This document shows, in pieces, positions 1 to 64,000 of a stretch of 64,000 bases of DNA; within the stretch, counting starts at the first letter, position 1; every line of letters begins with the position of its first letter. This stretch comes from Gemmatimonadaceae bacterium. GTDB lineage: Bacteria > Gemmatimonadota > Gemmatimonadetes > Gemmatimonadales > Gemmatimonadaceae. The translations under genes were made by a program, and so were the position numbers. The stretch is from assembly GCA_036496605.1 (NCBI GenBank), contig DASXKV010000003.1, positions 1 through 64,000 on the forward strand, in the 5' to 3' direction. The notes beneath the pieces were generated by a model. It saw only the letters and a program-made list of their open reading frames with translations, ran no database searches and was not told where the DNA came from.

Positions 1-1
1 C

Positions 2-3000
2 TACCGGAACTTCTATAACGGGGGCGGAGTCGCAGTCGCGGACCTGAATGGCGACGGCCTTCCCGAGGTGGTGCTCACCTCGAACGAGGAGGGGCCAAAG
101 CTCTACCTGAACAAGGGGCAGTTCCACTTCCGCGACATCACTAAGGCATCTGGCTTAACGACAGACCGGGCCTCGTGGACCACCGGTGTCGCCATCGCGG
201 ACGTGAACGGCGACGGCCTGCTCGACATCTACATCTGCCGCGCGGGGCCCGGGACGCCAGAGCAGCGCCCGAACCAGCTCTGGATCAACCAGGGCGTGGA
301 CAAGGATGGCATCCCGCACTTCAAGGAAAAGGCGAAGGAGTACGGCGTCGCCGACGAAGGCTATTCCACGCAGGCAGCATTTCTCGACTACGATCACGAC
401 GGCAAGCTCGATCTCTTCGTGATCGAGAACTCGCCGCGGTCGGTGAGCAACGCCGGCCAGCGAAATCTGCGCAGCGAACGGAGTCAATACGGCGGCGCGA
501 AGCTCTACCACAACGACGGCGGACATTTCAGCGACGTGACCGGGCAAGCGGGCATTTACAGCCCCGATATCGCCTTTGGTCTCGGGGTGGCCGTAGCCGA
601 TGTGAACAACGACGGATGGCCGGACATCTACGTCTCCAACGACTTCGCCGAACGCGACTATCTGTACATCAACAATCGCGACGGAACGTTCAGCGAAGTG
701 CTCGACAAGGAGATGCCCGTCGTCAGCTACTTCTCGATGGGTCTCGATGTCGCGGATCTCGAGAATAGCGGATGGCTCGACGTCTACACGACCGATATGC
801 TGCCGGAGGACCAGGTTCGTCTCGCGACCACCTCCACCTTCGAGAACTGGGAGACGTACCAGAGTCGCGTGCACGGCGGCTATCACCATCAGATCATGCG
901 CAACATGCTTCAGCGCAACAACGGTGATGGCACCTTCAGTGAACTGGGCCAGATGGCTGGAGTCGCGCGAACGGACTGGAGTTGGAGCGCGCTCATCGCC
1001 GATCTCGATCTCGATGGGCGAAAGGACATCTTCGTCACAAACGGCATCGCGAAGGACGTGACGTCCCAGGACTACATCGCCTTCATCGCGAACGGCGCGA
1101 CGATTCGCAGCATGACGAATGAGGGCCGCCAGCGCGCCGACCTTCTCAAGCTGACTGGCGCGATGACGTCCACACCGCTGCTGAATTATGCGTTCCATAA
1201 CACCGGCGGCTTGCATTTCACGAACGAAGCCGCGGCCTGGGGGCTCGCGACGCCGAGCTTCTCGAGCGGCGCGGCGTACGCCGACCTCGATGGCGACGGC
1301 GCGCTCGATCTCGTCGTGAACAACGTCGATCAGGAAGCCTTCATCTATCGCAACAACGCGCGCAAGCTGCATCCCGAGAATCACTTTCTCCGCGTCGCGC
1401 TGGCGGGCGACGGAGGGAATCGATTCGGTATTGGCGCACGCGTCACGGTGTACGCCGCGGATGACACGTTCATGCAGGAAGAGTCACCGCAGCGGGGCTT
1501 TCAGTCGAGCGTCGACTACGTGCTCGATTTCGGCCTCGGCGCCCACGCGACGGTAGACTCGTTAGGCGTGCAGTGGCCGACGGGCAAGGTCACGACACTT
1601 CGAGACATCGCCGCGAATCAGTCGGTGACAGTGCACGAACGCGATGCGGTGGGCAAAACACCAATCACCAATCACCAATCACCAACCACGCTCTTCACGG
1701 ACGTCACCGCCGACACAAAATTCGACTTCAAGCATCAGGAGAACGACTTCGCCGACTTCGATCGAGAGCCGCTGATGCCCAAGCTGCTCTCGACCGAGGG
1801 TCCTTATCTCGCCGTTGGCGACGTGAACGGCGATGGCCTGGACGACGTGTACATCGGCGGCGCGAAGAACCAGGGCGGCAAGCTCCTGATTCAGCAGCGC
1901 GACGGACGCTTCGTGAGCGCGAACGATTCGCTCTTCGCCGCGGACGCGATCTCGGAGGATCTCGGCGCCGTCTTCTTCGACGCGAATGGCGATGGCCGCC
2001 CCGACCTCTACGTCGTGAGCGGCGGCAACGAGTACAACGAAGGGGCAACGGCGCTTCAGGACCGGCTATACATCAACGACGGGCATGGAAAATTTCACAA
2101 GGCCGTCGGATATCTCCCGCCGGAGTCGTCGAGCGGCTCACGCGTCGTCGCCGCCGACTACGATGGCAACGGCACGATCGATCTGTTCGTCGGCGGACGC
2201 GTGTCGCCGTGGGCGTATGGCGCCGATCCGGAAAGCATGCTCCTGCGCAACGACGGCAAAGGACACTTCACCAATGTGACGGCGACGCTGGCGCCCGAGC
2301 TCCAGCACGTCGGCATGGTGACGGACGCCATGTGGCGTGACATCGACGGCGACGGGCGTCTCGACCTCATCGTGGTCGGCGAGTGGATGCCAATCACCAT
2401 CTTCCACAACGAGGGTGGCGGCCGCCTCAAGCGCATGCAGGTGAAGGGGCTCGAGAACACCAATGGCTGGTGGAATCGCATCATCGCCGGGGACCTCAAT
2501 GGTGACGGAAAGGTCGACTTCATTGTCGCGAACCTCGGGCTCAACAGCCTCTTCCGCGCGTCGCCTAACGAGCCAGTGACGATGTACGTGAAGGACTTCG
2601 ACGGCAACGACATCGCCGAGCAGATCATCTCGATCTACAATCATGGTGTGAGCTATCCGCTTCCACAGCGAGACGAGCTGCTCGGGGCGCTGCCGTTTCT
2701 CGCCTCGCGATTCCCGCGCCACAAGGATTTCGCGGGCAAGTCGGTCACCGATATCTTCACACCACAGGAGTTGTCGGACGCGGTCGTGAAGAAGGCCTAC
2801 ACGTTCGCGACGTCGCTGGTTCTCAACAAGGGCGACGGCTCGTTCAAGGTCGTGCCGCTGCCTGACGAAGCGCAGATCGCGCCGATCTATGGCATGCTCG
2901 CGGCGGACGTCGACCGCGACGGCCACACCGACCTGTTGCTCGCCGGCAACTTCGACGGATTCAAGCCGCAGATTGGGCGCATGGCGGCGAGCTATGGGCT

Positions 3001-3211
3001 CATGCTGCGTGGCGATGGGAAGGGAAGCTTCACTCCCGAGCGGCCACGGGAGAGCGGCTTCTTCGTTCCCGGTCAGGCGCGCGATATCGCGCGCCTACGC
3101 ACGGCGCGTGGCGATCTGTACGTCGTCACGCGCAACAACGACCGTCCTCTCTTCTTCCGCGCCAATCGCGGCGTAACCGTCGCCACGCGCAGCGCCCGGA
3201 AAACCCAATGA
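2..3211 (+). CDS. FG-GAP/VCBS repeat protein with ASPIC/UnbV domain (5' partial)
   Basis: A large secreted or surface beta-propeller protein, open from the first codon of the window, so its start and signal peptide lie upstream. It carries many calcium-loop motifs of the type D-x-N-x-D-G (DVNGDGLLD, DYDHDGKLD, DVNNDGWPD, DLDGDGALD), the mark of FG-GAP/VCBS blades. An ASPIC/UnbV domain sits in the middle (about nt 1380-1640, key patches FGIGARVTV, RGFQSSVDY, LGVQWPTG). A second propeller follows it. It is a paralogue of the protein at 3775-7089 over its whole length (both have FKHQENDFAD and LLSTEGP). Such proteins in Bacteroidota and Gemmatimonadota are often found with SusC/SusD-like uptake systems; the exact ligand is unknown. 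The linker after the ASPIC domain is made of a 7-bp tandem repeat. Confidence 0.88.
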   Translation, partial: YRNFYNGGGVAVADLNGDGLPEVVLTSNEEGPKLYLNKGQFHFRDITKASGLTTDRASWTTGVAIADVNGDGLLDIYICRAGPGTPEQRPNQLWINQGVDKDGIPHFKEKAKEYGVADEGYSTQAAFLDYDHDGKLDLFVIENSPRSVSNAGQRNLRSERSQYGGAKLYHNDGGHFSDVTGQAGIYSPDIAFGLGVAVADVNNDGWPDIYVSNDFAERDYLYINNRDGTFSEVLDKEMPVVSYFSMGLDVADLENSGWLDVYTTDMLPEDQVRLATTSTFENWETYQSRVHGGYHHQIMRNMLQRNNGDGTFSELGQMAGVARTDWSWSALIADLDLDGRKDIFVTNGIAKDVTSQDYIAFIANGATIRSMTNEGRQRADLLKLTGAMTSTPLLNYAFHNTGGLHFTNEAAAWGLATPSFSSGAAYADLDGDGALDLVVNNVDQEAFIYRNNARKLHPENHFLRVALAGDGGNRFGIGARVTVYAADDTFMQEESPQRGFQSSVDYVLDFGLGAHATVDSLGVQWPTGKVTTLRDIAANQSVTVHERDAVGKTPITNHQSPTTLFTDVTADTKFDFKHQENDFADFDREPLMPKLLSTEGPYLAVGDVNGDGLDDVYIGGAKNQGGKLLIQQRDGRFVSANDSLFAADAISEDLGAVFFDANGDGRPDLYVVSGGNEYNEGATALQDRLYINDGHGKFHKAVGYLPPESSSGSRVVAADYDGNGTIDLFVGGRVSPWAYGADPESMLLRNDGKGHFTNVTATLAPELQHVGMVTDAMWRDIDGDGRLDLIVVGEWMPITIFHNEGGGRLKRMQVKGLENTNGWWNRIIAGDLNGDGKVDFIVANLGLNSLFRASPNEPVTMYVKDFDGNDIAEQIISIYNHGVSYPLPQRDELLGALPFLASRFPRHKDFAGKSVTDIFTPQELSDAVVKKAYTFATSLVLNKGDGSFKVVPLPDEAQIAPIYGMLAADVDRDGHTDLLLAGNFDGFKPQIGRMAASYGLMLRGDGKGSFTPERPRESGFFVPGQARDIARLRTARGDLYVVTRNNDRPLFFRANRGVTVATRSARKTQ
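1659..1686 (+). repeat. Four 7-bp tandem repeats inside the FG-GAP gene
   Basis: CACCAAT x3 followed by CACCAAC, in a coding linker between the ASPIC domain and the second propeller. The same unit type is found between genes at about 19.7 and 22.5 kb. The linker is about the same length as in the paralogue at 3775-7089, but the sequence differs completely, so the repeat has replaced rather than lengthened it. Confidence 0.85.
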
Positions 3212-3215
3212 CCGG

Positions 3216-3659
3216 CTATTGCGGGTTTTTCGCTTTCTTGGTCTTGACGACGATCACGCCATTCGCGCCGCGGCTGCCGTACATCGTTAGGCTCGCCGCA
3301 TCCTTCAGCACCTTGATCGAATCGATGTCGTAGGGATTGATGCCGCTCAAGCTGCCGTTCGCACCTGGCTGGATTACCTGACCATCCACGACATACAGCG
3401 GCTCGCCGTAGACGGAGTTCTGTCCGCGAATGCGCACGATGAGCCCGTCCGGACCCTGGAATACATCCACACCGGAGACACGACCTTGCAGCACTTTCTC
3501 GATCGGCTCATCCGGCGCGGGATGGATATCCTGAGACGTGACCGTCGCATCAGGGGTCGGAGCAGTCTTGGTGGCAGGAGTGCCGCCGTGCGAGCAGGCT
3601 GCGACGAACGCGGCAAGAAGCGCGGCACCCAGCAGACGATGTGACGAAAGCGACGGCAT
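3216..3659 (-). CDS. Stand-alone TonB-plug-domain lipoprotein
   Basis: A 147-residue protein with a lipoprotein signal (hydrophobic stretch then lipobox VAAC, Cys about residue 22) followed by a single TonB-dependent receptor plug domain of the SusC/RagA type: the patches IRGQNS, PLYVVDG, INPYDIDSIKVLKDA and YGSRGANGVI are the usual plug signature. No beta-barrel follows; full receptors of this class are about 1000 residues. A strong ribosome site (GGGAGGAA) lies 7 nt before the ATG. It is convergent with the upstream FG-GAP gene (4 bp apart) and divergent from the downstream one, sharing about 115 bp of upstream DNA with it. Role is inferred only: perhaps a periplasmic or outer-membrane-anchored adaptor for a TonB/SusC-like system. 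Confidence 0.85.
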   Translation of the reverse strand: MPSLSSHRLLGAALLAAFVAACSHGGTPATKTAPTPDATVTSQDIHPAPDEPIEKVLQGRVSGVDVFQGPDGLIVRIRGQNSVYGEPLYVVDGQVIQPGANGSLSGINPYDIDSIKVLKDAASLTMYGSRGANGVIVVKTKKAKNPQ

Positions 3660-3774
3660 GCGATTCCTCCCGACGGGTCAGAACGGCGTGGAAACGGCGT
3701 CAGCTTTAACTGACGGTCTTACGCGTCGGCGCGCAAGTTGTGCTTCGTGGTCGAGACGCGCCTGGCACCCTCTC

Positions 3775-6700
3775 GTGAGGCTCCGCACGTTCGGGATCGT
3801 TCTTGTGACCCTGGCCGCCGCGTCGTGCACGGCCAGGCGCGAGCGGCCAGCCGGGCCCCCGCTCTTCGAGTCGCTGTCACCCAGTGCGACGGGCGTCACC
3901 TTCATGAACCGGCTGCCGGAAGACTCGTCGTTCAACTTTCTCAGCTACTTGTACTACTACAACGGCGGCGGGGTCGCCGTCGGCGACGTCAATAACGATG
4001 GCCTTCCGGACCTCTATTTCACGTCCAATCTCGGCGCGAACCATCTCTATCTGAACAAGGGGAATTATCGCTTCGAGGACATCACCGATCGCGCCGGGGT
4101 TGCCGATTCCATCGGGTGGAAGACCGGCGTCACCATGGCGGACGTGAACGGCGACGGCTACGTCGACATCTACGTATCGGCCGTTGACTACCTCGCGATG
4201 CATGGGCGGAACGTTCTCTACATCAACAATGGCGACGGCACGTTCACCGATCGCACAAAGGAATACGGGCTCGATCACGTCGGCTACTCGACGCAAGCGC
4301 TGTTCTTCGACTACGACGGCGACGGCGACCTCGACATGTTCCTGCTCAACCATTCGACGCACGGCGATCGCGGGCGCGCGGCTCAGGGTACCGGCACGCC
4401 CAAGGGAAGCGATCGCCTGTTTCGGAACGACGGCGGCCGCTTCGTCGACGTGAGCGAAAGCGCCGGCGTTGCCGACCGCGCCGGTGCGTTCGGCCTCGGC
4501 GTCGTCGCGAGCGATTTCAATCTCGATGGATGTCCCGACCTGTATGTCGCCAACGATTTCCAGGAGAACGATTACCTCTATATCAACAATTGTAACGGAA
4601 CGTTCACCGAATCGGTTGCGAAGGCGATGGGCCATACCAGCCGCTTCTCGATGGGTGTGGACGCGGCGGACTTCAACAACGATGGCCGGCCGGACCTGAT
4701 CGTGACGGACATGCTTCCCGAGCGTGAGAGTATTCTCAAGAGCTCGGCGAGCACCGAGAGCGTCGATCTCTTCAACATGCAGGCTCGCGCCGGCTTCCAG
4801 CCGCAGTACGAGCGAAACACGCTGCAACTGAATCGTGGTGGAGGGCGGTTCAGCGAAATTGGGTTCCTCGCCGGCGTCGCGGCGACGGATTGGAGCTGGT
4901 CGCCGCTGTTTGCGGATCTCGACAACGACGGCTACAAGGATCTGTTCATCACCAACGGTATCTACCGGCGGCCTAACGATCTCGATTACGTCAATTACAT
5001 CAGCAACGAGGCGATCCAGGCGTCGCTCGCCCAGGGGATCACTCGCGAGAATTCGGCCGCGGTGCTCGAAAGGATGCCCGAGGTGCCGCTGCCTAACTAC
5101 GCATTCCGGAACAACGGCGATCTCACCTTCACGAATGTCGCGAGCGCCTGGGGACTGGCGCAACCTGGCTTCTCGAATGGCGCGGCGTACGTGGACCTCA
5201 ACAACAGCGGCGCGCTCGATCTCGTCGTCAACAACATCAATGCGCCCGCCTCGATCTATCGCAATCGCGTGCGCGAGCTGAATCCCGGCGCCTCGCACTA
5301 TCTGGGCTTGCAGCTTCACGGTGCCCGCGGCAACACGGCGGGGATCGGATCGAAGGTGACGATCGTTGCCGGCGGGAAGACGCAGCTGCTCGAGCAGATG
5401 CCGACGCGCGGCTTCGAGTCGTCCGTTGATCCGCGCCTGCACTTCGGACTCGGGCGCGCGACGCAGGCCGATTCGCTCACCGTCATCTGGCCCGACAGAC
5501 GTTATCAAGTGCTGACGAACATTCCGGTCGATCGGATGCTCACGCTCGAGCAGGACAAAGCCGCGGGAAAGTACGCGTATCGCCGCGACACGACGTTCCG
5601 GCCGCGCTTCGCCGACGCTACGGCACGCTCCGGAATCGACTTCAAGCACCAGGAGAACGATTTCGCCGATTACACGCGCGAGCCACTGATTCCACATCTC
5701 CTGTCGACGGAGGGACCGGCGCTCGCCGTCGGCGACGTCAACGGAGATGGGCTCGACGACATCTATGTCGGCGGGGCGAAATGGCAGTCAGGACGACTCT
5801 TCATTCAGCAGCCCGACGGCACGTTCAAGGAGAGCAAGCAACCCGCGTTTCAGGCCGACAGCCTCCAGGAGGATGTCGATGCCGTCTTCTTCGATGCGAA
5901 TGGAGACGGTCATCTCGATCTCTACGTCGTGAGCGGAGGGAACGAATTCTGGGGCGACGACGACGCGCTCCAGGATCGGCTCTACATCAACGACGGGCAG
6001 GGCAATTTCCATCGAGACACGCAGGCGCTGCCGCGATTCGCGGAGAGTGGCTCGTGTGTCGTGCCCGGTGATTTCAACGGTGACGGCCACATCGATCTCT
6101 TTGTCGGCCGGCGCGCGGTGGCGCGCAACTATGGTCTCACGCCACGCAGCTATCTGCTCGAGAATGACGGCAAAGGTCATTTCACGGACGTCACGCGTGA
6201 CAAGGCGCCGGCGCTTGCCGACGCCGGCATGGTGACTTCGGCGTCGTGGATCGACTACGACAATGATGGGAAGCTCGATCTCGTCGTCGTTGGCGAGTGG
6301 ATGCCGGTGCGCGTGTTCCGGCAAGAGCATGGACGGTTCGCCGATCGCACGCAGGCGGCGGGGCTCGCGGGTACGGAAGGCTGGTGGAATACCGTGTCGG
6401 CGGCCGACGTCAACGGAGATGGGCGCAAGGATCTCCTGTTAGGCAATCTCGGACTCAACTCGTATCTGCGCGCGTCGGCGAATGAGCCGGTGAGGCTCTA
6501 CGTCGGTGACTTCTTCTCTACGGGCGTGCTTAAACAAGTTCTCACGTCATACAAGGGCGGCGTCAGCTATCCGATTGCGGGGCGTGACGAGCTGCTGCGC
6601 CTCATGCCGCAGCTCCGAACCAGGTTCCCCACGTACGCGTCGTTCGGCGCGAGCCGGATCGAAGACATTCTCCCGTCCGCGGAGCTCGCGAAGGCGAAGG

Positions 6701-7089
6701 TACTGGAGACGCACGACTTCGCGAGCGCCATTGCGTTCAACGACGGAAATGGTCATTTCACTCTGCGGAATCTCCCGTCCGAAGCGCAGTTCGCACCGGT
6801 GAATGCCTTTATCGCCGATGATTTCGATCGCGATGGTCACATCGATCTGCTGGTTGCCGGCAACATCTACGGCGCTCCGCCGATTTTCGGCCAGTACGAT
6901 GCCAGCAAGGGTTTGCTGTTACGTGGCGCGGGCGAGGGACATTTCACCGCGGCGGATCTCGAGGCCACGAATCTCGATATCGAGGGACAGGTGCGTCATA
7001 TGGCGTTGGTGCGAGGCGCGCACGGCGCGAAGTTCATTGCGGTCGCGCGAAATAACGAGACGCTAGAGCTAATTCAGGTGAAACCGTGA
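3775..7089 (+). CDS. FG-GAP/VCBS repeat lipoprotein with ASPIC/UnbV domain
   Basis: A 1104-residue paralogue of the first gene in the window. I start it at GTG 3775 because the protein then begins with a clean lipoprotein signal (hydrophobic run ending in lipobox AASC, Cys about residue 19); the frame is open further upstream but that part overlaps the divergent TonB-plug gene. Repeated calcium loops (DVNNDGLPD, DVNGDGYVD, DYDGDGDLD, DVNGDGLDD) mark two FG-GAP propellers around a central ASPIC/UnbV domain (patches AGIGSKVTI, TRGFESSVD, LTVIWPD). No good ribosome site is visible before the GTG. The stop overlaps the GTG of the next gene (GTGA), so the two are probably translated together. Cell location: outer surface or periplasmic face, by lipid anchor. 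Confidence 0.9.
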   Translation: MRLRTFGIVLVTLAAASCTARRERPAGPPLFESLSPSATGVTFMNRLPEDSSFNFLSYLYYYNGGGVAVGDVNNDGLPDLYFTSNLGANHLYLNKGNYRFEDITDRAGVADSIGWKTGVTMADVNGDGYVDIYVSAVDYLAMHGRNVLYINNGDGTFTDRTKEYGLDHVGYSTQALFFDYDGDGDLDMFLLNHSTHGDRGRAAQGTGTPKGSDRLFRNDGGRFVDVSESAGVADRAGAFGLGVVASDFNLDGCPDLYVANDFQENDYLYINNCNGTFTESVAKAMGHTSRFSMGVDAADFNNDGRPDLIVTDMLPERESILKSSASTESVDLFNMQARAGFQPQYERNTLQLNRGGGRFSEIGFLAGVAATDWSWSPLFADLDNDGYKDLFITNGIYRRPNDLDYVNYISNEAIQASLAQGITRENSAAVLERMPEVPLPNYAFRNNGDLTFTNVASAWGLAQPGFSNGAAYVDLNNSGALDLVVNNINAPASIYRNRVRELNPGASHYLGLQLHGARGNTAGIGSKVTIVAGGKTQLLEQMPTRGFESSVDPRLHFGLGRATQADSLTVIWPDRRYQVLTNIPVDRMLTLEQDKAAGKYAYRRDTTFRPRFADATARSGIDFKHQENDFADYTREPLIPHLLSTEGPALAVGDVNGDGLDDIYVGGAKWQSGRLFIQQPDGTFKESKQPAFQADSLQEDVDAVFFDANGDGHLDLYVVSGGNEFWGDDDALQDRLYINDGQGNFHRDTQALPRFAESGSCVVPGDFNGDGHIDLFVGRRAVARNYGLTPRSYLLENDGKGHFTDVTRDKAPALADAGMVTSASWIDYDNDGKLDLVVVGEWMPVRVFRQEHGRFADRTQAAGLAGTEGWWNTVSAADVNGDGRKDLLLGNLGLNSYLRASANEPVRLYVGDFFSTGVLKQVLTSYKGGVSYPIAGRDELLRLMPQLRTRFPTYASFGASRIEDILPSAELAKAKVLETHDFASAIAFNDGNGHFTLRNLPSEAQFAPVNAFIADDFDRDGHIDLLVAGNIYGAPPIFGQYDASKGLLLRGAGEGHFTAADLEATNLDIEGQVRHMALVRGAHGAKFIAVARNNETLELIQVKP

Positions 7090-9551
7090 TCTCTTCTTGG
7101 TCATCCTTCGCCGTGCCCGCGCTGATCTTCACAGCGTCGATCGCTCACGCTCAGCGCGTCCCCACAACCAGAGACGAGTTACCGGTTCTCTCGCTCCCCG
7201 ATCCAAGACTCGACGACACCAGCGCTTATCAAGGGTACAGCACGCGCTTCTATCGCGACTCGAAGGGGAACGTTTTGCAGGTGTATCTGCGTCGCAACGA
7301 AGGACGCGTCGTCAATCTCTGGGCCGATGCCGCCAACGAGAGCATCGGCCTTACGGTCCGCGACTCGGCCGGCGCGCCCGCGGCGGTCAACTGGGGCAGC
7401 GAGATCGCGCTCACGTCGGACTCCGGTTCGACGCGCGTCGTGAGCTATCACCTAACGACCAATAGCCGTGCGCTCCGGCTCGGCTGGTTCGTCCTCGGCA
7501 CGATGCGCATCGAGCGCGATTTTCAGTATTGGCGCAAGCACCTCGATCCCTTCACCGCGCCCGGCTTTCACGTCGCCGAGGAGGACTCTCTCGTCGCGCG
7601 GCTGAGCGGAATGCCTGCGGAGGAGCGTCGACGGGAGCTCGTCCTGCTGCATGCGAGCAGCATCACCGAGCTCCGTGGCCGGCTCGAGCCACGCGTGACC
7701 ATCGTCCATGCCGGAGCCCGCGACATCCTGCGGGTAACCAAAGCGAGCCTAACGGGAAGAAATCACCTTGGCATCGAGATTACCTACGACACGGCGCGCG
7801 TGAGCGGCAAGGTCATCGGCCGAGCGATTGCGCTCGACGCTCGCGGCGGTGGCCCTATCGATCTCGCCGTGCGGGTGGCGACGGATGCGCGGTCGCTCAC
7901 GCCGCTCAGCCGCGGCGAGATCTTCGATCGTGCGTTCCTGGCATTCGCCGACTCGGTCTCGAAGCATGACCCGCGCGTCGAGCGGCAACTGCGTGCCGTC
8001 GAGCTCCTCAGTTCGCGCGAGAAGCTGATGGCCGGGCTGCCAAACTTCGCGACCTACTTCGGCCGCGACCAGATGATGTCGTCGCTGATGATGCAGCAGG
8101 TATGGACGCCGACGATGATGGAGCACGTCATCGGCAGCGTGTTGCGCAAGCTCGCGCCTAACGGTGAAGTGAGCCATGAGGAGGCGCTCGGCGGCCAGGC
8201 GATTCGCGAAGGCGCCGCCGAGTACGTGCGGCTCGTCGACTCCTCGCGCGCCATGGCGAAGCGCGGCGCGGCGCGCGACGCCGAGGCGCTCGTCACCCGA
8301 GCGCGAGTCGTGATTGGCGATCTGGAGCGCGTGCGCGAGAACTATCACATGATCGACGACGAGTTCCAGCTGCCGGTACTCGTTGCGCGATATCTCGCCG
8401 ATCCGCGGCTCGACGCCAACAAGAAGCGCACCTTCTGGCGCGGGAGCGAGCGTGGTGTGCCGCGCCTATCGCTGCTCGTTCAGGAGCTCGAGGTCGTGGC
8501 GCTGCGCGCGGCACCGTATGCAGCGCAGCCGGACGCGACAAACCTAGTCGGGTTTGCCGCCCGTGACGCGACGCACTGGGAGTCGGAGAGCTGGCGCGAC
8601 AGCGGCGCGGGCTACGCGAACGGGCGCTTCGCGATGGACATCAACGCGATCTGGGTACCGACGTCGCTACAGGCAATCGGGGATATCATTGCGTCGCTTC
8701 GCACGCTTGGTCTCGCGCAGGGGGCTTCGATTCCCGGAGCCACGCCGGGACCAAACTTCGCGAAGTACCTCGCAGACCCGATGGCCTTGGCGAGCGCCGA
8801 ACGCGTGTGGTCGGGTGCCGTGCGGCACTTCGTCGTCAGGCTGGCACCCGCCGACGCGCAGGCGCGGATTCGCGCCAAGCTCGCGTCGCTCCCGGAGGTG
8901 GAGCGTGGCCACTGGATCGGCGTGCTCGCGAACACCGACGCCGATCGCGATTCCATCACCTTTCTCGCGCTCTCGCTCGACGCGGCGGGCCGTCCGATCG
9001 ACGTCGTGAACACCGATCCAGCGACGGCGCTTTTTCTCGCCGACTTGAGCGGCCGGGGGCAGGCCGCTCTCGATATCACGCCGTTCCGGAACATCGATCC
9101 ATTCGTCAGGCCCTATCCCGCGGGACTGTTCGTCGACCGGTTGGGTCCACTCGTCGCGAACGACGCGTACTCGACACCGGACGTGTGGAGTACGTTCGAG
9201 CGGGACCAGTACCACTCGCCGCGCGTCGTGTGGGGGCGGGAGGTGAACCTCATCACGCTCGGCCTGGCGCATCAGATCGCGCTCGCGGTCGATGCCCGCG
9301 GCCGTCCGCACGATCCGTCGCAGACGGCGTATGTCGCGAGCCTAACGAGCGCGCTGCGCAAGGTCCAGAGCGCGGTCGATGCCTCGGGACTGCGGCACTT
9401 CGAGCTCTGGAGCTACCGCATCCAGGGAGGGCAGCTCCAACCGGTGCGGTACGGCACGAGCTCGGACGTCCAGTTGTGGAACACGACGTCGCTGGCGGTG
9501 CAGTGGGCGTTGGACAAACTGCCGAAGTCGACGACGGCGGCACAAAGGTGA
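7086..9551 (+). CDS. Exported six-hairpin glycosidase-like protein
   Basis: An 821-residue protein with an N-terminal signal peptide ending near SIAHA-Q (about residue 22). The middle has the look of an alpha/alpha (six-hairpin) glycosidase fold related to glycogen-debranching or GH15/GH63-like enzymes: NFATYFGRDQMMSS, VSHEEALGG, MIDDEFQLP and FAMDINAIWVP are spaced as the acidic loops of that fold. I cannot name catalytic residues or substrate with certainty. Its GTG start overlaps the stop of the FG-GAP/ASPIC gene by 4 bp, so it is translationally coupled to it; together they suggest recognition and hydrolysis of a carbohydrate at the cell surface. It could also be an uncharacterised exported family that only shares the fold. 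Confidence 0.6.
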   Translation: MISSWSSFAVPALIFTASIAHAQRVPTTRDELPVLSLPDPRLDDTSAYQGYSTRFYRDSKGNVLQVYLRRNEGRVVNLWADAANESIGLTVRDSAGAPAAVNWGSEIALTSDSGSTRVVSYHLTTNSRALRLGWFVLGTMRIERDFQYWRKHLDPFTAPGFHVAEEDSLVARLSGMPAEERRRELVLLHASSITELRGRLEPRVTIVHAGARDILRVTKASLTGRNHLGIEITYDTARVSGKVIGRAIALDARGGGPIDLAVRVATDARSLTPLSRGEIFDRAFLAFADSVSKHDPRVERQLRAVELLSSREKLMAGLPNFATYFGRDQMMSSLMMQQVWTPTMMEHVIGSVLRKLAPNGEVSHEEALGGQAIREGAAEYVRLVDSSRAMAKRGAARDAEALVTRARVVIGDLERVRENYHMIDDEFQLPVLVARYLADPRLDANKKRTFWRGSERGVPRLSLLVQELEVVALRAAPYAAQPDATNLVGFAARDATHWESESWRDSGAGYANGRFAMDINAIWVPTSLQAIGDIIASLRTLGLAQGASIPGATPGPNFAKYLADPMALASAERVWSGAVRHFVVRLAPADAQARIRAKLASLPEVERGHWIGVLANTDADRDSITFLALSLDAAGRPIDVVNTDPATALFLADLSGRGQAALDITPFRNIDPFVRPYPAGLFVDRLGPLVANDAYSTPDVWSTFERDQYHSPRVVWGREVNLITLGLAHQIALAVDARGRPHDPSQTAYVASLTSALRKVQSAVDASGLRHFELWSYRIQGGQLQPVRYGTSSDVQLWNTTSLAVQWALDKLPKSTTAAQR

Positions 9552-9573
9552 GAGCGGGTTGATGACAGCATGA

Positions 9574-10797
9574 CTAGCGCCCGTATTTCTTCATCGCCGC
9601 CATGAGCCGATCGACGGGCAGCGCGTAGACTCGAACGAAGTTCGCGCCAGTCATGGTCTCGGCTTGTAGCATCGCGTTGACGATCGCTTCCTCCGTCGCC
9701 TGCGTGGTCGCGTAGAAGAGGGGATTGATCCTGCCGTTCGGGATCATGGTCACGTGCGCGAGTCCCGTGTCGGCCGCGGCGTGCGGGTTCGCGGTCGAGA
9801 AGGCGACGAAGATGTCGCCCGAGCTGTTCTCGCCTTTGCCTCCCATGCGTCCTATACCTAACGAGACGCGCGTCGCGATGCGCTTGAGCTGGTGCGGCAG
9901 GAGCGGCGCGTCCGTCGCGACGACGACGATGATCGAGCCTTGCCCCTCGTCCGACTCCTCGTCGCGATTCGCCGGCGCGGCGGCGTCGCAGCGAGGTCCG
10001 CGGATCGACATGTCGCTCGACGCGACGCACGACGTCAGATCGGGAATCTCTTCGCCTACCGGGACGCCGGCGACGCGCAGCTCGCGCCGCGAGCAGCAAT
10101 TGCACTGCACGAGGACACCGACCGTGTAGCCGCCGTCGCGGGCGTCGAGCTTGCGTGACGCCGTACCGATACCGCCCTTGAAACCGTGACACACCATACC
10201 CGTCCCGCCGCCGACGTTCCCCTCTGCTGGCACGACGCCTCCGCGCGCTCCGTCGAGCGCGGAGAGCACATGTTCAGGCTTGACGTGGAAACCGTTGATG
10301 TCGTTGAGCCGCCCGTCATAGGTCTCGGCGACAACCGGCAGCCCCCAGGGTTGGAGACCCGGACGATGCACCTGCCACTGGAGAATCGCATCGCGGACGA
10401 CGCCGACGGAGTGCGTGTTCGTAATCGCGATCGGTCCCTCGAGGAAGCCGGATTCCTGCAGCCAAGTCGTCCCCGTCATCTCGCCATTGCCATTGAGCGT
10501 GAACCACGCGCCCATCACCGGATCCGGGTCGGTCTTGCCGCGCGGGTGAATGACGGTGACGCCCGTGCGCACCGGTCCCTGGCCGACGACGAGCGCGCCG
10601 TTGCCGGAGATGAGAGTCGTGTGCCCGACCTCCACGCCGGCGACGTCGGTGATCGCGTCGAGCGTGCCCGGCGTACCGCCGATTTTCGCCGAGAGACCGA
10701 GATCACGAGCGCGCGGCTTTGACGCTGTCGTTTGCGCGGAAGCGTTGGCGAGGAGGAGAAAGCTGCTGAGCGAGAGCGCGAGGAGGTTGGCGCGCAT
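9574..10797 (-). CDS. Exported P1-family (DmpA/BapA-type) aminopeptidase
   Basis: A 407-residue N-terminal-nucleophile peptidase of family S58 (DmpA/beta-peptidyl aminopeptidase). It has a signal peptide (cleavage about ANASA-Q, residue 21). Family marks: the start motif ITDVAGVEVGHTT, the TNTHSVGVVRDA segment, AEGNVGGGTGMVCHGFKGGIGT, and GQGSIIVVVATDAPL. The enzyme is made as one chain and self-cleaves before the catalytic serine; here that is predicted at Gly287-Ser288. It releases D- or beta-amino acids or small N-terminal residues from peptides in the periplasm. A ribosome site (CCGGAG) precedes the ATG. The gene is convergent with the preceding glycosidase-like gene, 22 bp apart. A Cys-rich stretch (QCNCCSRREL) before the cleavage site is slightly unusual. 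Confidence 0.9.
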   Translation of the reverse strand: MRANLLALSLSSFLLLANASAQTTASKPRARDLGLSAKIGGTPGTLDAITDVAGVEVGHTTLISGNGALVVGQGPVRTGVTVIHPRGKTDPDPVMGAWFTLNGNGEMTGTTWLQESGFLEGPIAITNTHSVGVVRDAILQWQVHRPGLQPWGLPVVAETYDGRLNDINGFHVKPEHVLSALDGARGGVVPAEGNVGGGTGMVCHGFKGGIGTASRKLDARDGGYTVGVLVQCNCCSRRELRVAGVPVGEEIPDLTSCVASSDMSIRGPRCDAAAPANRDEESDEGQGSIIVVVATDAPLLPHQLKRIATRVSLGIGRMGGKGENSSGDIFVAFSTANPHAAADTGLAHVTMIPNGRINPLFYATTQATEEAIVNAMLQAETMTGANFVRVYALPVDRLMAAMKKYGR

Positions 10798-10913
10798 GTT
10801 GAGACTCCGGACAGGAAGGCGAAATTACGGCGCGGAGAAGCTAGCGCGGATCTTGCGCGTCGGCGAGATTCGCCCGCCGCTGCAATCGCCGCGTGAACAC
10901 AAAGGACGCCGAC

Positions 10914-11438
10914 ATGCAACCGCCGGAGTCGTTCGTGATCGGTTCGATGCCGGGCTATTCGCCGGGCATCAGCCGCCTCGTTGGCATGATGACGTACGCG
11001 CGTTGGACGACGCTTCGCGCCATCGAGGGCCTGACCGCTCCGCAGCTCGACCATCTGCACGATCAGTCGAGCAACACGATCGGCGCGCTGCTCACCCACA
11101 TCGCGAGCGTCGAGGTCGTGTATCAGCGCCTAACGTTTGCGGGTCGCGCCATCTCGTCACCGGAGTACGACGGCGAGTGGTCGATCGCCTTGCAGTTGGG
11201 CTATCGCGCGCGCGACGCACTTCGCGGTAAGCCGCTCACGCATTACGTGCAGTCCCTCGAGGTGGTTCGCGCGTTCACGCTCGAGGAGCTCTCGCACCAC
11301 GACGATCGCTGGCTCGATCAGACGACGGCGTTCTGGAACGGGCGTCAAGCGAACAACTACTTCAAGTGGTTCCACGTGTTCGAGGACGAGCTGAATCACC
11401 GCGGGCAGATCCGGTGGCTGAAGCAGCGACTGCCTTGA
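10914..11438 (+). CDS. DinB/YfiT-family putative metal-dependent enzyme
   Basis: A 174-residue four-helix-bundle protein of the DinB superfamily. The metal-binding histidines are visible in GALLTHIASVE near the N-terminus and in HVFEDELNHRGQ near the C-terminus (H-x7-H spacing), the usual DinB triad pattern. I choose ATG 10914, which has AAAGGA 8 nt upstream; a GTG 21 nt earlier (10893) is possible. Family members are nickel- or zinc-binding thiol S-transferases or unknown; no substrate can be read from the sequence. It stands alone, divergent from the P1 peptidase (116 bp) and followed by a 580-bp gene-free stretch. Confidence 0.82.
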   Translation: MQPPESFVIGSMPGYSPGISRLVGMMTYARWTTLRAIEGLTAPQLDHLHDQSSNTIGALLTHIASVEVVYQRLTFAGRAISSPEYDGEWSIALQLGYRARDALRGKPLTHYVQSLEVVRAFTLEELSHHDDRWLDQTTAFWNGRQANNYFKWFHVFEDELNHRGQIRWLKQRLP

Positions 11439-11598
11439 CCCTAATTAGGTAGTAGAAGGCGCACCTCCGCTTGTTGCGACACCGTTGACGCAGTAGGCCG
11501 ACGTGTTCACAGCGGTCGATCGCTCGCTCTGGTAAGATCTCATCGAGGAGCTGTGCGACCGCTACGAGGCCTCGCGTCTGCGCCGCGCCTCCGGCAAA

Positions 11599-11998
11599 AG
11601 AGGCAAACGTTCCACATTGAAAGGCGACCGGTCCAACTTCGAAGGCGACCGGTCCAACTCTGAACGCGACCGCGGCAAGAACGCGCGCGCCGGTGCCGCA
11701 TAGGTAGCGGTCGCTACCAAATCGTGAGGCGCCCGCGACTTAATAAAGCGCGACCAGAACACTTCGTGAGGCGACGCGCGCAAAACTGAAGGCGACGTCG
11801 GCTCAGAGCGAGTGCACCGCGGCACTGTGTGACACGACCGTGGCTTCGCATGACACGACCGTGATTTCACACGACACGACCGTGGCTTTGTATGACACGA
11901 CCGCCGCTTCATTCGACACGACCGGGGCTACATCCGACACGACCGGGGCTTCACCCGACACGACCGTGGCTACGCTCGACACGACGCCGGCGCGGCTG
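11599..11998 (+). repeat. Degenerate 21-bp tandem array (about 19 units) in a 580-bp gene-free stretch
   Basis: The stretch 11439-12018 between convergent genes holds no gene I can support. From about 11599 it is a tandem array with a strict 21-bp period. The last eight units begin with GACACGACC at 11831, 11852, 11873, 11894, 11915, 11936, 11957 and 11978. Earlier, more diverged units keep the CGACC core in the same phase (cores at 11646 and 11835 are exactly 9x21 apart; also 11667, 11751). Read as protein on the plus strand the later part gives heptads D-T-T-x-A-x-x, the earlier part K-A-T-x-P-T-x, but stop codons (11705, 11744) break the frame. Just upstream (11538-11580) a short open stretch reads IEELCDRYEASR, perhaps the remnant of a lost gene. 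Confidence 0.85.
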
Positions 11999-12018
11999 GT
12001 GGCTGCCTAATTAGTCCC

Positions 12019-13380
12019 TCACTCGACCCGCTTGAGCGTCTTCGCTACCGCGTCGATGATCTCGTCGATCTGCCCCTCCTCGACGATCAGTGGCGGGGAC
12101 AGCGCGATGATATCGCCAGTCGTCCTGATGAGCACATTCTCATCCTGGAAGCACCGCGTGAACACCTCGAACGCGCGCGCGCCCGCTTTCCCCGGCCGCG
12201 ACGCCAGCTCGATGCCGGCGACGACGCCGAGATTCCGAATGTCCACCACATGCGGCGCGACGCGCAGTGAGTGCACCGCGTCCTCGAAGTACGGCGCGAG
12301 GGACGCCGCGCGCTCGAACAGCCCCTCGTCGCGATAAACGCCCAACGTCGCCAGCGCCGCAGCACAGGCGAGAGGGTGTCCCGAGTAGGTATAGCCGTGA
12401 AAAAATTCGATCCCCTGCTCGGTTGCATTGACGATCGTTTCATAAACGCCCCGCCGGACGAACACCGCGCCCATCGGCACCGCGGCATTCGTGATGCCCT
12501 TGGCGACCGTCATCACGTCCGGCTCGACCCCGAAATAGTCCGCGGCGAAGGGCGCTCCGAGCCGGCCGAAGCCCGTGATCACTTCGTCGAAGATCAGGAG
12601 GATGCCGTGCCTCGTGCAGATCTCCCGCAGCCGCTCGAGGTATCCCTTCGGTGGAATCAGCACTCCGGTCGATCCGGCCATGGGCTCGATGATTACCGCC
12701 GCGATCGTCGACGCGCCGTGCTTCTGGACGACCGTCTCCAGTTGGTCCGCAAGCTCCTTCCCATGCTCCGGCTGTCCCCGCGAGAAGGCATTTCGAGCCG
12801 GATCGTGCGTGTGCGGCAGGTGGTCGACGTTAGGCAGGAGCTGGCCCGCGAACTGCTTCTTGTTCGTATCGATGCCGCCGACGGAGATCCCACCGAAACC
12901 GACGCCATGGTATGCACGCAGTCGGCCGATGAGCTTCGTCCGCGTCGGCTCGCCCTTCGCCTGCCAATACGCGAGCGCGATCTTGAGCGCGCTGTCCACT
13001 GCCTCCGAGCCGGAGTTGGCGAAGAAGACGTGGTCGAGCTTCCCCGGCAAAATATCTGTTAGTCGGGACGCCAGCTCGAACTCGAGGGGATGTCCCATCT
13101 GGAATCCCGGCGCGTAATCCATCCGTGCCGCTTGCTCGGCGATCGCCCGCGCGATCGGCTCGCGGCAGTGGCCGGCGTTCACGCACCAGAGTCCCGCCGT
13201 CCCATCGAGGATGCGTCGGCCGTCGACTGCGGTGTAGTACATCCCTTTTGCCTCGGTGAGCAGGCGCGGCGCGCGCTTGAACGCGCGGTTCGCCGTGAAG
13301 GGCATCCAGAGCTCCTCGAGGGACAGGTCGGCGACGTCGATGTCGAGGGCGGAGGCGGAGACGGTCGGTGCGCTGGACAT
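12019..13380 (-). CDS. Class III omega-amino acid:pyruvate aminotransferase
   Basis: A 453-residue PLP-dependent class III (subgroup II) aminotransferase. N-terminal LEELWMPFTANRAFK, ILDGTAGLWCVNAGHCR, QMGHPLEFELA, VFFANSGSEAVDSALK (PLP phosphate binding) and AYHGVGFGGISVGG match the beta-alanine/omega-amino acid:pyruvate transaminase branch closely. The cofactor aspartate lies in LLIFDEVITGFGR and the Schiff-base lysine in TVAKGITNAAVPMG. Full length for the family. It moves the amino group of beta-alanine, or similar omega-amino acids, to pyruvate in the cytoplasm. It stands alone; its upstream side faces a small divergent gene across about 106 bp that contains 7-bp repeats. Confidence 0.92.
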   Translation of the reverse strand: MSSAPTVSASALDIDVADLSLEELWMPFTANRAFKRAPRLLTEAKGMYYTAVDGRRILDGTAGLWCVNAGHCREPIARAIAEQAARMDYAPGFQMGHPLEFELASRLTDILPGKLDHVFFANSGSEAVDSALKIALAYWQAKGEPTRTKLIGRLRAYHGVGFGGISVGGIDTNKKQFAGQLLPNVDHLPHTHDPARNAFSRGQPEHGKELADQLETVVQKHGASTIAAVIIEPMAGSTGVLIPPKGYLERLREICTRHGILLIFDEVITGFGRLGAPFAADYFGVEPDVMTVAKGITNAAVPMGAVFVRRGVYETIVNATEQGIEFFHGYTYSGHPLACAAALATLGVYRDEGLFERAASLAPYFEDAVHSLRVAPHVVDIRNLGVVAGIELASRPGKAGARAFEVFTRCFQDENVLIRTTGDIIALSPPLIVEEGQIDEIIDAVAKTLKRVE

Positions 13381-13388
13381 GGTGGAAA

Positions 13389-13423
13389 GGGGCTAGGGGC
13401 TGGAGCCGATTGGCTAGGGCCAC
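13389..13423 (+). repeat. Five 7-bp repeat units upstream of the aminotransferase
   Basis: Units GGGGCTA, GGGGCTG, GAGCCGA, TTGGCTA and GGGCCAC follow each other without gaps in the divergent region between the aminotransferase and the small basic protein. They belong to the loose 7-bp repeat class seen at 19.7, 22.5, 48.6 and 57.2 kb. Confidence 0.6.
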
Positions 13424-13486
13424 TGGAAATGTGTCGCCTCAGTGTCCCCTTCGCTATAGTCAAGCTACGTGGACTTATCGACGCTC

Positions 13487-13726
13487 ATGGCAGACGACAA
13501 ACAAGCCACGCCTAACGAGACAAGCGATCCGCCCATGGCTTCGACGGCCGAGGTCAAGGCCGTCGTCCAGAACGTGCAGCGGACCCACCGCGGGCGCATC
13601 AAGTGGGGAATCGGGAAACACACTGCCGAGCTTGCACTCAGGGCGCTGAACGAACCGCGGTCCGTGCTGCGGCGGCCGTCGTCGTCCAAGTCGCGGCGCC
13701 GAAAGAAGCACAAGCGACTGCTGTAG
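13487..13726 (+). CDS. Small basic protein of unknown function
   Basis: I do not recognise this 79-residue protein. It has an acidic/polar N-terminus, a middle part VKAVVQNVQRTHRGRIKWGIGKHTAELALRA (split here only for description: two helices rich in R/K), and a strongly basic tail (SSSKSRRRKKHKRLL). I start at ATG 13487; a GTG 18 nt upstream (13469) is in frame. Codon use resembles the neighbours. The basic tail would suit nucleic-acid binding, but that is a guess. The coding call itself is moderate because the GC content makes short open frames common. Confidence 0.45.
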   Translation: MADDKQATPNETSDPPMASTAEVKAVVQNVQRTHRGRIKWGIGKHTAELALRALNEPRSVLRRPSSSKSRRRKKHKRLL

Positions 13727-13910
13727 CTAGCCAATTCGCGGATCGCGCGTTGACACGGCCGCGCGCCCACGACAGCTTGCAGATCGAGCGTGTAGGGCGC
13801 CTCCAGTCCGCGGAAAGGGACCGAGTCCCACCTAACGAGGAGTCGTTGCCGACAAAATCGCTTCTTTCGGCCCGTACTGCGGACATCGGGCGCTCACGAA
13901 AGGAGCGCAC

Positions 13911-15416
13911 ATGCCCACTCGCACCCTCCCGCCCCGTCCCGATCTCGCGCAACTCAAGCGCCAGGCAAACGAGCTCCTGAAGCTCCAGCGCGAGAAGAAG
14001 GCGTCCGTCATCGCGCGGATTGCCGCCACTCACCCGAGATTCAAGCAGCACCCTCCAGAGAGAGCGTTCGCATCACCTTTCGCCCTCGCCGACGCGCAGC
14101 TCGTCATCGCCCGCGAGTACGGATACCCAAGTTGGGCTTCTCTGAAGCACGACGTCGAGGCCACACGCCGGGTCGCGCCATTCACGCAGCACCCGCGATT
14201 TGCCGAGGCCGTCGGCGCCATCGTCGCGGGCGATCTGCAGCGGCTCCGCGTGTTGCTCGACGCGCATCCCGAGCTCGTGCGCGCGCGAACGAACCTCGAG
14301 CCGCCGTTCCACTACTTCACCGGCGCGACGCTGCTTCACCATCTGGCGTGGAATCCCAGCCGGGAGGAGCCCGTACCGCCTAACGTCGTCGACATCGCGC
14401 GGCTCCTCCTCGATCGCGGCGCCGATCCGGACGCGCTCACCCTCGGCCGCAGCATTGGCACGACGATGGGATTGATCGTCACGAGCCGGATGGCGAGCGA
14501 GGCGAACAGCTCCGGACCGCTCATCGATCTGCTGCGTGACAGAGGCGCCAAGCTCGATCTCGGGAATTCGGAGACCGTGATTCCAGACTGGGGAAAACGA
14601 AATGTCCTCCACGTTGCGCTCTCCAACTATGGGATTCGCGCCGCGCAGAAGCTCATCGAGCTCGGCGCGAAGCCGGATATCTGTTCCGCGGCGGCGCTCG
14701 GTCGCATGGATCTCGTGCGCGGCTTCTTCGACAGCAACGGAGAACTGACCTCGCGGCCGCGTCGTGACGGCGCGCCGATGCCGGCGCGGGACGCGATCGG
14801 CCTCGCGCTATTGTTCGCGTACGTGAATCACCATCCCGATGTCGTCGATTTCCTGCTCGAGAAAGACGGCAACTGGAACATGACGGGCGTCAATAACGGC
14901 GCGGCCATGCATCGCGCGGCATGGAGTGGTGACCTCACGATGGTCCAGCGGCTCGTCGCCCGCGGCGCCGACTTCACCAATCGCGACAACCCCTTCAATT
15001 CGACGCCGCTCTCGTGGGCGCAGCACAACAAACAGCAAGCGGTGTTCGACTGGTTGCGGGCGCAGTGCGCGATCGACATACACGACGCCGCGAGTTTCGA
15101 CCTCCGAGAGCACGTCGAAGCGCGCCTGCACGAGGATCCGGCGTCGATCGACAAGCGCCTCGATCAGTGGGAGGCGCCCCAGTGCACGCCTCTGTACTGG
15201 GCCGCATGGACTCGCCTCAGCGACGTCGACGGCGCGCACGAGCTCGATGAATCAAAGCGAATCGGCCTCGTTAGGCTGTTGCTCGATCATGGCGCCGACC
15301 CAAACATCATCGCGGGCGATGGCAATGCTCCACTCGATGTCGCCCTCGGCGCGGGCGCAGCGAATATCGCTGCGCTCATCGAGTCACGTGGAGGAAGGAG
15401 AGCCGCGGACCTCTGA
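13911..15416 (+). CDS. Ankyrin-repeat protein
   Basis: A 501-residue cytoplasmic protein with no signal peptide. The first 75 residues (LAQLKRQANELLKLQR ... YGYPSWASLKHDVE) form the helical leader often found before ankyrin repeats in soil bacteria. At least six ankyrin-like repeats follow, with the marks ARLLLDRGADPDAL, IELGAKPDICSAAALG, VDFLLEKDGNWNM, RLVARGADFTNRDN and VRLLLDHGADPNIIAGDGNAPLD. Ankyrin repeats bind other proteins; no partner can be inferred from the neighbours. A good ribosome site (AAAGGAG) lies 6 nt before the ATG. It stands alone, convergent with the amidohydrolase gene 45 bp away. Confidence 0.88.
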   Translation: MPTRTLPPRPDLAQLKRQANELLKLQREKKASVIARIAATHPRFKQHPPERAFASPFALADAQLVIAREYGYPSWASLKHDVEATRRVAPFTQHPRFAEAVGAIVAGDLQRLRVLLDAHPELVRARTNLEPPFHYFTGATLLHHLAWNPSREEPVPPNVVDIARLLLDRGADPDALTLGRSIGTTMGLIVTSRMASEANSSGPLIDLLRDRGAKLDLGNSETVIPDWGKRNVLHVALSNYGIRAAQKLIELGAKPDICSAAALGRMDLVRGFFDSNGELTSRPRRDGAPMPARDAIGLALLFAYVNHHPDVVDFLLEKDGNWNMTGVNNGAAMHRAAWSGDLTMVQRLVARGADFTNRDNPFNSTPLSWAQHNKQQAVFDWLRAQCAIDIHDAASFDLREHVEARLHEDPASIDKRLDQWEAPQCTPLYWAAWTRLSDVDGAHELDESKRIGLVRLLLDHGADPNIIAGDGNAPLDVALGAGAANIAALIESRGGRRAADL

Positions 15417-15461
15417 GCAGAATCCGGATGCGCGCGCGTTCCTTCGCGACGCGAATCCCGC

Positions 15462-16442
15462 TCAATTGGTCCGATAGACACCCGCCGCATTCCCCGCAAG
15501 GATCTGCGCTCGTTCGCTCGGCGAGAACGCCGCACTCGCGATGCTTTCCTTCATGAGATCGATGCTACCGATCGCATGCGGGTAATCGCTGCCGCCGAGG
15601 AGCTGACTCACGCCTCCGAAATCCGCCGCAAATCGCAGCGCCCTGGCATCGAAGTTCACCGTGTCGAAATAGAATCGCCGTAAATACTCGCTCGGCGGAT
15701 GCGTGATTTGCGTTCGACATTCACCGAATGCGCGCCACCCGCGGTCGAGACGCTCGGCGAGATACGGAATCGCGCCGCCGAGATGGCCGAGCACCCACTT
15801 GATGCGCGGATATCGCTCCGGCACTCCCGCGAAGACGAGCTTCGCTGCCGCGAGCGTCGTGTCCATCAGGAAGCCGACGAGCGGCATGAGCCAGAAATCC
15901 GTCATCGCTTCGACGCCGACGGGGCTCGTCGGATGAATGTGCATCACGGCGCCCAAGCGATTCGCTTCGGCGTAGAGTGGCTCGAAGCGCGAGTCGGCGA
16001 GCGCGTCGCCGTTCACATTGCTGAAGAGCATCGCTCCGGAGAAGTGCAATTGCTCGACGGCGCGCCGCAGCTCGGCGACGGAGGCCGCCGGATCGCACAA
16101 CGGGAGCGTCGCCAGCGCGGCGAAGCGTGGCCCTCGTTCACGCACGATCGCCGCGAACGCGTCGTTGACCAGCCGCGCAAGCTTCACCGCACGCGCTGGT
16201 GGCTCGACGTGCGTTCCCGGTGTGGTTAGGGAAATGATCTGCGTATCGACGCCGTCGCGCGCGAGGACCTCGGCGCGATAGGCGATGTCGCGATGGCCGC
16301 GCACGGCGACGTTGTAGTCGCCGGGATAGTGGACGCAGGGATTGCCCGCTTCGTCGATCGTCACGCGGACGACGCTGTCCTTGTCGCGCAGCGCCTCGAG
16401 GTATTCGGGCGGATAGAAGTGGTTGTGGACGTCAATTACCAT
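15462..16442 (-). CDS. Amidohydrolase 2 family protein (ACMSD-like)
   Basis: A 326-residue TIM-barrel metalloenzyme. The metal-binding HxH is at the N-terminus (VIDVHNHFYPPEY, His6 and His8). Further family marks are MHIHPTSP (metal His), KWVLGHLGGAIPYLAERLDRG and LLGGSDYPHAIGS (the catalytic Asp). This layout fits the ACMSD/gamma-resorcylate decarboxylase subfamily, which decarboxylates or hydrolyses aromatic or amino-acid breakdown products. Substrate not readable. Its ATG lies inside the end of the upstream permease gene (11-bp overlap, ATGGTAATTGA), so the two are co-transcribed and probably co-translated. Confidence 0.85.
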   Translation of the reverse strand: MVIDVHNHFYPPEYLEALRDKDSVVRVTIDEAGNPCVHYPGDYNVAVRGHRDIAYRAEVLARDGVDTQIISLTTPGTHVEPPARAVKLARLVNDAFAAIVRERGPRFAALATLPLCDPAASVAELRRAVEQLHFSGAMLFSNVNGDALADSRFEPLYAEANRLGAVMHIHPTSPVGVEAMTDFWLMPLVGFLMDTTLAAAKLVFAGVPERYPRIKWVLGHLGGAIPYLAERLDRGWRAFGECRTQITHPPSEYLRRFYFDTVNFDARALRFAADFGGVSQLLGGSDYPHAIGSIDLMKESIASAAFSPSERAQILAGNAAGVYRTN

Positions 16443-17766
16443 CGGCGACGAGGGGATTGGAGGTGACGGTTCGGCGGACCCAGATCCGGTAGGCGGGCCA
16501 GCCGATGAGGATGAGGACGAGCCCCGTTAGGCTGTCCATGGGCGCCGCGACGATCTGATTCGTGGCGACGAGCAGCGCCGTGGCGGCAAAGGCGACGGGA
16601 AGCACTGCGCCTAACGGTGCGCGAAACACCGGGGCGAAGCCCCCTCGCTTCCGTAGCTGAAGCAGCCCGATCGCCATCAGCGAGAAGAAAATCCACTCCG
16701 AGTACACGACGCGCGCGACCAGCACCCGATAGGTGCCTGTCGCGACGAGCACGCACGCCCAGACGGCCTGGAGGGCGATCGCGCGGTGCGGCGTCTGATA
16801 GCGTGGGTGGACGTCGCCGAGCCGTCGGAAGATCAGCCCGTCGTTGGCCATCGCGAGATACGCGCGCGGGCCCGCGAGCACGATGCCGCTGAGGGCGCCG
16901 AAGGTCGAGACGACGACAAGCACTGCCATCAGCACCGCGCCGCCGCGGCCAAGCACCGCGTCGGCGGCGTCGGCGGCAACACGCGTCGATTCCGCGACTC
17001 GCCCGAGCGGCAGCACGTGCAGGTACGCCGTGTTGAGCAGAACGTAACACGCCGTGACGATCATCGTCCCCGCGACCAAAGCGCGGGGGATCGTACGTTG
17101 CGGCTCGATCGTCTCACCCGCCGCGTACGTTACCATGTGCCAACCGCCGAAGGCGAACAGGCCCGCGGCGACGGCGAGGAGAAAGCCACGCGCGGATACG
17201 GGCGCCGGAGCCGCGCCTGGCACGGCGACATTCGGCCCGAGCGCGAACGCGGCAACGACGACCGCCGCGATCGCGAACACCTTCGCTGCGGTGAGCGCGG
17301 TCTGAAGGCCGCTTCCCTGCCTAACGCCGATGTAGTTCACCGCGGAGAGCACGACGACCGCTCCGGCGGCGACGACGCGCTGGCCGAGATCGGTCAGCGG
17401 CACGAGCACGCCGAGGTAGCGTGCAAAAATCATCGCGATGACGGCGATGATGCCGGTGTGCATCGTCCAGAACATCGCCCAGCCCCAGAGAAAGCCGAGG
17501 GCGGGCGAGAAGGCGCGCGTGAAATAGACGTAGACGCCGCCCGTGACGGGAAAGGCCGACGCCAGTTCGGCGGCGATGAGCGAGCCGCCCAACGTGAGGA
17601 GGCCGGCGAGGATCCAGACGGCAATGATACCGACGACGGAGGGAACGGCGCCCGTGACGGTCGACGGCTGAACGAAAATCGAAGCGCCGATGATCGTGCC
17701 GACGACCATCGCGGTCGCCTGTAGCGGACCAATCGTTCGGCGAAGCGGAGGGCTCGTGTCAGCCAT
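16432..17766 (-). CDS. APC-family amino acid permease
   Basis: A 444-residue inner-membrane transporter with about 12 hydrophobic segments. The first segment has the APC/LAT signature TAMVVGTIIGASIFVQP; GVYVYFTRAFSPALGFLWGW and FAFGGWHMVTYAAGE (segment 6) are also typical. Transport is probably sodium- or proton-driven uptake or exchange of amino acids. I start at ATG 17766, which has GGGGAGG about 10 nt upstream; the open frame extends 57 nt further. It overlaps the amidohydrolase start by 11 bp and follows an exported M20 hydrolase by 63 bp, so the three genes may form one scavenging unit: hydrolyse outside, import, then break down. Confidence 0.9.
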   Translation of the reverse strand: MADTSPPLRRTIGPLQATAMVVGTIIGASIFVQPSTVTGAVPSVVGIIAVWILAGLLTLGGSLIAAELASAFPVTGGVYVYFTRAFSPALGFLWGWAMFWTMHTGIIAVIAMIFARYLGVLVPLTDLGQRVVAAGAVVVLSAVNYIGVRQGSGLQTALTAAKVFAIAAVVVAAFALGPNVAVPGAAPAPVSARGFLLAVAAGLFAFGGWHMVTYAAGETIEPQRTIPRALVAGTMIVTACYVLLNTAYLHVLPLGRVAESTRVAADAADAVLGRGGAVLMAVLVVVSTFGALSGIVLAGPRAYLAMANDGLIFRRLGDVHPRYQTPHRAIALQAVWACVLVATGTYRVLVARVVYSEWIFFSLMAIGLLQLRKRGGFAPVFRAPLGAVLPVAFAATALLVATNQIVAAPMDSLTGLVLILIGWPAYRIWVRRTVTSNPLVADGN

Positions 17767-17829
17767 GCCCGGATGACCTCCCCACTCTCCACTCCAGAGA
17801 TGGTTGGGAAGGGGTGAGTTCACGCCCTC

Positions 17830-19266
17830 CTACCGAGCTCCAACGACCTTCGGGACCACGTACACCCGCCGCAGTGCGTCGAGGTACTCGTTATGCAATC
17901 CCTTGATCGTATCGAACTCCTTCTTCACCGCCGCGCGGTACTCGGGATGCGTCGCGAAATCGAAGAGGAGCGCGGTCATCGCCTGCGCGTCGACGACGAA
18001 GCCGTGATGTCCGACATCGGTGAGCGCGTCCGCTTCCATCTCGTAGGTGTGGTTCGGCGCGTTCGACGACTTGGCGCTGAAGCCAACGCCCGGGATGTTG
18101 CTCGACACGCTCCCCGTCTCCTCGTAGCCCTGCGGTTTGCCCGGCTCGGGGAGCACGCCTGTCGCGCCGTACTTCTTCATGTACGCGAATGCGAGCTCGT
18201 CGAGCGTGGCCACGCCCACGCCGTCGCGGTTGTGGCCGTAGTGATCGATCTTGACCTCGGTGCCCGTTGCCAGCGCGGCAGCGCGCGCCGCGTTGTCGAC
18301 CATCTCCGTCTCCTGCGCGAGGTAGACCTCGTCGGGATACCGAATATAGAAATCGGCGGCCGTCTTGTCGGGTACGACATTCGGCGCCGCACCGCCCTCG
18401 GTGATCACGCCTTGAATGCGTGCCTCCGGGCGCAGGTTGCTCCGAATCGCATCGATATTGTTGAAAAGATGAATAACTGCCTCGAGCGCGTTGCGGCCGT
18501 TCCACGCCGTGAGCTGGTGCGCGGGCGCGCCATAAAAGGTGTACTTCGCGCCGTCGATATTCATGCAGCACGTACCGAAGCCGGGCGCGGCACGGCTCGT
18601 GGCACTGGTCGAATGGCTGCGGACGAGGACGTCGATCCCGTTGAAGACGCCCGCATCGTACATCACGGTCTTGGCGTTAGGCGGCATCATCTCCTCACCC
18701 GGCGTCCCGAATACGACAACGGACCCCGGCGTCTTCGTCTTCGTGAGATACTCCGCGATGGCGACCGCCGCGGCGATGCCGATCGGTCCCTGTGTGGAGT
18801 GTTGATCGCCGTGGAAAGCGCCCTTCGTGCCTCGTAAGGCGTCGTATTCGAGGATGATGCCAAGATTCGGCGAGCCGGATGACTTCGTGTAGCGCGCAAC
18901 GAAGGCGGTCTTGAGACCAGCCACGCCCATCTGCACGTCGAAATCGTGCTTCTTGAGATAGTCCACGAGGAGCTGCACCGATCGCGTCTCCTCGAAGCCG
19001 ATTTCCGGGTGCCGTGTAATGTCATCGCCGAGTGCGATAAGCTCGTTGTCCATCAGCGCCTTTGCGCGCGCAACGACGGCATCGCGCCCCGCACTCGGGC
19101 CGGTGAGGCGCGAGACGAGTGTGTTGACATCGAGCGAGTGTTCGAGGTCATCGAGTTGCTTCACGACGGAACGAGCTGCGTCGCGCTCCGTGGGCGTCTC
19201 CTGGGCGATGACGGAACCAGGGGCGAGCAACGCGAGCAACGTGAGCCTCACGACGAACGTGCGCAT
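17830..19266 (-). CDS. Exported M20D-family amidohydrolase
   Basis: A 478-residue hydrolase with a signal peptide (cleavage about SVIA-Q, residue 21). It belongs to the M20D branch (AbgB/indole-acetyl-amino-acid hydrolase type): HPEIGFEETRS, NLGIILEYDALRG, FHGDQHSTQGPIGIAAAVAIAEYL, VVFGTPGEEMMPPNAKTVM, the dimerisation domain TFYGAPAHQLTAWNGRNALEA, and a C-terminal SSNIPGVGFSAKSSNAPNHTYEME. These enzymes cleave N-acyl or p-aminobenzoyl-amino acid amide bonds with two metal ions. The typical HxCGHD loop is replaced by FHGDQHSTQG. It is the first gene of the minus-strand set with the permease and ACMSD-like protein. Confidence 0.88.
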   Translation of the reverse strand: MRTFVVRLTLLALLAPGSVIAQETPTERDAARSVVKQLDDLEHSLDVNTLVSRLTGPSAGRDAVVARAKALMDNELIALGDDITRHPEIGFEETRSVQLLVDYLKKHDFDVQMGVAGLKTAFVARYTKSSGSPNLGIILEYDALRGTKGAFHGDQHSTQGPIGIAAAVAIAEYLTKTKTPGSVVVFGTPGEEMMPPNAKTVMYDAGVFNGIDVLVRSHSTSATSRAAPGFGTCCMNIDGAKYTFYGAPAHQLTAWNGRNALEAVIHLFNNIDAIRSNLRPEARIQGVITEGGAAPNVVPDKTAADFYIRYPDEVYLAQETEMVDNAARAAALATGTEVKIDHYGHNRDGVGVATLDELAFAYMKKYGATGVLPEPGKPQGYEETGSVSSNIPGVGFSAKSSNAPNHTYEMEADALTDVGHHGFVVDAQAMTALLFDFATHPEYRAAVKKEFDTIKGLHNEYLDALRRVYVVPKVVGAR

Positions 19267-19358
19267 TGGAATCTCCAGGGGGTTACAGTCCGCGATAAGG
19301 CTGCACGAGAGCCGCGCTGACGGCTAGAGGTCGGAAGAGGCCGGTTTATCGCGCAGCT

Positions 19359-19374
19359 TGGCACGCACCCCGCA
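19359..19374 (+). promoter_or_regulatory. Candidate sigma-54 (-24/-12) promoter
   Basis: TGGCACG-N4-CCGCA: the -24 element is perfect, the -12 element keeps the GC at the right distance but has CC for TT. It lies about 92 nt before the small membrane protein at 19466. Prediction by eye only. Confidence 0.35.
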
Positions 19375-19465
19375 TATGACGAGACCGGCTCGAACGCTTG
19401 GCTCCTTCGAGCGATCGAGCGGCGCCGCCGGCAGGGGGCCGGAGGCATAGAACTCGGAGGAAACA

Positions 19466-19702
19466 ATGGCGGACGTCAACATTCAGCAAACGCCCTCCAG
19501 CGGCGAGTCTCGAAGCGGTGGCTCGGGCGCGGTGTGGGCGATCGTCGTGGTCATCCTGCTGCTGGTGATTGGCTGGTTCGTATTCGGTGGTGGTCTCACG
19601 CGCCGCACCACGGCGACCGTGAACGTGAATGTCCCAGGCCAGACTGGGGGCAGTGGATCGGGAAGCGGGTCCGGTTCCGGCGGAGCGACCAAGACTCCGT
19701 AG
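19466..19702 (+). CDS. Small single-span membrane protein
   Basis: A 78-residue protein with a clear transmembrane helix (about residues 23-42, AVWAIVVVILLLVIGWFVFG), a polar N-terminus and a Gly/Ser-rich tail (GGSGSGSGSGSGG). It resembles the many small stress-induced membrane proteins of soil bacteria in build but I cannot assign a family. An excellent ribosome site (GGAGGAAACA) precedes the ATG. It is convergent with the MATE gene; the 113 bp between them hold 7-bp repeats that can form a hairpin. A sigma-54-like site lies about 90 nt upstream. Confidence 0.8.
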   Translation: MADVNIQQTPSSGESRSGGSGAVWAIVVVILLLVIGWFVFGGGLTRRTTATVNVNVPGQTGGSGSGSGSGSGGATKTP

Positions 19703-19735
19703 TTGCGTTGCATGACAAAGTCCGTCACGGACAAA

Positions 19736-19815
19736 CTGGTGGTTGGTGATTGGTGATTCGTCGTAACGTTCACGAACCACCAACCACCAACCACCAACCA
19801 CCAACCACCAACCAC
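19736..19815. repeat. 7-bp repeats forming an imperfect hairpin between convergent genes
   Basis: The left arm 19741-19760 (units of the TGGTGAT type) is nearly the reverse complement of 19773-19792 (units CCAACCA), with 12 bases between that include the palindrome AACGTT. The CCAACCA repeats go on to about 19813, the last bases before the MATE stop. The place between convergent gene ends would suit a two-way terminator, though no T-run follows. Confidence 0.7.
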
Positions 19816-21267
19816 TCAGACAGTCCTCGTCTTCCACTTTCCTCGCCTGAAGATCAACGCACTCAGCACCGCCAGCGTCGAGAACGCGACCGTCACCGAG
19901 AGGTAGACTCCGCGCGGCCCGAAATGCAGCGTCTCCGCGAGCACGAACGCAAGTGGAATCTCCCACAACCAGAACACGACGACATTCAGGATCGTCGGCG
20001 TCATCGTATCGCCCGCGCCATTGAAGGCCGCCGCCAGCACCATTCCGTAGGCGTAGAACAGGAAACCCAATGCAATGATGCGCAACGCGTCCACCGCGTA
20101 AGGAACCACGAGCGGGTCACTGGTGAAGATATTGGCAATGGGCCCGGCGAACGAGACGAACAGCAGCCCGATCGCGCCGAGGAAGCACATGTTGTAGAAA
20201 CCGGCGATCCACACCGCGCGCTCGGCGCGCTCCGGTTTCTTCGCGCCTAACGCCTGGCCCACCATCGTTGCGCCCGCGTTCGCCAGTCCCCACGACGGCA
20301 GCAGCGCAAAGATGATCACGCGGATCCCGATCGTGTAGCCGGCGAGCACGCCGCTGCCGAACGATGAGAGGATGCGAATCAACCCGATCCAGCTTGCCGT
20401 TCCGATGATGGTCTGCAGCGTCCCGCTCGCCGAGAGCCGGATCATCCGCAGCATCACCGCGGGCTGGAGACGAAGCTGCTTGCGCGTGATTGTGACCCGC
20501 CCCCTGCGCCCGAGCAGGAGCCGGCTCAACGCGAACAGCGCGCCCGTCCCGCGGCCGATGTTCGTCGCGATGGCTGCGCCCTTGACGCCGAGCGCGGGAA
20601 AAGGACCGAGTCCGAAGATCAAGCACGGACCCAGCGCGATGTTGATTGCATTTGCGAGCCAGAGCACCCGCATCGCGATCGCCGCGTCGCCTGCGCCGCG
20701 GAAGATCGCGTTCACGAGAAACAGAAGAACAATCGTCGCGTTGCCGCCGTACATGATGCGCGCGTACGTCGTGCCGGTCGCGAGCACGCTCGGCGATGCG
20801 CCCATCATACGCAGGAGCTGCGGCGCCATGATGCCGCCAGCAATACCGAGCGCCGACGCGATGAGCGCGCCGAGCACGATGGCTTGCACGGCGGCGCGCG
20901 CCGCTCCGTCCGCATCGCGCTCGCCGGTTCGGCGCGCGACCATAGCTGTCGCGCCGATCGCGAGTCCCATCGCGATCGAATAGATGATCGTGAGCATGGA
21001 CTCGGTGAGGCCAACGGTCGCTACCGCGTCGGCGCCGAGCCGCGAGACGAAGAACACGTCGCAGACGGCGAACACGCTCTCCATCACCATCTCCAGGACC
21101 ATTGGCACGGCGAGAACGAGTATCGCTCGACCAATCGGACCCTGGGTGTAGTCACGCCGCGAGCCGCGCAGCGCCTCCCGCACGCCCGACCAGAAACTTT
21201 CCACCGGCGGCGCTTGCGCGGCGACTGCCGCGCCTGGATCGAGTGCTTCGCTGAATTCCGACGACAT
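19816..21267 (-). CDS. MATE-family multidrug exporter
   Basis: A 483-residue inner-membrane protein with 12 hydrophobic segments in two repeated halves. The MATE signature is visible: GRAILVLAVPMVLEMVMESVF at the first segment, VGLTESMLTIIYSIAMGLAIGATAMVARRTGE, and the second-half copy LPSWGLANAGATMVGQALGAKKPERAE. It exchanges cations (H+ or Na+) for drugs or other toxic organic cations. About 45 residues precede the first segment. ATG 21267 follows a region with a strong GC-rich hairpin (21298-21325). Length matches the family. Confidence 0.93.
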   Translation of the reverse strand: MSSEFSEALDPGAAVAAQAPPVESFWSGVREALRGSRRDYTQGPIGRAILVLAVPMVLEMVMESVFAVCDVFFVSRLGADAVATVGLTESMLTIIYSIAMGLAIGATAMVARRTGERDADGAARAAVQAIVLGALIASALGIAGGIMAPQLLRMMGASPSVLATGTTYARIMYGGNATIVLLFLVNAIFRGAGDAAIAMRVLWLANAINIALGPCLIFGLGPFPALGVKGAAIATNIGRGTGALFALSRLLLGRRGRVTITRKQLRLQPAVMLRMIRLSASGTLQTIIGTASWIGLIRILSSFGSGVLAGYTIGIRVIIFALLPSWGLANAGATMVGQALGAKKPERAERAVWIAGFYNMCFLGAIGLLFVSFAGPIANIFTSDPLVVPYAVDALRIIALGFLFYAYGMVLAAAFNGAGDTMTPTILNVVVFWLWEIPLAFVLAETLHFGPRGVYLSVTVAFSTLAVLSALIFRRGKWKTRTV

Positions 21268-21297
21268 AGTTGGTACGATCTCGTATCAAACGTGAAA

Positions 21298-21325
21298 GGG
21301 GCAGCACCGAGATCGGTGCCGCCCC
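21298..21325. other. GC-rich hairpin upstream of the MATE gene
   Basis: GGGGC-A-GCACCGA, a GA loop, then TCGGTGC-C-GCCCC: 12 paired bases with one mismatch. It lies 30 bp upstream of the MATE start, in its 5' leader if transcribed from further up, and upstream of the Hsp20 gene. No T-run on either side, so it could be an attenuator, a protein-binding hairpin or a factor-dependent terminator. The rest of the 378-bp gap 21268-21645 shows only the sigma-54-like site below. Confidence 0.6.
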
Positions 21326-21533
21326 TCATGTCACGAGCTCAGGCAAGCGACGATCGTCAGTGCATGGATCCGAATCGCGCGCGCATTCCGGCGTCAGCAG
21401 CGCTCGCGACGATTCTCGGCTTGTGTGTGAACTGGCGCATCGGCTCGATTGACGGGTCGGGGAGGGGGGTCGCCCGACTAGTGAGCCAGCAATGTATGCG
21501 GGACCGGAAAACGGCACAATGGCGCGCCCGATT

Positions 21534-21548
21534 TGGCACTTCACTTGC
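21534..21548 (+). promoter_or_regulatory. Candidate sigma-54 (-24/-12) promoter for hsp20
   Basis: TGGCAC-N5-TTGC with GG and GC at exactly the -24/-12 spacing, followed by C; only one of eleven consensus positions differs. The Hsp20 start codon lies about 98 nt downstream. No enhancer-binding activator gene is present in the window. Confidence 0.5.
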
Positions 21549-21645
21549 CGCGATTCGCCGATGACGAAACAGTGAACTCGCCGACGCAGGCGACGGAGTC
21601 GGCGTGCGATCGAAAAAACTATACGGCTTTGAAGGAGAGAGCGTC

Positions 21646-22407
21646 ATGGCAACACGAGGCAGCGGCAGAACCGAGGACCGAGCCAACACCCGCAACCCGA
21701 GCTCGACGAAGGGAGGGGCAGGGGGAAGGGGAGCGACCGCGCAAAAAGTGGAACCGAACCAGCAAGCTCGCGGTGCACCGGCGACGAATCAGAGCGAGGC
21801 GAGTGCGCGTGGTGATCAGCAGCGAGTGTTGCAGACGGCGCGCGAGGGCGGCCAGACACAGCGGACGCCCTCGAGTGAACGTGGTGAGATTACCCGCAGC
21901 GATCGCTTCCTCCGTCCGTTCGGTTCACTCGCGGCAGTGAGCCCATTCGCGCTGATGCGCCAGATGATGGAGGACATGGATCAGCTCTTCGCCAACGCGG
22001 GCTCGTGGCCCGAGGCGCGTGGTCAAGCGCCTCAGCGGGGCACCCAACGCGGCACGCAGGCGCCGTCACTGCGCAATCTCTGGGCGCCGCAGGTCGAGAT
22101 CTTCGAACGCGGGAACAACATCGTCGTGCGCGCCGAGTTGCCGGGTCTGAACAAGGACGACGTCGACGTCGAAGTCGAGGACAACGCGCTCGTCATTCGC
22201 GGTGAGCGGCACAGCGACGTCGAGGACGAGCACGAGGGCTACTACCGCAGCGAGCGGAGTTATGGAAGTTTTTATCGCGCGATTCCGCTTCCCGAGGGCG
22301 TGGATCCGAACGCCTGCAACGCGACATTCAAGGATGGCGTGCTCGAGGTGACGGTGACGAAGCCCGCCCCGCAGGAGTCGCGGGCGAAGAAGATCAACGT
22401 GCGGTGA
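21646..22407 (+). CDS. Hsp20/alpha-crystallin small heat-shock protein
   Basis: A 253-residue protein. I start at ATG 21646, 7 nt after GGAGAG; the open frame begins 42 nt earlier. The first 85 residues are polar, repeat-poor and probably disordered, which is long for the family (usually about 150 residues in total). The alpha-crystallin domain spans about residues 146-245: WAPQVEIFERGNNIVVRAELPG, DVEVEDNALVIRGER, YGSFYRAIPLPEGVD and the end mark FKDGVLEVTVTK. It holds unfolded proteins for later refolding in the cytoplasm. Convergent with the M16 gene pair; a perfect hairpin and 7-bp repeats separate them. Confidence 0.93.
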   Translation: MATRGSGRTEDRANTRNPSSTKGGAGGRGATAQKVEPNQQARGAPATNQSEASARGDQQRVLQTAREGGQTQRTPSSERGEITRSDRFLRPFGSLAAVSPFALMRQMMEDMDQLFANAGSWPEARGQAPQRGTQRGTQAPSLRNLWAPQVEIFERGNNIVVRAELPGLNKDDVDVEVEDNALVIRGERHSDVEDEHEGYYRSERSYGSFYRAIPLPEGVDPNACNATFKDGVLEVTVTKPAPQESRAKKINVR

Positions 22408-22506
22408 TTGGTTATCCGTGGCTGGTAACTGGTCAAGGCAATGCCGGCGAGCGTAGCTCGCCGGCACTCCGAATCACCAATCACCCATCACCAGTCACCG
22501 ATCACT
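22404..22506. terminator. Perfect hairpin flanked by 7-bp repeats between convergent genes
   Basis: The stem GCCGGCGAGC (22443-22452), loop GTA, GCTCGCCGGC (22456-22465) is perfect, with one more T-A pair outside. On its left are five 7-bp units starting with GT (22404-22438), on its right five units ending CACC/CACT (22472-22506), running up to the M16 stop. Likely acts as a two-way terminator for hsp20 and the M16 genes, but there is no T-run. The hairpin looks like a REP-type palindrome. Confidence 0.6.
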
Positions 22507-22507
22507 A

Positions 22508-23998
22508 TTACGGCACCGCTACCGGATCTCCATTCAGGTCCAGCACGACCACTGGCGCGATGCCCGTGGCCTTGAGCGGTTGCTCAATCGCCTTCCGGTC
22601 GCCGACGATGACGATCGCGAGATGATCGACGTCGATGTACTTGTTCGCGACCCGCGTCACGTCGTCCTTCGTCACTGCGCGCACGTTCTGCGCATAGTGC
22701 TGGTAGTAATCCTGTGGCAACTGCTCGAGGAAGATGTCGGCGATCGAGCCATTCACCGCGCGCACCGACGAGAAGTTCTGCGGCAAGCCTTGCACGAGAT
22801 TGTCCTCTGCCGTCTTCAGCTCGTCGTCCGTCACCGGACGTTCGCCGCGAATGCCCCTGAGCTGCTTCATGAACTCGATCAGCGCGCTGTCCGTTTTCGC
22901 CGTCACGACGTCGCCGCCGGCCTCGAACGGTCCGGGTCCCTTGCCGTAAGAGAAACCGGAGCCGACGCCGTAGCTGTAGCCTTTCTGCTCGCGGATGTCG
23001 GCGTTGAGTCGCGACTGGAACATGCCGCCGAGCATCGTGTTGAGCACCTCGAGTGCGAAATAGTCGGACGTGCTACGCGACGGACCTGGTAAGCCGATCG
23101 CGAAGCTCGATTGCGCCGCGCCGGGTTTGTCGACGAGGTAAATCGTCGTCGTCTTCTGTGGAGGAACCTGCGGATACTCGAAGCTGGGGACGGAGCCGCC
23201 GGCATTCCATGGAGCGAGTACACGCTCGACCATCTGACGCACCGCGTTAGGCTCGACGTCGCCCACGACCGAGATGATGGCGTGGCCCGGCGTAAAATAC
23301 GCCTTCGCGAAGGAGACGATATCGTCGCGGGTGATCGCCTGCACCGACTGCTCCGTCACCGACCGACCGTACGGATGCGCTTCTGTATACAACACCTTCG
23401 GGAAGACGCGCGAGGCGATCGATGCGGTGCGGTCCTTCGCCTGGGTCAAGGCCACCAGCCGGCGCGCGCGATACCGCTCGATTGCGTCGTTAGGGAATGA
23501 CGGATTGACGAGCAGGTCCTCGACGATCTGTAATACGCGCTCGACCTTGTCGGTCGTCGCGAGGAAGCTGATCGCACCATTCTCGCCGCCGACGCTGATG
23601 CGGACGCCGGTGCCGAGCAGCTGCAAGGCATTCGAGATGTCGTCGCCGCTCTTCGTCGTCGTGCCCTCGCTGAGCATCGCGCCGGCGAACTCACCGACAC
23701 CGGGCTTCGCAGCCGGCTCGTACTGGTTACTTCCGCCGACGAAGTCGATCGCGACAGAAACGAGCGGCAGGTTGTGCCGCGGTGACACGATCAGCTCCGC
23801 ACCGTTCGATAGCTTCATCGTCGTCCACGTCGGCACCTTGAGCTCCGGCGTCGCGCCGGGCGCGGGGATCGTCGCGCGATCAAAAGACGCCGGCCCCGCC
23901 GCCTGCTTCGGCTGTTGCGCCGCGACGACCGAGAGGGCACTCACGCCGAGTACGGCTGCGGCGGCCGCCGCGAGCCGCAGACTATAGTAAACGCTCAT
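22508..23998 (-). CDS. Exported M16-family protein, non-catalytic subunit
   Basis: A 496-residue protein with a signal peptide (cleavage about VVAA-Q, residue 27). It has the two-lobed M16 (insulinase/pitrilysin) fold, but where the zinc motif HxxEH should be it reads GVGEFAGAML, so it cannot bind zinc. It keeps the C-terminal substrate-binding R/Y pair segment (MFQSRLNADIREQKGYSYG) typical of the partner subunit. Its ATG overlaps the stop of the catalytic subunit gene upstream (ATGA, 4 bp). The two are expected to form a periplasmic heterodimer that breaks down peptides. Confidence 0.9.
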   Translation of the reverse strand: MSVYYSLRLAAAAAAVLGVSALSVVAAQQPKQAAGPASFDRATIPAPGATPELKVPTWTTMKLSNGAELIVSPRHNLPLVSVAIDFVGGSNQYEPAAKPGVGEFAGAMLSEGTTTKSGDDISNALQLLGTGVRISVGGENGAISFLATTDKVERVLQIVEDLLVNPSFPNDAIERYRARRLVALTQAKDRTASIASRVFPKVLYTEAHPYGRSVTEQSVQAITRDDIVSFAKAYFTPGHAIISVVGDVEPNAVRQMVERVLAPWNAGGSVPSFEYPQVPPQKTTTIYLVDKPGAAQSSFAIGLPGPSRSTSDYFALEVLNTMLGGMFQSRLNADIREQKGYSYGVGSGFSYGKGPGPFEAGGDVVTAKTDSALIEFMKQLRGIRGERPVTDDELKTAEDNLVQGLPQNFSSVRAVNGSIADIFLEQLPQDYYQHYAQNVRAVTKDDVTRVANKYIDVDHLAIVIVGDRKAIEQPLKATGIAPVVVLDLNGDPVAVP

Positions 23999-25437
23999 CG
24001 GTTCGCTCCATCGGTGACGGTCACGCTCTGATCGGCCTTGGCTGCATCCTGCTTGTGCCCCTGCGGCACGACCGAAAGCACGACGCGTCCCCTGGTCAGA
24101 TACTGCTTGGCGACGCGCTGCACCTCGGCAGGCGTCACGCTCTCGGCCTCAGCGTAGGATTTGCGGTAATAGCCCGGATCGCCGTGAAAGACGGAGCCAT
24201 CGCTCAGGATTTCCGCCTTCTGGAGATTCGATTCGAGTCCGCTCACGAAGCCGAGCTCGATGCCCGCCTTTGCGCGCGCCACTTCCTCGGCCGTCGGACC
24301 CTCACGCTGCAGCCGCTCAATGATGGTGTCGGATGCCAGCTCCAGCTCGGTGAGCGTGTGTCCCGGACGCGGCGTGAGTGTGATGCGGAACTCGCCGCCG
24401 TTCTCGTTCGTGCGCTGCTGTGCGGCGAGGCTCGCCGCCCACTGACGGTCGTACACCAGCTCCTTCTGCAACCGCGACGTACGCGAGCCGGACAACACGC
24501 TTGCGAGCACGTCGAGGATGTGATCGTCGTTGTGCGACTCGCCGACCGTCGGCCACGAGATCGTCAGGCGCGGTATCTGTACCCGGTCCTCGAACACGAG
24601 CCGCTTTTCGCTCGCCAACGTGACCAGCTTGACTTGCGGCCGCACGATGCTTTTGCCGCGCGGCAGATCGCCGAAATACTTCTGCACCCAGGCCTTTGCC
24701 TGCGTGGGATCGAAATCGCCGGCGATCGTGATCGTCGAGTTGTTAGGCGCGTAGAACACCCTGAAGAAATTCTTCACGTCGTTCACCGACGCTGCCGAGA
24801 GATCGACCATGCTCCCAATCACCGGCCAGGAGTATGGATGATCCTTGGGATACATCGCGGCACTGATGATCTCGCTCGTTCGCCCGTACGGCTGATTGTC
24901 GTAGCTCTGGCGCCGCTCATTTTTCACGACGTCCCGCTGCGCGTTGAGCTTGGTCGTGTCGAGCGCGTCGAGAAGGAATCCCATGCGGTCCGCCTCGAGC
25001 CAGATCGCGTCCTCCAGGTAGTTCGCCGGAACGATCTCCCAGTATTGCGTGCGGTCGTTCGTCGTCGAGCCGTTGTTGAAGCCGCCGACGCCCTCGGTGA
25101 GCTTGTCGTGCAGCCCATACGGGACGTGCCCGGAACCGGTGAACATCACATGCTCGAAAAGGTGCGCGAAGCCGGTGCGGCCCGGCAGCTCGTTCTTCGA
25201 GCCGACGTGGTACCACATGTCGACGGCGACTGTCGGGACGGCATGATCCGGCGACAGGATGACGTTGAGCCCGTTCGCAAGTTGATAATGCTCGTACGGA
25301 ATGGAAATCTCACTGCGGGCTGGATGGCCAGCTGGCGTTTGCGCTGGCGCAATCCGGAGAGCGATGACGGCGGCTACGAGTGCCGCGGTCGCGCCTCGTC
25401 CATACGCCCGCGCCGAGGATCGGATGATCCGAGACAC
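23995..25437 (-). CDS. Exported M16-family zinc protease, catalytic subunit
   Basis: A 480-residue protease with a signal peptide (cleavage about RIAPAQ, residue 33). The inverted zinc motif HLFEH (His92, Glu95, His96) is intact and is followed by the distal glutamate region IWLEADRMGFLLDAL. It lacks a strong C-terminal R/Y motif, which the downstream partner supplies. This catalytic/non-catalytic order, with a 4-bp overlap, is the usual arrangement for the paired processing-peptidase-like M16B proteins in this kind of bacterium. Acts on peptides in the periplasm. The 171-bp gap upstream of it holds no gene; it has an inverted repeat GTTCGG (25525-25530) / CCGAAC (25544-25549). Confidence 0.92.
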   Translation of the reverse strand: MSRIIRSSARAYGRGATAALVAAVIALRIAPAQTPAGHPARSEISIPYEHYQLANGLNVILSPDHAVPTVAVDMWYHVGSKNELPGRTGFAHLFEHVMFTGSGHVPYGLHDKLTEGVGGFNNGSTTNDRTQYWEIVPANYLEDAIWLEADRMGFLLDALDTTKLNAQRDVVKNERRQSYDNQPYGRTSEIISAAMYPKDHPYSWPVIGSMVDLSAASVNDVKNFFRVFYAPNNSTITIAGDFDPTQAKAWVQKYFGDLPRGKSIVRPQVKLVTLASEKRLVFEDRVQIPRLTISWPTVGESHNDDHILDVLASVLSGSRTSRLQKELVYDRQWAASLAAQQRTNENGGEFRITLTPRPGHTLTELELASDTIIERLQREGPTAEEVARAKAGIELGFVSGLESNLQKAEILSDGSVFHGDPGYYRKSYAEAESVTPAEVQRVAKQYLTRGRVVLSVVPQGHKQDAAKADQSVTVTDGANR

Positions 25438-25608
25438 AATGCGGGTCCTATGTTGAGTGACAGGACGGTTCCTACGGAAGGAACGTGAAGTATGGCCTAT
25501 CGGGCGTCATACCAGCAACGATCGGTTCGGTTCCGTACTGTTTCCGAACGTCGCATCTGACTGCCGTGCATAGGGTCAGAAAGCCAACGGAAGTTAGCAC
25601 TTTGCCAT

Positions 25609-26781
25609 TCAAACGGCGCTCAGAACCGTCGTGACCGCTTCCTCGAGACGTGCCGCGTCGGGCACCGTTCCCTGCGCGATCCGTGGTGAGCCGCCGCCCC
25701 GGCCGCCTAACCGCGTCACTGCCTCACGAAGCGTGCGCCCGGCGTCAACGCCCGCGTCCTCGGAGCTGGCGAAGAGGAGTGACGGCGGGTCAACGAGCGT
25801 GCCAACCAAGAGCACGCGCGGCAGCCCCACCATCGCCTGTGCCAGGTTTCGCAACTCGTCCATCGACGCCGCATCATGCCTAACGACTCGGCGACCGCCC
25901 GCGTCCGTCGGTGCGGCCTCGTACAGCGCCCGCGCCCGACCGACGGCAACTTCGCGCTCGAGGCGCCGGCGCTCGTTCTCGGCGGCGCGAAGTTGTTCGG
26001 CCTGCGCGCTCACGAGCGCCGGCGCGTCGTCGAGCGCGGCCGAGAGCGAGGTCGCGATCCGCGTCAGCGCCTCGAAGTCGGTCCGTGCGCGGCGCATCGC
26101 CCGCAGACCGCAAACGAACTCGAGACGCGCCGACTTTCGCACACGCTCAACTCTGCGAATGAGGATCGCGCCGATCTCACCGGTCGCGCGGACGTGTGTT
26201 CCGCCACACGCGCTGCGATCGACGTCGGAAATGGAAACGATGCGAAGCGTCCCTTCGCGATCGCTCTGCTTGCGCAGGTCCGTTGCCTCGGATGCCTCCT
26301 CGAAGGTCGTCGTGATCGGACGATTCTCGGCGGCGATCTCGTTCGCGCGCCGCTCGGCTTCGATCACCCGCTCCGCGCTGATCGATTCGACGTCGAGGTC
26401 GAGCGAAGAGTAGTCGCGTCCGAAGTGAACGCTCGCCGTGTGGTGGCCGAAGAGTTCCTCGAGCACGGCGGAGAGCAAGTGCTGACCGGTGTGCTGCTGC
26501 ATGTGATCGAAGCGGCGCTGCCAGTCTATGTCACCAGCGACGCTCGATGCGTCGCCTCCGAACGGCGACTCTAGCACATGCGCGATTCGATCGCCTTCGT
26601 CGACGACGTCAGTTACGATTCCGCCGCCCAGAGTCCCGAGATCATTCGGTTGACCGCCTGACGTCGGGTAGAACGCCGTCTGGTCGAGATAGACGCGAAG
26701 GCCGTCGTCGCTGGCGTCGACGACGCGGGCATGGAAATTCGTAAGGTAGGAATCCGTGTAGTACAGCCGTATTGTGCTCAT
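25609..26781 (-). CDS. Stand-alone alanyl-tRNA editing protein (AlaX-L type)
   Basis: A 390-residue cytoplasmic protein that removes serine or glycine wrongly attached to tRNA(Ala). The N-terminal beta-barrel has DQTAFYPTSGGQPNDLG; the editing site has HMQQHTGQH (His93, His97) and, later, CGGTH (about residue 192), together the zinc-binding set. The C-terminal 130 residues form a DHHA1 domain ending in LGGRGGGSPRIAQGTV, which marks the long AlaX-L form. Length fits that class (about 390-400). It stands alone, divergent from an unknown exported protein by 56 bp. Confidence 0.9.
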   Translation of the reverse strand: MSTIRLYYTDSYLTNFHARVVDASDDGLRVYLDQTAFYPTSGGQPNDLGTLGGGIVTDVVDEGDRIAHVLESPFGGDASSVAGDIDWQRRFDHMQQHTGQHLLSAVLEELFGHHTASVHFGRDYSSLDLDVESISAERVIEAERRANEIAAENRPITTTFEEASEATDLRKQSDREGTLRIVSISDVDRSACGGTHVRATGEIGAILIRRVERVRKSARLEFVCGLRAMRRARTDFEALTRIATSLSAALDDAPALVSAQAEQLRAAENERRRLEREVAVGRARALYEAAPTDAGGRRVVRHDAASMDELRNLAQAMVGLPRVLLVGTLVDPPSLLFASSEDAGVDAGRTLREAVTRLGGRGGGSPRIAQGTVPDAARLEEAVTTVLSAV

Positions 26782-26837
26782 AGCGCGCGCGAGGAGTCTG
26801 ATAAATATGTCGCGCCACCCACCGCACCAGTCTGCCT

Positions 26838-27614
26838 ATGCTCAAACGTCTCGTCCGCAGGCGACTGGTCGTCGGAATCGCCGCGATCGTCGTCGCTCTC
26901 GCGGCATTCCGGCGTGCGCTCGACCAGTCCGGGATCATCCGCGTTGTCGGCGGAGTCGCGCCACCGCGAGCATCTCCAGGTAGCGTCGTCTCCGATAAGC
27001 CGGTTCCGGTGAGCCCAGGCTTTCAGGGCTGTCCGCCCACCGGCGACGGCGGCGACCGGGAGTTGAATTACCTGAAGAATCGCGTCGACAGCGCGAGCTG
27101 GGCGCCGACGGCCTTCGCCACCGTCCTCGATCTCCGCTGGTCACCGTCAGTCATTAGGCGCTTCCGCGAGGCGTGGAGCCGGCGCGACTCCGTCTCGGTT
27201 GCCGAGGACGAAGGGCTGCCGGTTGCAGTCGAAGGATATTTCGTCGCTGGGAAGCTGGAGGGTCCCGAAGCGACGAACTGTCACGGCGCGGACGCAACGT
27301 TCCGCGATTGGCATCTCTGGTTATCGGCGACGCCGGGCAAGGACCGCAGCCGCTCGATCGTCGTCGAGACAACGCCCGCGGTTCGCGCGAACCACCCGGA
27401 GTGGTCGCTCAACGCGATTCACAAGCTGGTACGCGATAGCACGCTCGTTCGCGTGAGCGGGTGGTTGATGCTCGACCCAGAGCACCCCGAGCAGTTGGGG
27501 AAAACGCGGGGGACGTTGTGGGAGATTCACCCTGTGATGAAAGTCGAAATGCTTCGCGACGGTCGCTGGACTGACCTTTCGGCAAAAGCATTGACGGACA
27601 CTACCTCAGAATGA
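26838..27614 (+). CDS. Membrane-anchored or exported protein of unknown function
   Basis: A 258-residue protein that I do not recognise. It has a basic N-terminus and one hydrophobic helix (residues about 10-24, LVVGIAAIVVALAAF), then a soluble part. The C-terminal 100 residues (CHGADATFRDWHLWL, VRANHPEWSL, VRVSGWLMLDPEHPEQLG, RGTLWEIHPVMKVEM) look like a compact beta-rich, perhaps OB-like, domain with several His and a Cys that could bind metal. Its stop overlaps the ATG of the next small gene (ATGA). The start is an ATG with no clear ribosome site. Confidence 0.7.
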   Translation: MLKRLVRRRLVVGIAAIVVALAAFRRALDQSGIIRVVGGVAPPRASPGSVVSDKPVPVSPGFQGCPPTGDGGDRELNYLKNRVDSASWAPTAFATVLDLRWSPSVIRRFREAWSRRDSVSVAEDEGLPVAVEGYFVAGKLEGPEATNCHGADATFRDWHLWLSATPGKDRSRSIVVETTPAVRANHPEWSLNAIHKLVRDSTLVRVSGWLMLDPEHPEQLGKTRGTLWEIHPVMKVEMLRDGRWTDLSAKALTDTTSE

Positions 27615-27814
27615 GCTGTCGTTTTTCAGCCATGGATGTGACGATGCACAAAGCAATCTCCCTTACCGTCCAGCTCTGGATCGAAGGCGACGACGAACCC
27701 GCACACGACTTCTCGCAATCGACGAGTCAGGCCGTCCGCGAAATGATCGAATCCGGCGTGGCGAAGTTCCCCGCGCTCACGGTCAAAATTCGCTCGATCC
27801 AGGAGCAATCCTGA
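27611..27814 (+). CDS. Small protein of unknown function
   Basis: A 67-residue protein, 4-bp overlap with the gene upstream. It has an amphipathic pattern (KAISLTVQLWIEGDDEP ... AVREMIESGVAKFPALTVKIRSI) suggestive of a small beta-alpha-beta fold. ATG 27632 or 27644 could also be the start. It overlaps the convergent gene 27783-28172 by 32 bp at the 3' ends, so one of the two ends may be wrong. Confidence 0.5.
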   Translation: MSCRFSAMDVTMHKAISLTVQLWIEGDDEPAHDFSQSTSQAVREMIESGVAKFPALTVKIRSIQEQS

Positions 27815-28172
27815 ACAACACCGGACCGCGTAGCGGGAGCGTGCGCGGAACGCCACGGATCGTCCAGAGCAAAGCCGCACAGCACGCCAGGGTCATCGCG
27901 CCTAACGTAAGCAGCAGCTCGTTCGTCGCCGCGATCGCGGCCGTCCGCCGGCGCTCCGCATCGAGCGAGACCCGCACGAGTTGCATCGCCTTCTCACTCG
28001 TGATCTTCCGCCGGCCCTGCTCGACAGACGCGATGTAGTCGCTGCGCATCTGCCAGTTGTCACTCGCCTCCACGATCTGCCGGAGCCGGGTCGCGGTGTA
28101 GAACATCCCTGCAACGATGACCGCGAGCACGAGCGTCGGCGCAAGGAGGAGGAATTTTCGGTCGAGTCGCAT
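27783..28172 (-). CDS. Two-span membrane protein resembling a truncated sensor
   Basis: A 129-residue protein with a first membrane helix (residues about 8-27, LLLAPTLVLAVIVAGMFYTA), about 55 helical residues outside (RLRQIVEASDNWQMRSDYIASVEQG ... LDAERRRT split here as one amphipathic helix pair), and a second membrane helix (about 85-105). That is the build of the sensing half of a chemoreceptor or histidine kinase (four-helix-bundle type), without any HAMP or signalling domain. It could be a small sensor partner or a gene remnant. No strong ribosome site. Confidence 0.5.
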   Translation of the reverse strand: MRLDRKFLLLAPTLVLAVIVAGMFYTATRLRQIVEASDNWQMRSDYIASVEQGRRKITSEKAMQLVRVSLDAERRRTAAIAATNELLLTLGAMTLACCAALLWTIRGVPRTLPLRGPVLFRIAPGSSEF

Positions 28173-28202
28173 ATCGAAAGGACAGCGACGCCAACGCCGA
28201 GG

Positions 28203-28646
28203 TCACGAACCGCGTCGGGCCGACGTATCGGAACGCGGCGCAGCCGGCCCACCGCAGGCGACCTTCACGCCGCGCACGCTCGTCACCGGGTTCTTGAGCC
28301 GTCCATCGGCAACCAGCGCGACGGCTCTTCCAATCAGCGTATCCCCACGCTGCTCCGTCCATTGAATCTCGAGTCCGACTGGCCACCAAGCGGGGAACAG
28401 CATGAGGACCGAATCCGCAGGCGAAGTCGATGCCCCGCCATTTGGCACCCGCGCGGCCCAATCACGCGGCGTGCCCACGGGCGCGCTCGTCGCCGGATCG
28501 TAGCCCGGATTGTACGCGCTCGCGACGCTCCTGAGCGGCGGATCCCAGGCGCCGAACTTGAAACCGAAGCACTCGTTAGGTGCTGCTTGCGCGCCCACGA
28601 TGGATGGCGCGAGTGCGAGCGCGATGAAGACGAGTCGGCGATGCAT
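28203..28646 (-). CDS. Small exported protein of unknown function
   Basis: A 147-residue protein with a good signal peptide (MHRRLVFIALALAPSIVGA-Q, cleavage about residue 20). The mature part begins APNECFGFKFGAWDPPL and has a second Cys near the C-terminus (VKVACGG), so one disulfide is possible. Patches FPAWWPVGLEIQW and GDTLIGRAVALVADG look beta-rich. I do not recognise a family. It lies between mgtE and the two-span protein on the same strand, 26 bp after mgtE's end in map order. Confidence 0.65.
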   Translation of the reverse strand: MHRRLVFIALALAPSIVGAQAAPNECFGFKFGAWDPPLRSVASAYNPGYDPATSAPVGTPRDWAARVPNGGASTSPADSVLMLFPAWWPVGLEIQWTEQRGDTLIGRAVALVADGRLKNPVTSVRGVKVACGGPAAPRSDTSARRGS

Positions 28647-28672
28647 GAAGGAACTATTCGTCCGCGCTCACC

Positions 28673-30073
28673 TCAGAGCAACGTCCCGTGCAGGACGATC
28701 AGCGCTACCGAGAAATAAATCACGAGCCCCGTCACGTCGACCAGCGTCGCCACGAAGGGCGCCGACGCACTCGCCGGATCGAACCCCACCCGCTTCAGGA
28801 CGAACGGCAACATCGAGCCGGCGAGCGAACCGAAGCACACGATGCCGATCAGCGCCAGCCCAACCGTCAGTGCAACGAGATGATAGTGCACCCCATAATC
28901 GAACAGGTGCACGTGCTGCCACAGCTCAATGCGCACAATGCCGATCACGCCAAGGATCGAGCCGAGCACGAGGCCGGTCGGTAACTCCCGCATCGCTATC
29001 CGCCACCAATCGTGAAGCCGGATTTCGTGCAGCGCCAGTGCACGGATGATCAACGACGTCGCCTGCGACCCGGAGTTCCCGCCCGAGCTCATAACGAGCG
29101 GAATGAACATCGACAGCACAACCGCGCGCGCAATTTCTCCCTCGAAGTGCTGCATCGCCGTCGCCGTCAACATCTCGGACAAAAACAGCGCGCACAACCA
29201 CCCCGCGCGCTTCCGGATCATCGACAAGAGGCCCATTTCCATGTACGGCGCATCGAGCGCCTCCATACCACCGAACTTCTGCACGTCCTCGGTCTGCTCC
29301 CGCACAATCGCGTCGATCACGTCGTCCACGGTCACGATGCCAAGCACATGCCCGCCATCGTCGACCACGGGCACCGCAAGCAGATTGTACTTCGAGATCA
29401 GACGCGCAACCTCCTCACGATCGGCGAGCGTGCGCACGCTCAATGGTTTCCGCTGATCGCCTACCGTCGTAACCACCGCCGCGCGCTCCGCCGTCATCAA
29501 TTCGCGTAACGACACGACGTGCACCAATCTCTGATCTTGCGGATCGAGCACGTACACGGCGTATACGGTCTCCTTAGCTCGCCCAACCTCGCCGATGTAA
29601 CGCAACGCCTGCTCGACCATCCAGGTCGCCGGAATCGCCACGAACTCCGTCGTCATGATGCCGCCCGCACTCTCCGGCGGATACTCGAGCAGCATCTCCA
29701 GCGAATGACGCGTCGGCGCCTCGAGTAGCTTGAGCAGCCTGGCGCGGTCGCTCTCCGGCAACTCGCGCACGAGATCCGCACGCTGGTCCGCCGACATCGC
29801 TTCGGCCAGGGCCGCTGCCGCCTGCGGCGGCATGCAGCGCACGATCGCGGCACGATGTCGATCGAGCTCGGGCTCGTCGAACACCTGCACGGCAAGATCG
29901 AACGGCAGCGCCGCCATCACCTTCGCGCCCGCTTCGGGACCAAGCTCCTTGAGCGCCTCGGCGACGTCCGCCGCGCGCATGCCGGCCAACGCCTCGGCTA
30001 GCTCCGAAGGATCCCCATGCAACAGATACAGAAGTTCCGGCGGAGCCGCCGCCCGCCCCCCATCCATTACCAT
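28673..30073 (-). CDS. mgtE: Magnesium transporter MgtE
   Basis: A 466-residue Mg2+ channel. Order of domains: the helical MgtE_N sensor (residues 1-130, ELLYLLHGDPSELAEAL, EYPPESAGGIMTTEF), two CBS domains (about 135-255, ending VLGIVTVDDVIDAIVREQ), the connecting helix, then five membrane helices (about 285-466) including the pore segment IPLVMSSGGNSGSQATSL. Mg2+ binding to the cytosolic domains closes the pore when internal Mg2+ is high. I start at ATG 30073, preceded by GAGG; GTG 30076 and ATG 30067 are alternatives. Full length. Confidence 0.94.
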   Translation of the reverse strand: MVMDGGRAAAPPELLYLLHGDPSELAEALAGMRAADVAEALKELGPEAGAKVMAALPFDLAVQVFDEPELDRHRAAIVRCMPPQAAAALAEAMSADQRADLVRELPESDRARLLKLLEAPTRHSLEMLLEYPPESAGGIMTTEFVAIPATWMVEQALRYIGEVGRAKETVYAVYVLDPQDQRLVHVVSLRELMTAERAAVVTTVGDQRKPLSVRTLADREEVARLISKYNLLAVPVVDDGGHVLGIVTVDDVIDAIVREQTEDVQKFGGMEALDAPYMEMGLLSMIRKRAGWLCALFLSEMLTATAMQHFEGEIARAVVLSMFIPLVMSSGGNSGSQATSLIIRALALHEIRLHDWWRIAMRELPTGLVLGSILGVIGIVRIELWQHVHLFDYGVHYHLVALTVGLALIGIVCFGSLAGSMLPFVLKRVGFDPASASAPFVATLVDVTGLVIYFSVALIVLHGTLL

Positions 30074-30179
30074 CACGTCCTCGGCGTCAATTTGGTTGGC
30101 TCGGCGTTAGATCGATGTATTTGTCGCTCTAACGACTCGCGGAACCCAGCAACGGTTACGTCGGACGCGATGAAAGTAG

Positions 30180-30512
30180 CTACTCCTGCTCGGGTTCCGC
30201 GGCGGATTGGTCCGACTCGGCGGTCTTTTGCTTCGGCGAGATCACGGGCTTTTTCGGTCGGCCACCTTTGGCTCGCTCGGCGTCCGCCGCAAGCAACGCG
30301 TGATAGGCTCGCCGAGCCTGCTCCAACGGATGCTCCGCAGGCCGCACGCGCTCGGCACGACGCGCCTTTTCACGACGGTAATGCTCACGTGCGGCAACGT
30401 CCGTCGGCGAATGGTCGCTCTCGAACGTCGCGTCCCGCTTGGGCGGCGTCACATCGGTGCGGCGGACACGTGTGGATCGCTTTCGCTGGCGCTTTTCGTT
30501 CCCCGTCGACAT
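30180..30512 (-). CDS. Small basic protein of unknown function
   Basis: A 110-residue, highly charged protein with no membrane helix: KRQRKRSTRVRRTD at the N-terminus, a middle helix DVAAREHYRREKARRAERV, the stretch ALLAADAERAKGGRPKKP and an acidic tail. I start at ATG 30512 because a strong ribosome site (GGGAGG) lies 8 nt before it; the open frame is longer but upstream codons look non-coding. The GRPKKP patch resembles an AT-hook, so nucleic-acid binding is possible. Divergent from the gene at 30735. Confidence 0.6.
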   Translation of the reverse strand: MSTGNEKRQRKRSTRVRRTDVTPPKRDATFESDHSPTDVAAREHYRREKARRAERVRPAEHPLEQARRAYHALLAADAERAKGGRPKKPVISPKQKTAESDQSAAEPEQE

Positions 30513-30596
30513 GGGTCTCCCTCCCGGCAGCAACGCTGATTTTACGGAGGGCAAACACCATGCGCGTGGAGAACCTCCGCACCCCTCCGGCCGCGC

Positions 30597-30611
30597 AGGC
30601 ACAACTATTGC
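30597..30611 (+). promoter_or_regulatory. Candidate sigma-54 (-24/-12) promoter
   Basis: AGGCACA-N4-TTGC, nine of eleven consensus positions with GG and GC at exact spacing. It lies about 123 nt before the small gene at 30735. Confidence 0.35.
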
Positions 30612-30734
30612 GCCCCCTTTGTTTAGCGATCTTGCAACTTTGCGCTCCGGGCTGTCGCCGCCGATGGCCGGACGTTGCGTGCGGCAGTCGTGAGGTGCAT
30701 AACGAGTGCGGCGATGCGGCCCCGGAGGACGAGC

Positions 30735-31052
30735 ATGGATCAACGTGCAGCGGGACAACAGTGGACGCCGTCGCACGAGCCCGCATGGGTCCCCACGGCG
30801 ACGGTCGCCAAGTTACGGCAGATCACTTCCCGGTACCTCGACGGCGATGGCGCCGCCTCCGCCGACGTCGAAACCGTCGCCGACTCCCTCGCGGCCGCCG
30901 CGCACTCGGCAGGACACAGCCCTGAGCGCATGCTCATCGCGGTGCGAGAGATCTGGCGCGAGTTCACTCCCTCGCAGCACGATCGGCTCCAGCTCGCGTC
31001 GCTCTACGATCGGCTCGTGCGCAGGACGATCGACCGGTATTACGATGTCTGA
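30735..31052 (+). CDS. Small helical protein of unknown function
   Basis: A 105-residue protein; ATG 30735 has GGAGG 8 nt upstream, which decides the start over an in-frame upstream GTG. It contains a helical middle (TVAKLRQITSRYLDGDG, AADSVAD-like, LAAAAHSAGHSPERMLIAVREIWREF) and ends in YDRLVRRTIDRYYDV. No membrane segment, no known motif. Small proteins of this type are common in soil bacteria but I cannot name the family. Convergent with the M50 protease, 42 bp apart. Confidence 0.65.
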   Translation: MDQRAAGQQWTPSHEPAWVPTATVAKLRQITSRYLDGDGAASADVETVADSLAAAAHSAGHSPERMLIAVREIWREFTPSQHDRLQLASLYDRLVRRTIDRYYDV

Positions 31053-31094
31053 CGTTCCGATCCGCTCGCCGCTCTGACAACGGCTCGTCGGTGC

Positions 31095-32201
31095 TCAGCT
31101 CCTCTGCTTCGCCGCCATCGCTGAGCGAATCATGATGTACTCCCCGATGTTCTCGAGCGTGAGCACGCCTAACAGCTCGCGCCCGCGAACGACCGGCATC
31201 GCGTTGCATCCACAGTTTCGGAGGCGGTCGATCGCCTCCTCCGCGCGGTCCTCGGGCGTCGCCGTCGCAAATCGGCGATGCATCGAGTCCGCGACCGTCG
31301 CCGATGCGCCGCCGTCGGAGAGCGCACGCAAGAGGTCGGCGCGCGTCAGCACGCCCACCAGGCCGCCGCTCGCGTCCACCACCGGGAAATCCTGCTGAAA
31401 TCCCTCGAGCGTGAACTGCACGGCGCGCGACAGCGGATCATCGGGCGCCAGCGTGTGAACCTCGCGAATCATCAGATCCTCGATCGGTACTCCGTCGAGC
31501 GTCGCCGACGTCTGCACCGCGGCCGCCTCGCTTCCGGCGCCAAGCCAGACGAAGAGGGCGATCAGCACCCAGAAGGGGTTGGTGAAGCGGTACAGACCAG
31601 CGATGCCTAACAAAAGAGCGAACACGCGTCCCACCCGCGCCGCGATCTCCGTCGCCCGGGTGTAGCTGCTCAGCCGCATCGCAAGGATCGCGCGGAGCAC
31701 ACGCCCGCCGTCCATCGGGAAGGCGGGAAGCAGATTGAAGGCCGCGAGCACGACGTTCACGAATGCCAGCTGATAGAGAAACGCGCGTGCTGACGTCACG
31801 ATATCGATGTCGTACAGCTCGCCAACGGGCGGCTGGCCGCCGAGCCTAACGATGCCGTAGAGCACGATCGCCAGCACGACATTCACTGCCGGTCCCGCGA
31901 GCGCGACGAGCAGCTCCTGCCGCGGGTCGCGGGGCATCCGCTCGAGCCGAGCGACGCCGCCGATGGGCAGCAGCGTGATGTCGCGCGTGCGGATGCCATA
32001 GCGCCGCGCGGTGAGCGCGTGTCCCAATTCGTGCAATACTACGATCGCGAACAGCGCGATGATGTAGATCATCGACGCCGCAATGGCTGCCGGACCCTGT
32101 GCGTACTCCTGAAACGCGACCCATGCGAGGAGCAGCACGAAGGTCGCGTGGACGTACAGATCGATCCCCGCGACGCGCCCGAGGCGCCAGGACCATCTCA
32201 T
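31095..32201 (-). CDS. M50 site-2-type membrane protease with two CBS domains
   Basis: A 368-residue intramembrane zinc protease. The N-terminal membrane part has the zinc motif HELGH (His57, Glu58, His61) in AIVVLHELGHALTARRYG and the third ligand region NLLPAFPMDGGRVLRAIL. The C-terminal 130 residues are two CBS domains (MIREVHTLAPDDPLSRAV, FPVVDASGGLVGVLT, RNCGCNAMPVVRGRELLGVLT) that probably bind nucleotides and control activity. This is the SpoIVFB/Rip3-like group. I start at ATG 32201, whose ATGA overlaps the stop of the DUF3108 lipoprotein gene; the longer frame runs into that gene. The substrate may be a membrane-bound regulator, not visible here. Confidence 0.92.
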   Translation of the reverse strand: MRWSWRLGRVAGIDLYVHATFVLLLAWVAFQEYAQGPAAIAASMIYIIALFAIVVLHELGHALTARRYGIRTRDITLLPIGGVARLERMPRDPRQELLVALAGPAVNVVLAIVLYGIVRLGGQPPVGELYDIDIVTSARAFLYQLAFVNVVLAAFNLLPAFPMDGGRVLRAILAMRLSSYTRATEIAARVGRVFALLLGIAGLYRFTNPFWVLIALFVWLGAGSEAAAVQTSATLDGVPIEDLMIREVHTLAPDDPLSRAVQFTLEGFQQDFPVVDASGGLVGVLTRADLLRALSDGGASATVADSMHRRFATATPEDRAEEAIDRLRNCGCNAMPVVRGRELLGVLTLENIGEYIMIRSAMAAKQRS

Positions 32202-33262
32202 CTCGACTGACCCGCGACCGGAGCCGCGCCCAGCCACGGTGTCCCGGGCCGGCGGTTTCGCAGATACAGATTGAGCGACCCGAACTTCAGCGACGACTTG
32301 AGCTGGACGAGCGTGCGCGTGCTGTCGTCCGTGAACCACACTTCCGCCCGGCCACCCTCGCCAAAAATCCCGGATGTCTTGATCACGGGCCTAACGACGA
32401 CCGCGTTGAACGTGCCCGCCGGCACCTTGATGGTCTCCTTGCGTACGACGACGACGCGCACCGGATTCTTGTCCGGCCGGAAGTATCGAGCGAACTCGTA
32501 GGTCTGGCCAACCTCGAGCGGAATGCTTCGGAGGAAAAAAAGAAACGACGCCTCATCGAGCGGGTCGGCGACAGTAGGCGTCTCCGGCTTGCCGTTCTCG
32601 CTCAGCATCTTTCTCTCCGGGAAGAACTCGAAATCGCGCTGCCGATCGTACGAGCCTTCGTCGATGCTCTGCACGGCCCGGAGCGTCGAGTAGGACTCAG
32701 GATCGAACCAGCTTTCGTAGCTGTCGTTCACGCGATAGATGCGAATCCCGCCCTTCACCGTAAAAGTTGCGTGGATCGCCGGCGCGCCGCGCACGCTATC
32801 GATTCCGAGCACCTCGAGCACTGCGCTGCCGACGCCGAGGAAGCCGTATTTGACCTGATACTCGAGCCGCTCTTTGTCGCCGAAGGGAAGTCGCGCCAGC
32901 GCGATCGAGAGTGCGGATGGAGAGGGGGCCGCCGCGGGCGCGGGCGGCGTGGGCAGCGGCGCTGGCGCTGGCGGCGCCACCGTAGCGATCGTCGTCGAAT
33001 CGATACGCGCCGACAGCGTGTCGGATGTTTTGCCGACTGGTTTTGTCGAGAGCCGCTGCGCCACCGGACCGACGCGCCGCGGCGTTCCGACGCCTGAAGC
33101 GCTCATCGGTGAGCGCATTGGGGCCGCGGTCCCGCTCTCCGCGTGCGCCGCACTCTGCGGTGGTGTCGCGGCGCTCGCGGTCTGACGCTCGCGACCGTGA
33201 CAGCCGGCAGCCGCGACGAATGACAGCAGCATCCACCTGCATGCACTCGATTGCTTTCGCAT
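32198..33262 (-). CDS. DUF3108-domain lipoprotein
   Basis: A 354-residue protein with a lipoprotein signal (lipobox AAGC, Cys about residue 21), a Pro/Ala-rich linker (about residues 90-115, PPAPAPLPTPPAPAAAP) and a C-terminal DUF3108 domain (ERLEYQVKYGFLGVGSAVLEV ... FEFFPERKM ... GTFNAVVVRPVI ... VWFTDDSTRTLVQLKSSLKFGSLNLYL; read as separate patches). DUF3108 forms a beta-barrel-like periplasmic fold of unknown role, often found with envelope biogenesis genes. Its stop overlaps the M50-CBS protease start, so the two gene products are made together and may act in one envelope-control path. Confidence 0.88.
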   Translation of the reverse strand: MRKQSSACRWMLLSFVAAAGCHGRERQTASAATPPQSAAHAESGTAAPMRSPMSASGVGTPRRVGPVAQRLSTKPVGKTSDTLSARIDSTTIATVAPPAPAPLPTPPAPAAAPSPSALSIALARLPFGDKERLEYQVKYGFLGVGSAVLEVLGIDSVRGAPAIHATFTVKGGIRIYRVNDSYESWFDPESYSTLRAVQSIDEGSYDRQRDFEFFPERKMLSENGKPETPTVADPLDEASFLFFLRSIPLEVGQTYEFARYFRPDKNPVRVVVVRKETIKVPAGTFNAVVVRPVIKTSGIFGEGGRAEVWFTDDSTRTLVQLKSSLKFGSLNLYLRNRRPGTPWLGAAPVAGQSR

Positions 33263-33399
33263 GAGATCTTCAGTGTGCTCCGAACTGTTCTACAGGTTCA
33301 TGCCGCATGCCATGCATTTCCCGACTGGCACCATCGAGACGATGCGAGAGCGGTCGGGCCATCGTACAATTCGCCACTCCCGTCACGGAGGATACCGAC

Positions 33400-34695
33400 A
33401 TGGGATGCTTCGCTCTCGCTCCGATCTGCCTTGTGGCGTTCGCGATTGTCAGCGCCACTGCGCAGCAACCCAATGCAAACCCCGCCACTCAAACCCAGGC
33501 AGACGACTACACACGCTACGAGCTTCTCGCTCCCGGCTCTGCCCGATTCCGCATCGCCTATGAGGTGACTGCGACGACCACCGGCGCGACGCAATTCTTG
33601 AATCCCATTCGCAAGGGCAGCGTCGCCAGCGACGAGCATGTCTACGATCGCGCGACCGGCGCGCCACTCGTCTTCGACGTCGTCGGCGGCGACGTTGCGC
33701 GGGCTGCTGGCGTGCGCGGCGGCGACTCCACATCGCAATACATTCGCGTGCGACTGGCGCGCCCCGTGCCCGCCGATGGCGAAGCAAGGATTCTCATCGA
33801 TAAGACCTACTACGATCCCAAAAGCTATTACGAGGAGAACGGGGTTCTCGTCTTCGCGCGGCCGCTCGGCATCAAGCGCAACGCGATCGTTCTACCCCTC
33901 GGTTACGAGATCGTCTCTTGCAACATTCCGTCACAGGTCATCGAGGAATCGGACGGGCGCATCTCGATCAGCTTCTGGAATTCCCTACCGGCTGAAGCGC
34001 CACTGATCGTAAGAGCGCGGAAGCTCCCCGCGGCTGCGTTGAACCGGGTCACGATGGCCGGAAACGCCGCTTCTACGCCTTCTGGTAGCGCTCCTGTGGC
34101 GGCTGCGCCGCCTCGGATGCGTCTGCCCCTCGACGAGCGCGCGCATCAGAACCGAGAGATCGTCTACCTCCTTCAGCAGCCGGAGACCCACGCGTTCGAC
34201 TTGTATCACGACTACACAGAGTCACGTCCAGGCGTCGACAAGTATCTCAACGTCGTTCGAACGGGGAGCGCGGTGTCCCATCCCACAGCGCGGATCCTCG
34301 ACACGGGTGAAGAGTTGAAATGGGAGGTCCTGACCGGAGATGCGATTCGCCGAGCCGGCCTCGACGTGCCGGACGTGACGGCTGAGACCCAAGTGGTGGT
34401 CTTTCATTTCATGGCCGTTAAGCCGAACGAGTCTGCGCGGCTCCGGATGTACGAGACGTACACGGACAGCGCGCGCTATCGGTTGGACGGCAGCATGCTC
34501 GTCTGGGATCGCTCCTTCGGCCGGCCGGCGAATGCCGTCGTGCTGCCGGCGGGTTGGTATCTGACGAACAGCGCGATACCGGGTGCGATCAGCGAGACGG
34601 CGGACGGGCGCGTACGTCTTGACTTCATCAATGGCCGGCCCGATGAAATTGAAGTTTTCCTCACGGCGCGCCGGCGCGAGCGGGCGGGCCAATGA
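33400..34695 (+). CDS. Exported protein with two tandem copies of an unknown domain
   Basis: A 431-residue protein with a signal peptide (cleavage about SATA-Q, residue 22). I start at ATG 33400, which has GGAGG 8 nt upstream. I do not know the family. The chain is an internal duplication: copy 1 (about residues 37-195) and copy 2 (about 250-425) align along their length, for example NPIRKGSVASDEHVYD with NVVRTGSAVSHPTARI, FDVVGGDVARAAGV with WEVLTGDAIRRAGL, RNAIVLPLGYEIVSCNIP with ANAVVLPAGWYLTNSAIP, and SDGRISISFWN with ADGRVRLDFIN. The linker between copies is Ala/Pro/Ser-rich. It probably forms two beta-sandwich modules in the periplasm. Followed after 15 bp by the response-regulator gene. 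Confidence 0.8.
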   Translation: MGCFALAPICLVAFAIVSATAQQPNANPATQTQADDYTRYELLAPGSARFRIAYEVTATTTGATQFLNPIRKGSVASDEHVYDRATGAPLVFDVVGGDVARAAGVRGGDSTSQYIRVRLARPVPADGEARILIDKTYYDPKSYYEENGVLVFARPLGIKRNAIVLPLGYEIVSCNIPSQVIEESDGRISISFWNSLPAEAPLIVRARKLPAAALNRVTMAGNAASTPSGSAPVAAAPPRMRLPLDERAHQNREIVYLLQQPETHAFDLYHDYTESRPGVDKYLNVVRTGSAVSHPTARILDTGEELKWEVLTGDAIRRAGLDVPDVTAETQVVVFHFMAVKPNESARLRMYETYTDSARYRLDGSMLVWDRSFGRPANAVVLPAGWYLTNSAIPGAISETADGRVRLDFINGRPDEIEVFLTARRRERAGQ

Positions 34696-34710
34696 TGATT
34701 CGACGCCGAT

Positions 34711-35406
34711 ATGGACAAGGCCGCCAGCATTCTGATTATCGACGACGAGCCGCAGATTCGCAGTGCGGTTCGCAACGCCCTCCGTGAAGTTGCTGACCAC
34801 ATCGGCGAAGCCGCGACAGGGGCCGAAGGGCTGAACGCCGCCGCCGCCGAGCGACCAGAGCTCGTCGTGCTCGACCTGGGACTCCCCGATTCAGCGGGCG
34901 TCGACGTCTGCCGCGAGCTGCGCCGCTTACTCGCGTCGCCGATCATTGTCCTGTCGGCCCGCCACTCGGAGGATGAGAAAGTCTTACTCCTCAATGCCGG
35001 CGCCGACGACTACGTTACCAAGCCGTTCAGCGTCCTCGAGCTCGCGGCGCGGGCTCGAGCACAGTTGCGGCGAGCGCGGACGGCGGCGCCGGCGACGCCG
35101 GCGCCCATCACGCTTCATGGACTGACTGTCGATCCGGTCACGCGCCGAGTCGATCGCGATGGCCGGCAGATTCACCTGACTCCGATCGAGTGGCAGATTT
35201 TGAGCACGCTCGTGAGCGCCGGCGGCCGCACACTCACCCACCAGCAGATCTTCGATGCGGTGTGGAGCCGGCAATTTGGCAGCCCGCAGCAATATTTGCG
35301 CGTGCACATCACGAACCTCCGGCGAAAGATCGAGAACGATCCGGCGTCACCGCGGATCGTCATCACCGAGCCGGGCGTCGGCTATCGCGCCGACGTCATG
35401 CGTTGA
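34711..35406 (+). CDS. OmpR-family response regulator, KdpE-like
   Basis: A 231-residue two-component regulator. The receiver domain has the acidic pair DDEP (residues 11-12), the phosphate-acceptor Asp55 in VVLDLGLPD, the switch Ser/Thr region IIVLSARHSE and Lys104 in YVTKPFS. The C-terminal winged-helix domain (about 130-231) ends in QQYLRVHITNLRRKIENDP and ITEPGVGYRAD, very like KdpE. In other bacteria KdpE turns on the K+ pump genes kdpFABC; no kdp pump gene is in this window, so the target is open. The sensor-kinase gene follows 1 bp downstream. Confidence 0.9.
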   Translation: MDKAASILIIDDEPQIRSAVRNALREVADHIGEAATGAEGLNAAAAERPELVVLDLGLPDSAGVDVCRELRRLLASPIIVLSARHSEDEKVLLLNAGADDYVTKPFSVLELAARARAQLRRARTAAPATPAPITLHGLTVDPVTRRVDRDGRQIHLTPIEWQILSTLVSAGGRTLTHQQIFDAVWSRQFGSPQQYLRVHITNLRRKIENDPASPRIVITEPGVGYRADVMR

Positions 35407-35407
35407 C

Positions 35408-37006
35408 GTGACCAGCACCATCTCCACGCACAGCGGGACGCCCCCACTCGGCGGTCGCCTTCGCCGTGTGCTGCATCGCGTCGACGAGATCCGGCTCCAT
35501 GTCAGCCGGCCTGCACTCGTCTGGCTGTTCTGGATCGTCATCCTTGCCGCCGCGACGCTGGCCATGTTCTCGGTACAGGGCCGAATCGAACAGGCGCACG
35601 TCGTTCTGATCTATCTCCTTATTGTGCTCGGGGCGAGCGCGAGTGCCGGCCGCGCGCTCGGCTTCGCGCTCGCCTTCGTAGCATTTTTTCTCATCGATTA
35701 CCTGTTCCAACAGCCGTACTACGACTTCTTCAACGACAAGCCGCTCGATTTTTTTGTTCTCGTTGCCTTCCTGACGACGGCGATTGTCGCGACGCAATTG
35801 CTCGCCCGGGCACAGGAGCAGGCACGAGAGGCTCGCGCGCGCGCCATCGAGGTGACCTCGCTGTCGCAGCTCGCGTCGGAGACGCTCAACGTCGGTCGCG
35901 CCGAGGACGCGCTCGTGAAGATGGTCGACGTTATCCAGTCGACACTTGGCGTCGCGTCCTGCACGATCTGGCCGTGGATGCCGGATCGCGGCTTCGGCGA
36001 GAGCATAACGAGAGACGGTATCGACGTGCGACGTCGCGATCCCGACACCCTCGTCCATCGTGCCGCCGAGCGGGGTGAGCCGCTCTCGCTCGCCGTCAAC
36101 GGCGCCCTCGGCGCCGAGGCCGCCGCGCCGGGCACCCGTGAGCTCTTTCTTCCGTTAGGCGTCAAGACGGGCGTCGTCGGCGTCCTCGTCCTCTCCGACG
36201 ACAAGCCGATCGTTTTCAATCCGCCGAAGCAACGTTTCCTCGCCGCGCTCACCTACTACGCCGCGCTCGGCATCGAGCGGGCGCAACTCGTTCGTGAAGC
36301 CGAGCATGCCGCCGCGTTGCGCGAGGCGGACAAGATGAAGGACAACCTGCTCGCGTCGGTGTCGCACGATCTGCGTACACCGCTGACGACGATCAAAGCG
36401 CTCGCCCAGACCGCGGCACTGCGCGGCGACACCGCGGCTGCGGCAATCGAAGAGCAAGCCGATCGCCTAACGCGGTTCGTCGGTGATCTGCTCGACCTGT
36501 CACGAATGAAAGGCGATGCCTTTCGCGCGGCGCTCGACATCAATACCGCCGAGGACCTCATCGGCGCCGCGCAGCGCCAGGCGCAGGGCTTGCTCTCCGA
36601 GGGCCGCACCATTCGCACGGTCGTCGATCTGGAGAGTCCGGCACTCGTTGGGCGTTTCGATTTCACGCACGCGCTTCGCATCGTCGGCAATCTCCTCGAG
36701 AACGCGCTTCGCTACACGAAGCCGGGGGGCAGCGTGGAGCTCGGCGTGCGGCGCGACGGAGACTGGCTCGTTTTCACCGTCGCCGATCGAGGTCCAGGCA
36801 TACCGGCCACCGAGACCGATCGGATCTTCGAGGCATTCAATCGCCACGCTGACGCCACGCCCGATGTCGGTCGAGCAGGTCTCGGCCTCTCGATTGCCCG
36901 TCGGCTCGCGGAGATTCAGCAAGGCTCGCTCGTGTACGAGCCGCGGCCGGGCGGAGGGAGCGTGTTCGTGCTGAGATTACCAGCGGTGGATCTCGAAGGC
37001 GCCTGA
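35408..37006 (+). CDS. Membrane histidine kinase, KdpD-like C-terminal form (DUF4118-GAF-HisKA-HATPase)
   Basis: A 532-residue sensor kinase. Four membrane helices (about residues 36-132) match DUF4118 of KdpD. A GAF-like domain follows (about 150-295), then HisKA with the phosphorylated His320 in SVSHDLRTPLTTIK, then the ATP-binding domain with N box NLLENALRY, G1 DRGPGIP and G2 GLGLSIARRL. It lacks the N-terminal KdpD sensor and USP domains (about 370 residues), so it is a truncated KdpD type that cannot sense K+ through those. I start at GTG 35408, just after the regulator's stop; the longer open frame overlaps the regulator. No ribosome site is clear, which suits translational coupling. 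Confidence 0.88.
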   Translation: MTSTISTHSGTPPLGGRLRRVLHRVDEIRLHVSRPALVWLFWIVILAAATLAMFSVQGRIEQAHVVLIYLLIVLGASASAGRALGFALAFVAFFLIDYLFQQPYYDFFNDKPLDFFVLVAFLTTAIVATQLLARAQEQAREARARAIEVTSLSQLASETLNVGRAEDALVKMVDVIQSTLGVASCTIWPWMPDRGFGESITRDGIDVRRRDPDTLVHRAAERGEPLSLAVNGALGAEAAAPGTRELFLPLGVKTGVVGVLVLSDDKPIVFNPPKQRFLAALTYYAALGIERAQLVREAEHAAALREADKMKDNLLASVSHDLRTPLTTIKALAQTAALRGDTAAAAIEEQADRLTRFVGDLLDLSRMKGDAFRAALDINTAEDLIGAAQRQAQGLLSEGRTIRTVVDLESPALVGRFDFTHALRIVGNLLENALRYTKPGGSVELGVRRDGDWLVFTVADRGPGIPATETDRIFEAFNRHADATPDVGRAGLGLSIARRLAEIQQGSLVYEPRPGGGSVFVLRLPAVDLEGA

Positions 37007-37218
37007 CCCTACTGACCTACTGTCGCCGTGACGGCCGGAGGTCGAAGCAGAAGCCGCCTTAACGCAATCTTAGCCGTTGATCGAGCCTGGTCGCGCGTAA
37101 CTTCCTCCGAGAGGCGAATCCAGATCGTTCGCGGTCAGATAGTCCGTCACGGCGTTGCGGTGGGTGGCGGCGCGGCGGGACCGCGACGATCGGAGCCTCG
37201 CCGCTGTAGCTTTCCGCG

Positions 37219-38547
37219 ATGGCCGAGCGCGCCATCGCCCCGACCCCGCCTCGTTATGCCTGGTACGTCGTCGGCGTTCTGACGCTGGCGAACGTCTCCG
37301 GCTTCCTCGATCGCCAGGTGCTGAGCCTTCTCGTGCCTGCGATCGAACGCGACCTGCACATATCGGACACGCAGATGAGCTACCTCATCGGCCTGTCCTT
37401 CTCGGTGCTCTACACCGTGCTCGGGTTGCCCATTGCGTGGTGGGCGGATCGCGCCAATCGGCGCAACGTCATGGCGACTGGTGTCACCCTGTGGAGTTTG
37501 ATGACGATGGCGTGCGGTCTCGCGTCGACGTATTCGCGTCTGCTGCTCGCGCGAATTGGCGTCGGCGTCGGCGAGGCGACGCTCAACGCGCCCTCCGTGT
37601 CGCTCATCGCTGATTACTTTCCACCCGAGCGCGTCGGCATCGCGATGAGCGTATGGTCGTTAGGCACGTTTCTCGGATCGGGGCTGGCGTATTTCATCGG
37701 CGGATGGATCGTCGGGCTCGTGGCGACGGCGTCGAGCGTGACGGTGCCCGTTATCGGCGCGATGCGCTCCTGGCAGGTCGTGTTCGTGCTCGTCGGCGCG
37801 CCGGGACTCGTCATCGCGCTCCTGATGTTGACGGTTCGTGATCCGCGCCGGGCGAGACGCGCCTCGCCGCCGACGGCGCGCGCCGCGCTCGTCCCGTACG
37901 TTCGCGCGAATCTGCGCACTTTCGTCAGCCTCGGCGTCGGCTTCGCGCTCTCCGCGTCGGTGAACTTCGGCATCGCCGCCTGGCTCGCGACCTTTCTCAT
38001 CCGCTCGTACGGCTGGACGGCCTCGCGCGCGGGCACGGTTCAGGGAATACTCACGATGACCGTCGGCGTGGTCGGCACGCTCGCTGGCGGGCGCGCTGCC
38101 GATATGCTCGTTAAGCGCGGCCATGTCGATGCACCGTTGCGCGTCGGGATCGTCGGCGCGCTCGGGATGCTGATCTCCGCGTCCGCGTATCCGCTCATGC
38201 CAACGGCGGCGCTCGCCGTGGCGTGGCTCGTCGTCGTGAATTTTTTTGCCGCGTTTCCGTGGGGTCCCGCTTTCGCCGCCGCGGCCGAGATCGTCCCGGC
38301 GCCGATTCGGACGCAGGGCGCAGCGCTGTACTTCTTCGTGCTGAGTCTCGTCTCGGGCACGTTAGGCCCGACTGCCGTCGCCTTCTTCACCGACAGCGTT
38401 TTTCACGACCCGATGGCGCTGCGCTACTCGCTTCTGATCGTGAACGTCATCGGTATGGCGTGCACGATCGCGTTGCTTGCGTTCGGGATCCCGGCATATG
38501 AACGCACCGCTCGGACGGCGCAGCTGCCCGACGGCATCGCTCGTTAG
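37219..38547 (+). CDS. MFS transporter (spinster-like)
   Basis: A 442-residue inner-membrane carrier with 12 hydrophobic segments. The first segment NVSGFLDRQVLSLLVPAIE and the loop LPIAWWADRANRRNVMATG (MFS motif A) are typical of the spinster/GudP-like branch; LIADYFPPERVGIAMSVWSLGTFLG is also typical. The substrate (often a carboxylate, sugar acid or sphingolipid-like molecule in this group) cannot be read. Its stop codon TAG lies within the CGTTAGG motif that is repeated throughout the window. The 212 bp before it hold no gene. Confidence 0.9.
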   Translation: MAERAIAPTPPRYAWYVVGVLTLANVSGFLDRQVLSLLVPAIERDLHISDTQMSYLIGLSFSVLYTVLGLPIAWWADRANRRNVMATGVTLWSLMTMACGLASTYSRLLLARIGVGVGEATLNAPSVSLIADYFPPERVGIAMSVWSLGTFLGSGLAYFIGGWIVGLVATASSVTVPVIGAMRSWQVVFVLVGAPGLVIALLMLTVRDPRRARRASPPTARAALVPYVRANLRTFVSLGVGFALSASVNFGIAAWLATFLIRSYGWTASRAGTVQGILTMTVGVVGTLAGGRAADMLVKRGHVDAPLRVGIVGALGMLISASAYPLMPTAALAVAWLVVVNFFAAFPWGPAFAAAAEIVPAPIRTQGAALYFFVLSLVSGTLGPTAVAFFTDSVFHDPMALRYSLLIVNVIGMACTIALLAFGIPAYERTARTAQLPDGIAR

Positions 38548-38589
38548 GCTCGTCGGCGCCCGCGCCGTCGGGTGTGCGCTGGAGCGGCG

Positions 38590-38853
38590 CTAGCTCTCCC
38601 GGCGACGAGTCGCCCAGCCCTTCTTGGCCGCGCGGCTGCGCTCGTCGTGCGACATGCTGCCCGCGCTCGAGTCGCGTTGTCCGCGGCCGGAACCGCCGGA
38701 CTTGTTGCCGCCGCCGGTCTGCTTATTCACCGTCGCCCATCCGCGCCGCTCCGCCTCGTGCCGACCGACGCCACGCTTTTCGTAGCCTTCTTCGATATGC
38801 TCTTCCATGCGTTTCTGCTTGTCCGTGTACTTCGATTTGTCGCCGCGTGGCAT
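38590..38853 (-). CDS. Small KGG-type stress/plasmid-stabilisation-like protein
   Basis: An 87-residue basic, hydrophilic protein. MPRGDKSKYTDKQKRM and EEGYEKRGVGRHEAERRGWATVNKQ match a widely spread family often called plasmid-stabilisation or KGG-like protein, of unknown function and often induced by stress. The C-terminal part has a Gly/Ser linker then SHDERSRAAKKGWATRR, a second copy of the K-G-W-A-T mark. ATG 38853 has AGGAGA 6 nt upstream; the open frame is 39 nt longer. Divergent from the ElaB-like operon. Confidence 0.75.
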   Translation of the reverse strand: MPRGDKSKYTDKQKRMEEHIEEGYEKRGVGRHEAERRGWATVNKQTGGGNKSGGSGRGQRDSSAGSMSHDERSRAAKKGWATRRRES

Positions 38854-38887
38854 TGTACGTCTCCTGATGAATGTCTTGAGTATCGCG

Positions 38888-38903
38888 TGCAACGACTGTT
38901 CCC
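38888..38903 (-). promoter_or_regulatory. Candidate sigma-54 (-24/-12) promoter, minus strand
   Basis: Read on the minus strand: GGGAACA-N4-TTGCA, GG and GC at exact spacing, eight of eleven positions. It lies about 35 nt upstream of the ATG at 38853. Confidence 0.3.
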
Positions 38904-38943
38904 TTCAGGGGCGCTCCCAGCAGTCGCGCTTCTCGGTTCCGAT

Positions 38944-38959
38944 GGGCACGCGCTCTGCA
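38944..38959 (+). promoter_or_regulatory. Candidate sigma-54 (-24/-12) promoter, plus strand
   Basis: GGGCACG-N4-CTGCA, nine of eleven positions with correct GG/GC spacing, about 34 nt before the start of the ElaB/YqjD-like gene. It is back to back with the minus-strand site at 38888-38903. Confidence 0.38.
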
Positions 38960-38993
38960 CAACCGTTTCTGCCAACATCTGGAGGATGCGGAG

Positions 38994-39533
38994 ATGGAAC
39001 GGAACGCGGACGAGTATTCTGGCGGCAGCTCGACTGGCGCCGCGGGATCGACGACTGGTGGCTACGGCAACAGCGGCGACGTGAGTGGCGCAGCGGCCAC
39101 CGGCGGCTCGAGCTACGGCAGCACGTCCGGTGCGGGTGAGGGTGGAATCGCGGATCGCGCGCGTGACATTGCGGGAACGGCGAAGGACAAACTTGCGGAC
39201 GTGGGCACGAACGTGCGTGAGAGCACCGGCAACGCGAAGAACAAGCTCGCGGACGCGCTCGAGTCGGGTGCCGACAAGCTGCGTCAGCGCGGCGGGCGCG
39301 GCCAGCTCAGTGCGTCGGCGGGGAGTGCCGATGTCAGCGTCAGCGGCGATGGCGTCGCGAACGTGACCGACCGCGTTGCTGGTGGGATGCAGGCGACGGC
39401 CGATTGGCTGCGCGACGCGGATCTCGACACTCTGCGGTCGGGTGTGGAGCGTCAGGTGAAGGACCATCCCGGCCGGACACTGCTCCTCGCCGTCGGCGTT
39501 GGCTACTTGCTCGGCAAAGCGTTTCGGAAGTAG
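38994..39533 (+). CDS. ElaB/YqjD-like or CsbD-like membrane-anchored stress protein
   Basis: A 179-residue protein. It has a Gly/Ser-rich N-terminus (about 50 residues), an amphipathic helical part with repeats of the A-K-D/N-K-L-A-D type (GTAKDKLADVG, GNAKNKLADAL) like CsbD/ElaB proteins, and a C-terminal VKDHPGRTLLLAVGVGYLLGKAFRK, the membrane anchor found in ElaB/YqjD, which bind inner membrane and ribosomes in resting cells. A ribosome site (GGAGGATGCGGAG) precedes the ATG. First of three genes in a row with DUF1469 (9 bp) and DUF3618 (49 bp) proteins; in enterobacteria the similar yqjD-yqjE-yqjK genes also sit together. Confidence 0.8.
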   Translation: MERNADEYSGGSSTGAAGSTTGGYGNSGDVSGAAATGGSSYGSTSGAGEGGIADRARDIAGTAKDKLADVGTNVRESTGNAKNKLADALESGADKLRQRGGRGQLSASAGSADVSVSGDGVANVTDRVAGGMQATADWLRDADLDTLRSGVERQVKDHPGRTLLLAVGVGYLLGKAFRK

Positions 39534-39542
39534 GAGGCGATC

Positions 39543-39959
39543 ATGACGGTCGCCGTGCACCAGAATGGCCGTCGCTCGGTCGGCGCTCTCCTCCGCGATC
39601 TCGCGGAGGGGGGCGTTGAGTTGGTGCGAGCTGAGCTTGTTCTCGCCCGCGTCGAGATCCTCGAAGCACTCAATGGCGTCGGACGAGGCGCAGCGCTGGT
39701 CGCCAGCGGGGCGGTGCTCGCGCTCCTTGGCGGCCTCGCACTCATCGCCGGTGTGATTCTGCTCGTCGGAGATCAATGGCTTCCACGCGACCTGTATTGG
39801 CTCGCGGCGCTCATCGTCGCCGTCATCACCGGTGCTGGCGCTGCGTGGTTCGCAGGGCGTGGGATGTCGTTGCTCTCGCCGGACGCGCTTGCACCCGACC
39901 AGACGGTGACGACGCTTCGCGAGACGAAGGACGATCTCGTAGCTGCCGTTAGGCATTGA
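39543..39959 (+). CDS. DUF1469/YqjE-like two-span membrane protein
   Basis: A 138-residue inner-membrane protein, also called phage-holin-like superfamily III or YqjE. The amphipathic start SVGALLRDLAEGGVELVRAELVLARVEI is typical of the family (given here as adjoining patches LLRDLAEGG and ELVRAELVLARVEI), followed by two membrane helices (about residues 47-70 and 79-104). A strong ribosome site (AGGAGG) precedes the ATG. Second gene of the stress cluster. Function unknown; probably envelope stress. Confidence 0.85.
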   Translation: MTVAVHQNGRRSVGALLRDLAEGGVELVRAELVLARVEILEALNGVGRGAALVASGAVLALLGGLALIAGVILLVGDQWLPRDLYWLAALIVAVITGAGAAWFAGRGMSLLSPDALAPDQTVTTLRETKDDLVAAVRH

Positions 39960-40008
39960 GTTGCAGCCGAGCCCAGACTTTAGGCCCTCATATCGGAGAC
40001 TTCACGCA

Positions 40009-40458
40009 ATGGCTGAGACAACGGCCGACGTCCGCCGCGACATCGAACAGACTCGTGAGCGCATGTCCAGCACGCTCACCGAGCTCGAGCAGCGGCTGAA
40101 CGTCGTGCAGATCGTGCGCGATCATCCGTGGCCCGCGCTCGCGCTCGCATTTGGCGCCGGACTCGCGCTGAGTGCGTCCGGGACAGACAAGAAGGCAGCC
40201 GTCGCGGCCGTCGCCGCGACGAAGGGCTCGACGACGAAGCTCGGTGCGGCCCTCGACGACATCGTGGCGAATCTGATGTCTGGCGTGCACTCCGCGCTTC
40301 AGGACCGCATCGATGGTTGGGTCGACGACCTCAAGTCCGCGATGGGCGCGCCGCAACGAACGACTAACCGTCGCCCCGGCATGGTCGCGACTTCGGGCGG
40401 ATATGGAACCGGACCCGTCGACGACTTCGGAAGAGCACAGCCGGGGAGGGCAGACTAA
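40009..40458 (+). CDS. DUF3618-family protein
   Basis: A 149-residue protein. The N-terminal ADVRRDIEQTRERMSSTLTEL is the DUF3618 signature, followed by a short hydrophobic segment DHPWPALALAFGAGLAL that echoes the ElaB/YqjD anchor, then a soluble part. I start at ATG 40009, 8 nt after GGAG; the open frame begins 48 nt earlier. Third gene of the cluster. The 75 bp to the convergent ABC permease contain a short palindrome CTAACGGTTAG (40454-40464) that overlaps the stop, and a CCTAACG motif at 40488. Confidence 0.85.
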   Translation: MAETTADVRRDIEQTRERMSSTLTELEQRLNVVQIVRDHPWPALALAFGAGLALSASGTDKKAAVAAVAATKGSTTKLGAALDDIVANLMSGVHSALQDRIDGWVDDLKSAMGAPQRTTNRRPGMVATSGGYGTGPVDDFGRAQPGRAD

Positions 40459-40533
40459 CGGTTAGCTCGAGAAGGAGTCTCCGTTGACCTAACGAGAGCG
40501 GATCTAGAAAGTCCAATCCAGAGAAGCGGCTCT

Positions 40534-41859
40534 CTACGCGTATCTCACCCACTTTGCCACTTCAGCGAGGCTGGGCTTTTTTCCGTACATCAACATGCCC
40601 ACCCGGTAGATCCGCGCCGCGAGCCAGACTGCACCGACGCAGCCTAACGCGCATACGGCGAGTGAACCAATGATGCTCGGCCAGCCGACCGGCGACAGCC
40701 CCATGCGCATCGGCATGATGATCGGCGACGAGAAGGGAAGCCACGACAGCACCCTCGCGATCGATCCGGTCGGATTCACGATCACGGAGTTCACGAACAG
40801 CCAGCTCCCGATGAGCAGGTACATCACCGGCATCGCTGCCTGTTGCGCATCCTGCTCGCTGTTCACCATCGATCCCGCGGCTGCAAGGAGCGAGGCGTAG
40901 AAAATGAAACCGAGCAGGAAGTACAGCACCACGACGACGAACAATCCGATCGTCAGGCCACCTAACGAAGCTCCGACCGCCGCGGTGCCCGCGCCCGTGA
41001 TCGGGGCGCCTGCCGACTTGAGCACGATCGGCGCGATGTTCGTCATCAGGTAGCCAGCGATCGCGATCCAGAGAACCTGCTGCGTCAATCCGACCGCGCC
41101 CGCGCCCGCGACCTTCCCTGCGAGCAGCATCTCCGGCTTGATGCTCGAGATCACCACTTCGGCGACGCGCGTCGATTTCTCCTCGAGCACGCCGCGGAGC
41201 ACGTTCTGGCCGTGGAAGATGATCGACATCAACAGCAGAACGCCGATTCCGATGCCGAGAAAGATTGCCGCCTGACCCGATCCACCCCGTCCGCGCTCAT
41301 CGATGCGCGTGAGCGGCATTGTCAATGAGAGGTTGCTAATCAGCGCGATCGTCGCCGGTTTCACCCCTTCGCGCTCGAGCATCACGCCGGTGAATGCCTG
41401 ACGGACGGCGCTCTTGAGCTTGTCCATGTCCACGATCGACGAGGCATTCCGCCCCGCGTAGAGAATTCGTCGACTCGACATGGTGCTGTCGTCCAGGACG
41501 AGATAGCCGACGATCGACTTTGGCCGCATCACCTCGTGCGTCGCCGAGTCCTCGGCGATCGATAGCTGCGCCTGCGACATTTCGCGAACTTGCGGCGGCG
41601 GCGCTGCGTCGGCGTTAGCCGTCGACGCGCTGTCGCGCATCAACACCGCCGCAACTCGGTGTCCGAGTCCCGTTCCCGTCGCATCCAGAATGACGATGTT
41701 CACCGCTGCCGCGCTCGAGGCGCTTCGCGCCGTGACCCATGCGGGGATCAGAAATATCGCGGTGATGAACACCGGAACGAACAGCGTCATCACCACGAAC
41801 CAGCGCGAGCGCACGCGCTCCAGGTACTCGCGCTTCGCAACGACCCAGAATTTATCCAT
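40534..41859 (-). CDS. ABC-2 exporter permease, NatB-like
   Basis: A 441-residue inner-membrane protein: one helix near the N-terminus (about 20-45, FVVMTLFVPVFITAIFLIPAWV in two halves), a large external domain (about 50-200) and five to six helices in the second half. This is the NatB/ABC2_membrane_3 layout, which exports Na+ or other substrates with the ATPase encoded upstream. I start at ATG 41859; it overlaps the ATPase gene by 8 bp. The longer open frame adds 13 codons inside the ATPase gene. Confidence 0.87.
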   Translation of the reverse strand: MDKFWVVAKREYLERVRSRWFVVMTLFVPVFITAIFLIPAWVTARSASSAAAVNIVILDATGTGLGHRVAAVLMRDSASTANADAAPPPQVREMSQAQLSIAEDSATHEVMRPKSIVGYLVLDDSTMSSRRILYAGRNASSIVDMDKLKSAVRQAFTGVMLEREGVKPATIALISNLSLTMPLTRIDERGRGGSGQAAIFLGIGIGVLLLMSIIFHGQNVLRGVLEEKSTRVAEVVISSIKPEMLLAGKVAGAGAVGLTQQVLWIAIAGYLMTNIAPIVLKSAGAPITGAGTAAVGASLGGLTIGLFVVVVLYFLLGFIFYASLLAAAGSMVNSEQDAQQAAMPVMYLLIGSWLFVNSVIVNPTGSIARVLSWLPFSSPIIMPMRMGLSPVGWPSIIGSLAVCALGCVGAVWLAARIYRVGMLMYGKKPSLAEVAKWVRYA

Positions 41860-42844
41860 GTCCCGACATCCCCGTCTCGACGCCCTGGGCGCCGACACGC
41901 TCGATGAAAATTTGATGAAGTGAGGGCAGCACGAGCTCGAAGCGCTCGATGCGCGCGCCGGCTGCGACCAAGCGGTGGAGGAGCTCCTGCGCGTCAGCGC
42001 CCGCCGCCAGCTCGATCTCGAAATACCGATTGTTGTCGTCGTAGCGATTGACGAGGCGTCTGTCGCCGAGCACCTGGCCGACGCCGTTCTCGGTCACGCG
42101 GCCATTTCCCGAACGGCTCGGCACGAGCGTGAGCGCGACGTTGCGCCGGCCGCTGCTCGTGCGGACGTCGGTCACGGGGCCGTCGAGTACCTTCTCGCCC
42201 CGCGCGATGATACACACGGCGTCGCACATGCGTTCGGCGTTCTCCATCACATGCGTGCTGAAGACCACCGTCTTTCCTCGCTTTTTGAGCTCGACCACGG
42301 CGTCCTTCAGCGCTTGTGCGTTGATGGGATCGAGCCCGCTGAATGGTTCGTCGAGTATGACGAGATCCGGGTCGTGCACGAGCGTCGCGATGAATTGCAC
42401 CTTCTGCTGCATTCCCCGCGACAGTTCATCTACTCTCGCATTGCCCCAATCCCGCTCTTTGGTCGTAAGGGCGAACCGCTCGAGCCATTCGCCGATGCGC
42501 TTATCCGCTTCCTCGCCCGAAAGTCCCTTCAACTCGGCGAGAAAGCGGAGGATGCGGCGCACCTGCATTTTCCGGTAGAGACCACGCTCCTCCGGCAGAT
42601 ATCCGACGCGATTGAGCAAGCCACTTTCGTAGTTGGGTCGCCCGAAGATGCTGATCGAGCCTCCATCTGGTGCGATGATGTCGAGTAGCATGCGAATGGT
42701 GGTCGTCTTGCCGGCGCCGTTCGGGCCGAGGAGCCCGTAGACGGATCCGGATGGCACCTGGAGCGACAGATCGCGCACCGCGACGTGCTCCTCGTACCGT
42801 TTCGAGACGCCACGAATATCAATGGCGAGATCGTTGGCGTTCAT
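41852..42844 (-). CDS. ABC exporter ATPase, NatA-like
   Basis: A 330-residue ATPase. Walker A is GPNGAGKTT, the signature LSRGMQQKVQ, Walker B LVILDEPFSGLDP and the switch histidine FSTHVME. The C-terminal 90 residues are a DUF4162-type domain. The DEPFSGLDPINAQALKD pattern is typical of NatA-like and lantibiotic-immunity ATPases. It powers the permease encoded next, with which its gene overlaps by 8 bp. Substrate open: sodium, peptides or lipids. Confidence 0.92.
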   Translation of the reverse strand: MNANDLAIDIRGVSKRYEEHVAVRDLSLQVPSGSVYGLLGPNGAGKTTTIRMLLDIIAPDGGSISIFGRPNYESGLLNRVGYLPEERGLYRKMQVRRILRFLAELKGLSGEEADKRIGEWLERFALTTKERDWGNARVDELSRGMQQKVQFIATLVHDPDLVILDEPFSGLDPINAQALKDAVVELKKRGKTVVFSTHVMENAERMCDAVCIIARGEKVLDGPVTDVRTSSGRRNVALTLVPSRSGNGRVTENGVGQVLGDRRLVNRYDDNNRYFEIELAAGADAQELLHRLVAAGARIERFELVLPSLHQIFIERVGAQGVETGMSGHG

Positions 42845-42993
42845 TTACAGGGTGGGTGGGGGAGGGTGTCGGCCCGTACTGCCGTGCAGTACAGCGCCGG
42901 CCCGTGGGGGGAGTTCGCTTCACTCAACGTCGACGGTATGCAAAGGTTTCGGAACCCTTGCTACTTACGGTTGGCGCCGCTGATTATTGCCTC

Positions 42994-43959
42994 ATGCGGA
43001 GATCTTGTACATACGCCGTTGTCATGGCGCTCGCGTGCGCTGCCTGCCGCGAGCGAAGTTCAGCATCGTCAACGACATCGTCGTCGCAACGCGATACCGT
43101 GGTCGTCTATCTGGCCGCTAGTCTCACCAAACCGCTTCAGGCGGCGTTGGATAGCTTTGCCATTCGTAACAATACGGTGATCCAGCGGGAGAGCGGCGCC
43201 TCCCTCGAACACGCCCGGAAGCTCACCGAGCTCGGCCGAATTCCGGATATCATCGCACTCGCGGACCCCGAAGTCTTTCCCCAGCTGCTCATGCCGAAGC
43301 ACGTCAGCTGGTACGCTGAGTTCGCGCGCAACCGGATGATCATCGGGTACACCGATCGGTCGCGTCACGCGTCCGAGATCGATTCCACCAATTGGCGACG
43401 TATTCTCGCCGAGTCGGGAGTCGAGGTGGGACGTCCGGATCCGAATCTCGCGCCAGCTGGGTATCGCACAGTGCTGATGTTGGTGCTGGCCGAATACCAT
43501 TATCACGATCCGGGACTCCTCCAGCGCATTCTCTCGAACACGCCGCCCAAGAATATGCGGCCTGACGCCGCACAGCTCGCGGCGCTTCTCCAGACCGGTG
43601 AACTGGACTACGTATTCGACTACGAATCTGTCGCCGAGGCATATGGATTCCGCGCTCTGCATTTGCCGGCGGCAATCGATCTTGGTGATCCGTCGCTCGC
43701 GAGTGAATACGCTCGCGCGATGTGGCGCTACAAGACGCCCAAGGGTGACACCGTAGTCCGCCGAGGAAGTCCGATTCTTTACGCGCTCTCGGTGCCGGTC
43801 AACGCGCCGCATCCCGCGGCAGCGGCGCGTCTTGCCGCATATCTACTTTCGGGCGACGGCCGAAGTATGATGCGCACTGCCCACGTCGACGCGCTCGATC
43901 ACGCGCTATTCGTCGGCACTGGCGTGCCCGCCACCATTCGTGACGCCGCTGCCCGATAG
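42994..43959 (+). CDS. Substrate-binding lipoprotein of an oxyanion importer, WtpA/ModA-like
   Basis: A 321-residue periplasmic binding protein, lipid-anchored (lipobox region ALACAAC, Cys about residue 18). VYLAASLTKPLQAALDSF, the Ser/Ala ligand loop ESGASLEHARKL, VGRPDPNLAPAGYRTVLML, and DYVFDYESVAEAYGFRALHLP match tungstate/molybdate-binding WtpA more than classical ModA. ATG 42994 is chosen because it gives the signal; the open frame is longer. It is followed by its permease (20-bp overlap) and ATPase genes. Ligand is tungstate, molybdate or, less likely, sulfate. Confidence 0.85.
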   Translation: MRRSCTYAVVMALACAACRERSSASSTTSSSQRDTVVVYLAASLTKPLQAALDSFAIRNNTVIQRESGASLEHARKLTELGRIPDIIALADPEVFPQLLMPKHVSWYAEFARNRMIIGYTDRSRHASEIDSTNWRRILAESGVEVGRPDPNLAPAGYRTVLMLVLAEYHYHDPGLLQRILSNTPPKNMRPDAAQLAALLQTGELDYVFDYESVAEAYGFRALHLPAAIDLGDPSLASEYARAMWRYKTPKGDTVVRRGSPILYALSVPVNAPHPAAAARLAAYLLSGDGRSMMRTAHVDALDHALFVGTGVPATIRDAAAR

Positions 43960-44761
43960 CGCGTCGCGCGATGCGAGCGGGTGGCGCGGAGCACTCTCGC
44001 CCGCGGCGACGGTCGTCAGTGGACTGTTCGCATCCCTCTTCCTACTCTTTCTTGTCGCACCGCTCGTCGGACTCGTCGGTGCGGGCGCGGCGTCCGGCGT
44101 TAGGCAGCTATTCGAGGATTCCGAGCTACGAGGCGCGCTGCTCCTCACGACATTGACGGCGACCACGGCGACGTTGGTCGCCATCTTCGGCGGCACACCC
44201 GTCGCATACCTGCTCGCACGGCGGCGCTTCTCGGGACGGACGCTCGTCGTCGCGATTCTCGATCTGCCCTTGATCGTGCCGCATCCGGTCGCGGGCATCG
44301 CACTGTTGCTCGTTCTGGGGCGCGCCAGCCCGTTCGGAACCGTTCTCTTCCAGGCTGGCCTCCGCGTCACGGGATCGGTGTTCGGAATCGTCTGTGCAAT
44401 GCTGTTCGTTGCCGCGCCGCTGTACGTAGGCGGGGCTCGTGAGGCATTCATGCGCGTCGACCGGCGCTACGAGGCGGTCGCGCGGACGCTTGGCGACTCC
44501 TCGTGGGCCGCCTTTCGCCGCATCACATTGCCACTGTCGTTTCGCGGGCTCACCGCCGCCGCGATCGTCATGTGGGCGCGCGCCGTGAGCGAGTTCGGCG
44601 CCATCGTCGTCCTCACCTACAATCCCAAAGTTGCCAGCGTCCTGAGCTACGATCGATTCACGACACTCGGATTGAACGGCGCGCTTCCCGTTGCCGCCGT
44701 ACTGGTTTTACTCGCGATCATTCCGCTGGTCGCGTTGCGTGCGCTGCGCCGGGACGAGTGA
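43940..44761 (+). CDS. Oxyanion ABC importer permease, WtpB/ModB-like
   Basis: A 273-residue inner-membrane permease with about six membrane helices (first about residues 23-50) and the coupling loop EAVARTLGDSSWAAFRRITLPLS (EAA motif). It starts at GTG 43940, overlapping the binding-protein gene by 20 bp. VSEFGAIVVLTYNP is typical of ModB/WtpB/CysT permeases. It takes the oxyanion from the lipoprotein and moves it inward using the ATPase encoded next. Confidence 0.88.
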   Translation: MTPLPDSASRDASGWRGALSPAATVVSGLFASLFLLFLVAPLVGLVGAGAASGVRQLFEDSELRGALLLTTLTATTATLVAIFGGTPVAYLLARRRFSGRTLVVAILDLPLIVPHPVAGIALLLVLGRASPFGTVLFQAGLRVTGSVFGIVCAMLFVAAPLYVGGAREAFMRVDRRYEAVARTLGDSSWAAFRRITLPLSFRGLTAAAIVMWARAVSEFGAIVVLTYNPKVASVLSYDRFTTLGLNGALPVAAVLVLLAIIPLVALRALRRDE

Positions 44762-44768
44762 CCGAAAG

Positions 44769-45842
44769 ATGATCGCCGTCAACGGACTCACCGCGCGTCT
44801 TGGCGACTTCACGCTGGACAACGTGTCGTTCACGGTCCCGCGCGGTGCGTATGGCGTCGTCATTGGCCCGGCTGGCGCGGGCAAGACGACCCTGCTCGAG
44901 TCGATCGCCGGTCTCGTGCCGCTGCGATCCGGCATCGTTAGGCTCGGCGACGCTGACGTGACGCGCTTGCCCCCCGAGCGGCGCCGACTCGGTCTCGTCT
45001 ATCAGCACGCGTACCTCTTTCCACATCTCACCGTCGATCAGAACGTCGGATACGGCGCCGCCGACGCCGCGCTCGCGGCCGAGATGACGGAGCGCTTCGG
45101 TCTCCAACTCGTTGGCGACCGCGACGTTCGTTCGCTGAGTGGGGGTGAGCGCCAACTCGTCGCGCTCGCTCGCACGCTCGCGCGCCGTCCGGACGTTCTG
45201 CTGCTCGACGAACCGTTCGGCGCGCTGGATCCGCGCGGCCGGGCAGCGGTCCGGCGCGAGGTCCGGACGATCTACTTCGAGCGGCAGTTCACCGTTTTGC
45301 ACGTCACGCACGACTTCGCCGAAGTGGGACTCGTTGGCGATGTCGCGGTCCTTCTCGATCGAGGCCGCGTGCTGCAAGCGGGCGAGCCGGCGGAGCTCTT
45401 TCGACGTCCCGCGACACCGTACGTCGCCAGTTTTCTCGGCTCCGAGAATATCTATGCCGGCATCGCTCGGCCGATTCGCGCTACGAGCCCGGACTGGACC
45501 GATGCCGGCGACGGGCAGTTCGCAGAACATCCGCTGGCGTTCGACACGGGTTCGCTGACGTTCTACGCGTTAGGCGACGCCGTACCGGGGCGTGCGCACG
45601 CGATCCTGCGCGCCGAGGACGTCACGCTTTCCAAGGAGGCGCTCGCGTCCTCGGTGCGGAATCAGTTTCGCGGACGCGTTGTCGATATCCTGGCGGCGGG
45701 CGCATTGAGCAAAGTGACGGTCAATGTGAGTGGAACGCCGATCATTGCTGCCGTGACGACGCGCGCCGTCGACGAGCTCGGCCTGGCGCCCGGACAGGAG
45801 GTCGTCGCATCCTTCAAGGCGACCGCAATTCATATTTGTTGA
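44769..45842 (+). CDS. Oxyanion ABC importer ATPase, WtpC/ModC-like
   Basis: A 357-residue ATPase. Walker A is GPAGAGKTT (an Ala where Asn/Ser is common), Q loop YQHAYLFPHLTV, signature LSGGERQLVALART, Walker B LLLDEPFGALDP and switch HVTHDFAE. The C-terminal 120 residues form a TOBE/Mop-like domain (RAEDVTLSKEALASSVRNQF, VNVSGTPIIAAVTTRAVDEL) that in ModC binds molybdate or tungstate and shuts the importer when the metal is plentiful. ATG 44769 is 7 bp after the permease stop; the upstream open frame overlaps the permease. Confidence 0.9.
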   Translation: MIAVNGLTARLGDFTLDNVSFTVPRGAYGVVIGPAGAGKTTLLESIAGLVPLRSGIVRLGDADVTRLPPERRRLGLVYQHAYLFPHLTVDQNVGYGAADAALAAEMTERFGLQLVGDRDVRSLSGGERQLVALARTLARRPDVLLLDEPFGALDPRGRAAVRREVRTIYFERQFTVLHVTHDFAEVGLVGDVAVLLDRGRVLQAGEPAELFRRPATPYVASFLGSENIYAGIARPIRATSPDWTDAGDGQFAEHPLAFDTGSLTFYALGDAVPGRAHAILRAEDVTLSKEALASSVRNQFRGRVVDILAAGALSKVTVNVSGTPIIAAVTTRAVDELGLAPGQEVVASFKATAIHIC

Positions 45843-45912
45843 AGCTGGCATCCCGAGCGACGCGAGGGATTTGCTTTTCCAATCAGCGCGCCACCAATCA
45901 CTCAGACTCGAA

Positions 45913-47187
45913 ATGAGACTCACGTTCCCCCTTTCGGTGCTGTTGACGCTCGCGAGCGTCACGACGCTCAGTGGACAGGCGCTTGCCGTTCCGCACGACA
46001 GTCCTCGCCTTCGCGCCGCACTCGATACGATCAAGGCACAGGAGCCCTGGACGATCCAGCAGCAGATTTCGCTCTGCGAGATCCCCGCGCCTCCGTACAA
46101 GGAGGCAAGTCGCGCCGCGGAGTATCGGCGGCGATTACAAGCCTTGGGCATCACGAACGTGCGGATCGATAGCATGGGAAACGTGATCGCGGAGCGCCGC
46201 GGAACGGGCAACGGCCCCACCGTGCTCATCGAAGGTCATCTCGACACCGTCTTTCCCGAGGGCACCGAGGTCGAGGTGAAGCGCAACGGCAGCATGCTCG
46301 CCGGGCCAGGCATCGGCGACGATTGTCGTGGCCTCGCCGTCGTGCTATCCGTCGTTCGCGCGTTTCAGCGCGCCAACGTGCAGACCGTCGGCACGGTGTA
46401 CTTCGTCGGTGACGTCGGCGAAGAGGGGCAGGGTAATCTCCGCGGCACGCGCTATCTCTTCACCAATACTCTGAAGAGCAAGATCGATTACTTCATCTCG
46501 ATCGACGGCACCGGGCTCGATCTCAAGGACCACGGCGTCGGCAGCAAGCGGTACCGCATCACGTACAAGGGACCGGGCGGTCACAGTTACGGTGCTTTCG
46601 GCATCCCGAATCCGATTCACGCGTTAGGCAGAGCCATCGCCGCGATCGGGGACATCCAGGTGCCGACATCGCCGAAGACGACCTTCAACGTCGGCGTCAT
46701 TAGCGGCGGTACGTCGGTAAACTCGATTCCGTTCTCGGCTACCATGGATCTCGACATGCGTTCGGAGACGGCGGAGGCGCTCGACGCTGTCGACAAGCAA
46801 GTGCTTAGGATTCTCACGACAGCGCTCGACGCCGAGAACGACCGCTGGATCCGCCAAACGGGCTCCAGGGCCGAGAAGGCCAAGCTCTCGCTCGAGATCG
46901 ATACGATCGGTATTCGTCCCGCCAACAGTACGCAGACCGATTCCTCCCGCATCGTTGCCACGGCAATCGCTGCCGGTCGCGCCCTTGGCTTCACGCCCAG
47001 AACCGGAGCGTCGAGCACTGACGCCAACCTGCCGATGAGCCTCGGTGTGCCCGCGATCACGATTGACGGTGGTGGACGCGGCACCGGCGCGCACTCGTTA
47101 GGTGAGACGTACGATGATGGCGCGACGGGCTGGTTGGGCCCACAGTGGGCAGCGCTGATCGTCGCCGCGCTCGCGGGAGTACACTGA
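45913..47187 (+). CDS. Exported M20-family metallopeptidase
   Basis: A 424-residue hydrolase with a signal peptide (cleavage about GQALA, residue 25). Metal and catalytic motifs: IEGHLDTVFPEG (His, catalytic Asp), GIGDDCRGLAVVLS (bridging Asp), GDVGEEGQGNLRG (catalytic Glu pair) and, at the end, GGGRGTGAHSLGETYD (last metal His). The dimerisation domain begins GPGGHSYGAFG. It belongs to the PepT/CPG2-like group and cleaves peptides or N-acyl amino acids in the periplasm. ATG 45913 gives the signal peptide; the open frame is 42 nt longer. Stands alone behind the oxyanion importer (70 bp). Confidence 0.9.
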   Translation: MRLTFPLSVLLTLASVTTLSGQALAVPHDSPRLRAALDTIKAQEPWTIQQQISLCEIPAPPYKEASRAAEYRRRLQALGITNVRIDSMGNVIAERRGTGNGPTVLIEGHLDTVFPEGTEVEVKRNGSMLAGPGIGDDCRGLAVVLSVVRAFQRANVQTVGTVYFVGDVGEEGQGNLRGTRYLFTNTLKSKIDYFISIDGTGLDLKDHGVGSKRYRITYKGPGGHSYGAFGIPNPIHALGRAIAAIGDIQVPTSPKTTFNVGVISGGTSVNSIPFSATMDLDMRSETAEALDAVDKQVLRILTTALDAENDRWIRQTGSRAEKAKLSLEIDTIGIRPANSTQTDSSRIVATAIAAGRALGFTPRTGASSTDANLPMSLGVPAITIDGGGRGTGAHSLGETYDDGATGWLGPQWAALIVAALAGVH

Positions 47188-47203
47188 TCGACCGACGCCA
47201 AGT

Positions 47204-47995
47204 TCAGGACGACGCCAACAACTCCGTGAACGATCTCAATTCGCTCGCGTTCAAGTCCGACACCACCCAGCGCTCGACACCACGACTTCGCCAGTGAATC
47301 ATGTTGTAGCCATTCGTCGCGGTCACTCCGAGCGGAGCGTCGCCAAGGCGGGTGGGCCATGAGAACACGTTGATCAGGTGCTGCCTCCGGCTGTAGACGA
47401 CGACGGCGACCGGCCGTCCGCCCACGTAGTCGACACGACCGCCGACGAGCGGAAAGCCCTGCTCCTCGAGGCGTGGCACGTTCGGCGAGTAGTCCAATCG
47501 CCCGTTGAACCAGGGCTTCACATTGTGCTGATCCGACGATCGGACGTCCGTAAGATGGTCCGGCATCAATGATCGGACGTGGCTCGCCAGCACGTCAGCC
47601 GCGACATCTGGCGTCGACGTCCGTCCGCGCGACGCGAGCAGCGTGATCCCGCTGCCTAACGCGGCACTCACGAGCAGCGCCGCGGCGATCCCGCCTTGCC
47701 AGACCCACGGGCGTCGACGGCGAGACGCCCCCCCTTCCGGCCGTGCCGCCGGTTCGGAGATGCTCGGCGTTGCCGCAATCGCGGTGCGGACGCGCGCGCG
47801 CAGGACGTCCGGCGCCTGGTAACGCTCGAGATTCGCTCGCAGTGCGGCGATGGTTGCAAGGAGCGTCTCGTATTCCGCCGAGCATTGCATACAGGTCGTC
47901 AAGTGCTCGGCCACTTCTCGTGCGCGATCGGGCGTGAGCTCCCCATCGACATAGGCGCTGAGCGCTTCGTGCGTGCTGTGGAGTGCTTGACTCAT
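47204..47995 (-). CDS. Zinc-finger anti-sigma factor
   Basis: A 263-residue membrane protein that probably holds the ECF sigma factor encoded just upstream. The N-terminal anti-sigma domain has the zinc motif H-x3-C-x2-C (His31, Cys35, Cys38; HLTTCMQC). A single membrane helix spans about residues 100-122 (GGIAAALLVSAALGSGITLLA). The external part (about 125-263) has VSDLNASELRSFTELL at its end and beta-rich patches. ATG 47995 is 10 bp after the sigma gene's stop; the longer open frame overlaps the sigma gene. ZAS-type anti-sigmas release sigma on redox or envelope signals. Confidence 0.88.
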   Translation of the reverse strand: MSQALHSTHEALSAYVDGELTPDRAREVAEHLTTCMQCSAEYETLLATIAALRANLERYQAPDVLRARVRTAIAATPSISEPAARPEGGASRRRRPWVWQGGIAAALLVSAALGSGITLLASRGRTSTPDVAADVLASHVRSLMPDHLTDVRSSDQHNVKPWFNGRLDYSPNVPRLEEQGFPLVGGRVDYVGGRPVAVVVYSRRQHLINVFSWPTRLGDAPLGVTATNGYNMIHWRSRGVERWVVSDLNASELRSFTELLASS

Positions 47996-48005
47996 GTGTG
48001 TCACG

Positions 48006-48518
48006 TTAGGCAGAGCGCTTGAGCACGCGACGGAGCCGCTCGCGCGCTCGGGCGAGACGCGACATGACGGTGCCCACCGGCACACCGGTCACGCGCGCGA
48101 TGTCCTTGTACGAGAGCTCGTCGAGCTCGCGAAGCACGAGGACTTCGCGGAATTGCGCTGGGAGACGACCAAGCACGGCCTCGAGGCTCCCGCGGTCCGA
48201 GTCGTCTACGGCTCGTACGTCCGCGGCGTAGCGGCTGCTGGCGTCGAGTCCATGTAGCTCTTCGTCGAACGGGACGTGTTCCGCGTCGCGCCGCCCTCCC
48301 CGCCAGGTGTAGCAGCAATTCCTGAGGATCGTGAGCAACCACGCACGCTCGTCACCACCGCGAAAGCTCGCGTAGTACCGCCACGCGCGCAGATACGCCT
48401 CCTGCACTACGTCCTGCGCGTCGTGCTCATCACGCAGGAGATGGCGCGCAAGCGTGTACGCGTCATCAATCAGCGGAAGGACCGTTTGCTCGAAGCGTTC
48501 GTGAAGGTTCTGGCTCAA
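48006..48518 (-). CDS. ECF sigma factor
   Basis: A 170-residue RNA-polymerase sigma factor. Region 2 (about residues 15-85) has AYTLARHLLRDEHDAQDVVQEAYLRAWRYYASF; region 4 (about 112-165) has LPAQFREVLVLRELDELSYKDIARVTGVPVGTVMSRLARARERL (each read as adjoining patches). It lies in front of its anti-sigma gene and divergent from the phosphoesterase-cupredoxin gene. A promoter-like GGAATAA-N16-GTTTCT (48551-48579, minus strand) lies 33 nt before its ATG and has a mirror copy driving the divergent gene. Its stop TAA is part of the CCTAACG motif. Confidence 0.93.
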   Translation of the reverse strand: MSQNLHERFEQTVLPLIDDAYTLARHLLRDEHDAQDVVQEAYLRAWRYYASFRGGDERAWLLTILRNCCYTWRGGRRDAEHVPFDEELHGLDASSRYAADVRAVDDSDRGSLEAVLGRLPAQFREVLVLRELDELSYKDIARVTGVPVGTVMSRLARARERLRRVLKRSA

Positions 48519-48550
48519 GGCAGTTCAGATACAGGAAAGCCTACCTCTAT

Positions 48551-48579
48551 AGAAACGCGAATCGAGGCGGATTTATTCC
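48551..48579 (-). promoter_or_regulatory. Putative ECF promoter of the sigma/anti-sigma genes
   Basis: Read on the minus strand: GGAATAA (48579-48573), 16 nt, GTTTCT (48556-48551). The GGAA-type -35 is usual for ECF promoters. The identical -35, the same 16-nt spacer and GTCTCT occur on the plus strand at 48595-48623. Confidence 0.6.
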
Positions 48580-48594
48580 GGCGGGTGCTTTTTT

Positions 48595-48623
48595 GGAATA
48601 AGCCCGAAGGCTCGGGGGTCTCT
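48595..48623 (+). promoter_or_regulatory. Putative ECF promoter of the phosphoesterase-cupredoxin gene
   Basis: GGAATAA (48595-48601), 16 nt, GTCTCT (48618-48623); the start codon is 41 nt downstream. The two -35 elements form the inverted repeat TTATTCC-N15-GGAATAA. The spacer holds a small hairpin CCCGA/TCGGG. Confidence 0.6.
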
Positions 48624-48658
48624 GCTAGCACCGAGCACCTAGCACCTATCACCTGGCC
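48624..48658 (+). repeat. Five 7-bp repeat units in the leader of the phosphoesterase-cupredoxin gene
   Basis: GCTAGCA, CCGAGCA, CCTAGCA, CCTATCA, CCTGGCC follow directly after the promoter-like -10 and end 5 bp before the ATG. They take the place where a ribosome site would be expected; none is visible. Confidence 0.6.
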
Positions 48659-48663
48659 CTTCC

Positions 48664-49935
48664 ATGTCCAACTACATAACCAACGACTCGCACGAGGATG
48701 AAATCGACCGCCGAGGCTTCCTGAAGTGTATGGCCTGGGTCGGCACCGCCTCGCTCTGGGCGCTCAAAGGCGGCGTGCCGACCAGCGTCGCCATGAGCCA
48801 GCTCCGCGACCTCGACGACGTGACGAAGCAGAACATTCTCTTCGCCCAGATCAGCGATAGCCACATTGGCTTCAGCAAGGAAGCCAACAAGGACGTCACC
48901 GCGACACTTCGCGAAGCCGTCGCGAAGCTCAACGCCCTCCCGCGTCGGCCCGCGCTCGTCCTCCACACCGGCGACATCTCACAGTTGTCGCGCGCCGAGG
49001 AGTTCGACACGGCGGATCAAGTGCTCCGAGACGTAAAGACCGATCGCGTCTTCTTCGTTCCCGGGGAGCACGACGTGCTCAACGACAACGGCGCCTCGTA
49101 TCTCGCGCGCTATGGCAAGCCGCTCGGCGCAAGGGGCGGCGGCTGGTATTCGTTCGATCACAGCGGCGTCCACTTCATCGCTCTGGTGAACGTTCTCAAC
49201 CTCAAGGCCGGTGGCCTGGGCTCGTTGGGCGCCGAGCAACTCGACTGGCTGAGGCGGGATCTGCAAGGCATCTCGGCCAGCACACCGATTGTCGCCTTCG
49301 CTCACATTCCGCTCTGGACGGTCTATCCCGAGTGGGGATGGGGGACCGATGACTCCGAACAAGCGCTCTCGATGTTGCGACGCTTCGGATCGGTGACCGT
49401 CCTGAACGGCCACATTCATCAGATCATGCAGAAAGTCGAGGGCAACATTGCGTTTCACACCGCCATGTCCACCGCCTTTCCTCAGCCGGCACCCGGCACC
49501 GCACCGTCGCCCGGACCGATGAAGGTCGAGGCCGAACGACTGGGCAGCGTGCTCGGTATCACGAGCGTCAGCTACGTGCCCGGCCGCCATTCCCTCGCGA
49601 TCGTCGATTCGACACTCTCGGGTGAGATGCCGCCGATGAACATGGCGGGTGGCCAGCAGCCGTCGGCCCGCCGGACGCTGGATGTCGCGCCCAACCAGAT
49701 CGGGATTGATAACTTTGCATTCACGCCGACTCCACGCACTGTGAGCGTGGGTACCGAGATCACGTGGATCAATCGCGACGACGTCCCGCACGTCGTGGTC
49801 GACACGCATGGGTCGTTCAGCTCGAAGGTGCTCGACACGAATCAGCGGTACTCGCACCGCTTCACCACCGCTGGCACCTACGACTACTTCTGCTCCATTC
49901 ATCCCACTATGACAGGAAGAGTGGTCGTGACGTGA
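48664..49935 (+). CDS. Tat-exported calcineurin-like phosphoesterase fused to a cupredoxin
   Basis: A 423-residue protein. The N-terminus has a twin-arginine signal (DRRGFLKCM, residues 15-23). The phosphoesterase domain (about 55-275) shows QISDSHIG, LHTGDIS, VPGEHDV, FAHIPLW and GHIHQ, the metallophosphatase set, except that the usual GNHD is GEHD, which changes one metal ligand. The C-terminal 85 residues (about 338-423) are a type-1 copper domain: IDNFAFTPTPRTVSVGTEI, first ligand His in VPHVVVD, then YDYFCSIHPTMTG with Cys, His and Met ligands. Likely periplasmic. It is transcribed divergently from an ECF sigma/anti-sigma pair with a matching promoter and may be its target. Confidence 0.88.
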   Translation: MSNYITNDSHEDEIDRRGFLKCMAWVGTASLWALKGGVPTSVAMSQLRDLDDVTKQNILFAQISDSHIGFSKEANKDVTATLREAVAKLNALPRRPALVLHTGDISQLSRAEEFDTADQVLRDVKTDRVFFVPGEHDVLNDNGASYLARYGKPLGARGGGWYSFDHSGVHFIALVNVLNLKAGGLGSLGAEQLDWLRRDLQGISASTPIVAFAHIPLWTVYPEWGWGTDDSEQALSMLRRFGSVTVLNGHIHQIMQKVEGNIAFHTAMSTAFPQPAPGTAPSPGPMKVEAERLGSVLGITSVSYVPGRHSLAIVDSTLSGEMPPMNMAGGQQPSARRTLDVAPNQIGIDNFAFTPTPRTVSVGTEITWINRDDVPHVVVDTHGSFSSKVLDTNQRYSHRFTTAGTYDYFCSIHPTMTGRVVVT

Positions 49936-50028
49936 GCCGGCTGCATCCGCGCGCTACACATTGACTGGCGACGCCTTCGTGGCGCATGTTGGACTCGTCG
50001 TTGGCCACCGCTGACGCGCGAGGACACC

Positions 50029-50151
50029 ATGAACTGGAAACTGATCCTTCAGCTTTCGCTGTTTGTTCTGGTGATGGGTGTGGCGACGGTGTTCGTCGTT
50101 CCGTCATCGATATCGCTGCCGTCGCATCCGCGACCCGTGACGAGCAGTTGA
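50029..50151 (+). pseudogene. Truncated small membrane protein gene (40 codons) ahead of ppk2
   Basis: ATG 50029 has AGGA upstream and opens with MNWKLILQLSLFVLVMGVA and TVFVVPSSI, the start of what looks like a small multi-span membrane protein, but it stops after 40 codons. The stop TGA (50149-50151) overlaps the TTG that I take as the ppk2 start. It may be a remnant joined to ppk2 by a deletion, or a working leader peptide for coupled translation. I know the N-terminal pattern only as similar to small four-span proteins; this is from memory, not a search. Confidence 0.5.
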
Positions 50152-50948
50152 AGCTCCATCCCGTACGCGGCAAGCACTCCATCCGGCTCAGCGACGCCGA
50201 CGCGAAGGCACGCGCGTCGGGGAAGTCGGGTGCCGACCTCGATCGCGCAATAAAGAAAGAGACGGACCGCATTTCTGATCTGCAGCGCGTCTTCTACGCC
50301 GACGCTCGTCATGCGCTACTGATCGTCCTGCAGGGACGCGACGCGTCGGGGAAGGACGGCACCATTCGCAAGGTCTTCAGCGCCGTCAATCCGCAGGGCT
50401 GTAGAGTCACCAGCTTCAAGGTGCCGACCGAGGCGGAGTCGCAGCATGACTTCTTGTGGCGCGTGCACGAAGAAGTTCCGCCACGGGGCATGATCGGTAT
50501 CTTCAATCGTTCGCATTACGAGGATATTCTCGTTCCGCGCGTGCACGAGCTTGTTGCCAAGAAGGTGTGGTCGGCGCGCTACGAGCAAATCAACGATTTT
50601 GAGCGAATGCTCACCGAGAACAATGTCGTCATTCTCAAGTTCCTGCTGCACGTGTCCCATGCCGAGCAGAAGCGCCGTCTCGAGGAGCGGCTTACCGACG
50701 AGACCAAGAACTGGAAGTTTCGCGTTGGCGACCTCGATGACCGGGCCCGTTGGGACGACTTTACGAAAGCGTACCGTGGCATTCTCACCCACACGAGCAC
50801 GAAATGGGCGCCCTGGTACGTCGTTCCCGCGGATAACAAAGACGTTCGTGACTGGCTTGTGGCACGCGCAATCGCCGATTGCATGAACGGTCTCGACCTC
50901 CGGTATCCGCGCGCCGATCCGTCGATCATCGGCATCGAGGTCAAATAG
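50148..50948 (+). CDS. ppk2: Polyphosphate kinase 2
   Basis: A 266-residue enzyme that uses polyphosphate to phosphorylate nucleotides. Walker A is GRDASGKDG (residues 63-71), then VNPQGCRVTSFKVPTEAE, Walker B region GMIGIFNRSHYEDILVPRVH and the lid with RRLEERL and KNWKFRVGDLDDRARWDD. I choose TTG 50148 because the protein then begins KLHPVRGKHSIRLSD, like other PPK2 N-termini, and because it overlaps the stop of the short upstream frame (TTGA); an ATG at 49986 is in frame but would add 54 residues of non-typical sequence. The DUF1697 gene follows 2 bp later. Confidence 0.9.
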   Translation: MKLHPVRGKHSIRLSDADAKARASGKSGADLDRAIKKETDRISDLQRVFYADARHALLIVLQGRDASGKDGTIRKVFSAVNPQGCRVTSFKVPTEAESQHDFLWRVHEEVPPRGMIGIFNRSHYEDILVPRVHELVAKKVWSARYEQINDFERMLTENNVVILKFLLHVSHAEQKRRLEERLTDETKNWKFRVGDLDDRARWDDFTKAYRGILTHTSTKWAPWYVVPADNKDVRDWLVARAIADCMNGLDLRYPRADPSIIGIEVK

Positions 50949-50950
50949 CG

Positions 50951-51499
50951 ATGGCCCCCAGCGGTCGATACGTCGCGCTGCTCCGGGCGATCAACGTCGG
51001 CGGCCACGTCGTGAAGATGGATGCGCTGCGCAAGCACTTCACGCGGCTCGGGTTCGCGAACGTCGAAACATTCATCGCGAGTGGCAACGTGTTGTTTGAC
51101 GCGCCGAGCGCCAAGCCCCGAGAGCTGGAGGAGCGCATCGCGATGGAGCTCGAGCGGACGCTCGGCTACGCCGTCGCGACGTTCGTGCGCTCACCCGCCG
51201 AGCTCACATCAGTCGTGAGGCACGAGCCCTTCGACGCGACCGCGTTCGACTTCCTGAAGCACGCGCTTTACATCGGCTTTCTCGCCGGCCGTCCCAAGCC
51301 CGACGTCGTTCGCAAAGTCGTCGAGCTCAAGACGCCGCTCGACGAATTCCACATCCACGGTCGGGAGCTATACTGGGGGGCCCGGGGCCGCTTCAGCGAC
51401 TCACCGATGTCCGGCGCGATTCTCGAGCGCACGCTCGGCATGTCGATGACGATGCGCAATGTCACGACTGTCCGGAAGCTGGCGGCCAAGTGCGCGTAG
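50951..51499 (+). CDS. DUF1697-family protein
   Basis: A 182-residue cytoplasmic protein. YVALLRAINVGGHVVKMDALR, FANVETFIASGNVLFDA and GRFSDSPMSGAILERTLG are the DUF1697 marks (a duplicated ferredoxin-like fold). Function unknown. ATG 50951 is 2 bp after the ppk2 stop, so the two are in one transcript; the open frame begins earlier inside ppk2. Convergent with the serine hydrolase gene. Confidence 0.9.
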   Translation: MAPSGRYVALLRAINVGGHVVKMDALRKHFTRLGFANVETFIASGNVLFDAPSAKPRELEERIAMELERTLGYAVATFVRSPAELTSVVRHEPFDATAFDFLKHALYIGFLAGRPKPDVVRKVVELKTPLDEFHIHGRELYWGARGRFSDSPMSGAILERTLGMSMTMRNVTTVRKLAAKCA

Positions 51500-51524
51500 G
51501 CGCGCGAAAATCAGATTTGTCACG

Positions 51525-52934
51525 TCAACGCCGCATAAACCGGATGTTGCGGACGCGCCCCGCCTCCACCGTGAATGCCGACGGCGCCGCACCGGAAACC
51601 CGCTCGAAGTGAAGCGTCAGCCCATTCGCAGTGCGGTACGTATCGACAGCCGTCGGAACGAGCTGCTGACTCGGCACATGGCGCGCCGAGAGCACCAGAG
51701 CACCATCGACCACGCCAATATGGTAGGTCGCGTCGACCTCGTCGGAATAGTAATCGCCCGGGTACATCGCAAGCTCGGCGCTGCCTAACGCGGGTGCGGC
51801 CGCCTGCGTCACCTCGCGAGAACGACGACCGGCGACCTGGGGCTCCCGCGCCGGACCCATCTTGGTCCCGACATAGACCTCGGCGACCTGCTCCGCCAAC
51901 GGCCCGGGATTGATCGATCCGAGATTGCAGGTCGCGAGCACGCTGAAATGCTGATCCGGGAAGCGAAGAATTTCGGCCTTGTAGCCCATCAGCGAGCCGC
52001 CGTGCTCGTCGACACGGAGTCCCCGGTACGTCGTAACGTTATTCCCGAAGGCGTACATGATGGTATCGCCCTTGTTCAACACGCCGCGCGTGTGGATCAG
52101 CTTCTGCAACGCGTCGCCGCCGACCTGGTGGGTATAGAAGTTCTCATCCCACTTTCGTAGATCCTCGACAGTCGTGTACAGCCCACCCGCGCCGATCTTG
52201 TCGAAATTCTGCAGATACGAAATCCGGTAGCTGCCCTTGCCGTCCGGCTCGTAACTCATCGCCCGACCCTTCATGATGTGGCCGGGATCGTCGTGAAAGT
52301 GTGTATGTGTCATCCCCAGGGGCTGGAAGATCCGCGCGTCGGCGAACTCGCGCAGTGACTTCCCCGTAACGCGCTTCACGATCTGCGCAAGCAGGAAGTA
52401 GCCGGAGTTGCTGTACAGGTAGTCGTCGCCGGGCTTGAAGTTGAGCTCCTTCTGCCGCGCGATCAGCGCGACGGCCTCGGAATCCGAGAAGACATCCTCC
52501 AGTCGCAGTCCGCCGAGCGACATCAGGACGTAGATGTCGCGAATACCGCTCGTGTGATGGACGAGATGATTGATGGTGATCGGCGTGCCGTAGTCCGGCA
52601 TCTCGGGGATGTATTTCCGGATGTCGTCGTCGAGCGCGATCTTGCCGTCGAGCACGAGCAAACCAATACTCGCCGCGGTGAACTGCTTCGAGTCCGACCC
52701 GACGTAGTAGACAAGCTTTGGCGAGTTGGGGATGTCGTAGTCGAGATTCGCCATCCCGTAACCACGCTCATACACAAAGCGCCCGTTTTGGAGCACGCCC
52801 AACGCACACCCCGGCGACGACGGCTTGTCCCACTCCGCAAAGATCTTGTCGACCTTTGGATTGGCCTGAAACTGCTGGGCAACAGCACTCGTCGCGGCAA
52901 ACGTTGAAATGAGGAGGCCAAGGCCAAGACGCAC
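51525..52934 (-). CDS. Exported serine hydrolase of the beta-lactamase class C/PBP4* family
   Basis: A 469-residue protein with a signal peptide (cleavage about SAVA-Q, residue 19). Catalytic motifs of the family: SDSK (Ser80, Lys83), YSNSGY (the Tyr-x-Asn motif, about residue 173) and EHGGSL (third motif, HGG). These proteins cleave D-amino peptides, esters or, rarely, beta-lactams; most are not resistance enzymes. About 100 C-terminal residues (from GPAREPQVAG) form a beta-rich extra domain often found in this group. Stands alone; the region behind its start holds the second 21-bp array. Confidence 0.9.
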   Translation of the reverse strand: MRLGLGLLISTFAATSAVAQQFQANPKVDKIFAEWDKPSSPGCALGVLQNGRFVYERGYGMANLDYDIPNSPKLVYYVGSDSKQFTAASIGLLVLDGKIALDDDIRKYIPEMPDYGTPITINHLVHHTSGIRDIYVLMSLGGLRLEDVFSDSEAVALIARQKELNFKPGDDYLYSNSGYFLLAQIVKRVTGKSLREFADARIFQPLGMTHTHFHDDPGHIMKGRAMSYEPDGKGSYRISYLQNFDKIGAGGLYTTVEDLRKWDENFYTHQVGGDALQKLIHTRGVLNKGDTIMYAFGNNVTTYRGLRVDEHGGSLMGYKAEILRFPDQHFSVLATCNLGSINPGPLAEQVAEVYVGTKMGPAREPQVAGRRSREVTQAAAPALGSAELAMYPGDYYSDEVDATYHIGVVDGALVLSARHVPSQQLVPTAVDTYRTANGLTLHFERVSGAAPSAFTVEAGRVRNIRFMRR

Positions 52935-53095
52935 GGGTTACACCTCGATGCGGGTTTCGGGTTGGAACCGATGACTAAGCCGCGTCAGTCACAATGTCAA
53001 AAGCTACATATGGTATTGGATGCATCGAGGAGAGTCGCTTCGCCGCGTGCGTCCGTCGCGGCGGCGAATCGTCGGGCCATCTTTGGCATCTCTTC

Positions 53096-53680
53096 GGCTG
53101 AGGTGATCTTGCCGCCACCTCATGCCATCTCGCCGCTACCTCAGGTCGTCTTGTGGGGACCTTACGTCGTCTTCCCGCGACCTCACGCCGTCTTCCCGCG
53201 ACCTCACGCCGTCTTGCGGGGACCTCACGTCGTCTTGCCGGCGCCTCACGTCTTCTGTCGCTTCACGGACGTCGTCTTGCCGCCTCCGGAGATGACCTTG
53301 CCGCGACCGCCGATGACTTGTCCGCCACCTCACGTTGCCTTACCACGACCTCACGTCAGCTTGCCGAGACCTCACGTGATCTGGTAGACGCCTTCAGTGC
53401 GTTGCTCGTTCGCTCACGTCATCTGTCCTGCACCGCACGTCACCTTGCCACGACCTTCGGTCCCCTGTCCGCCGCCTCACGTCGTCTTGTCGAGCACTCA
53501 CCTGATCTTGCCGAGACCTTAGTCATCCCGCCGGCCGCTGGCGTGAGCTCGCCGGCACCTCACGTTGTCTGTCCTCGACCGGATGTCATCTGTCCACGTC
53601 TCGATGTCATCTTACCACGACTCGATATCATCTACCCAGGACTCGAGGCCACCTGTCCTCGCCTCGTTGGGAACGAACAT
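53096..53680 (+). repeat. 21-bp tandem array (about 27 units) in an 824-bp gene-free stretch
   Basis: Between 52935 and 53758 I see no gene I can support. A 21-bp repeat fills most of it: ACCTCA-type marks at 53117, 53138, 53159, 53180, 53201, 53222, 53243, then after a short irregular part 53327, 53348, 53369, 53390, 53411, 53432, 53453, 53474, 53495, 53516, then with one lost base 53557, 53578, 53599, 53620, 53641, 53662. Typical unit: GCGACCTCACGTCGTCTTCCC. The plus frame from 53102 stays open to 53698 and reads as heptads L-x-A-T-S-x-x, but it has no ATG and follows a stop. Related by its CGACC core and the L-x-A-T-S heptad to the array at 11.6 kb. Confidence 0.88.
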
Positions 53681-53758
53681 CGACTCGGTCTGACATGACC
53701 TCAACGCACTGGGTGGAGATCTCGATTCGCTGCGGTCCATTACGGGCATCTTCGCGCT

Positions 53759-56257
53759 CTACTCGTAGCGTAAGGCCTTGATCGGATCGACCGTCGACGC
53801 GCGATAGGCAGGTAGATATCCTGCCGCCAAGGACACCAGGGCGAGCACAACCATCGCGCCGACCACGACCACCGGATCGTGCGCCTGGAGACCGAACAAC
53901 AGCGACTGCGCCGTCCTGCCTAGCGCCAACGCGACCGCCAGCCCGATGAGGCCACCGATCAACGTCAGCATCCCGACCTGCTTGAGGACCATCCATCGTA
54001 CTCTCGACGCATCGGCGCCGAGCGCCATGCGAACGCCGATCTCCCGCGTGCGCCGGGCGACGGTGTAGGCGAGCACGCCATACAACCCGACCGCGGCGAG
54101 CAACGTCGCCAACGCCGCGAACGCCGTTGACAACATGCTGATCATGCGATCGAGGTAGACGTTTTCGCGAACCTGCTGAGGCATCGTCTTCACCTCCTCG
54201 AGCGGAAGATTCGCGTCGATCCGCTTGAGCACCGCCGGCACCTCGCGAACGAGCTGCTCCGGCGACCGCGACGCGCGCACATAGTAGTGCATGTAGCCCA
54301 GCGTCGTGTCCTGCCGATACGGTGTGAAGAACAACGGCTGCGGCTTCTGTTTCACGTTTGAGTATGCCGCGTTGCGCACGAGACCCACGATCAACACGTC
54401 GAGCGTTTTCGCGCGCGGATCGAGCGACATCGACTTGCCGACCGCTTCGCGTCCGAGGTTGAACTTCCGCGCGAACTCTTCGTTCACGATCGCGACCTTC
54501 GGCGCGCCTGCGGCATCGCTCGTCGTGAATTCGCGGCCCGCGAGCAGCGGCACGCCGAGCGTGCGAAAATATCCGGCGCTGATCTCGTTGAAGCGCGCAT
54601 TGTCGTCGATATCGGGTCCCGACTTGAACCCTTCGACGGCGACGTCCGTGCCGTAGTTGCTGCCCGAAAGCAACGGCACCATCGATGCCGCGACGCCCGT
54701 CACGCCCGGCATCGCACCGAGCGCCTCTTCGGTTTGTTGAAAGAAGCTGTGCGATCGTGCCGCCGTATAGCCATTGAGCTCCGGCGACACGCCGAAAGTG
54801 ACGACGTTGTCGATCTGCATGCCGAGATCGACGCGGCTCACGTTCGCCAGGCTCTTGATGAACAGTCCCGCCGAGATGAGCAATGCCATCGAGAGCGCGA
54901 TCTGCGCTGTCACGAGTACGGTTCGGAAGCGCGTGCTCGCGCCGGCGCTCGACAGCTGACCGGTGTTGGCGCGAATCGTCGACACCAGATCGGGACGTGT
55001 GCTGTGCAGCGCGGGGAAGAAGCCAAAGAGTAATCCCGTACCGATTGCCACGGCGGCAGCGAAAAGGAGAATCGGCGGGCGAAGCTCGGCGTGCAGCACC
55101 GCGCCGGTGTCCCCTGGCAGGATCGCCAGCGCACCCTGTAGCGTCCAACGAGCGATGACGAGACTCACGAGGCCGCCCAGCACCGCGAGGACGCAGGACT
55201 CCGTCAGCAGCTGCACGAAGAGCTGCTTGCGGCTCGCGCCTAACGCCAGACGCACCGCCATCTCCATCGAACGATTCGCACCGCGGGCCAACAAGAGATT
55301 GGCGATGTTCGCGCACGCGATGAGCAGCACGATACCAGTAATCGCGACGAGGAGTAGCAGCGGCGTCCGCGTGCGCTCGAGCATCGAGCTCTGGCCGTGC
55401 GCGCCCGCCTCGACCGCGACTTGCTTCACACGAAAGCGAGCCATCGTCTTCTGGCTCATGTTCTGCTGCAACGGCACTTCGACATCGTTGACGATCGGCG
55501 TGTAGAGCGCGTTGAGCTCGCGCCGCGCTCGTTCGATCGTTACGCCCGGCCTGAGGCGCGCGAACAGATACAACCAATAGCTCGTTCGATTCTCGAATCC
55601 CTTCCAACCCGGCACCATCAATGCGCGCATCGTCACTGGAATAAACACGAACGGCCGGACGCCGAGTGTCGTCCCGTTGAACTCCTGCGGCGCCACACCA
55701 ACGATCGTCATCGATTGGCCGTTGACCATGATCTGATCGCCAACCACGTTGGGATTCGCGCCGAGATGACTCTGCCAGTACGCGTAGCTCAGCACGACGA
55801 CGAAGTTCGAGCCGATCTGCTCGTCATCGTGGGGCGACAGAAGCCGACCGAGCGCCGGGCGGATCCCGAGAACGGGGAAGTACGAGCCCGAGACGAGCAT
55901 GCCGTCGGCACCCTGCGTCTGTCCGTGGTACGACAGATTGACGCCGACGCCGACATGAGCGGCGATCCCCGTGAACGCTCTCTGCAATCGCTCGAGGTCG
56001 CGGAACATCGGATAACTGAACACCACATCGCAGTCACCCGCGTTGCTGCACGATTGCGATCCCGGTTTCGGACCGGGCGCGGCGAGATTGACCAGCTCCT
56101 GCGGCGCGCGCACCGGCAGCGGCTGCAGAAGCATTTGATCGAAAAGGGAGTAGATCGCGGCATTTGCGCCGATGCCGAGCGCGAGTGATGCAATCGCGAC
56201 CGCGGTGACGAACGGCGTCTTGAAGAGGCTCCGAAAAGCGAGCTCGATGTTCTTCAT
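53759..56257 (-). CDS. ADOP-type duplicated MacB/FtsX permease
   Basis: An 832-residue inner-membrane protein. Layout: an N-terminal helix (VTAVAIASLALGIGANAAIY), a periplasmic MacB_PCD domain, three FtsX helices (about 285-410, with NIANLLLARGANRSMEMAVRLALGASRKQL), a fourth membrane helix in the middle (RTVLVTAQIALSMALLISAG), a second periplasmic domain, and a second FtsX set (GLYGVLAYTVARRTREIGVRMALGA). This is the acidobacterial duplicated permease (ADOP) form, a duplication of MacB without ATPase. No ATPase gene is near. It probably drives export or envelope work with an ATPase encoded elsewhere. Confidence 0.9.
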   Translation of the reverse strand: MKNIELAFRSLFKTPFVTAVAIASLALGIGANAAIYSLFDQMLLQPLPVRAPQELVNLAAPGPKPGSQSCSNAGDCDVVFSYPMFRDLERLQRAFTGIAAHVGVGVNLSYHGQTQGADGMLVSGSYFPVLGIRPALGRLLSPHDDEQIGSNFVVVLSYAYWQSHLGANPNVVGDQIMVNGQSMTIVGVAPQEFNGTTLGVRPFVFIPVTMRALMVPGWKGFENRTSYWLYLFARLRPGVTIERARRELNALYTPIVNDVEVPLQQNMSQKTMARFRVKQVAVEAGAHGQSSMLERTRTPLLLLVAITGIVLLIACANIANLLLARGANRSMEMAVRLALGASRKQLFVQLLTESCVLAVLGGLVSLVIARWTLQGALAILPGDTGAVLHAELRPPILLFAAAVAIGTGLLFGFFPALHSTRPDLVSTIRANTGQLSSAGASTRFRTVLVTAQIALSMALLISAGLFIKSLANVSRVDLGMQIDNVVTFGVSPELNGYTAARSHSFFQQTEEALGAMPGVTGVAASMVPLLSGSNYGTDVAVEGFKSGPDIDDNARFNEISAGYFRTLGVPLLAGREFTTSDAAGAPKVAIVNEEFARKFNLGREAVGKSMSLDPRAKTLDVLIVGLVRNAAYSNVKQKPQPLFFTPYRQDTTLGYMHYYVRASRSPEQLVREVPAVLKRIDANLPLEEVKTMPQQVRENVYLDRMISMLSTAFAALATLLAAVGLYGVLAYTVARRTREIGVRMALGADASRVRWMVLKQVGMLTLIGGLIGLAVALALGRTAQSLLFGLQAHDPVVVVGAMVVLALVSLAAGYLPAYRASTVDPIKALRYE

Positions 56258-56408
56258 TGGGCGGCGTTTGAAAGATCCAGTTACAAACTAGACACTCTCG
56301 CCTCGCGGGAGGTTCGGAACGATTATCGAAATGCTGTACTTGCTATCAGGCGATCGGACGGAAGATTCTTCACGGTTCGTCACACACCACTCGTCACACT
56401 TACGGCCA

Positions 56409-57155
56409 ATGCGTCGACTCCTGTTTCTCCTCATTGCGCTCGGCATCGCGTTCGTCTCGACTCCGGCATATGCCCAGTTTCCGCCGAAGGAACTGAAGAA
56501 TCTCAAGGTCTTTCCGAAGGACATTTCCGTCCGCGCGTTGCTCGATACGATGGGAGGCTTCACGCGCGCGCTCGGCGTGCGCTGCACATACTGTCATGTC
56601 GGCGAGGAAGGGCAGCCGCTCTCGAGCTTCGACTTTCCGTCCGATAAGAAGCCCGAGAAGGACAAAGCGCGTGAGATGTTGCGTATGGTCGGTGCGATCA
56701 ATGGGGACTATCTGACAAAACTCGTCTCGCGTCGCACTCCGGCGATCGTGGTCGCCTGCGCGACTTGCCATCGTGGTATCACCGAGCCGCGGCCTCTACA
56801 ACAAGTCGTCCTGAATGCTTACGACAGCGTGGGCGCCGACTCCGCCGAAGCGCTCTATCGCGCGCTACGCACGCGCTACTACGGCCGCGCCGCGTACGAC
56901 TTCGGCGAGGTTCCGCTCGTTGACGTCGGTAACGCGCTCCGTGCTCGCGGCAAGACGGCCGATGCGCTTCGCTTCTATATTCTGAACACCCAAATGTTGC
57001 CGACATCCGGGTTCGCCTTCCGCTCCGCCGCCGAAGGACAGCTCGCGGCAGGCGATACGGCGTCTGCGATACGTAGCTACCAACAGGCTCTCACGATCAA
57101 CCCGAACGACCGTCAGGCGAAAGGTGCGTTGGAGAGGCTAGGTCAAAAACCGTGA
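56409..57155 (+). CDS. Exported cytochrome c, reaction-centre cytochrome-type, with TPR tail
   Basis: A 248-residue protein with a signal peptide (cleavage about AYA-Q, residue 22). Two haem-binding CxxCH motifs: CTYCH (residues 59-63) and CATCH (117-121). The spacing and the start FPPKELKNLKVFPKDISVRALLDTMGGFTRALGVRC resemble half of the photosynthetic reaction-centre cytochrome subunit (given as adjoining patches), a type common in non-photosynthetic Acidobacteriota and Gemmatimonadota. The last 100 residues have a TPR-like pattern (AAEGQLAAGDTASAIRSYQQALTINPND). I start at ATG 56409 for the signal peptide. It carries electrons in the periplasm; no oxidase gene is near. Confidence 0.85.
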   Translation: MRRLLFLLIALGIAFVSTPAYAQFPPKELKNLKVFPKDISVRALLDTMGGFTRALGVRCTYCHVGEEGQPLSSFDFPSDKKPEKDKAREMLRMVGAINGDYLTKLVSRRTPAIVVACATCHRGITEPRPLQQVVLNAYDSVGADSAEALYRALRTRYYGRAAYDFGEVPLVDVGNALRARGKTADALRFYILNTQMLPTSGFAFRSAAEGQLAAGDTASAIRSYQQALTINPNDRQAKGALERLGQKP

Positions 57156-57181
57156 TGTCGATTTGAGCGAAACTCAAACGA
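57156..57181 (+). promoter_or_regulatory. Putative ECF42 promoter
   Basis: TGTCGA (57156-57161), 17 nt, CGA (57179-57181), upstream of the YciI/ECF42 pair. TGTCGA at -35 with CGA/C at -10 is the motif reported for ECF42 sigma factors, so the sigma factor probably controls its own operon. The TGTCGA begins right after the cytochrome stop. Confidence 0.5.
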
Positions 57182-57201
57182 CTACTACCGAATTCTGTAA
57201 G

Positions 57202-57225
57202 CTCTAGTCCCTAAACCCTAGCCCC
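57202..57225 (+). repeat. 7-bp repeats upstream of the YciI gene
   Basis: CTCTAGT, CCCTAAA, CCCTAGC and CCC, ending 9 bp before the ATG. Like the repeats at 48.6 kb they fill the place of the ribosome site. Confidence 0.6.
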
Positions 57226-57234
57226 TTTTGTCTT

Positions 57235-57591
57235 ATGCGCTACCTCTGCCTGATCTACGAGAACGAGAAGAGCTACGCGACCATGCCCAAGGAGCAGTCC
57301 GACGCGGTGATGGCCGATTACGGTGCCTTTACACAGGGCATCAAGGACAGCGGCCACTACGTCGGCGGCAACGCGCTCCAGCCGACACCTGCCGCGACCA
57401 CACTTCGCGTTCGGAACGGTAAAGTCTCGACGACCGACGGTCCGTTCGCGGAGACGAAAGAACAACTTGGCGGCTACTACTTGATCAACGCCAAGGATCT
57501 GAACGACGCCATCCAGGTCGCGTCGCGAATTCCCTCGGCGAAGTCCGGATCGATCGAGGTGCGGCCGATCCAGGAGTTCGGCGACGCCTAA
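57235..57591 (+). CDS. YciI/DGPF-domain protein, partner of ECF42 sigma
   Basis: A 118-residue ferredoxin-like-fold protein: MRYLCLIYENEKSYATMP, VRNGKVSTTDGPFAETKEQLGGYYLI (the DGPF mark) and AIQVASRIP. DGPF proteins are almost always encoded beside ECF42 sigma factors, as here (11-bp gap). Role thought to be in oxidative or antibiotic stress, not well known. Its stop TAA is part of a CCTAACG motif. Confidence 0.92.
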   Translation: MRYLCLIYENEKSYATMPKEQSDAVMADYGAFTQGIKDSGHYVGGNALQPTPAATTLRVRNGKVSTTDGPFAETKEQLGGYYLINAKDLNDAIQVASRIPSAKSGSIEVRPIQEFGDA

Positions 57592-57602
57592 CGCTTCTGG
57601 CC

Positions 57603-58832
57603 GTGCGCGAGCGTATCGACGAGATCTATCGCGCCGACTCGCGCCGCGTGCTCGCGACACTGATCCGCCTCCTCGGCGACTTCGATCTCGCCGAGGAGGC
57701 GCTGCACGACGCCTTCATGGCTGCGCTCGAGCGGTGGCCTAACGAAGGCCTGCCGCGAAACCCTCGCGCCTGGCTGGTGTCCGCCGGTCGCTTCAAGGCG
57801 ATTGACCGAGTGCGCCGCCGTGCCAACTTCGACGCGGCAGTATCGCGCTTCGCCGAGGACAAGGATCGCACGACACCGGCGTCGCTCGATGTCGAGGACG
57901 AAGACGTCCCCGACGACCGGCTCCGTCTGCTCTTCACCTGCTGTCACCCCGCGCTCAGTCCCGATGCACAGATCGCACTGACCCTGCGGGAGGTATGCGG
58001 CCTGACGACCGAGGAGGTCGCGCACGCCTTCCTCACGCCCCCGCCGACCATCGCTCAACGAATCGTCCGCGCCAAGGCGAAGATCCGTGACGCGCGGATC
58101 CCGTACGAGATTCCATCGCGCGCTGACCTTCCCGCACGGCTCGACAGCGTGCTGCACGTGACCTATCTGGTCTTCAACGAAGGCTACCTCGCCTCGTCAG
58201 GCAGCACGCTCACGCGCCCTGATCTCTCGCGCGAGGCGGTTCGGCTCGCGCGCCTGACGTTGGAGCTCCTCCCGGATCCCGAGGTCATGGGACTCCTCGC
58301 CTTGATGCTGCTCCACGAATCACGCCGCGCGGCGCGCGCGACAAGCGAAGGCGAATTGATTCTGCTCGACGATCAGGATCGGTGCCTTTGGAATCGCCAG
58401 CAGATCGCGGAAGGAATCGCGCTCGTCGAGCGAGCGCTCACCTCGCGGCGTGTGGGGCCGTACTCGCTCCAGGCTGCGATCGCCGCCGTCCACGCCGAAG
58501 CGCCTAACGCTGCCGCGACCGATTGGCGTCAGATCGTCGCACTCTACGATGTCCTGCTGCGCGTCGATCCTTCGCCGGTGATCGAGCTCAATCGCGCTGC
58601 TGCCGTCGCGATGCGCGACGGCGCGGCAGCAGGTCTCGCGCTGATCGATGGTCTGCTCGAGCGTGGCGAGCTGACGACTTACCTCCATGCACATTCAGCG
58701 CGCGCCGACCTTCTCCGCCGCCTCGGCCGCGTGAGTGAAGCGATTGCCGCGTACGAGCGAGCGGCCAGGCTCGCGACTCAGGAGCCCGAACGCCGTTTCC
58801 TGGCGCGTCGCTTGAGCGCGTTACGCACGTAA
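57603..58832 (+). CDS. ECF42-group sigma factor with C-terminal extension
   Basis: A 409-residue sigma factor, much longer than ordinary ECFs. Region 2 (about 1-75: LIRLLGDFDLAEEALHDAFMAALERWP, PRNPRAWLVSAGRFKAIDRVRRR) and region 4 (about 105-170: LTLREVCGLTTEEVAHAFLTPPPTIAQRIVRAKAKIRDA) are followed by a 230-residue helical extension (DUF6596 and TPR-like: HVTYLVFNEGYLASSG, ALMLLHESRRAAR, DQDRCLWNRQQIAEG, AAIAAVHAEAPNA). In ECF42 this tail controls activity in place of an anti-sigma factor. Starts at GTG 57603, 11 bp after the DGPF gene. Confidence 0.93.
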   Translation: MRERIDEIYRADSRRVLATLIRLLGDFDLAEEALHDAFMAALERWPNEGLPRNPRAWLVSAGRFKAIDRVRRRANFDAAVSRFAEDKDRTTPASLDVEDEDVPDDRLRLLFTCCHPALSPDAQIALTLREVCGLTTEEVAHAFLTPPPTIAQRIVRAKAKIRDARIPYEIPSRADLPARLDSVLHVTYLVFNEGYLASSGSTLTRPDLSREAVRLARLTLELLPDPEVMGLLALMLLHESRRAARATSEGELILLDDQDRCLWNRQQIAEGIALVERALTSRRVGPYSLQAAIAAVHAEAPNAAATDWRQIVALYDVLLRVDPSPVIELNRAAAVAMRDGAAAGLALIDGLLERGELTTYLHAHSARADLLRRLGRVSEAIAAYERAARLATQEPERRFLARRLSALRT

Positions 58833-58867
58833 GCGTTGCTGTGTTCCTGCTTGCCTCGTCGTTTAGC

Positions 58868-61285
58868 ATGCGACGATTCATCGACGACCTCCGCGGCTCC
58901 GCTCGCGCACTTGCCAAAGTCCCGTTGTTCACGGCGGTCGCGGTCGTTTCGCTCGGCCTCGCGCTCGCATTGAACACGACGATGTTCGCCCTCGCCGACT
59001 CGGTACTACACCCCGTCGTGCCGTACGCGAACGCCGAGCGGATCGTGATTCCGTCCTTTCGTGGTGGCGACACGAAGCATCCCGTGCCCGCGGACGCGCG
59101 CTTTCGGGCGATTCAGGGCGGCATGCGGTCGTACGAAGCCATCGCCGCCTTCTGGCGTGTTCAGGCGTTGGTCCAGACGCCAGGCTACGCGGAGGACATC
59201 ATGGCCGTCGCTGTGTCGCCAAACTTCTTCGATCTGTTCGGTGTGCACCCCTTCCGCGGGCGCGGCTTCGACAAATCAGACAGCGGGGCGACGAGCACGC
59301 CGGGCGCCGTCATCAGCTATCGAATCTGGAATCGCCTTTTCGCGGGTCGTCCCCTGAGGGAGTCGCTCACGCTCGATGTTGGGCTGAACCGCTACACGGT
59401 GGTTGGCGTCATGCCGCGCAGCGTGCACCCGCCGTACGGCAACACCGATCTCTGGTTGCCGATTGATGCCGTACCTTCTAATCCGGCGATCGGTCGCTTC
59501 GGCCCGACTGCCGTCATGCGCCTCAAGCCGGACGTATTGCTCGACGCCGCAAAAGCCGAGTTGGCCATGGTTGGCGCGCGCCTAACGACCGAGCTCACGC
59601 CAAGGCACCCGCTGTCCACATGGCTAGCGCCGGTCGTCGCGTTTTTCTACGCGCCGCAGAGCGTCTTTCCGTCGTTCATCCTTGGCACGGTCGCCATGGT
59701 GCTCATCATCGCCTGCGCCAATCTCGGCACGATGATGATCGCTCGCGGTATCGCGCGTCGTAGGGAGCTCGCGATTCGGTTGGCGCTCGGGGCGAGCCGC
59801 CGCGACATCGCGCGACACGTTCTGAGTGAGTGCGCGGTCGTGGTGGGCGCCGGCGTCGCTCTCGGCCTACTGGTCACGCTCTGGGCGCTGCGCGTTCTCC
59901 CGCATTTCACCAGCGCCCGAGTGCCGCAGCTGGGCGATCTCGATCCAGCGCCCAGCTGGCGAGTGTTCGCCTTTGCGCTGACCACGTCGTTGGCGACGAT
60001 CGTCTTTGCTGGAGCACTCCCCGCTCTGCGTGCAGCGAGGACGGATCCCGCCCAGCCGATGAAAGACACGGCCGGCACGACGACAGGGCGGATTCGCGAC
60101 CGTTACAATCCACTAATCGTCATCGAAGTCGCGCTGTCGACGGCACTGCTCATGTGCTCAGGCTTGTTCGTGCTCATCGCCTTCAATCTCGCTTCGTTCG
60201 ACTTTCGCTACGACGCCAGGCATCTCGTCGTTGCGGATCTCGATATCAAGAGCAATCAGATGACGAACGCGGCCATCAGCCGGTTTTACGATGGAATCAT
60301 TGCGAACGGCCGAGCGCTTCCGAACGCCATCGCCGCGGCGACATATCATTGGGCCTCGCCCGATGGTCCGACTGTAGCCGCGGAAGAGGGAAAGAGCGGT
60401 GATACGTGGATCAACCTGAGGTGGTATCAGGCCGTCAGCCCGGATTTCCTTCGGACGTTCGGTATAAGGATTGTCAACGGCCGCGACTTTGCGCCGGGCG
60501 ACGCCCTCGGCAATGAGCCTGTGGTGATTGTGGACGAGGAGGCCGCGAAGCGGCTCTGGCTGGACGTCCACGATCCGGTCGGGCGGATGATGAAGCTGGG
60601 GAGCAAGGAATCGAAGGCGCCGTGGGTGCGTGTCATCGGTGTCGCGGAGGCCGTCGAGTACTTGCCGCGCATCGATTACTACCTGCCACCCGAGCCGATG
60701 ATTTACGCCGTGATACCGAACGACTCGTGGCGTTCGCGGAGACTCGTGGTGCGCGAAAACGCCGGCGCGGGCATGCCCGGACGCGCCGCGCTGGCGGTGG
60801 CGATGCGGCGTCAACTGCAAACAGAGATGCCGTGGGCCTGGTCGGTTCAGGTCCACCCGTGGCTCGACAACTACGAAGGTCGGCGGACAGATAGCACCTT
60901 CATCGCCTCACTCTTCGGTGCCTTTGCCGCCTTCGGCCTCGTGCTTTGCGCCGTCGGTCTCTACGGCGTGCTCGCTTACGCCGTGAGCCGGCGTCTCCGC
61001 GAGTTCGCCGTCCGCATCGCGTTAGGCGCGCGGCGACGCGACGTCGCGCGCCTCGTCACGCACGACGCCGCGGTCACTGCACTCGCCGGTGTGGCGATCG
61101 GAGCCTTCGTCGCCCTGTATGTGACACGCGCGCTGATGGAACAAGTGGTGATGATCGACTACGCGCACGCGATCGCGCTCGTCGCCGCCGAAGCCATTCT
61201 CTTCGCCGTGGCATTCGTCGCCGCGCTCGGACCGGTGCGACAGGCGGCGAAGGCGGATCCGATCGAAATCCTGCGCGCGATCTGA
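58868..61285 (+). CDS. ADOP-type duplicated MacB/FtsX permease
   Basis: An 805-residue inner-membrane protein of the same family as that at 53759-56257 but only distantly alike. N-terminal helix FTAVAVVSLGLALALNTTMF, a periplasmic MacB_PCD domain, FtsX helices with NLGTMMIARGIARRRELAIRLALGASRRDI, a middle helix (LIVIEVALSTALLMCSGLFVLIAF), a second periplasmic domain, and the second FtsX set (GLYGVLAYAVSRRLREFAVRIALGARRRD). I start at ATG 58868; GTG 58841 is possible. It follows the ECF42 gene by 35 bp and could be one of its targets. No ATPase near. Confidence 0.88.
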   Translation: MRRFIDDLRGSARALAKVPLFTAVAVVSLGLALALNTTMFALADSVLHPVVPYANAERIVIPSFRGGDTKHPVPADARFRAIQGGMRSYEAIAAFWRVQALVQTPGYAEDIMAVAVSPNFFDLFGVHPFRGRGFDKSDSGATSTPGAVISYRIWNRLFAGRPLRESLTLDVGLNRYTVVGVMPRSVHPPYGNTDLWLPIDAVPSNPAIGRFGPTAVMRLKPDVLLDAAKAELAMVGARLTTELTPRHPLSTWLAPVVAFFYAPQSVFPSFILGTVAMVLIIACANLGTMMIARGIARRRELAIRLALGASRRDIARHVLSECAVVVGAGVALGLLVTLWALRVLPHFTSARVPQLGDLDPAPSWRVFAFALTTSLATIVFAGALPALRAARTDPAQPMKDTAGTTTGRIRDRYNPLIVIEVALSTALLMCSGLFVLIAFNLASFDFRYDARHLVVADLDIKSNQMTNAAISRFYDGIIANGRALPNAIAAATYHWASPDGPTVAAEEGKSGDTWINLRWYQAVSPDFLRTFGIRIVNGRDFAPGDALGNEPVVIVDEEAAKRLWLDVHDPVGRMMKLGSKESKAPWVRVIGVAEAVEYLPRIDYYLPPEPMIYAVIPNDSWRSRRLVVRENAGAGMPGRAALAVAMRRQLQTEMPWAWSVQVHPWLDNYEGRRTDSTFIASLFGAFAAFGLVLCAVGLYGVLAYAVSRRLREFAVRIALGARRRDVARLVTHDAAVTALAGVAIGAFVALYVTRALMEQVVMIDYAHAIALVAAEAILFAVAFVAALGPVRQAAKADPIEILRAI

Positions 61286-61287
61286 GC

Positions 61288-61887
61288 CTACCCGGGCTCT
61301 CGCTCGGCCGTCCCTCGAAATCGCGATTCGATCCGCGGATCCGGCACCAACCAGACCAGCGCGACCGCCACGTAGAGCACATCCGCGATCGCTGGATGGA
61401 CAAATGCGAGCGGAATCGCGGCGACATAGAAGAGCAGCGACAGCTTTCCCTTCCGATCGGAGCCGACGGCCTCGGCGAGTCGTCTATTCTCTCCCAAATG
61501 CGCGGCGAGAATCGTTCGTAAAAGGATCGTAAACGCGATCGCGCAGAGCAGAAGCACCACGCCGTACGCCGCCGTCGGCACGGCTGCGTTACGCGAATCG
61601 TCCATCCAGCCGGTCGCGAAAGGGATGAGCGACAGCCAAAAGAGCAAGTGCAGATTCGCCCAGAGTGTTGCGCCGTTGATCCGCTGCGTCGCCTGGAGCA
61701 TGTGATGGTGATTGTTCCAATAAATGCCGAGGAACACGAAGCTCAGGAGGTAGGTGAGCAGAGACGGCACCGCCGCCCGCAGCGCGCTCCAGTCGGAGCC
61801 GTGCGGAGTGTGAAGCTCCAGGACCATGATCGTGATGAGAATCGCGATCACGCCATCGCTGAACGCCTCGAGCCTCGACTTGTTCAT
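61288..61887 (-). CDS. TMEM175-like (DUF1211) potassium channel protein
   Basis: A 199-residue inner-membrane protein with about six helices. The N-terminal signature RLEAFSDGVIAILITIMVLEL (FSDGxxAIxxT-type) is the mark of bacterial TMEM175/DUF1211 K+ channels, and FLGIYWNNHHHMLQATQRI and LHLLFWLSLIPF also fit. I start at ATG 61887, 17 bp after the end of the broken YidC-like gene; the longer open frame runs through that gene in the wrong frame. Convergent with the ADOP gene, 2 bp apart. Confidence 0.9.
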   Translation of the reverse strand: MNKSRLEAFSDGVIAILITIMVLELHTPHGSDWSALRAAVPSLLTYLLSFVFLGIYWNNHHHMLQATQRINGATLWANLHLLFWLSLIPFATGWMDDSRNAAVPTAAYGVVLLLCAIAFTILLRTILAAHLGENRRLAEAVGSDRKGKLSLLFYVAAIPLAFVHPAIADVLYVAVALVWLVPDPRIESRFRGTAEREPG

Positions 61888-61903
61888 GTCGTCGTTCCGA
61901 TCG

Positions 61904-62339
61904 TTAGGTCCGCACGCGCGCAACGGCGCGCCGAAGCCGCAATGATTGCACGACGCCGACGACGTTGGACGCCACCCAGTACAGCCCGACCCTGGGCGCT
62001 CAAGCGCCAGGCGACGAGAAAGGTGACTGCGGCGGCAAGGGCGGCGGAGGTTCGGGACGACGTCGACGCGGGCCCTGCCATGACGGCCGCTCCCGCGAGT
62101 CCCGCCGCAACCGACGCAACGACCGCATCGGGCTTGAACAGATCTCCCATCAAGAAGAATCGCGCCGCCCGTCTGGCGCTTGCCGCGATGGTCTGATAGA
62201 TCCCTGCTCCGATCGGCAACTGTATGAGCCTGCCGAGAGAGAGGACGACGATGCCACCGCCAAGACTTCCACCGCAAACGTGGGCGAGAGCAAAGAGAAC
62301 GACGCGCAGTGGGTCGAGAAACACGGACCAGAGCGGCAT
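61904..62339 (-). pseudogene. Broken YidC/Oxa1-like membrane insertase gene
   Basis: It starts at ATG 62339 with MPLWSVFLDPLRVVLFALAH, HVCGGSLGGGIVVLSLG, then jumps to RLIQLPIGAGIYQTIAAS and LMGDLFKPDAVVASVAAGLAG, which in YidC proteins lie about 40-50 residues further on, so an internal deletion is likely. At about 61990 one extra C (in GCGCCCAGG) shifts the frame; the end GLYWVASNVVGVVQSLRLRR, typical for the YidC C-terminus, is in another frame and stops at 61904-61906. One deletion and one frameshift make it non-functional unless the read is wrong. Confidence 0.75.
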
Positions 62340-62374
62340 GGCTGGACTCCGATTGCGCGCCGATTAGCGCTCGG

Positions 62375-63775
62375 TCACTCGGCGCCGAAGAGGGCCTTCG
62401 TCTTCGCCACGGCGGCGACCAGCGCCTCGACGTCGGATTCGTCGTTGTATACGTAGAACGACGCGCGCGCCGTTGCGGGCACGGCGAGTCGGCGCATGAG
62501 CGGTTGCGCGCAATGATGTCCCGCGCGCACGCACACGCCCTCGCCGTCGAGAATCGTGGCGATATCGTGAGGGTGCACGCCCTCGAGTGTGAACGAGACG
62601 ACGCCACTCCGGGACGACACGTCGCGCGGCCCGTAGAGCGTCACTCCGTCGACGGCGGAGAGCGCCGCGGTCGCGCGCTCGAGCAGCGCCAGCTCGTGTG
62701 ACCGCACGGTCTCCATACCTAACGACTCGAGATAGCCGCAGGCGGCGGCGAGGCCGACGGCGTCGGCGACGTTCGGCGTCCCCGCTTCATACTTGTGCGG
62801 TAGCACGTTCCACGTCGTCTGCTCGTCGCCCACGATCTCGATCATGTCACCGCCCATCTGATAGGGCGACATGCTCTCGAGCAGCGTGCGGCGGCCGACG
62901 AGTCCCCCGATGCCCATCGGGCCGAGCATCTTGTGTCCACTGAAGGCGTAGAAGTCGACGTCGCCAAGCTCCGGGCCGTCGAGGTCGAGCCGGAGATGCG
63001 GCGCCGCCTGCGCGCCGTCACAGACGACGATCGCGTCGCGCGACGCGCGTTGCCTGACGAGCGAGGTGATCTCAGCCACGAGATTGAGGGTGCCGAGCGC
63101 GTTCGAAACGTGGTTGAATGCGACGACGCGGGTTCGGGCATTGAGGAGCGACTCGAGCGCTTCGAGATCGAGACGGCCGTCACTCGTTAGGCCGCAGATC
63201 CGGAGTGCCGCGCCGCGCCGGCGCGCGAGCTGCTGCCAGGGAACGAAGTTGGCATGATGTTCGAGGGCGGTGACGACGATCTCGTCGCCGCGGGCGATGT
63301 TGTCGGTTCCCCACGCGCTCGCGACGAGATTGAGCGCTTCGGTCGTTCCGCGCGCGAAGATCAGCCGCGCCGGGTCGGCGACGCCAAGGAATCGAGCGAC
63401 ATGCGCACGCGCTTCGTGATAGCGGTCGGTGGCGCGGACGGAGAGTGTGTAGGCGCCGCGGTGTGGATTCGCGTTGTCGTGCTCGTAGAACGCGCGAATG
63501 GCGTCGAGCACGACGCGGGGCTTCTGCGAGGTCGCCGCCGAGTCGAGGTAGTGCAGGGAGGGATTAGCGGCGAGCAGCGGGAAATCGCTCTTCGGCGAAA
63601 GGCTTCGATGGTGGTCGGCACGCCGCGCGGCAGCAGATTGCGATTCGGGGGGGGCCCCCCGCACCGCTGACGCCGTTTCCGGGACGCTCTTTTCGACGCG
63701 CTCGTCTCGGCGCGCCGTTCTCGACGCGCTGTCTTCGACGCGCTCTTCTCGCCGTTCTGTCTTATGCGTGCCCAC
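62375..63775 (-). CDS. sufS: Cysteine desulfurase SufS
   Basis: A 466-residue PLP enzyme that takes sulfur from cysteine for Fe-S cluster building. Core motifs: LHYLDSAATSQKP, ANPHRGAYTLSVRAT, FARGTTEALNLVA, the PLP His in LEHHANFVPW, VVCDGAQAAPHL, the Schiff-base lysine in FYAFSGHKMLGPMG and the persulfide cysteine in VRAGHHCAQPLMRR. Start: GTG 63775, inside the end of the ferredoxin gene (14-bp overlap), with GGGAGG just upstream. That gives about 65 N-terminal residues of low-complexity R/E/V/S sequence before the normal start of the fold, which is unusual; a later start cannot be excluded. Part of a suf operon whose other genes lie upstream of the window end. Confidence 0.9.
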   Translation of the reverse strand: MGTHKTERREERVEDSASRTARRDERVEKSVPETASAVRGAPPESQSAAARRADHHRSLSPKSDFPLLAANPSLHYLDSAATSQKPRVVLDAIRAFYEHDNANPHRGAYTLSVRATDRYHEARAHVARFLGVADPARLIFARGTTEALNLVASAWGTDNIARGDEIVVTALEHHANFVPWQQLARRRGAALRICGLTSDGRLDLEALESLLNARTRVVAFNHVSNALGTLNLVAEITSLVRQRASRDAIVVCDGAQAAPHLRLDLDGPELGDVDFYAFSGHKMLGPMGIGGLVGRRTLLESMSPYQMGGDMIEIVGDEQTTWNVLPHKYEAGTPNVADAVGLAAACGYLESLGMETVRSHELALLERATAALSAVDGVTLYGPRDVSSRSGVVSFTLEGVHPHDIATILDGEGVCVRAGHHCAQPLMRRLAVPATARASFYVYNDESDVEALVAAVAKTKALFGAE

Positions 63776-64000
63776 CCTTCCTCCCTCTAACGAGCACTTT
63801 CCCGCTCTCCACTCGAACCTCGTACACCGGCACCGGCTCGATCGCCGGGCCACGGCGCACCTCACCCGTTAGGCACGAGTACCGCGCACCGTGCCACACA
63901 CATTCGATCGTCCCGTCATTTGACAATGTGCCGTCCGACAAGGGAAACTCCGCGTGCGTGCACACGTTGTGAACCGCACCGATTCGGCCCCGATGGTTGA
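63762..64000 (-). CDS. Rieske-type [2Fe-2S] ferredoxin (5' part outside window)
   Basis: The C-terminal 79 residues of a small Rieske protein; it runs off the window end. The cluster ligands are in CTHAEFPLSDG (Cys, His) and CVWHGARYSCLTG (Cys, His); the fold ends in PVYEVRVESGKVLVRGRKG. Small Rieske ferredoxins of this type are often encoded within suf operons of soil bacteria, where they may give electrons for cluster building. Its end overlaps the sufS start by 14 bp. Confidence 0.9.
   Translation of the reverse strand, partial: NHRGRIGAVHNVCTHAEFPLSDGTLSNDGTIECVWHGARYSCLTGEVRRGPAIEPVPVYEVRVESGKVLVRGRKGGHA

Follow-up and report, generated by a model that had tools for sequence, protein, structure and literature searches.

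Why does one eight-base word recur throughout this stretch of Gemmatimonadaceae DNA? The window analysed here is the whole stretch of 64,000 nucleotides, with a G+C content of 64.1%. An exact count gives 44 copies of the octamer CGTTAGGC in it, 20 in one orientation and 24 in the other. The heptamer is found 24 times as CGTTAGG and 30 times as CCTAACG. Ten heptamers lie outside the octamer: nine belong to the variant CGTTAGGT and one to CGTTAGGG. The sequence-only reading of the window had counted about 54 heptamers by eye, and exactly 54 are present. It had also expected 7-8 copies from composition. This part failed, since Markov models of order 2 and order 3 predict 2.6 and 5.2 CGTTAGG on both strands, respectively. 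Its coordinates held in part, some being off by 1-11 bases (14389 is 14378, and 63186 is 63185). The copies are as follows; lines without a remark come from the exact count, and "octamer" is CGTTAGGC.

1560..1567, plus strand, octamer
2563..2570, minus strand, octamer
3285..3292, plus strand, octamer
4971..4978, minus strand, octamer
7450..7457, minus strand, variant CGTTAGGT
7747..7754, minus strand, octamer
8156..8163, minus strand, octamer
9340..9347, minus strand, octamer
9856..9863, minus strand, variant CGTTAGGT; the aligned place is a full octamer in G001, G002 and G018
11128..11135, minus strand, octamer
12828..12835, plus strand, octamer
13510..13517, minus strand, octamer
13830..13837, minus strand, variant CGTTAGGT
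14378..14385, minus strand, octamer
15269..15276, plus strand, octamer
16525..16532, plus strand, octamer
16609..16616, minus strand, octamer
17319..17326, minus strand, octamer
18675..18682, plus strand, octamer
20245..20252, minus strand, octamer
23245..23252, plus strand, octamer
25878..25885, minus strand, octamer
27900..27907, minus strand, octamer
28574..28581, plus strand, variant CGTTAGGT
31844..31851, minus strand, octamer
32389..32396, minus strand, octamer
36153..36160, plus strand, octamer
36465..36472, minus strand, octamer
37658..37665, plus strand, octamer
38360..38367, plus strand, octamer
38542..38549, plus strand, octamer; TAG stop of the MFS gene 37219-38547 (plus)
39947..39954, plus strand, octamer
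40487..40494, minus strand, variant CGTTAGGT
40642..40649, minus strand, octamer
40960..40967, minus strand, variant CGTTAGGT
44098..44105, plus strand, octamer
44936..44943, plus strand, octamer
45568..45575, plus strand, octamer
46622..46629, plus strand, octamer
47096..47103, plus strand, variant CGTTAGGT
47654..47661, minus strand, octamer
48004..48011, plus strand, octamer; TAA stop of the ECF sigma gene 48006-48518 (minus)
51783..51790, minus strand, octamer
55238..55245, minus strand, octamer
57586..57593, minus strand, octamer; TAA stop of the YciI gene 57235-57591 (plus)
57737..57744, minus strand, octamer
58502..58509, minus strand, octamer
59580..59587, minus strand, octamer
61020..61027, plus strand, octamer
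61902..61909, plus strand, variant CGTTAGGT
62717..62724, minus strand, variant CGTTAGGT
63185..63192, plus strand, octamer
63867..63874, plus strand, octamer

The octamer was said to run all over the window. It does, and its abundance is shown genome-wide. The window's genome (G000, 5.97 Mb) contains 3,411 copies of CGTTAGGC (1,661 and 1,750 by strand) against 408 of a control word, the octamer read backwards; the enrichment therefore extends beyond the window. In 456 kb of G000, with about one octamer per 1.9 kb, the word ranks first under Markov models of order 2 and order 3 (239 copies, with 6.2 and 11.8 expected). A genome-wide count close to the Markov expectation, or an enrichment limited to the window, would have refuted the observation. 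Neither was the case, and the overall observation is confirmed. In the same 456 kb an order-4 model expects 93.5 copies against the 239 observed, which places the word fifth, and from order 4 upwards the excess mostly vanishes. Most of the signal is lost in such models, since they take in the motif's own hexamers, and these are mostly motif copies. More precisely, 54 of the 61 GTTAGG in the window are part of CGTTAGG.

After synonymous codon shuffles within each of 389 G000 genes, 9.0 octamers are expected (maximum 16 in 200 shuffles) and 219 are observed. The same shuffling in G018, the cultured Gemmatirosa kalamazoonensis, gives 9.6 against 215. Of the 7.5 Mb of G018, 464 kb were sampled, in 24 stretches. 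All gene calls come from a simple custom caller, not Prodigal.

The distribution relative to genes is also shown. In G000, 219 of the 239 octamers lie entirely inside genes, in proportion to the coding fraction (0.921), and intergenic DNA is not preferred. They fall on the gene strand in 111 cases and on the opposite strand in 108, and all four stop-free frames are used. So the earlier claim of both orientations, genes on both strands and several frames held. The motif was also said to supply the stops of at least four genes or gene remnants. Three held (MFS, ECF sigma and YciI); the broken yidC at 61904 did not, as the sole open frame with its end at this place has 31 codons. In G018, genic octamers are skewed by gene strand (148 with, 67 against; p = 3e-8), and 121 of the 168 TTA codons in the sample fall in the motif. 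The TTA-GGC reading (121) might account for the skew, an attribution with no test behind it. Among the 82 non-coding or edge copies of G018, 42 lie at most 12 bp from a gene 3' end.

We consider it likely that CGTTAGGC serves as a DNA uptake signal and that G000 also tolerates the variant CGTTAGGT. In this proposal, the type IV pilus or competence machinery would have a surface receptor that binds the contiguous eight-base word on free DNA. DNA of the same species or of close relatives would be pulled in preferentially, through ComEC, and recombined with DprA and RecA. Alleles creating the word would spread because fragments bearing it would be taken up and recombined more often. Copies would accumulate on both strands wherever protein or regulatory sequence tolerates the word, newly acquired DNA would hold few of them, and lineages would drift to slightly different accepted words. 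One copy per fragment would be enough, so close pairs would not be favoured. The receptor, the uptake bias and the build-up of copies by transformation drive seem probable to us; all three are inferred, not demonstrated. An uptake-type signal was also the first choice of the sequence-only reading. It is supported by the genome-wide density, the lack of strand or gene-orientation preference in G000, the use of all open frames, the dialects, the lower frequency in atypical genes and the competence genes. The uptake function remains inferred, with no receptor found.

The spacing of the copies is shown. Pairs closer than 300 bp are fewer than expected for CGTTAGG[C/T] in G000 (23 vs 47.2; Poisson p 7e-5) and for the octamer in G018 (29 vs 47.7; p 0.002). 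These expectations take no account of frame constraints. Pairs closer than 50 bp are not depleted in G018 (10 vs 8.6 expected), because of short tandem direct repeats. Inverted, terminator-like pairs are nearly absent: no pair closer than 60 bp in G000, and in G018 one of 11 pairs faces inward. Individual sites come and go between genomes, yet local counts remain similar, with 13 in G001 against 15 in the window and 14 in G002 against 15. This turnover is shown on a small sample, and the two comparisons share one window stretch and are not independent. Conservation of single sites was not significant (9 of 30 vs 18.6%, p = 0.15).

A Chi-like hotspot is a second reading, which we regard as unlikely. 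Here, one orientation would be read by a RecBCD/AddAB-type nuclease, protecting broken DNA or loading RecA on it. Like Chi, the word is a non-palindromic, over-represented octamer with thousands of copies, mostly genic, and with few close pairs; the skew along G018 genes (148 to 67) also fits. Known Chi words are G-rich, and in E. coli Chi strongly favours the leading strand. Against this reading, a check of replication-strand skew in the G018 sample (21 chromosome stretches) found no replichore polarity of the Chi or KOPS kind: the best split for any origin is 149 of 264, at most 56%. The patchy presence of the word between genera is also odd for a core repair enzyme. Thus Chi, an alternative in the earlier reading, does worse than uptake.

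The site of a genome-wide chromosome-organising, segregation or nucleoid-associated protein is very unlikely. The coverage of the whole genome (about one copy every 1.9 kb over the 456 kb) would suit it, and copies also occur on the large plasmids and a small element of G018. Nevertheless, there is no polarity in G018 and no intergenic preference in G000, most genera are at background, and atypical genes hold fewer copies. A restriction-modification, BREX-like or other methylation site (methylation was also raised earlier) has even less support. An octamer of non-palindromic form would fit a type III or BREX site. However, the published SMRT methylome of the motif-rich G. kalamazoonensis contradicts it, with N6-methyladenine sites only at RGATCY, ATGCAC and CCAGN7TCA. 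That methylome does not cover 5-methylcytosine, which is not excluded.

The word also resembles the integron attC site. The attC core is GTTRRRY / RYYYAAC, and a full site has paired inverse cores about 50-150 bp apart around an imperfect palindrome. The copies could thus be integron debris from inserted cassettes or secondary sites of the integrase. In favour, GTTAGGC matches the attC core exactly, in the same seven bases. Co-oriented octamer rows, about 0.4-2 kb apart, occur in relatives on contigs with an integron integrase match (above the cut-off on G051:C109; partial and below it on G036:C80). Two G000 contigs, C50 and C31, carry integrases, and the mobile element of G018 has one facing pair with a hairpin between. 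However, genic copies lie in both orientations without conserved flanks, and genome-wide copies have no cassette structure around them. Among octamer pairs closer than 300 bp, attC-oriented ones are rare (1 of 13 in G000 and 2 of 29 in G018), although an exact pair search misses attC sites whose second core varies. The arrangement largely refutes this reading, which is very unlikely. As a cause, the integron integrase was rejected: 34 of 60 relatives have one that passes the cut-off, and both motif-rich and motif-free genomes are among them. A bolder reading, which we think improbable, is a third uptake-signal system, of Gemmatimonadota, built on the attC-core word. Its receptor would read both the own genome and free cassettes, and the system would date far back in the order, with repeated losses since. 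If so, the attC ends of cassettes would carry the word ready-made, and one sequence would join self-selective transformation to cassette capture.

Returning to the uptake signal, the taxonomic distribution is shown to be patchy. Among the Gemmatimonadota genomes listed, 26 have 168-4,469 copies and the remainder 0-93, a clean split; the highest value, 4,469, is that of G. kalamazoonensis. The word is found in three families, with most genera at background, and its presence requires 9 changes on the ComEC tree (where the G006 and G031 rows are partial). A sample of 344 kb from 14 motif-free genomes has 4 octamers, close to background (order-2 and order-3 models expect 2.7 and 1.0). A search of 8-20 kb per genome in 10 motif-free genomes showed no other dialect; it left out G004, G007 and G010 (stretches below 8 kb).

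Motif-positive lineages accept different one-letter variants, dialect-like around a fixed core; this is shown, with some genome samples small. CGTTAGGT is in excess in G000 (41 observed, 2.3 expected), G013 (7, 0.6) and G175 (8, 0.4), and has no copies in the samples of G018 (464 kb), G022 and G032. CGTTGGGC is in excess in G022 (36, 4.1) and G018 (60, 19.5).

A check of pil and com genes shows that competence and type IV pilus genes are present. ComEC is found in 56 of 60 relatives and GspH/FimT (PF12019) in 49 of 60; DprA and HHH_3 are present in all 15 genomes tested for them, and type IV pilins in 26 of 26. All of these, together with two FimT subfamilies, are about equally common in motif-free relatives. 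No receptor was found: no tested pilin subfamily follows the motif, and most pilins lie outside the tests. PF12019, with its 49 of 60, was rejected, as was FimT-A (37 of 60), neither tracking the motif. FimT-B was also rejected, since all 60 relatives have some match at E <= 0.01, with strong matches in both groups. In family f1, FimT-A matches below 1e-10 come from 3 motif-rich and 8 motif-free genomes (G031, at 1.6e-10, included). By eye, the family-wide FimT ending SRLGR.R is alike in both. In the open literature searched, neither natural transformation nor an uptake sequence is described for Gemmatimonadota, and no uptake experiment came up; unpublished or non-open work would escape this search.

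To our knowledge, uptake signals are not known outside two families of Proteobacteria. In Neisseriaceae, the DUS contains a stop codon in one frame in all dialects but one, has a fixed core with dialects by lineage, and is missing from some genomes within the family (Frye 2013, PMC3630211). DUS lie on both strands and are mostly genic, and inverted DUS/USS pairs are common as terminators. Like the DUS, whose receptor is ComP, the Gemmatimonadota word is contiguous, has thousands of copies, a stop in one frame, dialects and a patchy presence. It differs in its phylum, in the near absence of inverted pairs and in its core: the CTG of the DUS 10-12-mer (PMC3630211) is absent from CGTTAGGC/GCCTAACG. 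The Pasteurellaceae USS has hundreds to thousands of copies, as does our word, and more than one type; its proposed receptor is the minor pilin ComN (PMC12616744). In contrast, our word is only eight bases long and does not meet the USS definition (GCGG plus downstream AT-rich tracts; PMC12616744): it lacks the GCGG core, and the surroundings of 239 and 297 copies show no distal AT tract. HIP1 of cyanobacteria is likewise an octamer highly iterated over genes; it is palindromic, whereas our word is not.

If the uptake reading is true, this would be a third, independent case, outside Pseudomonadota, and such systems would evolve repeatedly. Natural transformation would be implied in a large, poorly studied soil phylum. 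Motif-rich beside motif-free genera, and a cultured soil strain, would offer a fresh comparison for the origin of receptors, dialects and drive.

DUS density is reduced in islands (PMC7371117). In G000, octamer density is 0.35 per kb in the lowest GC3 quartile vs 0.77 in the highest. The lowest quartile of G018 has 0.41 vs 0.67-0.71, and control octamers of the same composition are flat over the quartiles in both genomes. Low GC3 is only a proxy for recent acquisition, and possible false calls among the low-GC3 ORFs could affect this result. Unmarked islands were sought through long gaps, and gaps above 7 kb are not in excess (5 vs 3.5). A scan of 10 proteins from the longest gaps without the motif gave mostly housekeeping ones; trigger factor, ClpX, IMPDH and SMC are among the 10. 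This differs from Neisseria, whose DUS are biased to genome-maintenance genes. The 21-kb mobile element of G. kalamazoonensis, with 17 octamers in 20 kb, counts against a low density in acquired DNA. The large plasmids of this strain also carry the word, with 12 octamers in 20 kb of each.

The octamer CGTTAGGC (reverse complement GCCTAACG) is a real, genome-wide feature of the genome of the window (G000), and it is under selection at the DNA level. By exact count, the window holds 24 copies of the inner heptamer CGTTAGG and 30 of CCTAACG, of which 44 extend to the full octamer. Under Markov models from order 1 to order 3, this word ranks first among the window's 8-mers. Likewise, GTTAGGC and CGTTAGG rank first and second among the 7-mers at these orders. 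Most of the octamer excess in the window vanishes at order 4 and above, because the hexamers themselves are mostly motif; CGTTAGG accounts for 54 of the 61 GTTAGG in the window. The whole genome (5.97 Mb, 70 contigs) carries 1,661 + 1,750 octamers by strand, with no difference between strands (p = 0.13); reading the same word backwards gives 211 + 197. The sequence-only reading had held that a genome-wide count near expectation, or an enrichment limited to the window, would refute its claim. Neither was found, and the excess spans the whole genome.

We analyzed the placement of the word in the window together with 392 kb from contigs C35, C2 and C1, a 456-kb sample of G000 with a called coding share of 92.1%. 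Of its 239 octamers, 219 fall entirely within called genes, 7 lie at a gene edge and 13 are intergenic. The in-gene copies run with the gene in 111 cases and against it in 108. They are read as TTA-GGC (73), CCT-AAC (59), CTA-ACG (49) and GTT-AGG (38). The other two frames contain a stop codon and are found at gene ends only; nine called genes terminate within CGTTAGG[C/T]. When synonymous codons were shuffled within genes (200 times), the mean was 9.0 and the maximum 16 against the 219 observed. The octamer is thus left unexplained by protein sequence and codon usage alike.

Gemmatirosa kalamazoonensis (G018), a cultured motif-rich relative, repeats the excess, with 215 in-gene octamers in 464 kb versus 9.6 under synonymous shuffle. 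Unlike in G000, 148 of these run with the gene and 67 against it (p = 3e-8). The TTA-GGC reading represents 121 of those running with the gene, and the motif holds 121 of the 168 TTA codons in the sample. Although non-coding DNA is 12.5%, 82 of the 297 octamers are non-coding or at gene edges, and 42 of these 82 sit at most 12 bp from a gene's 3' end. There, the TAG or TAA of the word can act as a stop codon.

The edges of the octamer are sharp. In the 239 G000 copies, the preceding base is T/G in 69% and the following base G/A in 73%. Farther out, a single base six positions downstream stands out and nothing else; no distal AT tracts were found around these copies. In G018, the ±45 profile has a codon-period signal and A/T is enriched three bases upstream, but a distal tract is lacking there too. 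The one-letter variants of G000 include CGTTAGGT at 17.7-fold and TGTTAGGC at 8.5-fold over expectation; CGTTATGC, AGTTAGGC and GGTTAGGC are weaker, each 4- to 6-fold.

The variants differ between positive lineages (observed/expected). CGTTAGGT is used in G000 (41/2.3) and in relatives G013 (7/0.6) and G175 (8/0.4), and has zero copies in the samples of G018 (0/2.1), G022 (0/0.5) and G032 (0/0.7). Conversely, TGTTAGGC is strong in G018 (39/1.0), G022 (9/0.4) and G032 (21/0.4), and weaker in G000 (13/1.5). CGTTGGGC is used in G022 (36/4.1) and G018 (60/19.5), with 40/24.3 in G000. Positive lineages keep a common core and accept different letters, although some samples are small. We infer, with the same caution on sample size, that this dialect pattern would be the trace expected of an evolving reader.

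Spacing of the octamer is near random (CV 1.01 in the 456 kb). Pairs of CGTTAGG[C/T] closer than 300 bp number 23 in G000 versus 47.2 expected; octamer pairs in G018 number 29 versus 47.7. Below 50 bp, G018 shows no depletion (10 versus 8.6 expected), and short tandem direct copies occur at that range.

Turnover was estimated on orthologous DNA of two same-genus species, about 18-19 kb each, from the same part of the window. The octamer was kept in 9 of 30 cases, versus 18.6% of same-composition octamers (p = 0.15). Octamers per aligned region stay similar (15 vs 13 and 15 vs 14). In more distant relatives, 0 of 5 sites were kept in G018 and 2 of 8 in G029, where the relatives' own copies number 3 and 9. 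Density is thus maintained while positions seem replaceable, which argues against site-specific regulation, on a small sample.

Octamer density also follows gene composition. In 337 G000 genes of at least 450 bp, it climbs with GC3, the lowest quartile having 0.346 and the highest 0.774 octamers per kb, whereas the control (same letters, other orders) is flat at 76-79 per kb. The Spearman correlation with GC3 is 0.28 (p = 1.5e-7) for the octamer versus 0.04 for the control. In 294 G018 genes, the lowest quartile has 0.406 and the others 0.67-0.71, with a flat control. Low GC3 only stands in for recent acquisition, and genes were called with a simple method. A 21-kb high-copy G018 element with integrase and primase bears 17 octamers over 20 kb, part of this being a duplicated segment. 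This counts against a strict self/foreign reading. The element (contig C1, stretch L052) could be a phage satellite; among 10 proteins scanned, the sole virion hint, a tail-chaperone match, is weak and falls below the cut-off.

What reads the word was approached through known systems. G018 corresponds to strain KBS708, its contig C3 being NZ_CP007129.1 (100% over the 20 kb compared). SMRT methylation in G. kalamazoonensis is reported at RGATCY, ATGCAC and CCAGN7TCA only (PMC3974934). Therefore, the word is not among the N6-methyladenine sites of this strain; the evidence covers that modification, and 5-methylcytosine is not excluded. Two main rivals remain. Chi and KOPS show orientation polarity, unlike the G018 octamer, where polarity by replichore reaches at most 56% for any assumed origin (264 octamers, 21 chromosome stretches). 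So weak a polarity speaks against a Chi-like role, which is rated unlikely; a chromosome-organising role is rated lower still, as very unlikely.

The best reading of the octamer is as an uptake signal that arose independently. We consider it likely, although no receptor was found. ComEC was found in 56 of 60 relatives, DprA and HHH_3 in all 15 genomes searched (9 motif-rich, 6 motif-free), type IV pilins in each of 26 genomes and GspH/FimT in 49 of 60 relatives. None of these tracks motif presence. Two FimT subfamilies taken from G000's minor-pilin operon (contig C51, about 144.9-151 kb) fail to track it as well. Since no competence or pilin gene tested follows the motif, the receptor is not identified, and this is the main gap in the uptake reading.

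By sequence, the octamer falls outside both the Neisseria and the Haemophilus families of uptake words. It shares with them its copy number and placement, the existence of dialects and a density that drops in atypical genes. It differs in that inverted pairs are nearly absent and no receptor is found. In Neisseriaceae, DUS dialects share a constant core, DUS-less genomes occur within the family and one frame has a stop codon (PMC3630211); DUS density is lower in islands (PMC7371117). Selective uptake of this type is known from Neisseriaceae and Pasteurellaceae only (PMC12616744). In the open-access literature searched (preprints and most subscription journals were outside its scope), no paper had both "DNA uptake sequence" and "Gemmatimonad". 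Those with "Gemmatimonadota" and "natural competence" were not on this subject, by title and abstract start. The top-ranked results of a broader search had no uptake-sequence term, and a term search of a Gemmatimonadota review (PMC8779627) found no "competence", "transformation" or "uptake".

By the names attached to ComEC matches, the group falls in Gemmatimonadota, and its family f1 is Gemmatimonadaceae. The octamer was counted in 395 genomes of the phylum, with G000 also listed. In this listing, 26 rows have 168-4,469 copies and every other row 0-93. None of the listed genomes outside the order is positive (maximum 67). A separate search of 60 relatives gave 3,749 in G029. Positive genera are mostly consistent (g1 3/3, g29 4/4, g26 2/2, g47 6/6). 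The exceptions are g21, where three of four are positive (2,745-3,754 octamers) and G243 has only 3, and g40, with 168, 11 and 22 octamers in G041, G043 and G049. The backwards control is low in G243 too, so this genome might be wrongly placed or differ in composition. A 50-genome ComEC tree with 15 positives requires 9 state changes, at least 6 of them forced by well-supported branches; therefore, several gains, losses or transfers took place. Positives still cluster beyond chance (shuffled labels gave a mean of 13.0 changes, and 3 of 500 were as low). In 14 motif-free genomes (344 kb), the octamer is near background (4 versus 2.7 or 1.0 expected), and no alternative dialect stood out in the 10 scanned.

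GTTAGGC is also the core of integron attC sites. Relatives in a second family (f2) have rows of co-oriented octamers at a spacing of roughly 0.4-2 kb, and the contigs concerned also match an integron integrase:

G051, contig C109: co-oriented octamer row; integron integrase above the cut-off.
G036, contig C80: co-oriented octamer row; integron integrase match partial, below the cut-off.

Further co-oriented CGTTAGGC rows were seen in G036:C95, G160:C5 and G137:C2. All these rows are probably cassette arrays in uncultured Gemmatimonadota. The genome-wide copies do not have the arrangement of attC sites: they sit in genes and their flanks are not conserved. Among octamer pairs closer than 300 bp, attC orientation is rare (G000, 1 of 13; G018, 2 of 29); one such pair, separated by 58 bp that include a hairpin, is found in the G018 mobile element. 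The element's facing pair, 66 bases long with its hairpin, appears twice in L052 and once in another stretch (L059), and may be attC-like or a terminator. Integron integrases above the cut-off occur in 34 of 60 relatives, both motif-rich and motif-free. A functional link between the word and attC is conceivable and unproven.

Other repeats were met. The palindromic octamers ACGGCCGT in Chloroflexi BJ8 (L378, 46 copies in 21.8 kb, 2.2 expected) and TCGGCCGA in Anaerolineae ACE_NR_CHLO5 (L374, 28 copies in 21.7 kb, 2.5 expected) are highly iterated; the expectations count each palindrome twice, on both strands. Cyanobacterial HIP1 resembles such words. Short tandem repeats of TAGCCCC/CCCTAGC occur in the window at 13389 and 57216, the latter directly preceding the YciI gene start at 57235, and also in stretches L079-L098. 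Exact copies of CCCTAGCCCC in the 456 kb of G000 lie between called genes in 24 of 26 cases. At 19736-19815 of the window, an inverted array with units GGTGATTGG and CACCAACC recurs at many places in G001, a species of the same genus. Finally, the stretch L041 (G005:C1:1-20000) has about 31 copies of a repeat with CTCCATTGAAGC and CAGGTCAAC, probably a CRISPR array.

Follow-up and report, generated by a model that had tools for sequence, protein, structure and literature searches.

Soil bacteria carry many ECF sigma factors, of which only a few have a known target or signal. The locus described here lies in a 64,000 nt stretch of DNA from a member of the Gemmatimonadaceae (contig DASXKV010000003.1; referred to below as the window), and raises the question of what reads the short interval between the genes of an ECF sigma factor and its anti-sigma factor on one strand and the gene of an exported phosphoesterase-cupredoxin fusion on the other. 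An earlier, sequence-only reading had seen in this interval two mirror-image promoters through which the sigma factor was predicted to drive both itself and the fusion gene. Comparison across homologous loci makes it very probable that the interval holds two divergent promoters, both read by the adjoining sigma factor, in a local, ECF26-like autoregulatory switch with an exported cupredoxin as its target. The features concerned are as follows.

47204–47995, minus strand: membrane anti-sigma factor, 263 aa, with a zf-HC2/ZAS domain at residues 1–75, a helix at 101–124 and an RseB-C-like periplasmic domain at about 160–263.
48006–48518, minus strand: ECF sigma factor, 170 aa, with regions 2 and 4 (Pfam) and a TTG start; the only close member in the genome.
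48551–48579, minus strand: sigma-side promoter of the sigma/anti-sigma genes, predicted to be autoregulatory; −35 GGAATAA at 48579–48573, N16, −10 GTTTCT at 48556–48551.
48595–48623, plus strand: predicted target-side promoter; −35 GGAATAA at 48595–48601, N16, −10 GTCTCT at 48618–48623.
48664–49935, plus strand: Tat-signal metallophosphoesterase-cupredoxin fusion, 423 aa, with Metallophos at residues 60–253 and Copper-bind at 346–422 (Pfam).
48697–48747, plus strand: twin-arginine signal region, residues 12–28, with an invariant Cys22.
48841–49422, plus strand: calcineurin-like phosphoesterase domain, with the motifs SDSH, GD, GEHD, AHxPLW and GHIH.
49699–49929, plus strand: type 1 copper (amicyanin-like) domain, with ligands H376, C410, H413 and M416.

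The two boxes have the sequences and positions first claimed for them, and Pfam gives the neighbouring genes the identities that had been proposed (ECF sigma factor, zf-HC2 anti-sigma factor, and a Tat-signal protein with Metallophos and Copper-bind domains). The boxes share their −35 element and a 16 nt spacer, their −10 hexamers differ at one base, and 15 nt separate the two −35 elements. GGAATAA-N16-GTYTCT has no other match in the window and none in 100 dinucleotide shuffles of it (0 expected). The distances of 33 and 41 nt to the gene starts hold as coordinate differences, whilst the intervening nucleotides number 32 between the minus −10 and the TTG of the sigma gene (48518) and 40 between the plus −10 and the ATG of the phosphoesterase gene (48664). 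A consensus scan of 48400–48800 found neither a sigma-70 promoter nor a terminator.

Across the 5.97 Mb genome, the search for GGAATAA-N16-GTYTCT proposed at the outset again returned only this divergent pair. The looser GGAATAA-N16-GTY gave seven matches, where the reversed control pattern gave three, and of the five beyond the pair one precedes another ECF gene by about 100 nt and the others fall in or across reading frames. With these few loose matches and one close sigma factor in the genome, the regulon appears from sequence to be essentially local, and a large regulon was rejected on the same counts. The site before the ECF gene (C62:57164–57189; G000, L087) reads GGAATAA-N16-GTC, precedes a gene product of 34% identity, and may be a real, cross-regulated promoter.

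A scan with the phosphoesterase yielded 80 loci (51–72% identity) in Gemmatimonadota, Acidobacteriota, Verrucomicrobiota, Armatimonadota and Pseudomonadota, to which plasmid records added Gemmatirosa, Caballeronia and Burkholderia, plus Actinomycetota, whose plasmid loci encode the cupredoxin and the phosphoesterase in two separate genes side by side. In 49 of 85 loci the 250 nt preceding the phosphoesterase gene contain GGAATAA-N15-17-GT[CT], compared with a mean of 0.09 and a maximum of 1 in shuffled sequences, and the same pattern preceded 11 of 483 other genes of those loci. The strict box is missing upstream of the other 36 phosphoesterases, and freeing the last base of the −35 raised the matches to 57 of 85. 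When 7-mers were counted in 78 upstream regions without reference to any motif, GGGAATA (56) and GGAATAA (55) ranked top, and the aligned motif shows a preference for CG on the 5′ side of GGAATAA, for A on its 3′ side and for G-GTCT at −10. Since the strict box was looked for and not found in the Actinomycetota loci, we claim the promoter for five phyla and not six.

The order of the genes is variable, the sigma gene being divergent from the phosphoesterase gene, downstream in its operon, or elsewhere. Where the sigma gene heads its own transcription unit it has a box of its own in 25 of 36 loci, compared with 2 of 24 loci in which it forms part of the phosphoesterase operon (Fisher p 3e-6, computed on related loci with kinship ignored). 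On the best tree of the sigma factors the arrangement switched at least 16 times; a tree-aware version of the leader/follower test was not significant, three independent pairs on well-supported branches being too few for it. Comparison of the same region in relatives, as had been suggested, finds the box kept beside orthologues of both genes. The −10 element also varies with the sigma factor: in one Acidobacteriota sigma clade 12 of 12 boxes end in GTT, nine of them with a 15 nt spacer, whilst outside this clade GTC is present in 44 of 53 boxes and a 16 nt spacer in 51 (counts that ignore kinship). Such tracking of the −10 base and spacer with the sigma clade is expected if the adjoining sigma factor reads the boxes.

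Natural deletions and substitutions bear on the same point. In one genome of the same genus (G399) the sigma (73% identity) and anti-sigma (66%) genes lie in the same synteny between an M20 peptidase and PPK2, and the locus has no phosphoesterase gene and no plus box, 167 bp standing in place of about 1.5 kb of the window in an otherwise collinear region; the sigma-side box is retained there as GGAATAG-N16-GTTCTA. G416 and G418, two genomes from a sister family, have the sigma gene divergent from a different gene via mirror boxes 2–4 nt apart, and the product of that gene has an N-terminal cupredoxin domain (PF13473, above cut-off) and no phosphoesterase domain. A mirror pair before another cupredoxin gene suggests, from these two genomes, that the cupredoxin and not the phosphoesterase is the common element of the target. 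At L144 (4297–5337) and L145 (3517–4608) an N-terminal cupredoxin is joined to an unnamed C-terminal part and encoded divergently from ECF26-like sigma genes, with boxes 2–4 nt apart. The phosphoesterase module is patchy in its distribution, being present in 5 of 31 sampled genomes with its own included, which marks it as an accessory trait. The proposal that the sigma factor drives itself and the phosphoesterase-cupredoxin gene accordingly has strong comparative support, from conservation, from the way the box follows the transcription unit, from −10 covariation and from the loss in G399; direct transcription by this sigma factor is what we infer from these observations.

Three other explanations of the boxes were weighed. 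The GGAATAA boxes of the window form a 12 nt inverted repeat whose arms are 83% complementary and 15 nt apart, as would suit two operator arms bound by a dimeric transcription factor and not promoters at all. Nine other divergent loci have such a mirror pair, with the −35 boxes 25–56 nt apart, and among the loci the arm-to-arm gap ranges from 2 to 56 nt, whereas each −35 is nearly always 16 nt (or 15) from its own GT; loci with a single operon have a single arm. Near-fixed spacing within each box and variable spacing between boxes indicate two promoters and not one palindromic operator, and a half-site followed by GT fits mapped ECF26 promoters (PMC6180224), so that we regard the operator as very unlikely. 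Chance resemblance, or a functionless palindrome derived from repeats, might be suspected from a 14-nt tandem duplication just downstream of the plus −10 and ahead of the phosphoesterase ATG (48625–48652; CTAGCACCGAGCAC / CTAGCACCTATCAC), but conservation across phyla that far exceeds both the shuffles and the other genes, with boxes kept beside orthologues, leaves this a negligible prospect.

The promoters could also be real and read mainly by another ECF sigma factor, the neighbour being incidental or cross-regulated in the manner of RpoE1, RpoE4 and RpoE6 in Sinorhizobium meliloti. The genome holds about 29 ECF-like genes, cross-activation among ECF26 members is documented (PMC6180224, PMC10880074), and in some homologous loci the box is present without a neighbouring sigma gene. 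Set against this, the closest relative of the window's sigma factor in the genome has 37% identity, the −10 base changes along with the sigma clade, and sigma and phosphoesterase genes have stayed neighbours across phyla through all the rearrangements counted on the best tree. We consider a reading mainly by another sigma factor unlikely, and retain the divergent double promoter read by the adjoining one.

The target protein combines three conserved parts. R16, R17, F19 and L20 are invariant and fit RR-x-F-L-K, predicting Tat export, and the signal, including Cys22, is conserved to the same degree as the active site. The phosphoesterase domain scores 50.1 against a cut-off of 21.5 for PF00149, with the DxH, GD, H and GHxH motifs all invariant, and the copper domain scores 36.9 against 21.2 for PF00127, with invariant H-C-H-M type 1 copper ligands. 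Block III is GEHD and not GNHD in 80 of 80 loci (L001–L080; residues 134–137, 49063–49074 in the window), whereas the Asn of GNHD is the usual metal-contacting residue of metallophosphoesterases; membership of the PF00149 fold is clear from sequence, and two-metal chemistry with GEHD is not clearly canonical. The model of the fusion is of moderate confidence (pLDDT 64) and its inter-domain contacts were left uninterpreted; rows from plasmid records were left out of the structure-model alignments. GpdQ of Enterobacter aerogenes (2zo9, 3d03) and the CpdA-type class III phosphodiesterases belong to the same fold family and share the metal motifs minus one, the Glu here aligning with the Asn of the GpdQ GNHD; unlike GpdQ, the fusion has a Tat signal and a cupredoxin. 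The complete H-C-H-M site is shared with amicyanin and plastocyanin, at 28–40% identity to amicyanins over the domain, and unlike the amicyanins the cupredoxin here forms the C-terminal part of an enzyme or is encoded in one operon with it, and is predicted to be controlled by an ECF sigma factor.

A cupredoxin fusion as the target, as first described, is correct for the window, whereas many loci use two adjacent genes or another cupredoxin protein. A separate gene for a cupredoxin is found close to the phosphoesterase gene in 33 loci, mostly as the next gene, and this conserved pairing, fused or adjacent, suggests that phosphoesterase and cupredoxin work together. A gene for a DUF2231 membrane protein is close to the phosphoesterase gene in 26 loci. 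A Mycobacteroides abscessus plasmid (L128, 21–5696) encodes in a row a Mo-oxidoreductase, an epimerase, an ECF sigma factor, a Rieske protein, a cupredoxin and a metallophosphoesterase, that is, the separate-gene form of the pair alongside other redox proteins.

The anti-sigma factor (Pfam zf-HC2; AlphaFold model pLDDT 86) has one predicted transmembrane helix. Its N-terminus is closest by sequence to RsiW and also resembles other ZAS domains (Z 7.2 to RsiW). For the periplasmic part, in which no Pfam family was found, RseB/MucB C-terminal domains are the best structural matches of the model, with RseB/MucB entries in the top six rows (Z 8.7 over 95 residues), and Foldseek gives them a probability of 1.0, yet an E of about 2e-3; the domain is predicted from the model to fold like the RseB/MucB C-terminal domain. 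It is the best-conserved part of the protein: all 50 anti-sigma homologues have H157, W162, H206 and D247, and 49 have H139. Both an RsiW-like N-terminus and an RseB/MucB-like C-terminal domain are on one polypeptide here, unlike in the RseB/MucB and RsiW envelope-stress systems, from which the invariant H157 and H206 also set the protein apart.

The zf-HC2 domain is the usual class I anti-sigma fold. Its H-x3-C-x2-C motif and the matching fold are present here and the ligands are found in 46 of 50 homologues; in the other four the His/Cys ligands are replaced and the rest of the system is retained. The link once drawn between a copper/redox protein and a ‘zinc anti-sigma factor’ is functionally unsupported on this evidence, and sensing of zinc through this standard fold was rejected on the same loss of ligands, which makes zinc an unlikely signal.

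In the mechanism that we propose, the membrane anti-sigma factor, with its RsiW-like zf-HC2 domain, single helix and RseB-C-like periplasmic domain, would hold the sigma factor until an envelope or redox signal frees it. Sigma-RNA polymerase would then fire the minus promoter, making more sigma and anti-sigma factor in a positive feedback with a built-in shut-off, and the plus promoter, making the exported phosphoesterase-cupredoxin. At its centre the module would have an exported cupredoxin, to which a GpdQ-like phosphodiesterase is usually joined, by fusion or as a neighbouring gene. As a more tentative and rather doubtful extension, it may act as an envelope copper/redox homeostat, in which the periplasmic H157, H206 and near-invariant H139 of the anti-sigma factor sense a metal or oxidant, and the cupredoxin, coupled to the GEHD phosphoesterase and often to the DUF2231 protein, removes the signal, with activity gated by the redox state of copper.

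The closest known systems are those of S. meliloti ECF26 sigma factors (RpoE4, RpoE1 and RpoE6; PMC3511301, PMC6180224, PMC6527743), which like the present locus use GGAATA(A), a 16 nt spacer and GT(CTCT). The ECF26 consensus is GGAATA at −35 and GT at −10, and the mapped S. meliloti rpoE4 promoter is GGAATAA-N16-GTCTCT (PMC6180224), identical to the plus box of the window at all 13 specified positions. The autoregulation of S. meliloti ECF26 factors and the position of their targets near the sigma gene are matched by the layout predicted here, and ECF26 anti-sigma factors are built in the same way, an anti-sigma domain at the N-terminus being followed by one helix and a C-terminal domain in the periplasm (PMC6180224). 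The system is filed as ECF26-like because its promoter and anti-sigma architecture fit this description; the window sigma factor has 30% identity to RpoE6 (pSymA), the sole S. meliloti member compared, on a long branch of unsure placement in the tree. A blue copper target also has precedent, since the sulfite dehydrogenase operon under RpoE4 control contains the gene of the pseudoazurin azu2 (sorT-sorU-azu2, RpoE4-EcfR4; PMC3511301), whilst the predicted target of the present system is a metallophosphoesterase together with a fused or adjacent cupredoxin, and no sulfite dehydrogenase was seen beside it. A 35 nt promoter query did not recover S. meliloti rpoE4 among 395 genomes of its family. 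P. syringae PSPTO_1043 and Brucella BcrS were ruled out as matching systems, their promoters being different.

The module has the look of a genuine small regulatory unit, conserved widely and apparently not yet studied; no description of it was found in the open-access literature, and the main ECF reclassification paper may hold a prior mention. It is small and portable, it occurs in at least five phyla and its promoter code is readable, so that one sigma protein would suffice for a direct test of both promoters. It also predicts the regulator of an uncharacterised family of exported cupredoxins and metallophosphoesterases and draws attention to a periplasmic domain unnamed in Pfam and, together with rpoE4-sorT-azu2, suggests that GGAATAA-N16-GT sigma factors repeatedly control exported blue copper proteins.

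Several further observations concern individual loci. In Acidobacteriota loci L019, L020, L022–L026, L029, L031 and L076 the phosphoesterase promoters share a variant form that hardly differs between them, GGAATAAAA-N15-GTTATC; most have no sigma gene of this type beside them, and sigma relatives (38–42% identity) lie elsewhere in the tested genomes. Counting against the double-promoter reading, five genomes with the phosphoesterase gave no sigma match at E 1e-25, and G398, of the same genus as the window, gave none at 1e-35, some of the genomes searched being incomplete. In G398 (L134, 1321–1392) mirror boxes 14 nt apart lie upstream of the phosphoesterase gene with no adjoining sigma gene, the minus box pointing at the end of a plus-strand gene. 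At the far side of the window's fusion gene, the start of a small membrane-protein gene (50029–50148; MNWKLILQLSLF...) is broken off just before PPK2, and a longer version of that gene, of about 158 aa, is present in a same-genus locus (L138/L146), a difference of roughly 300 bp.
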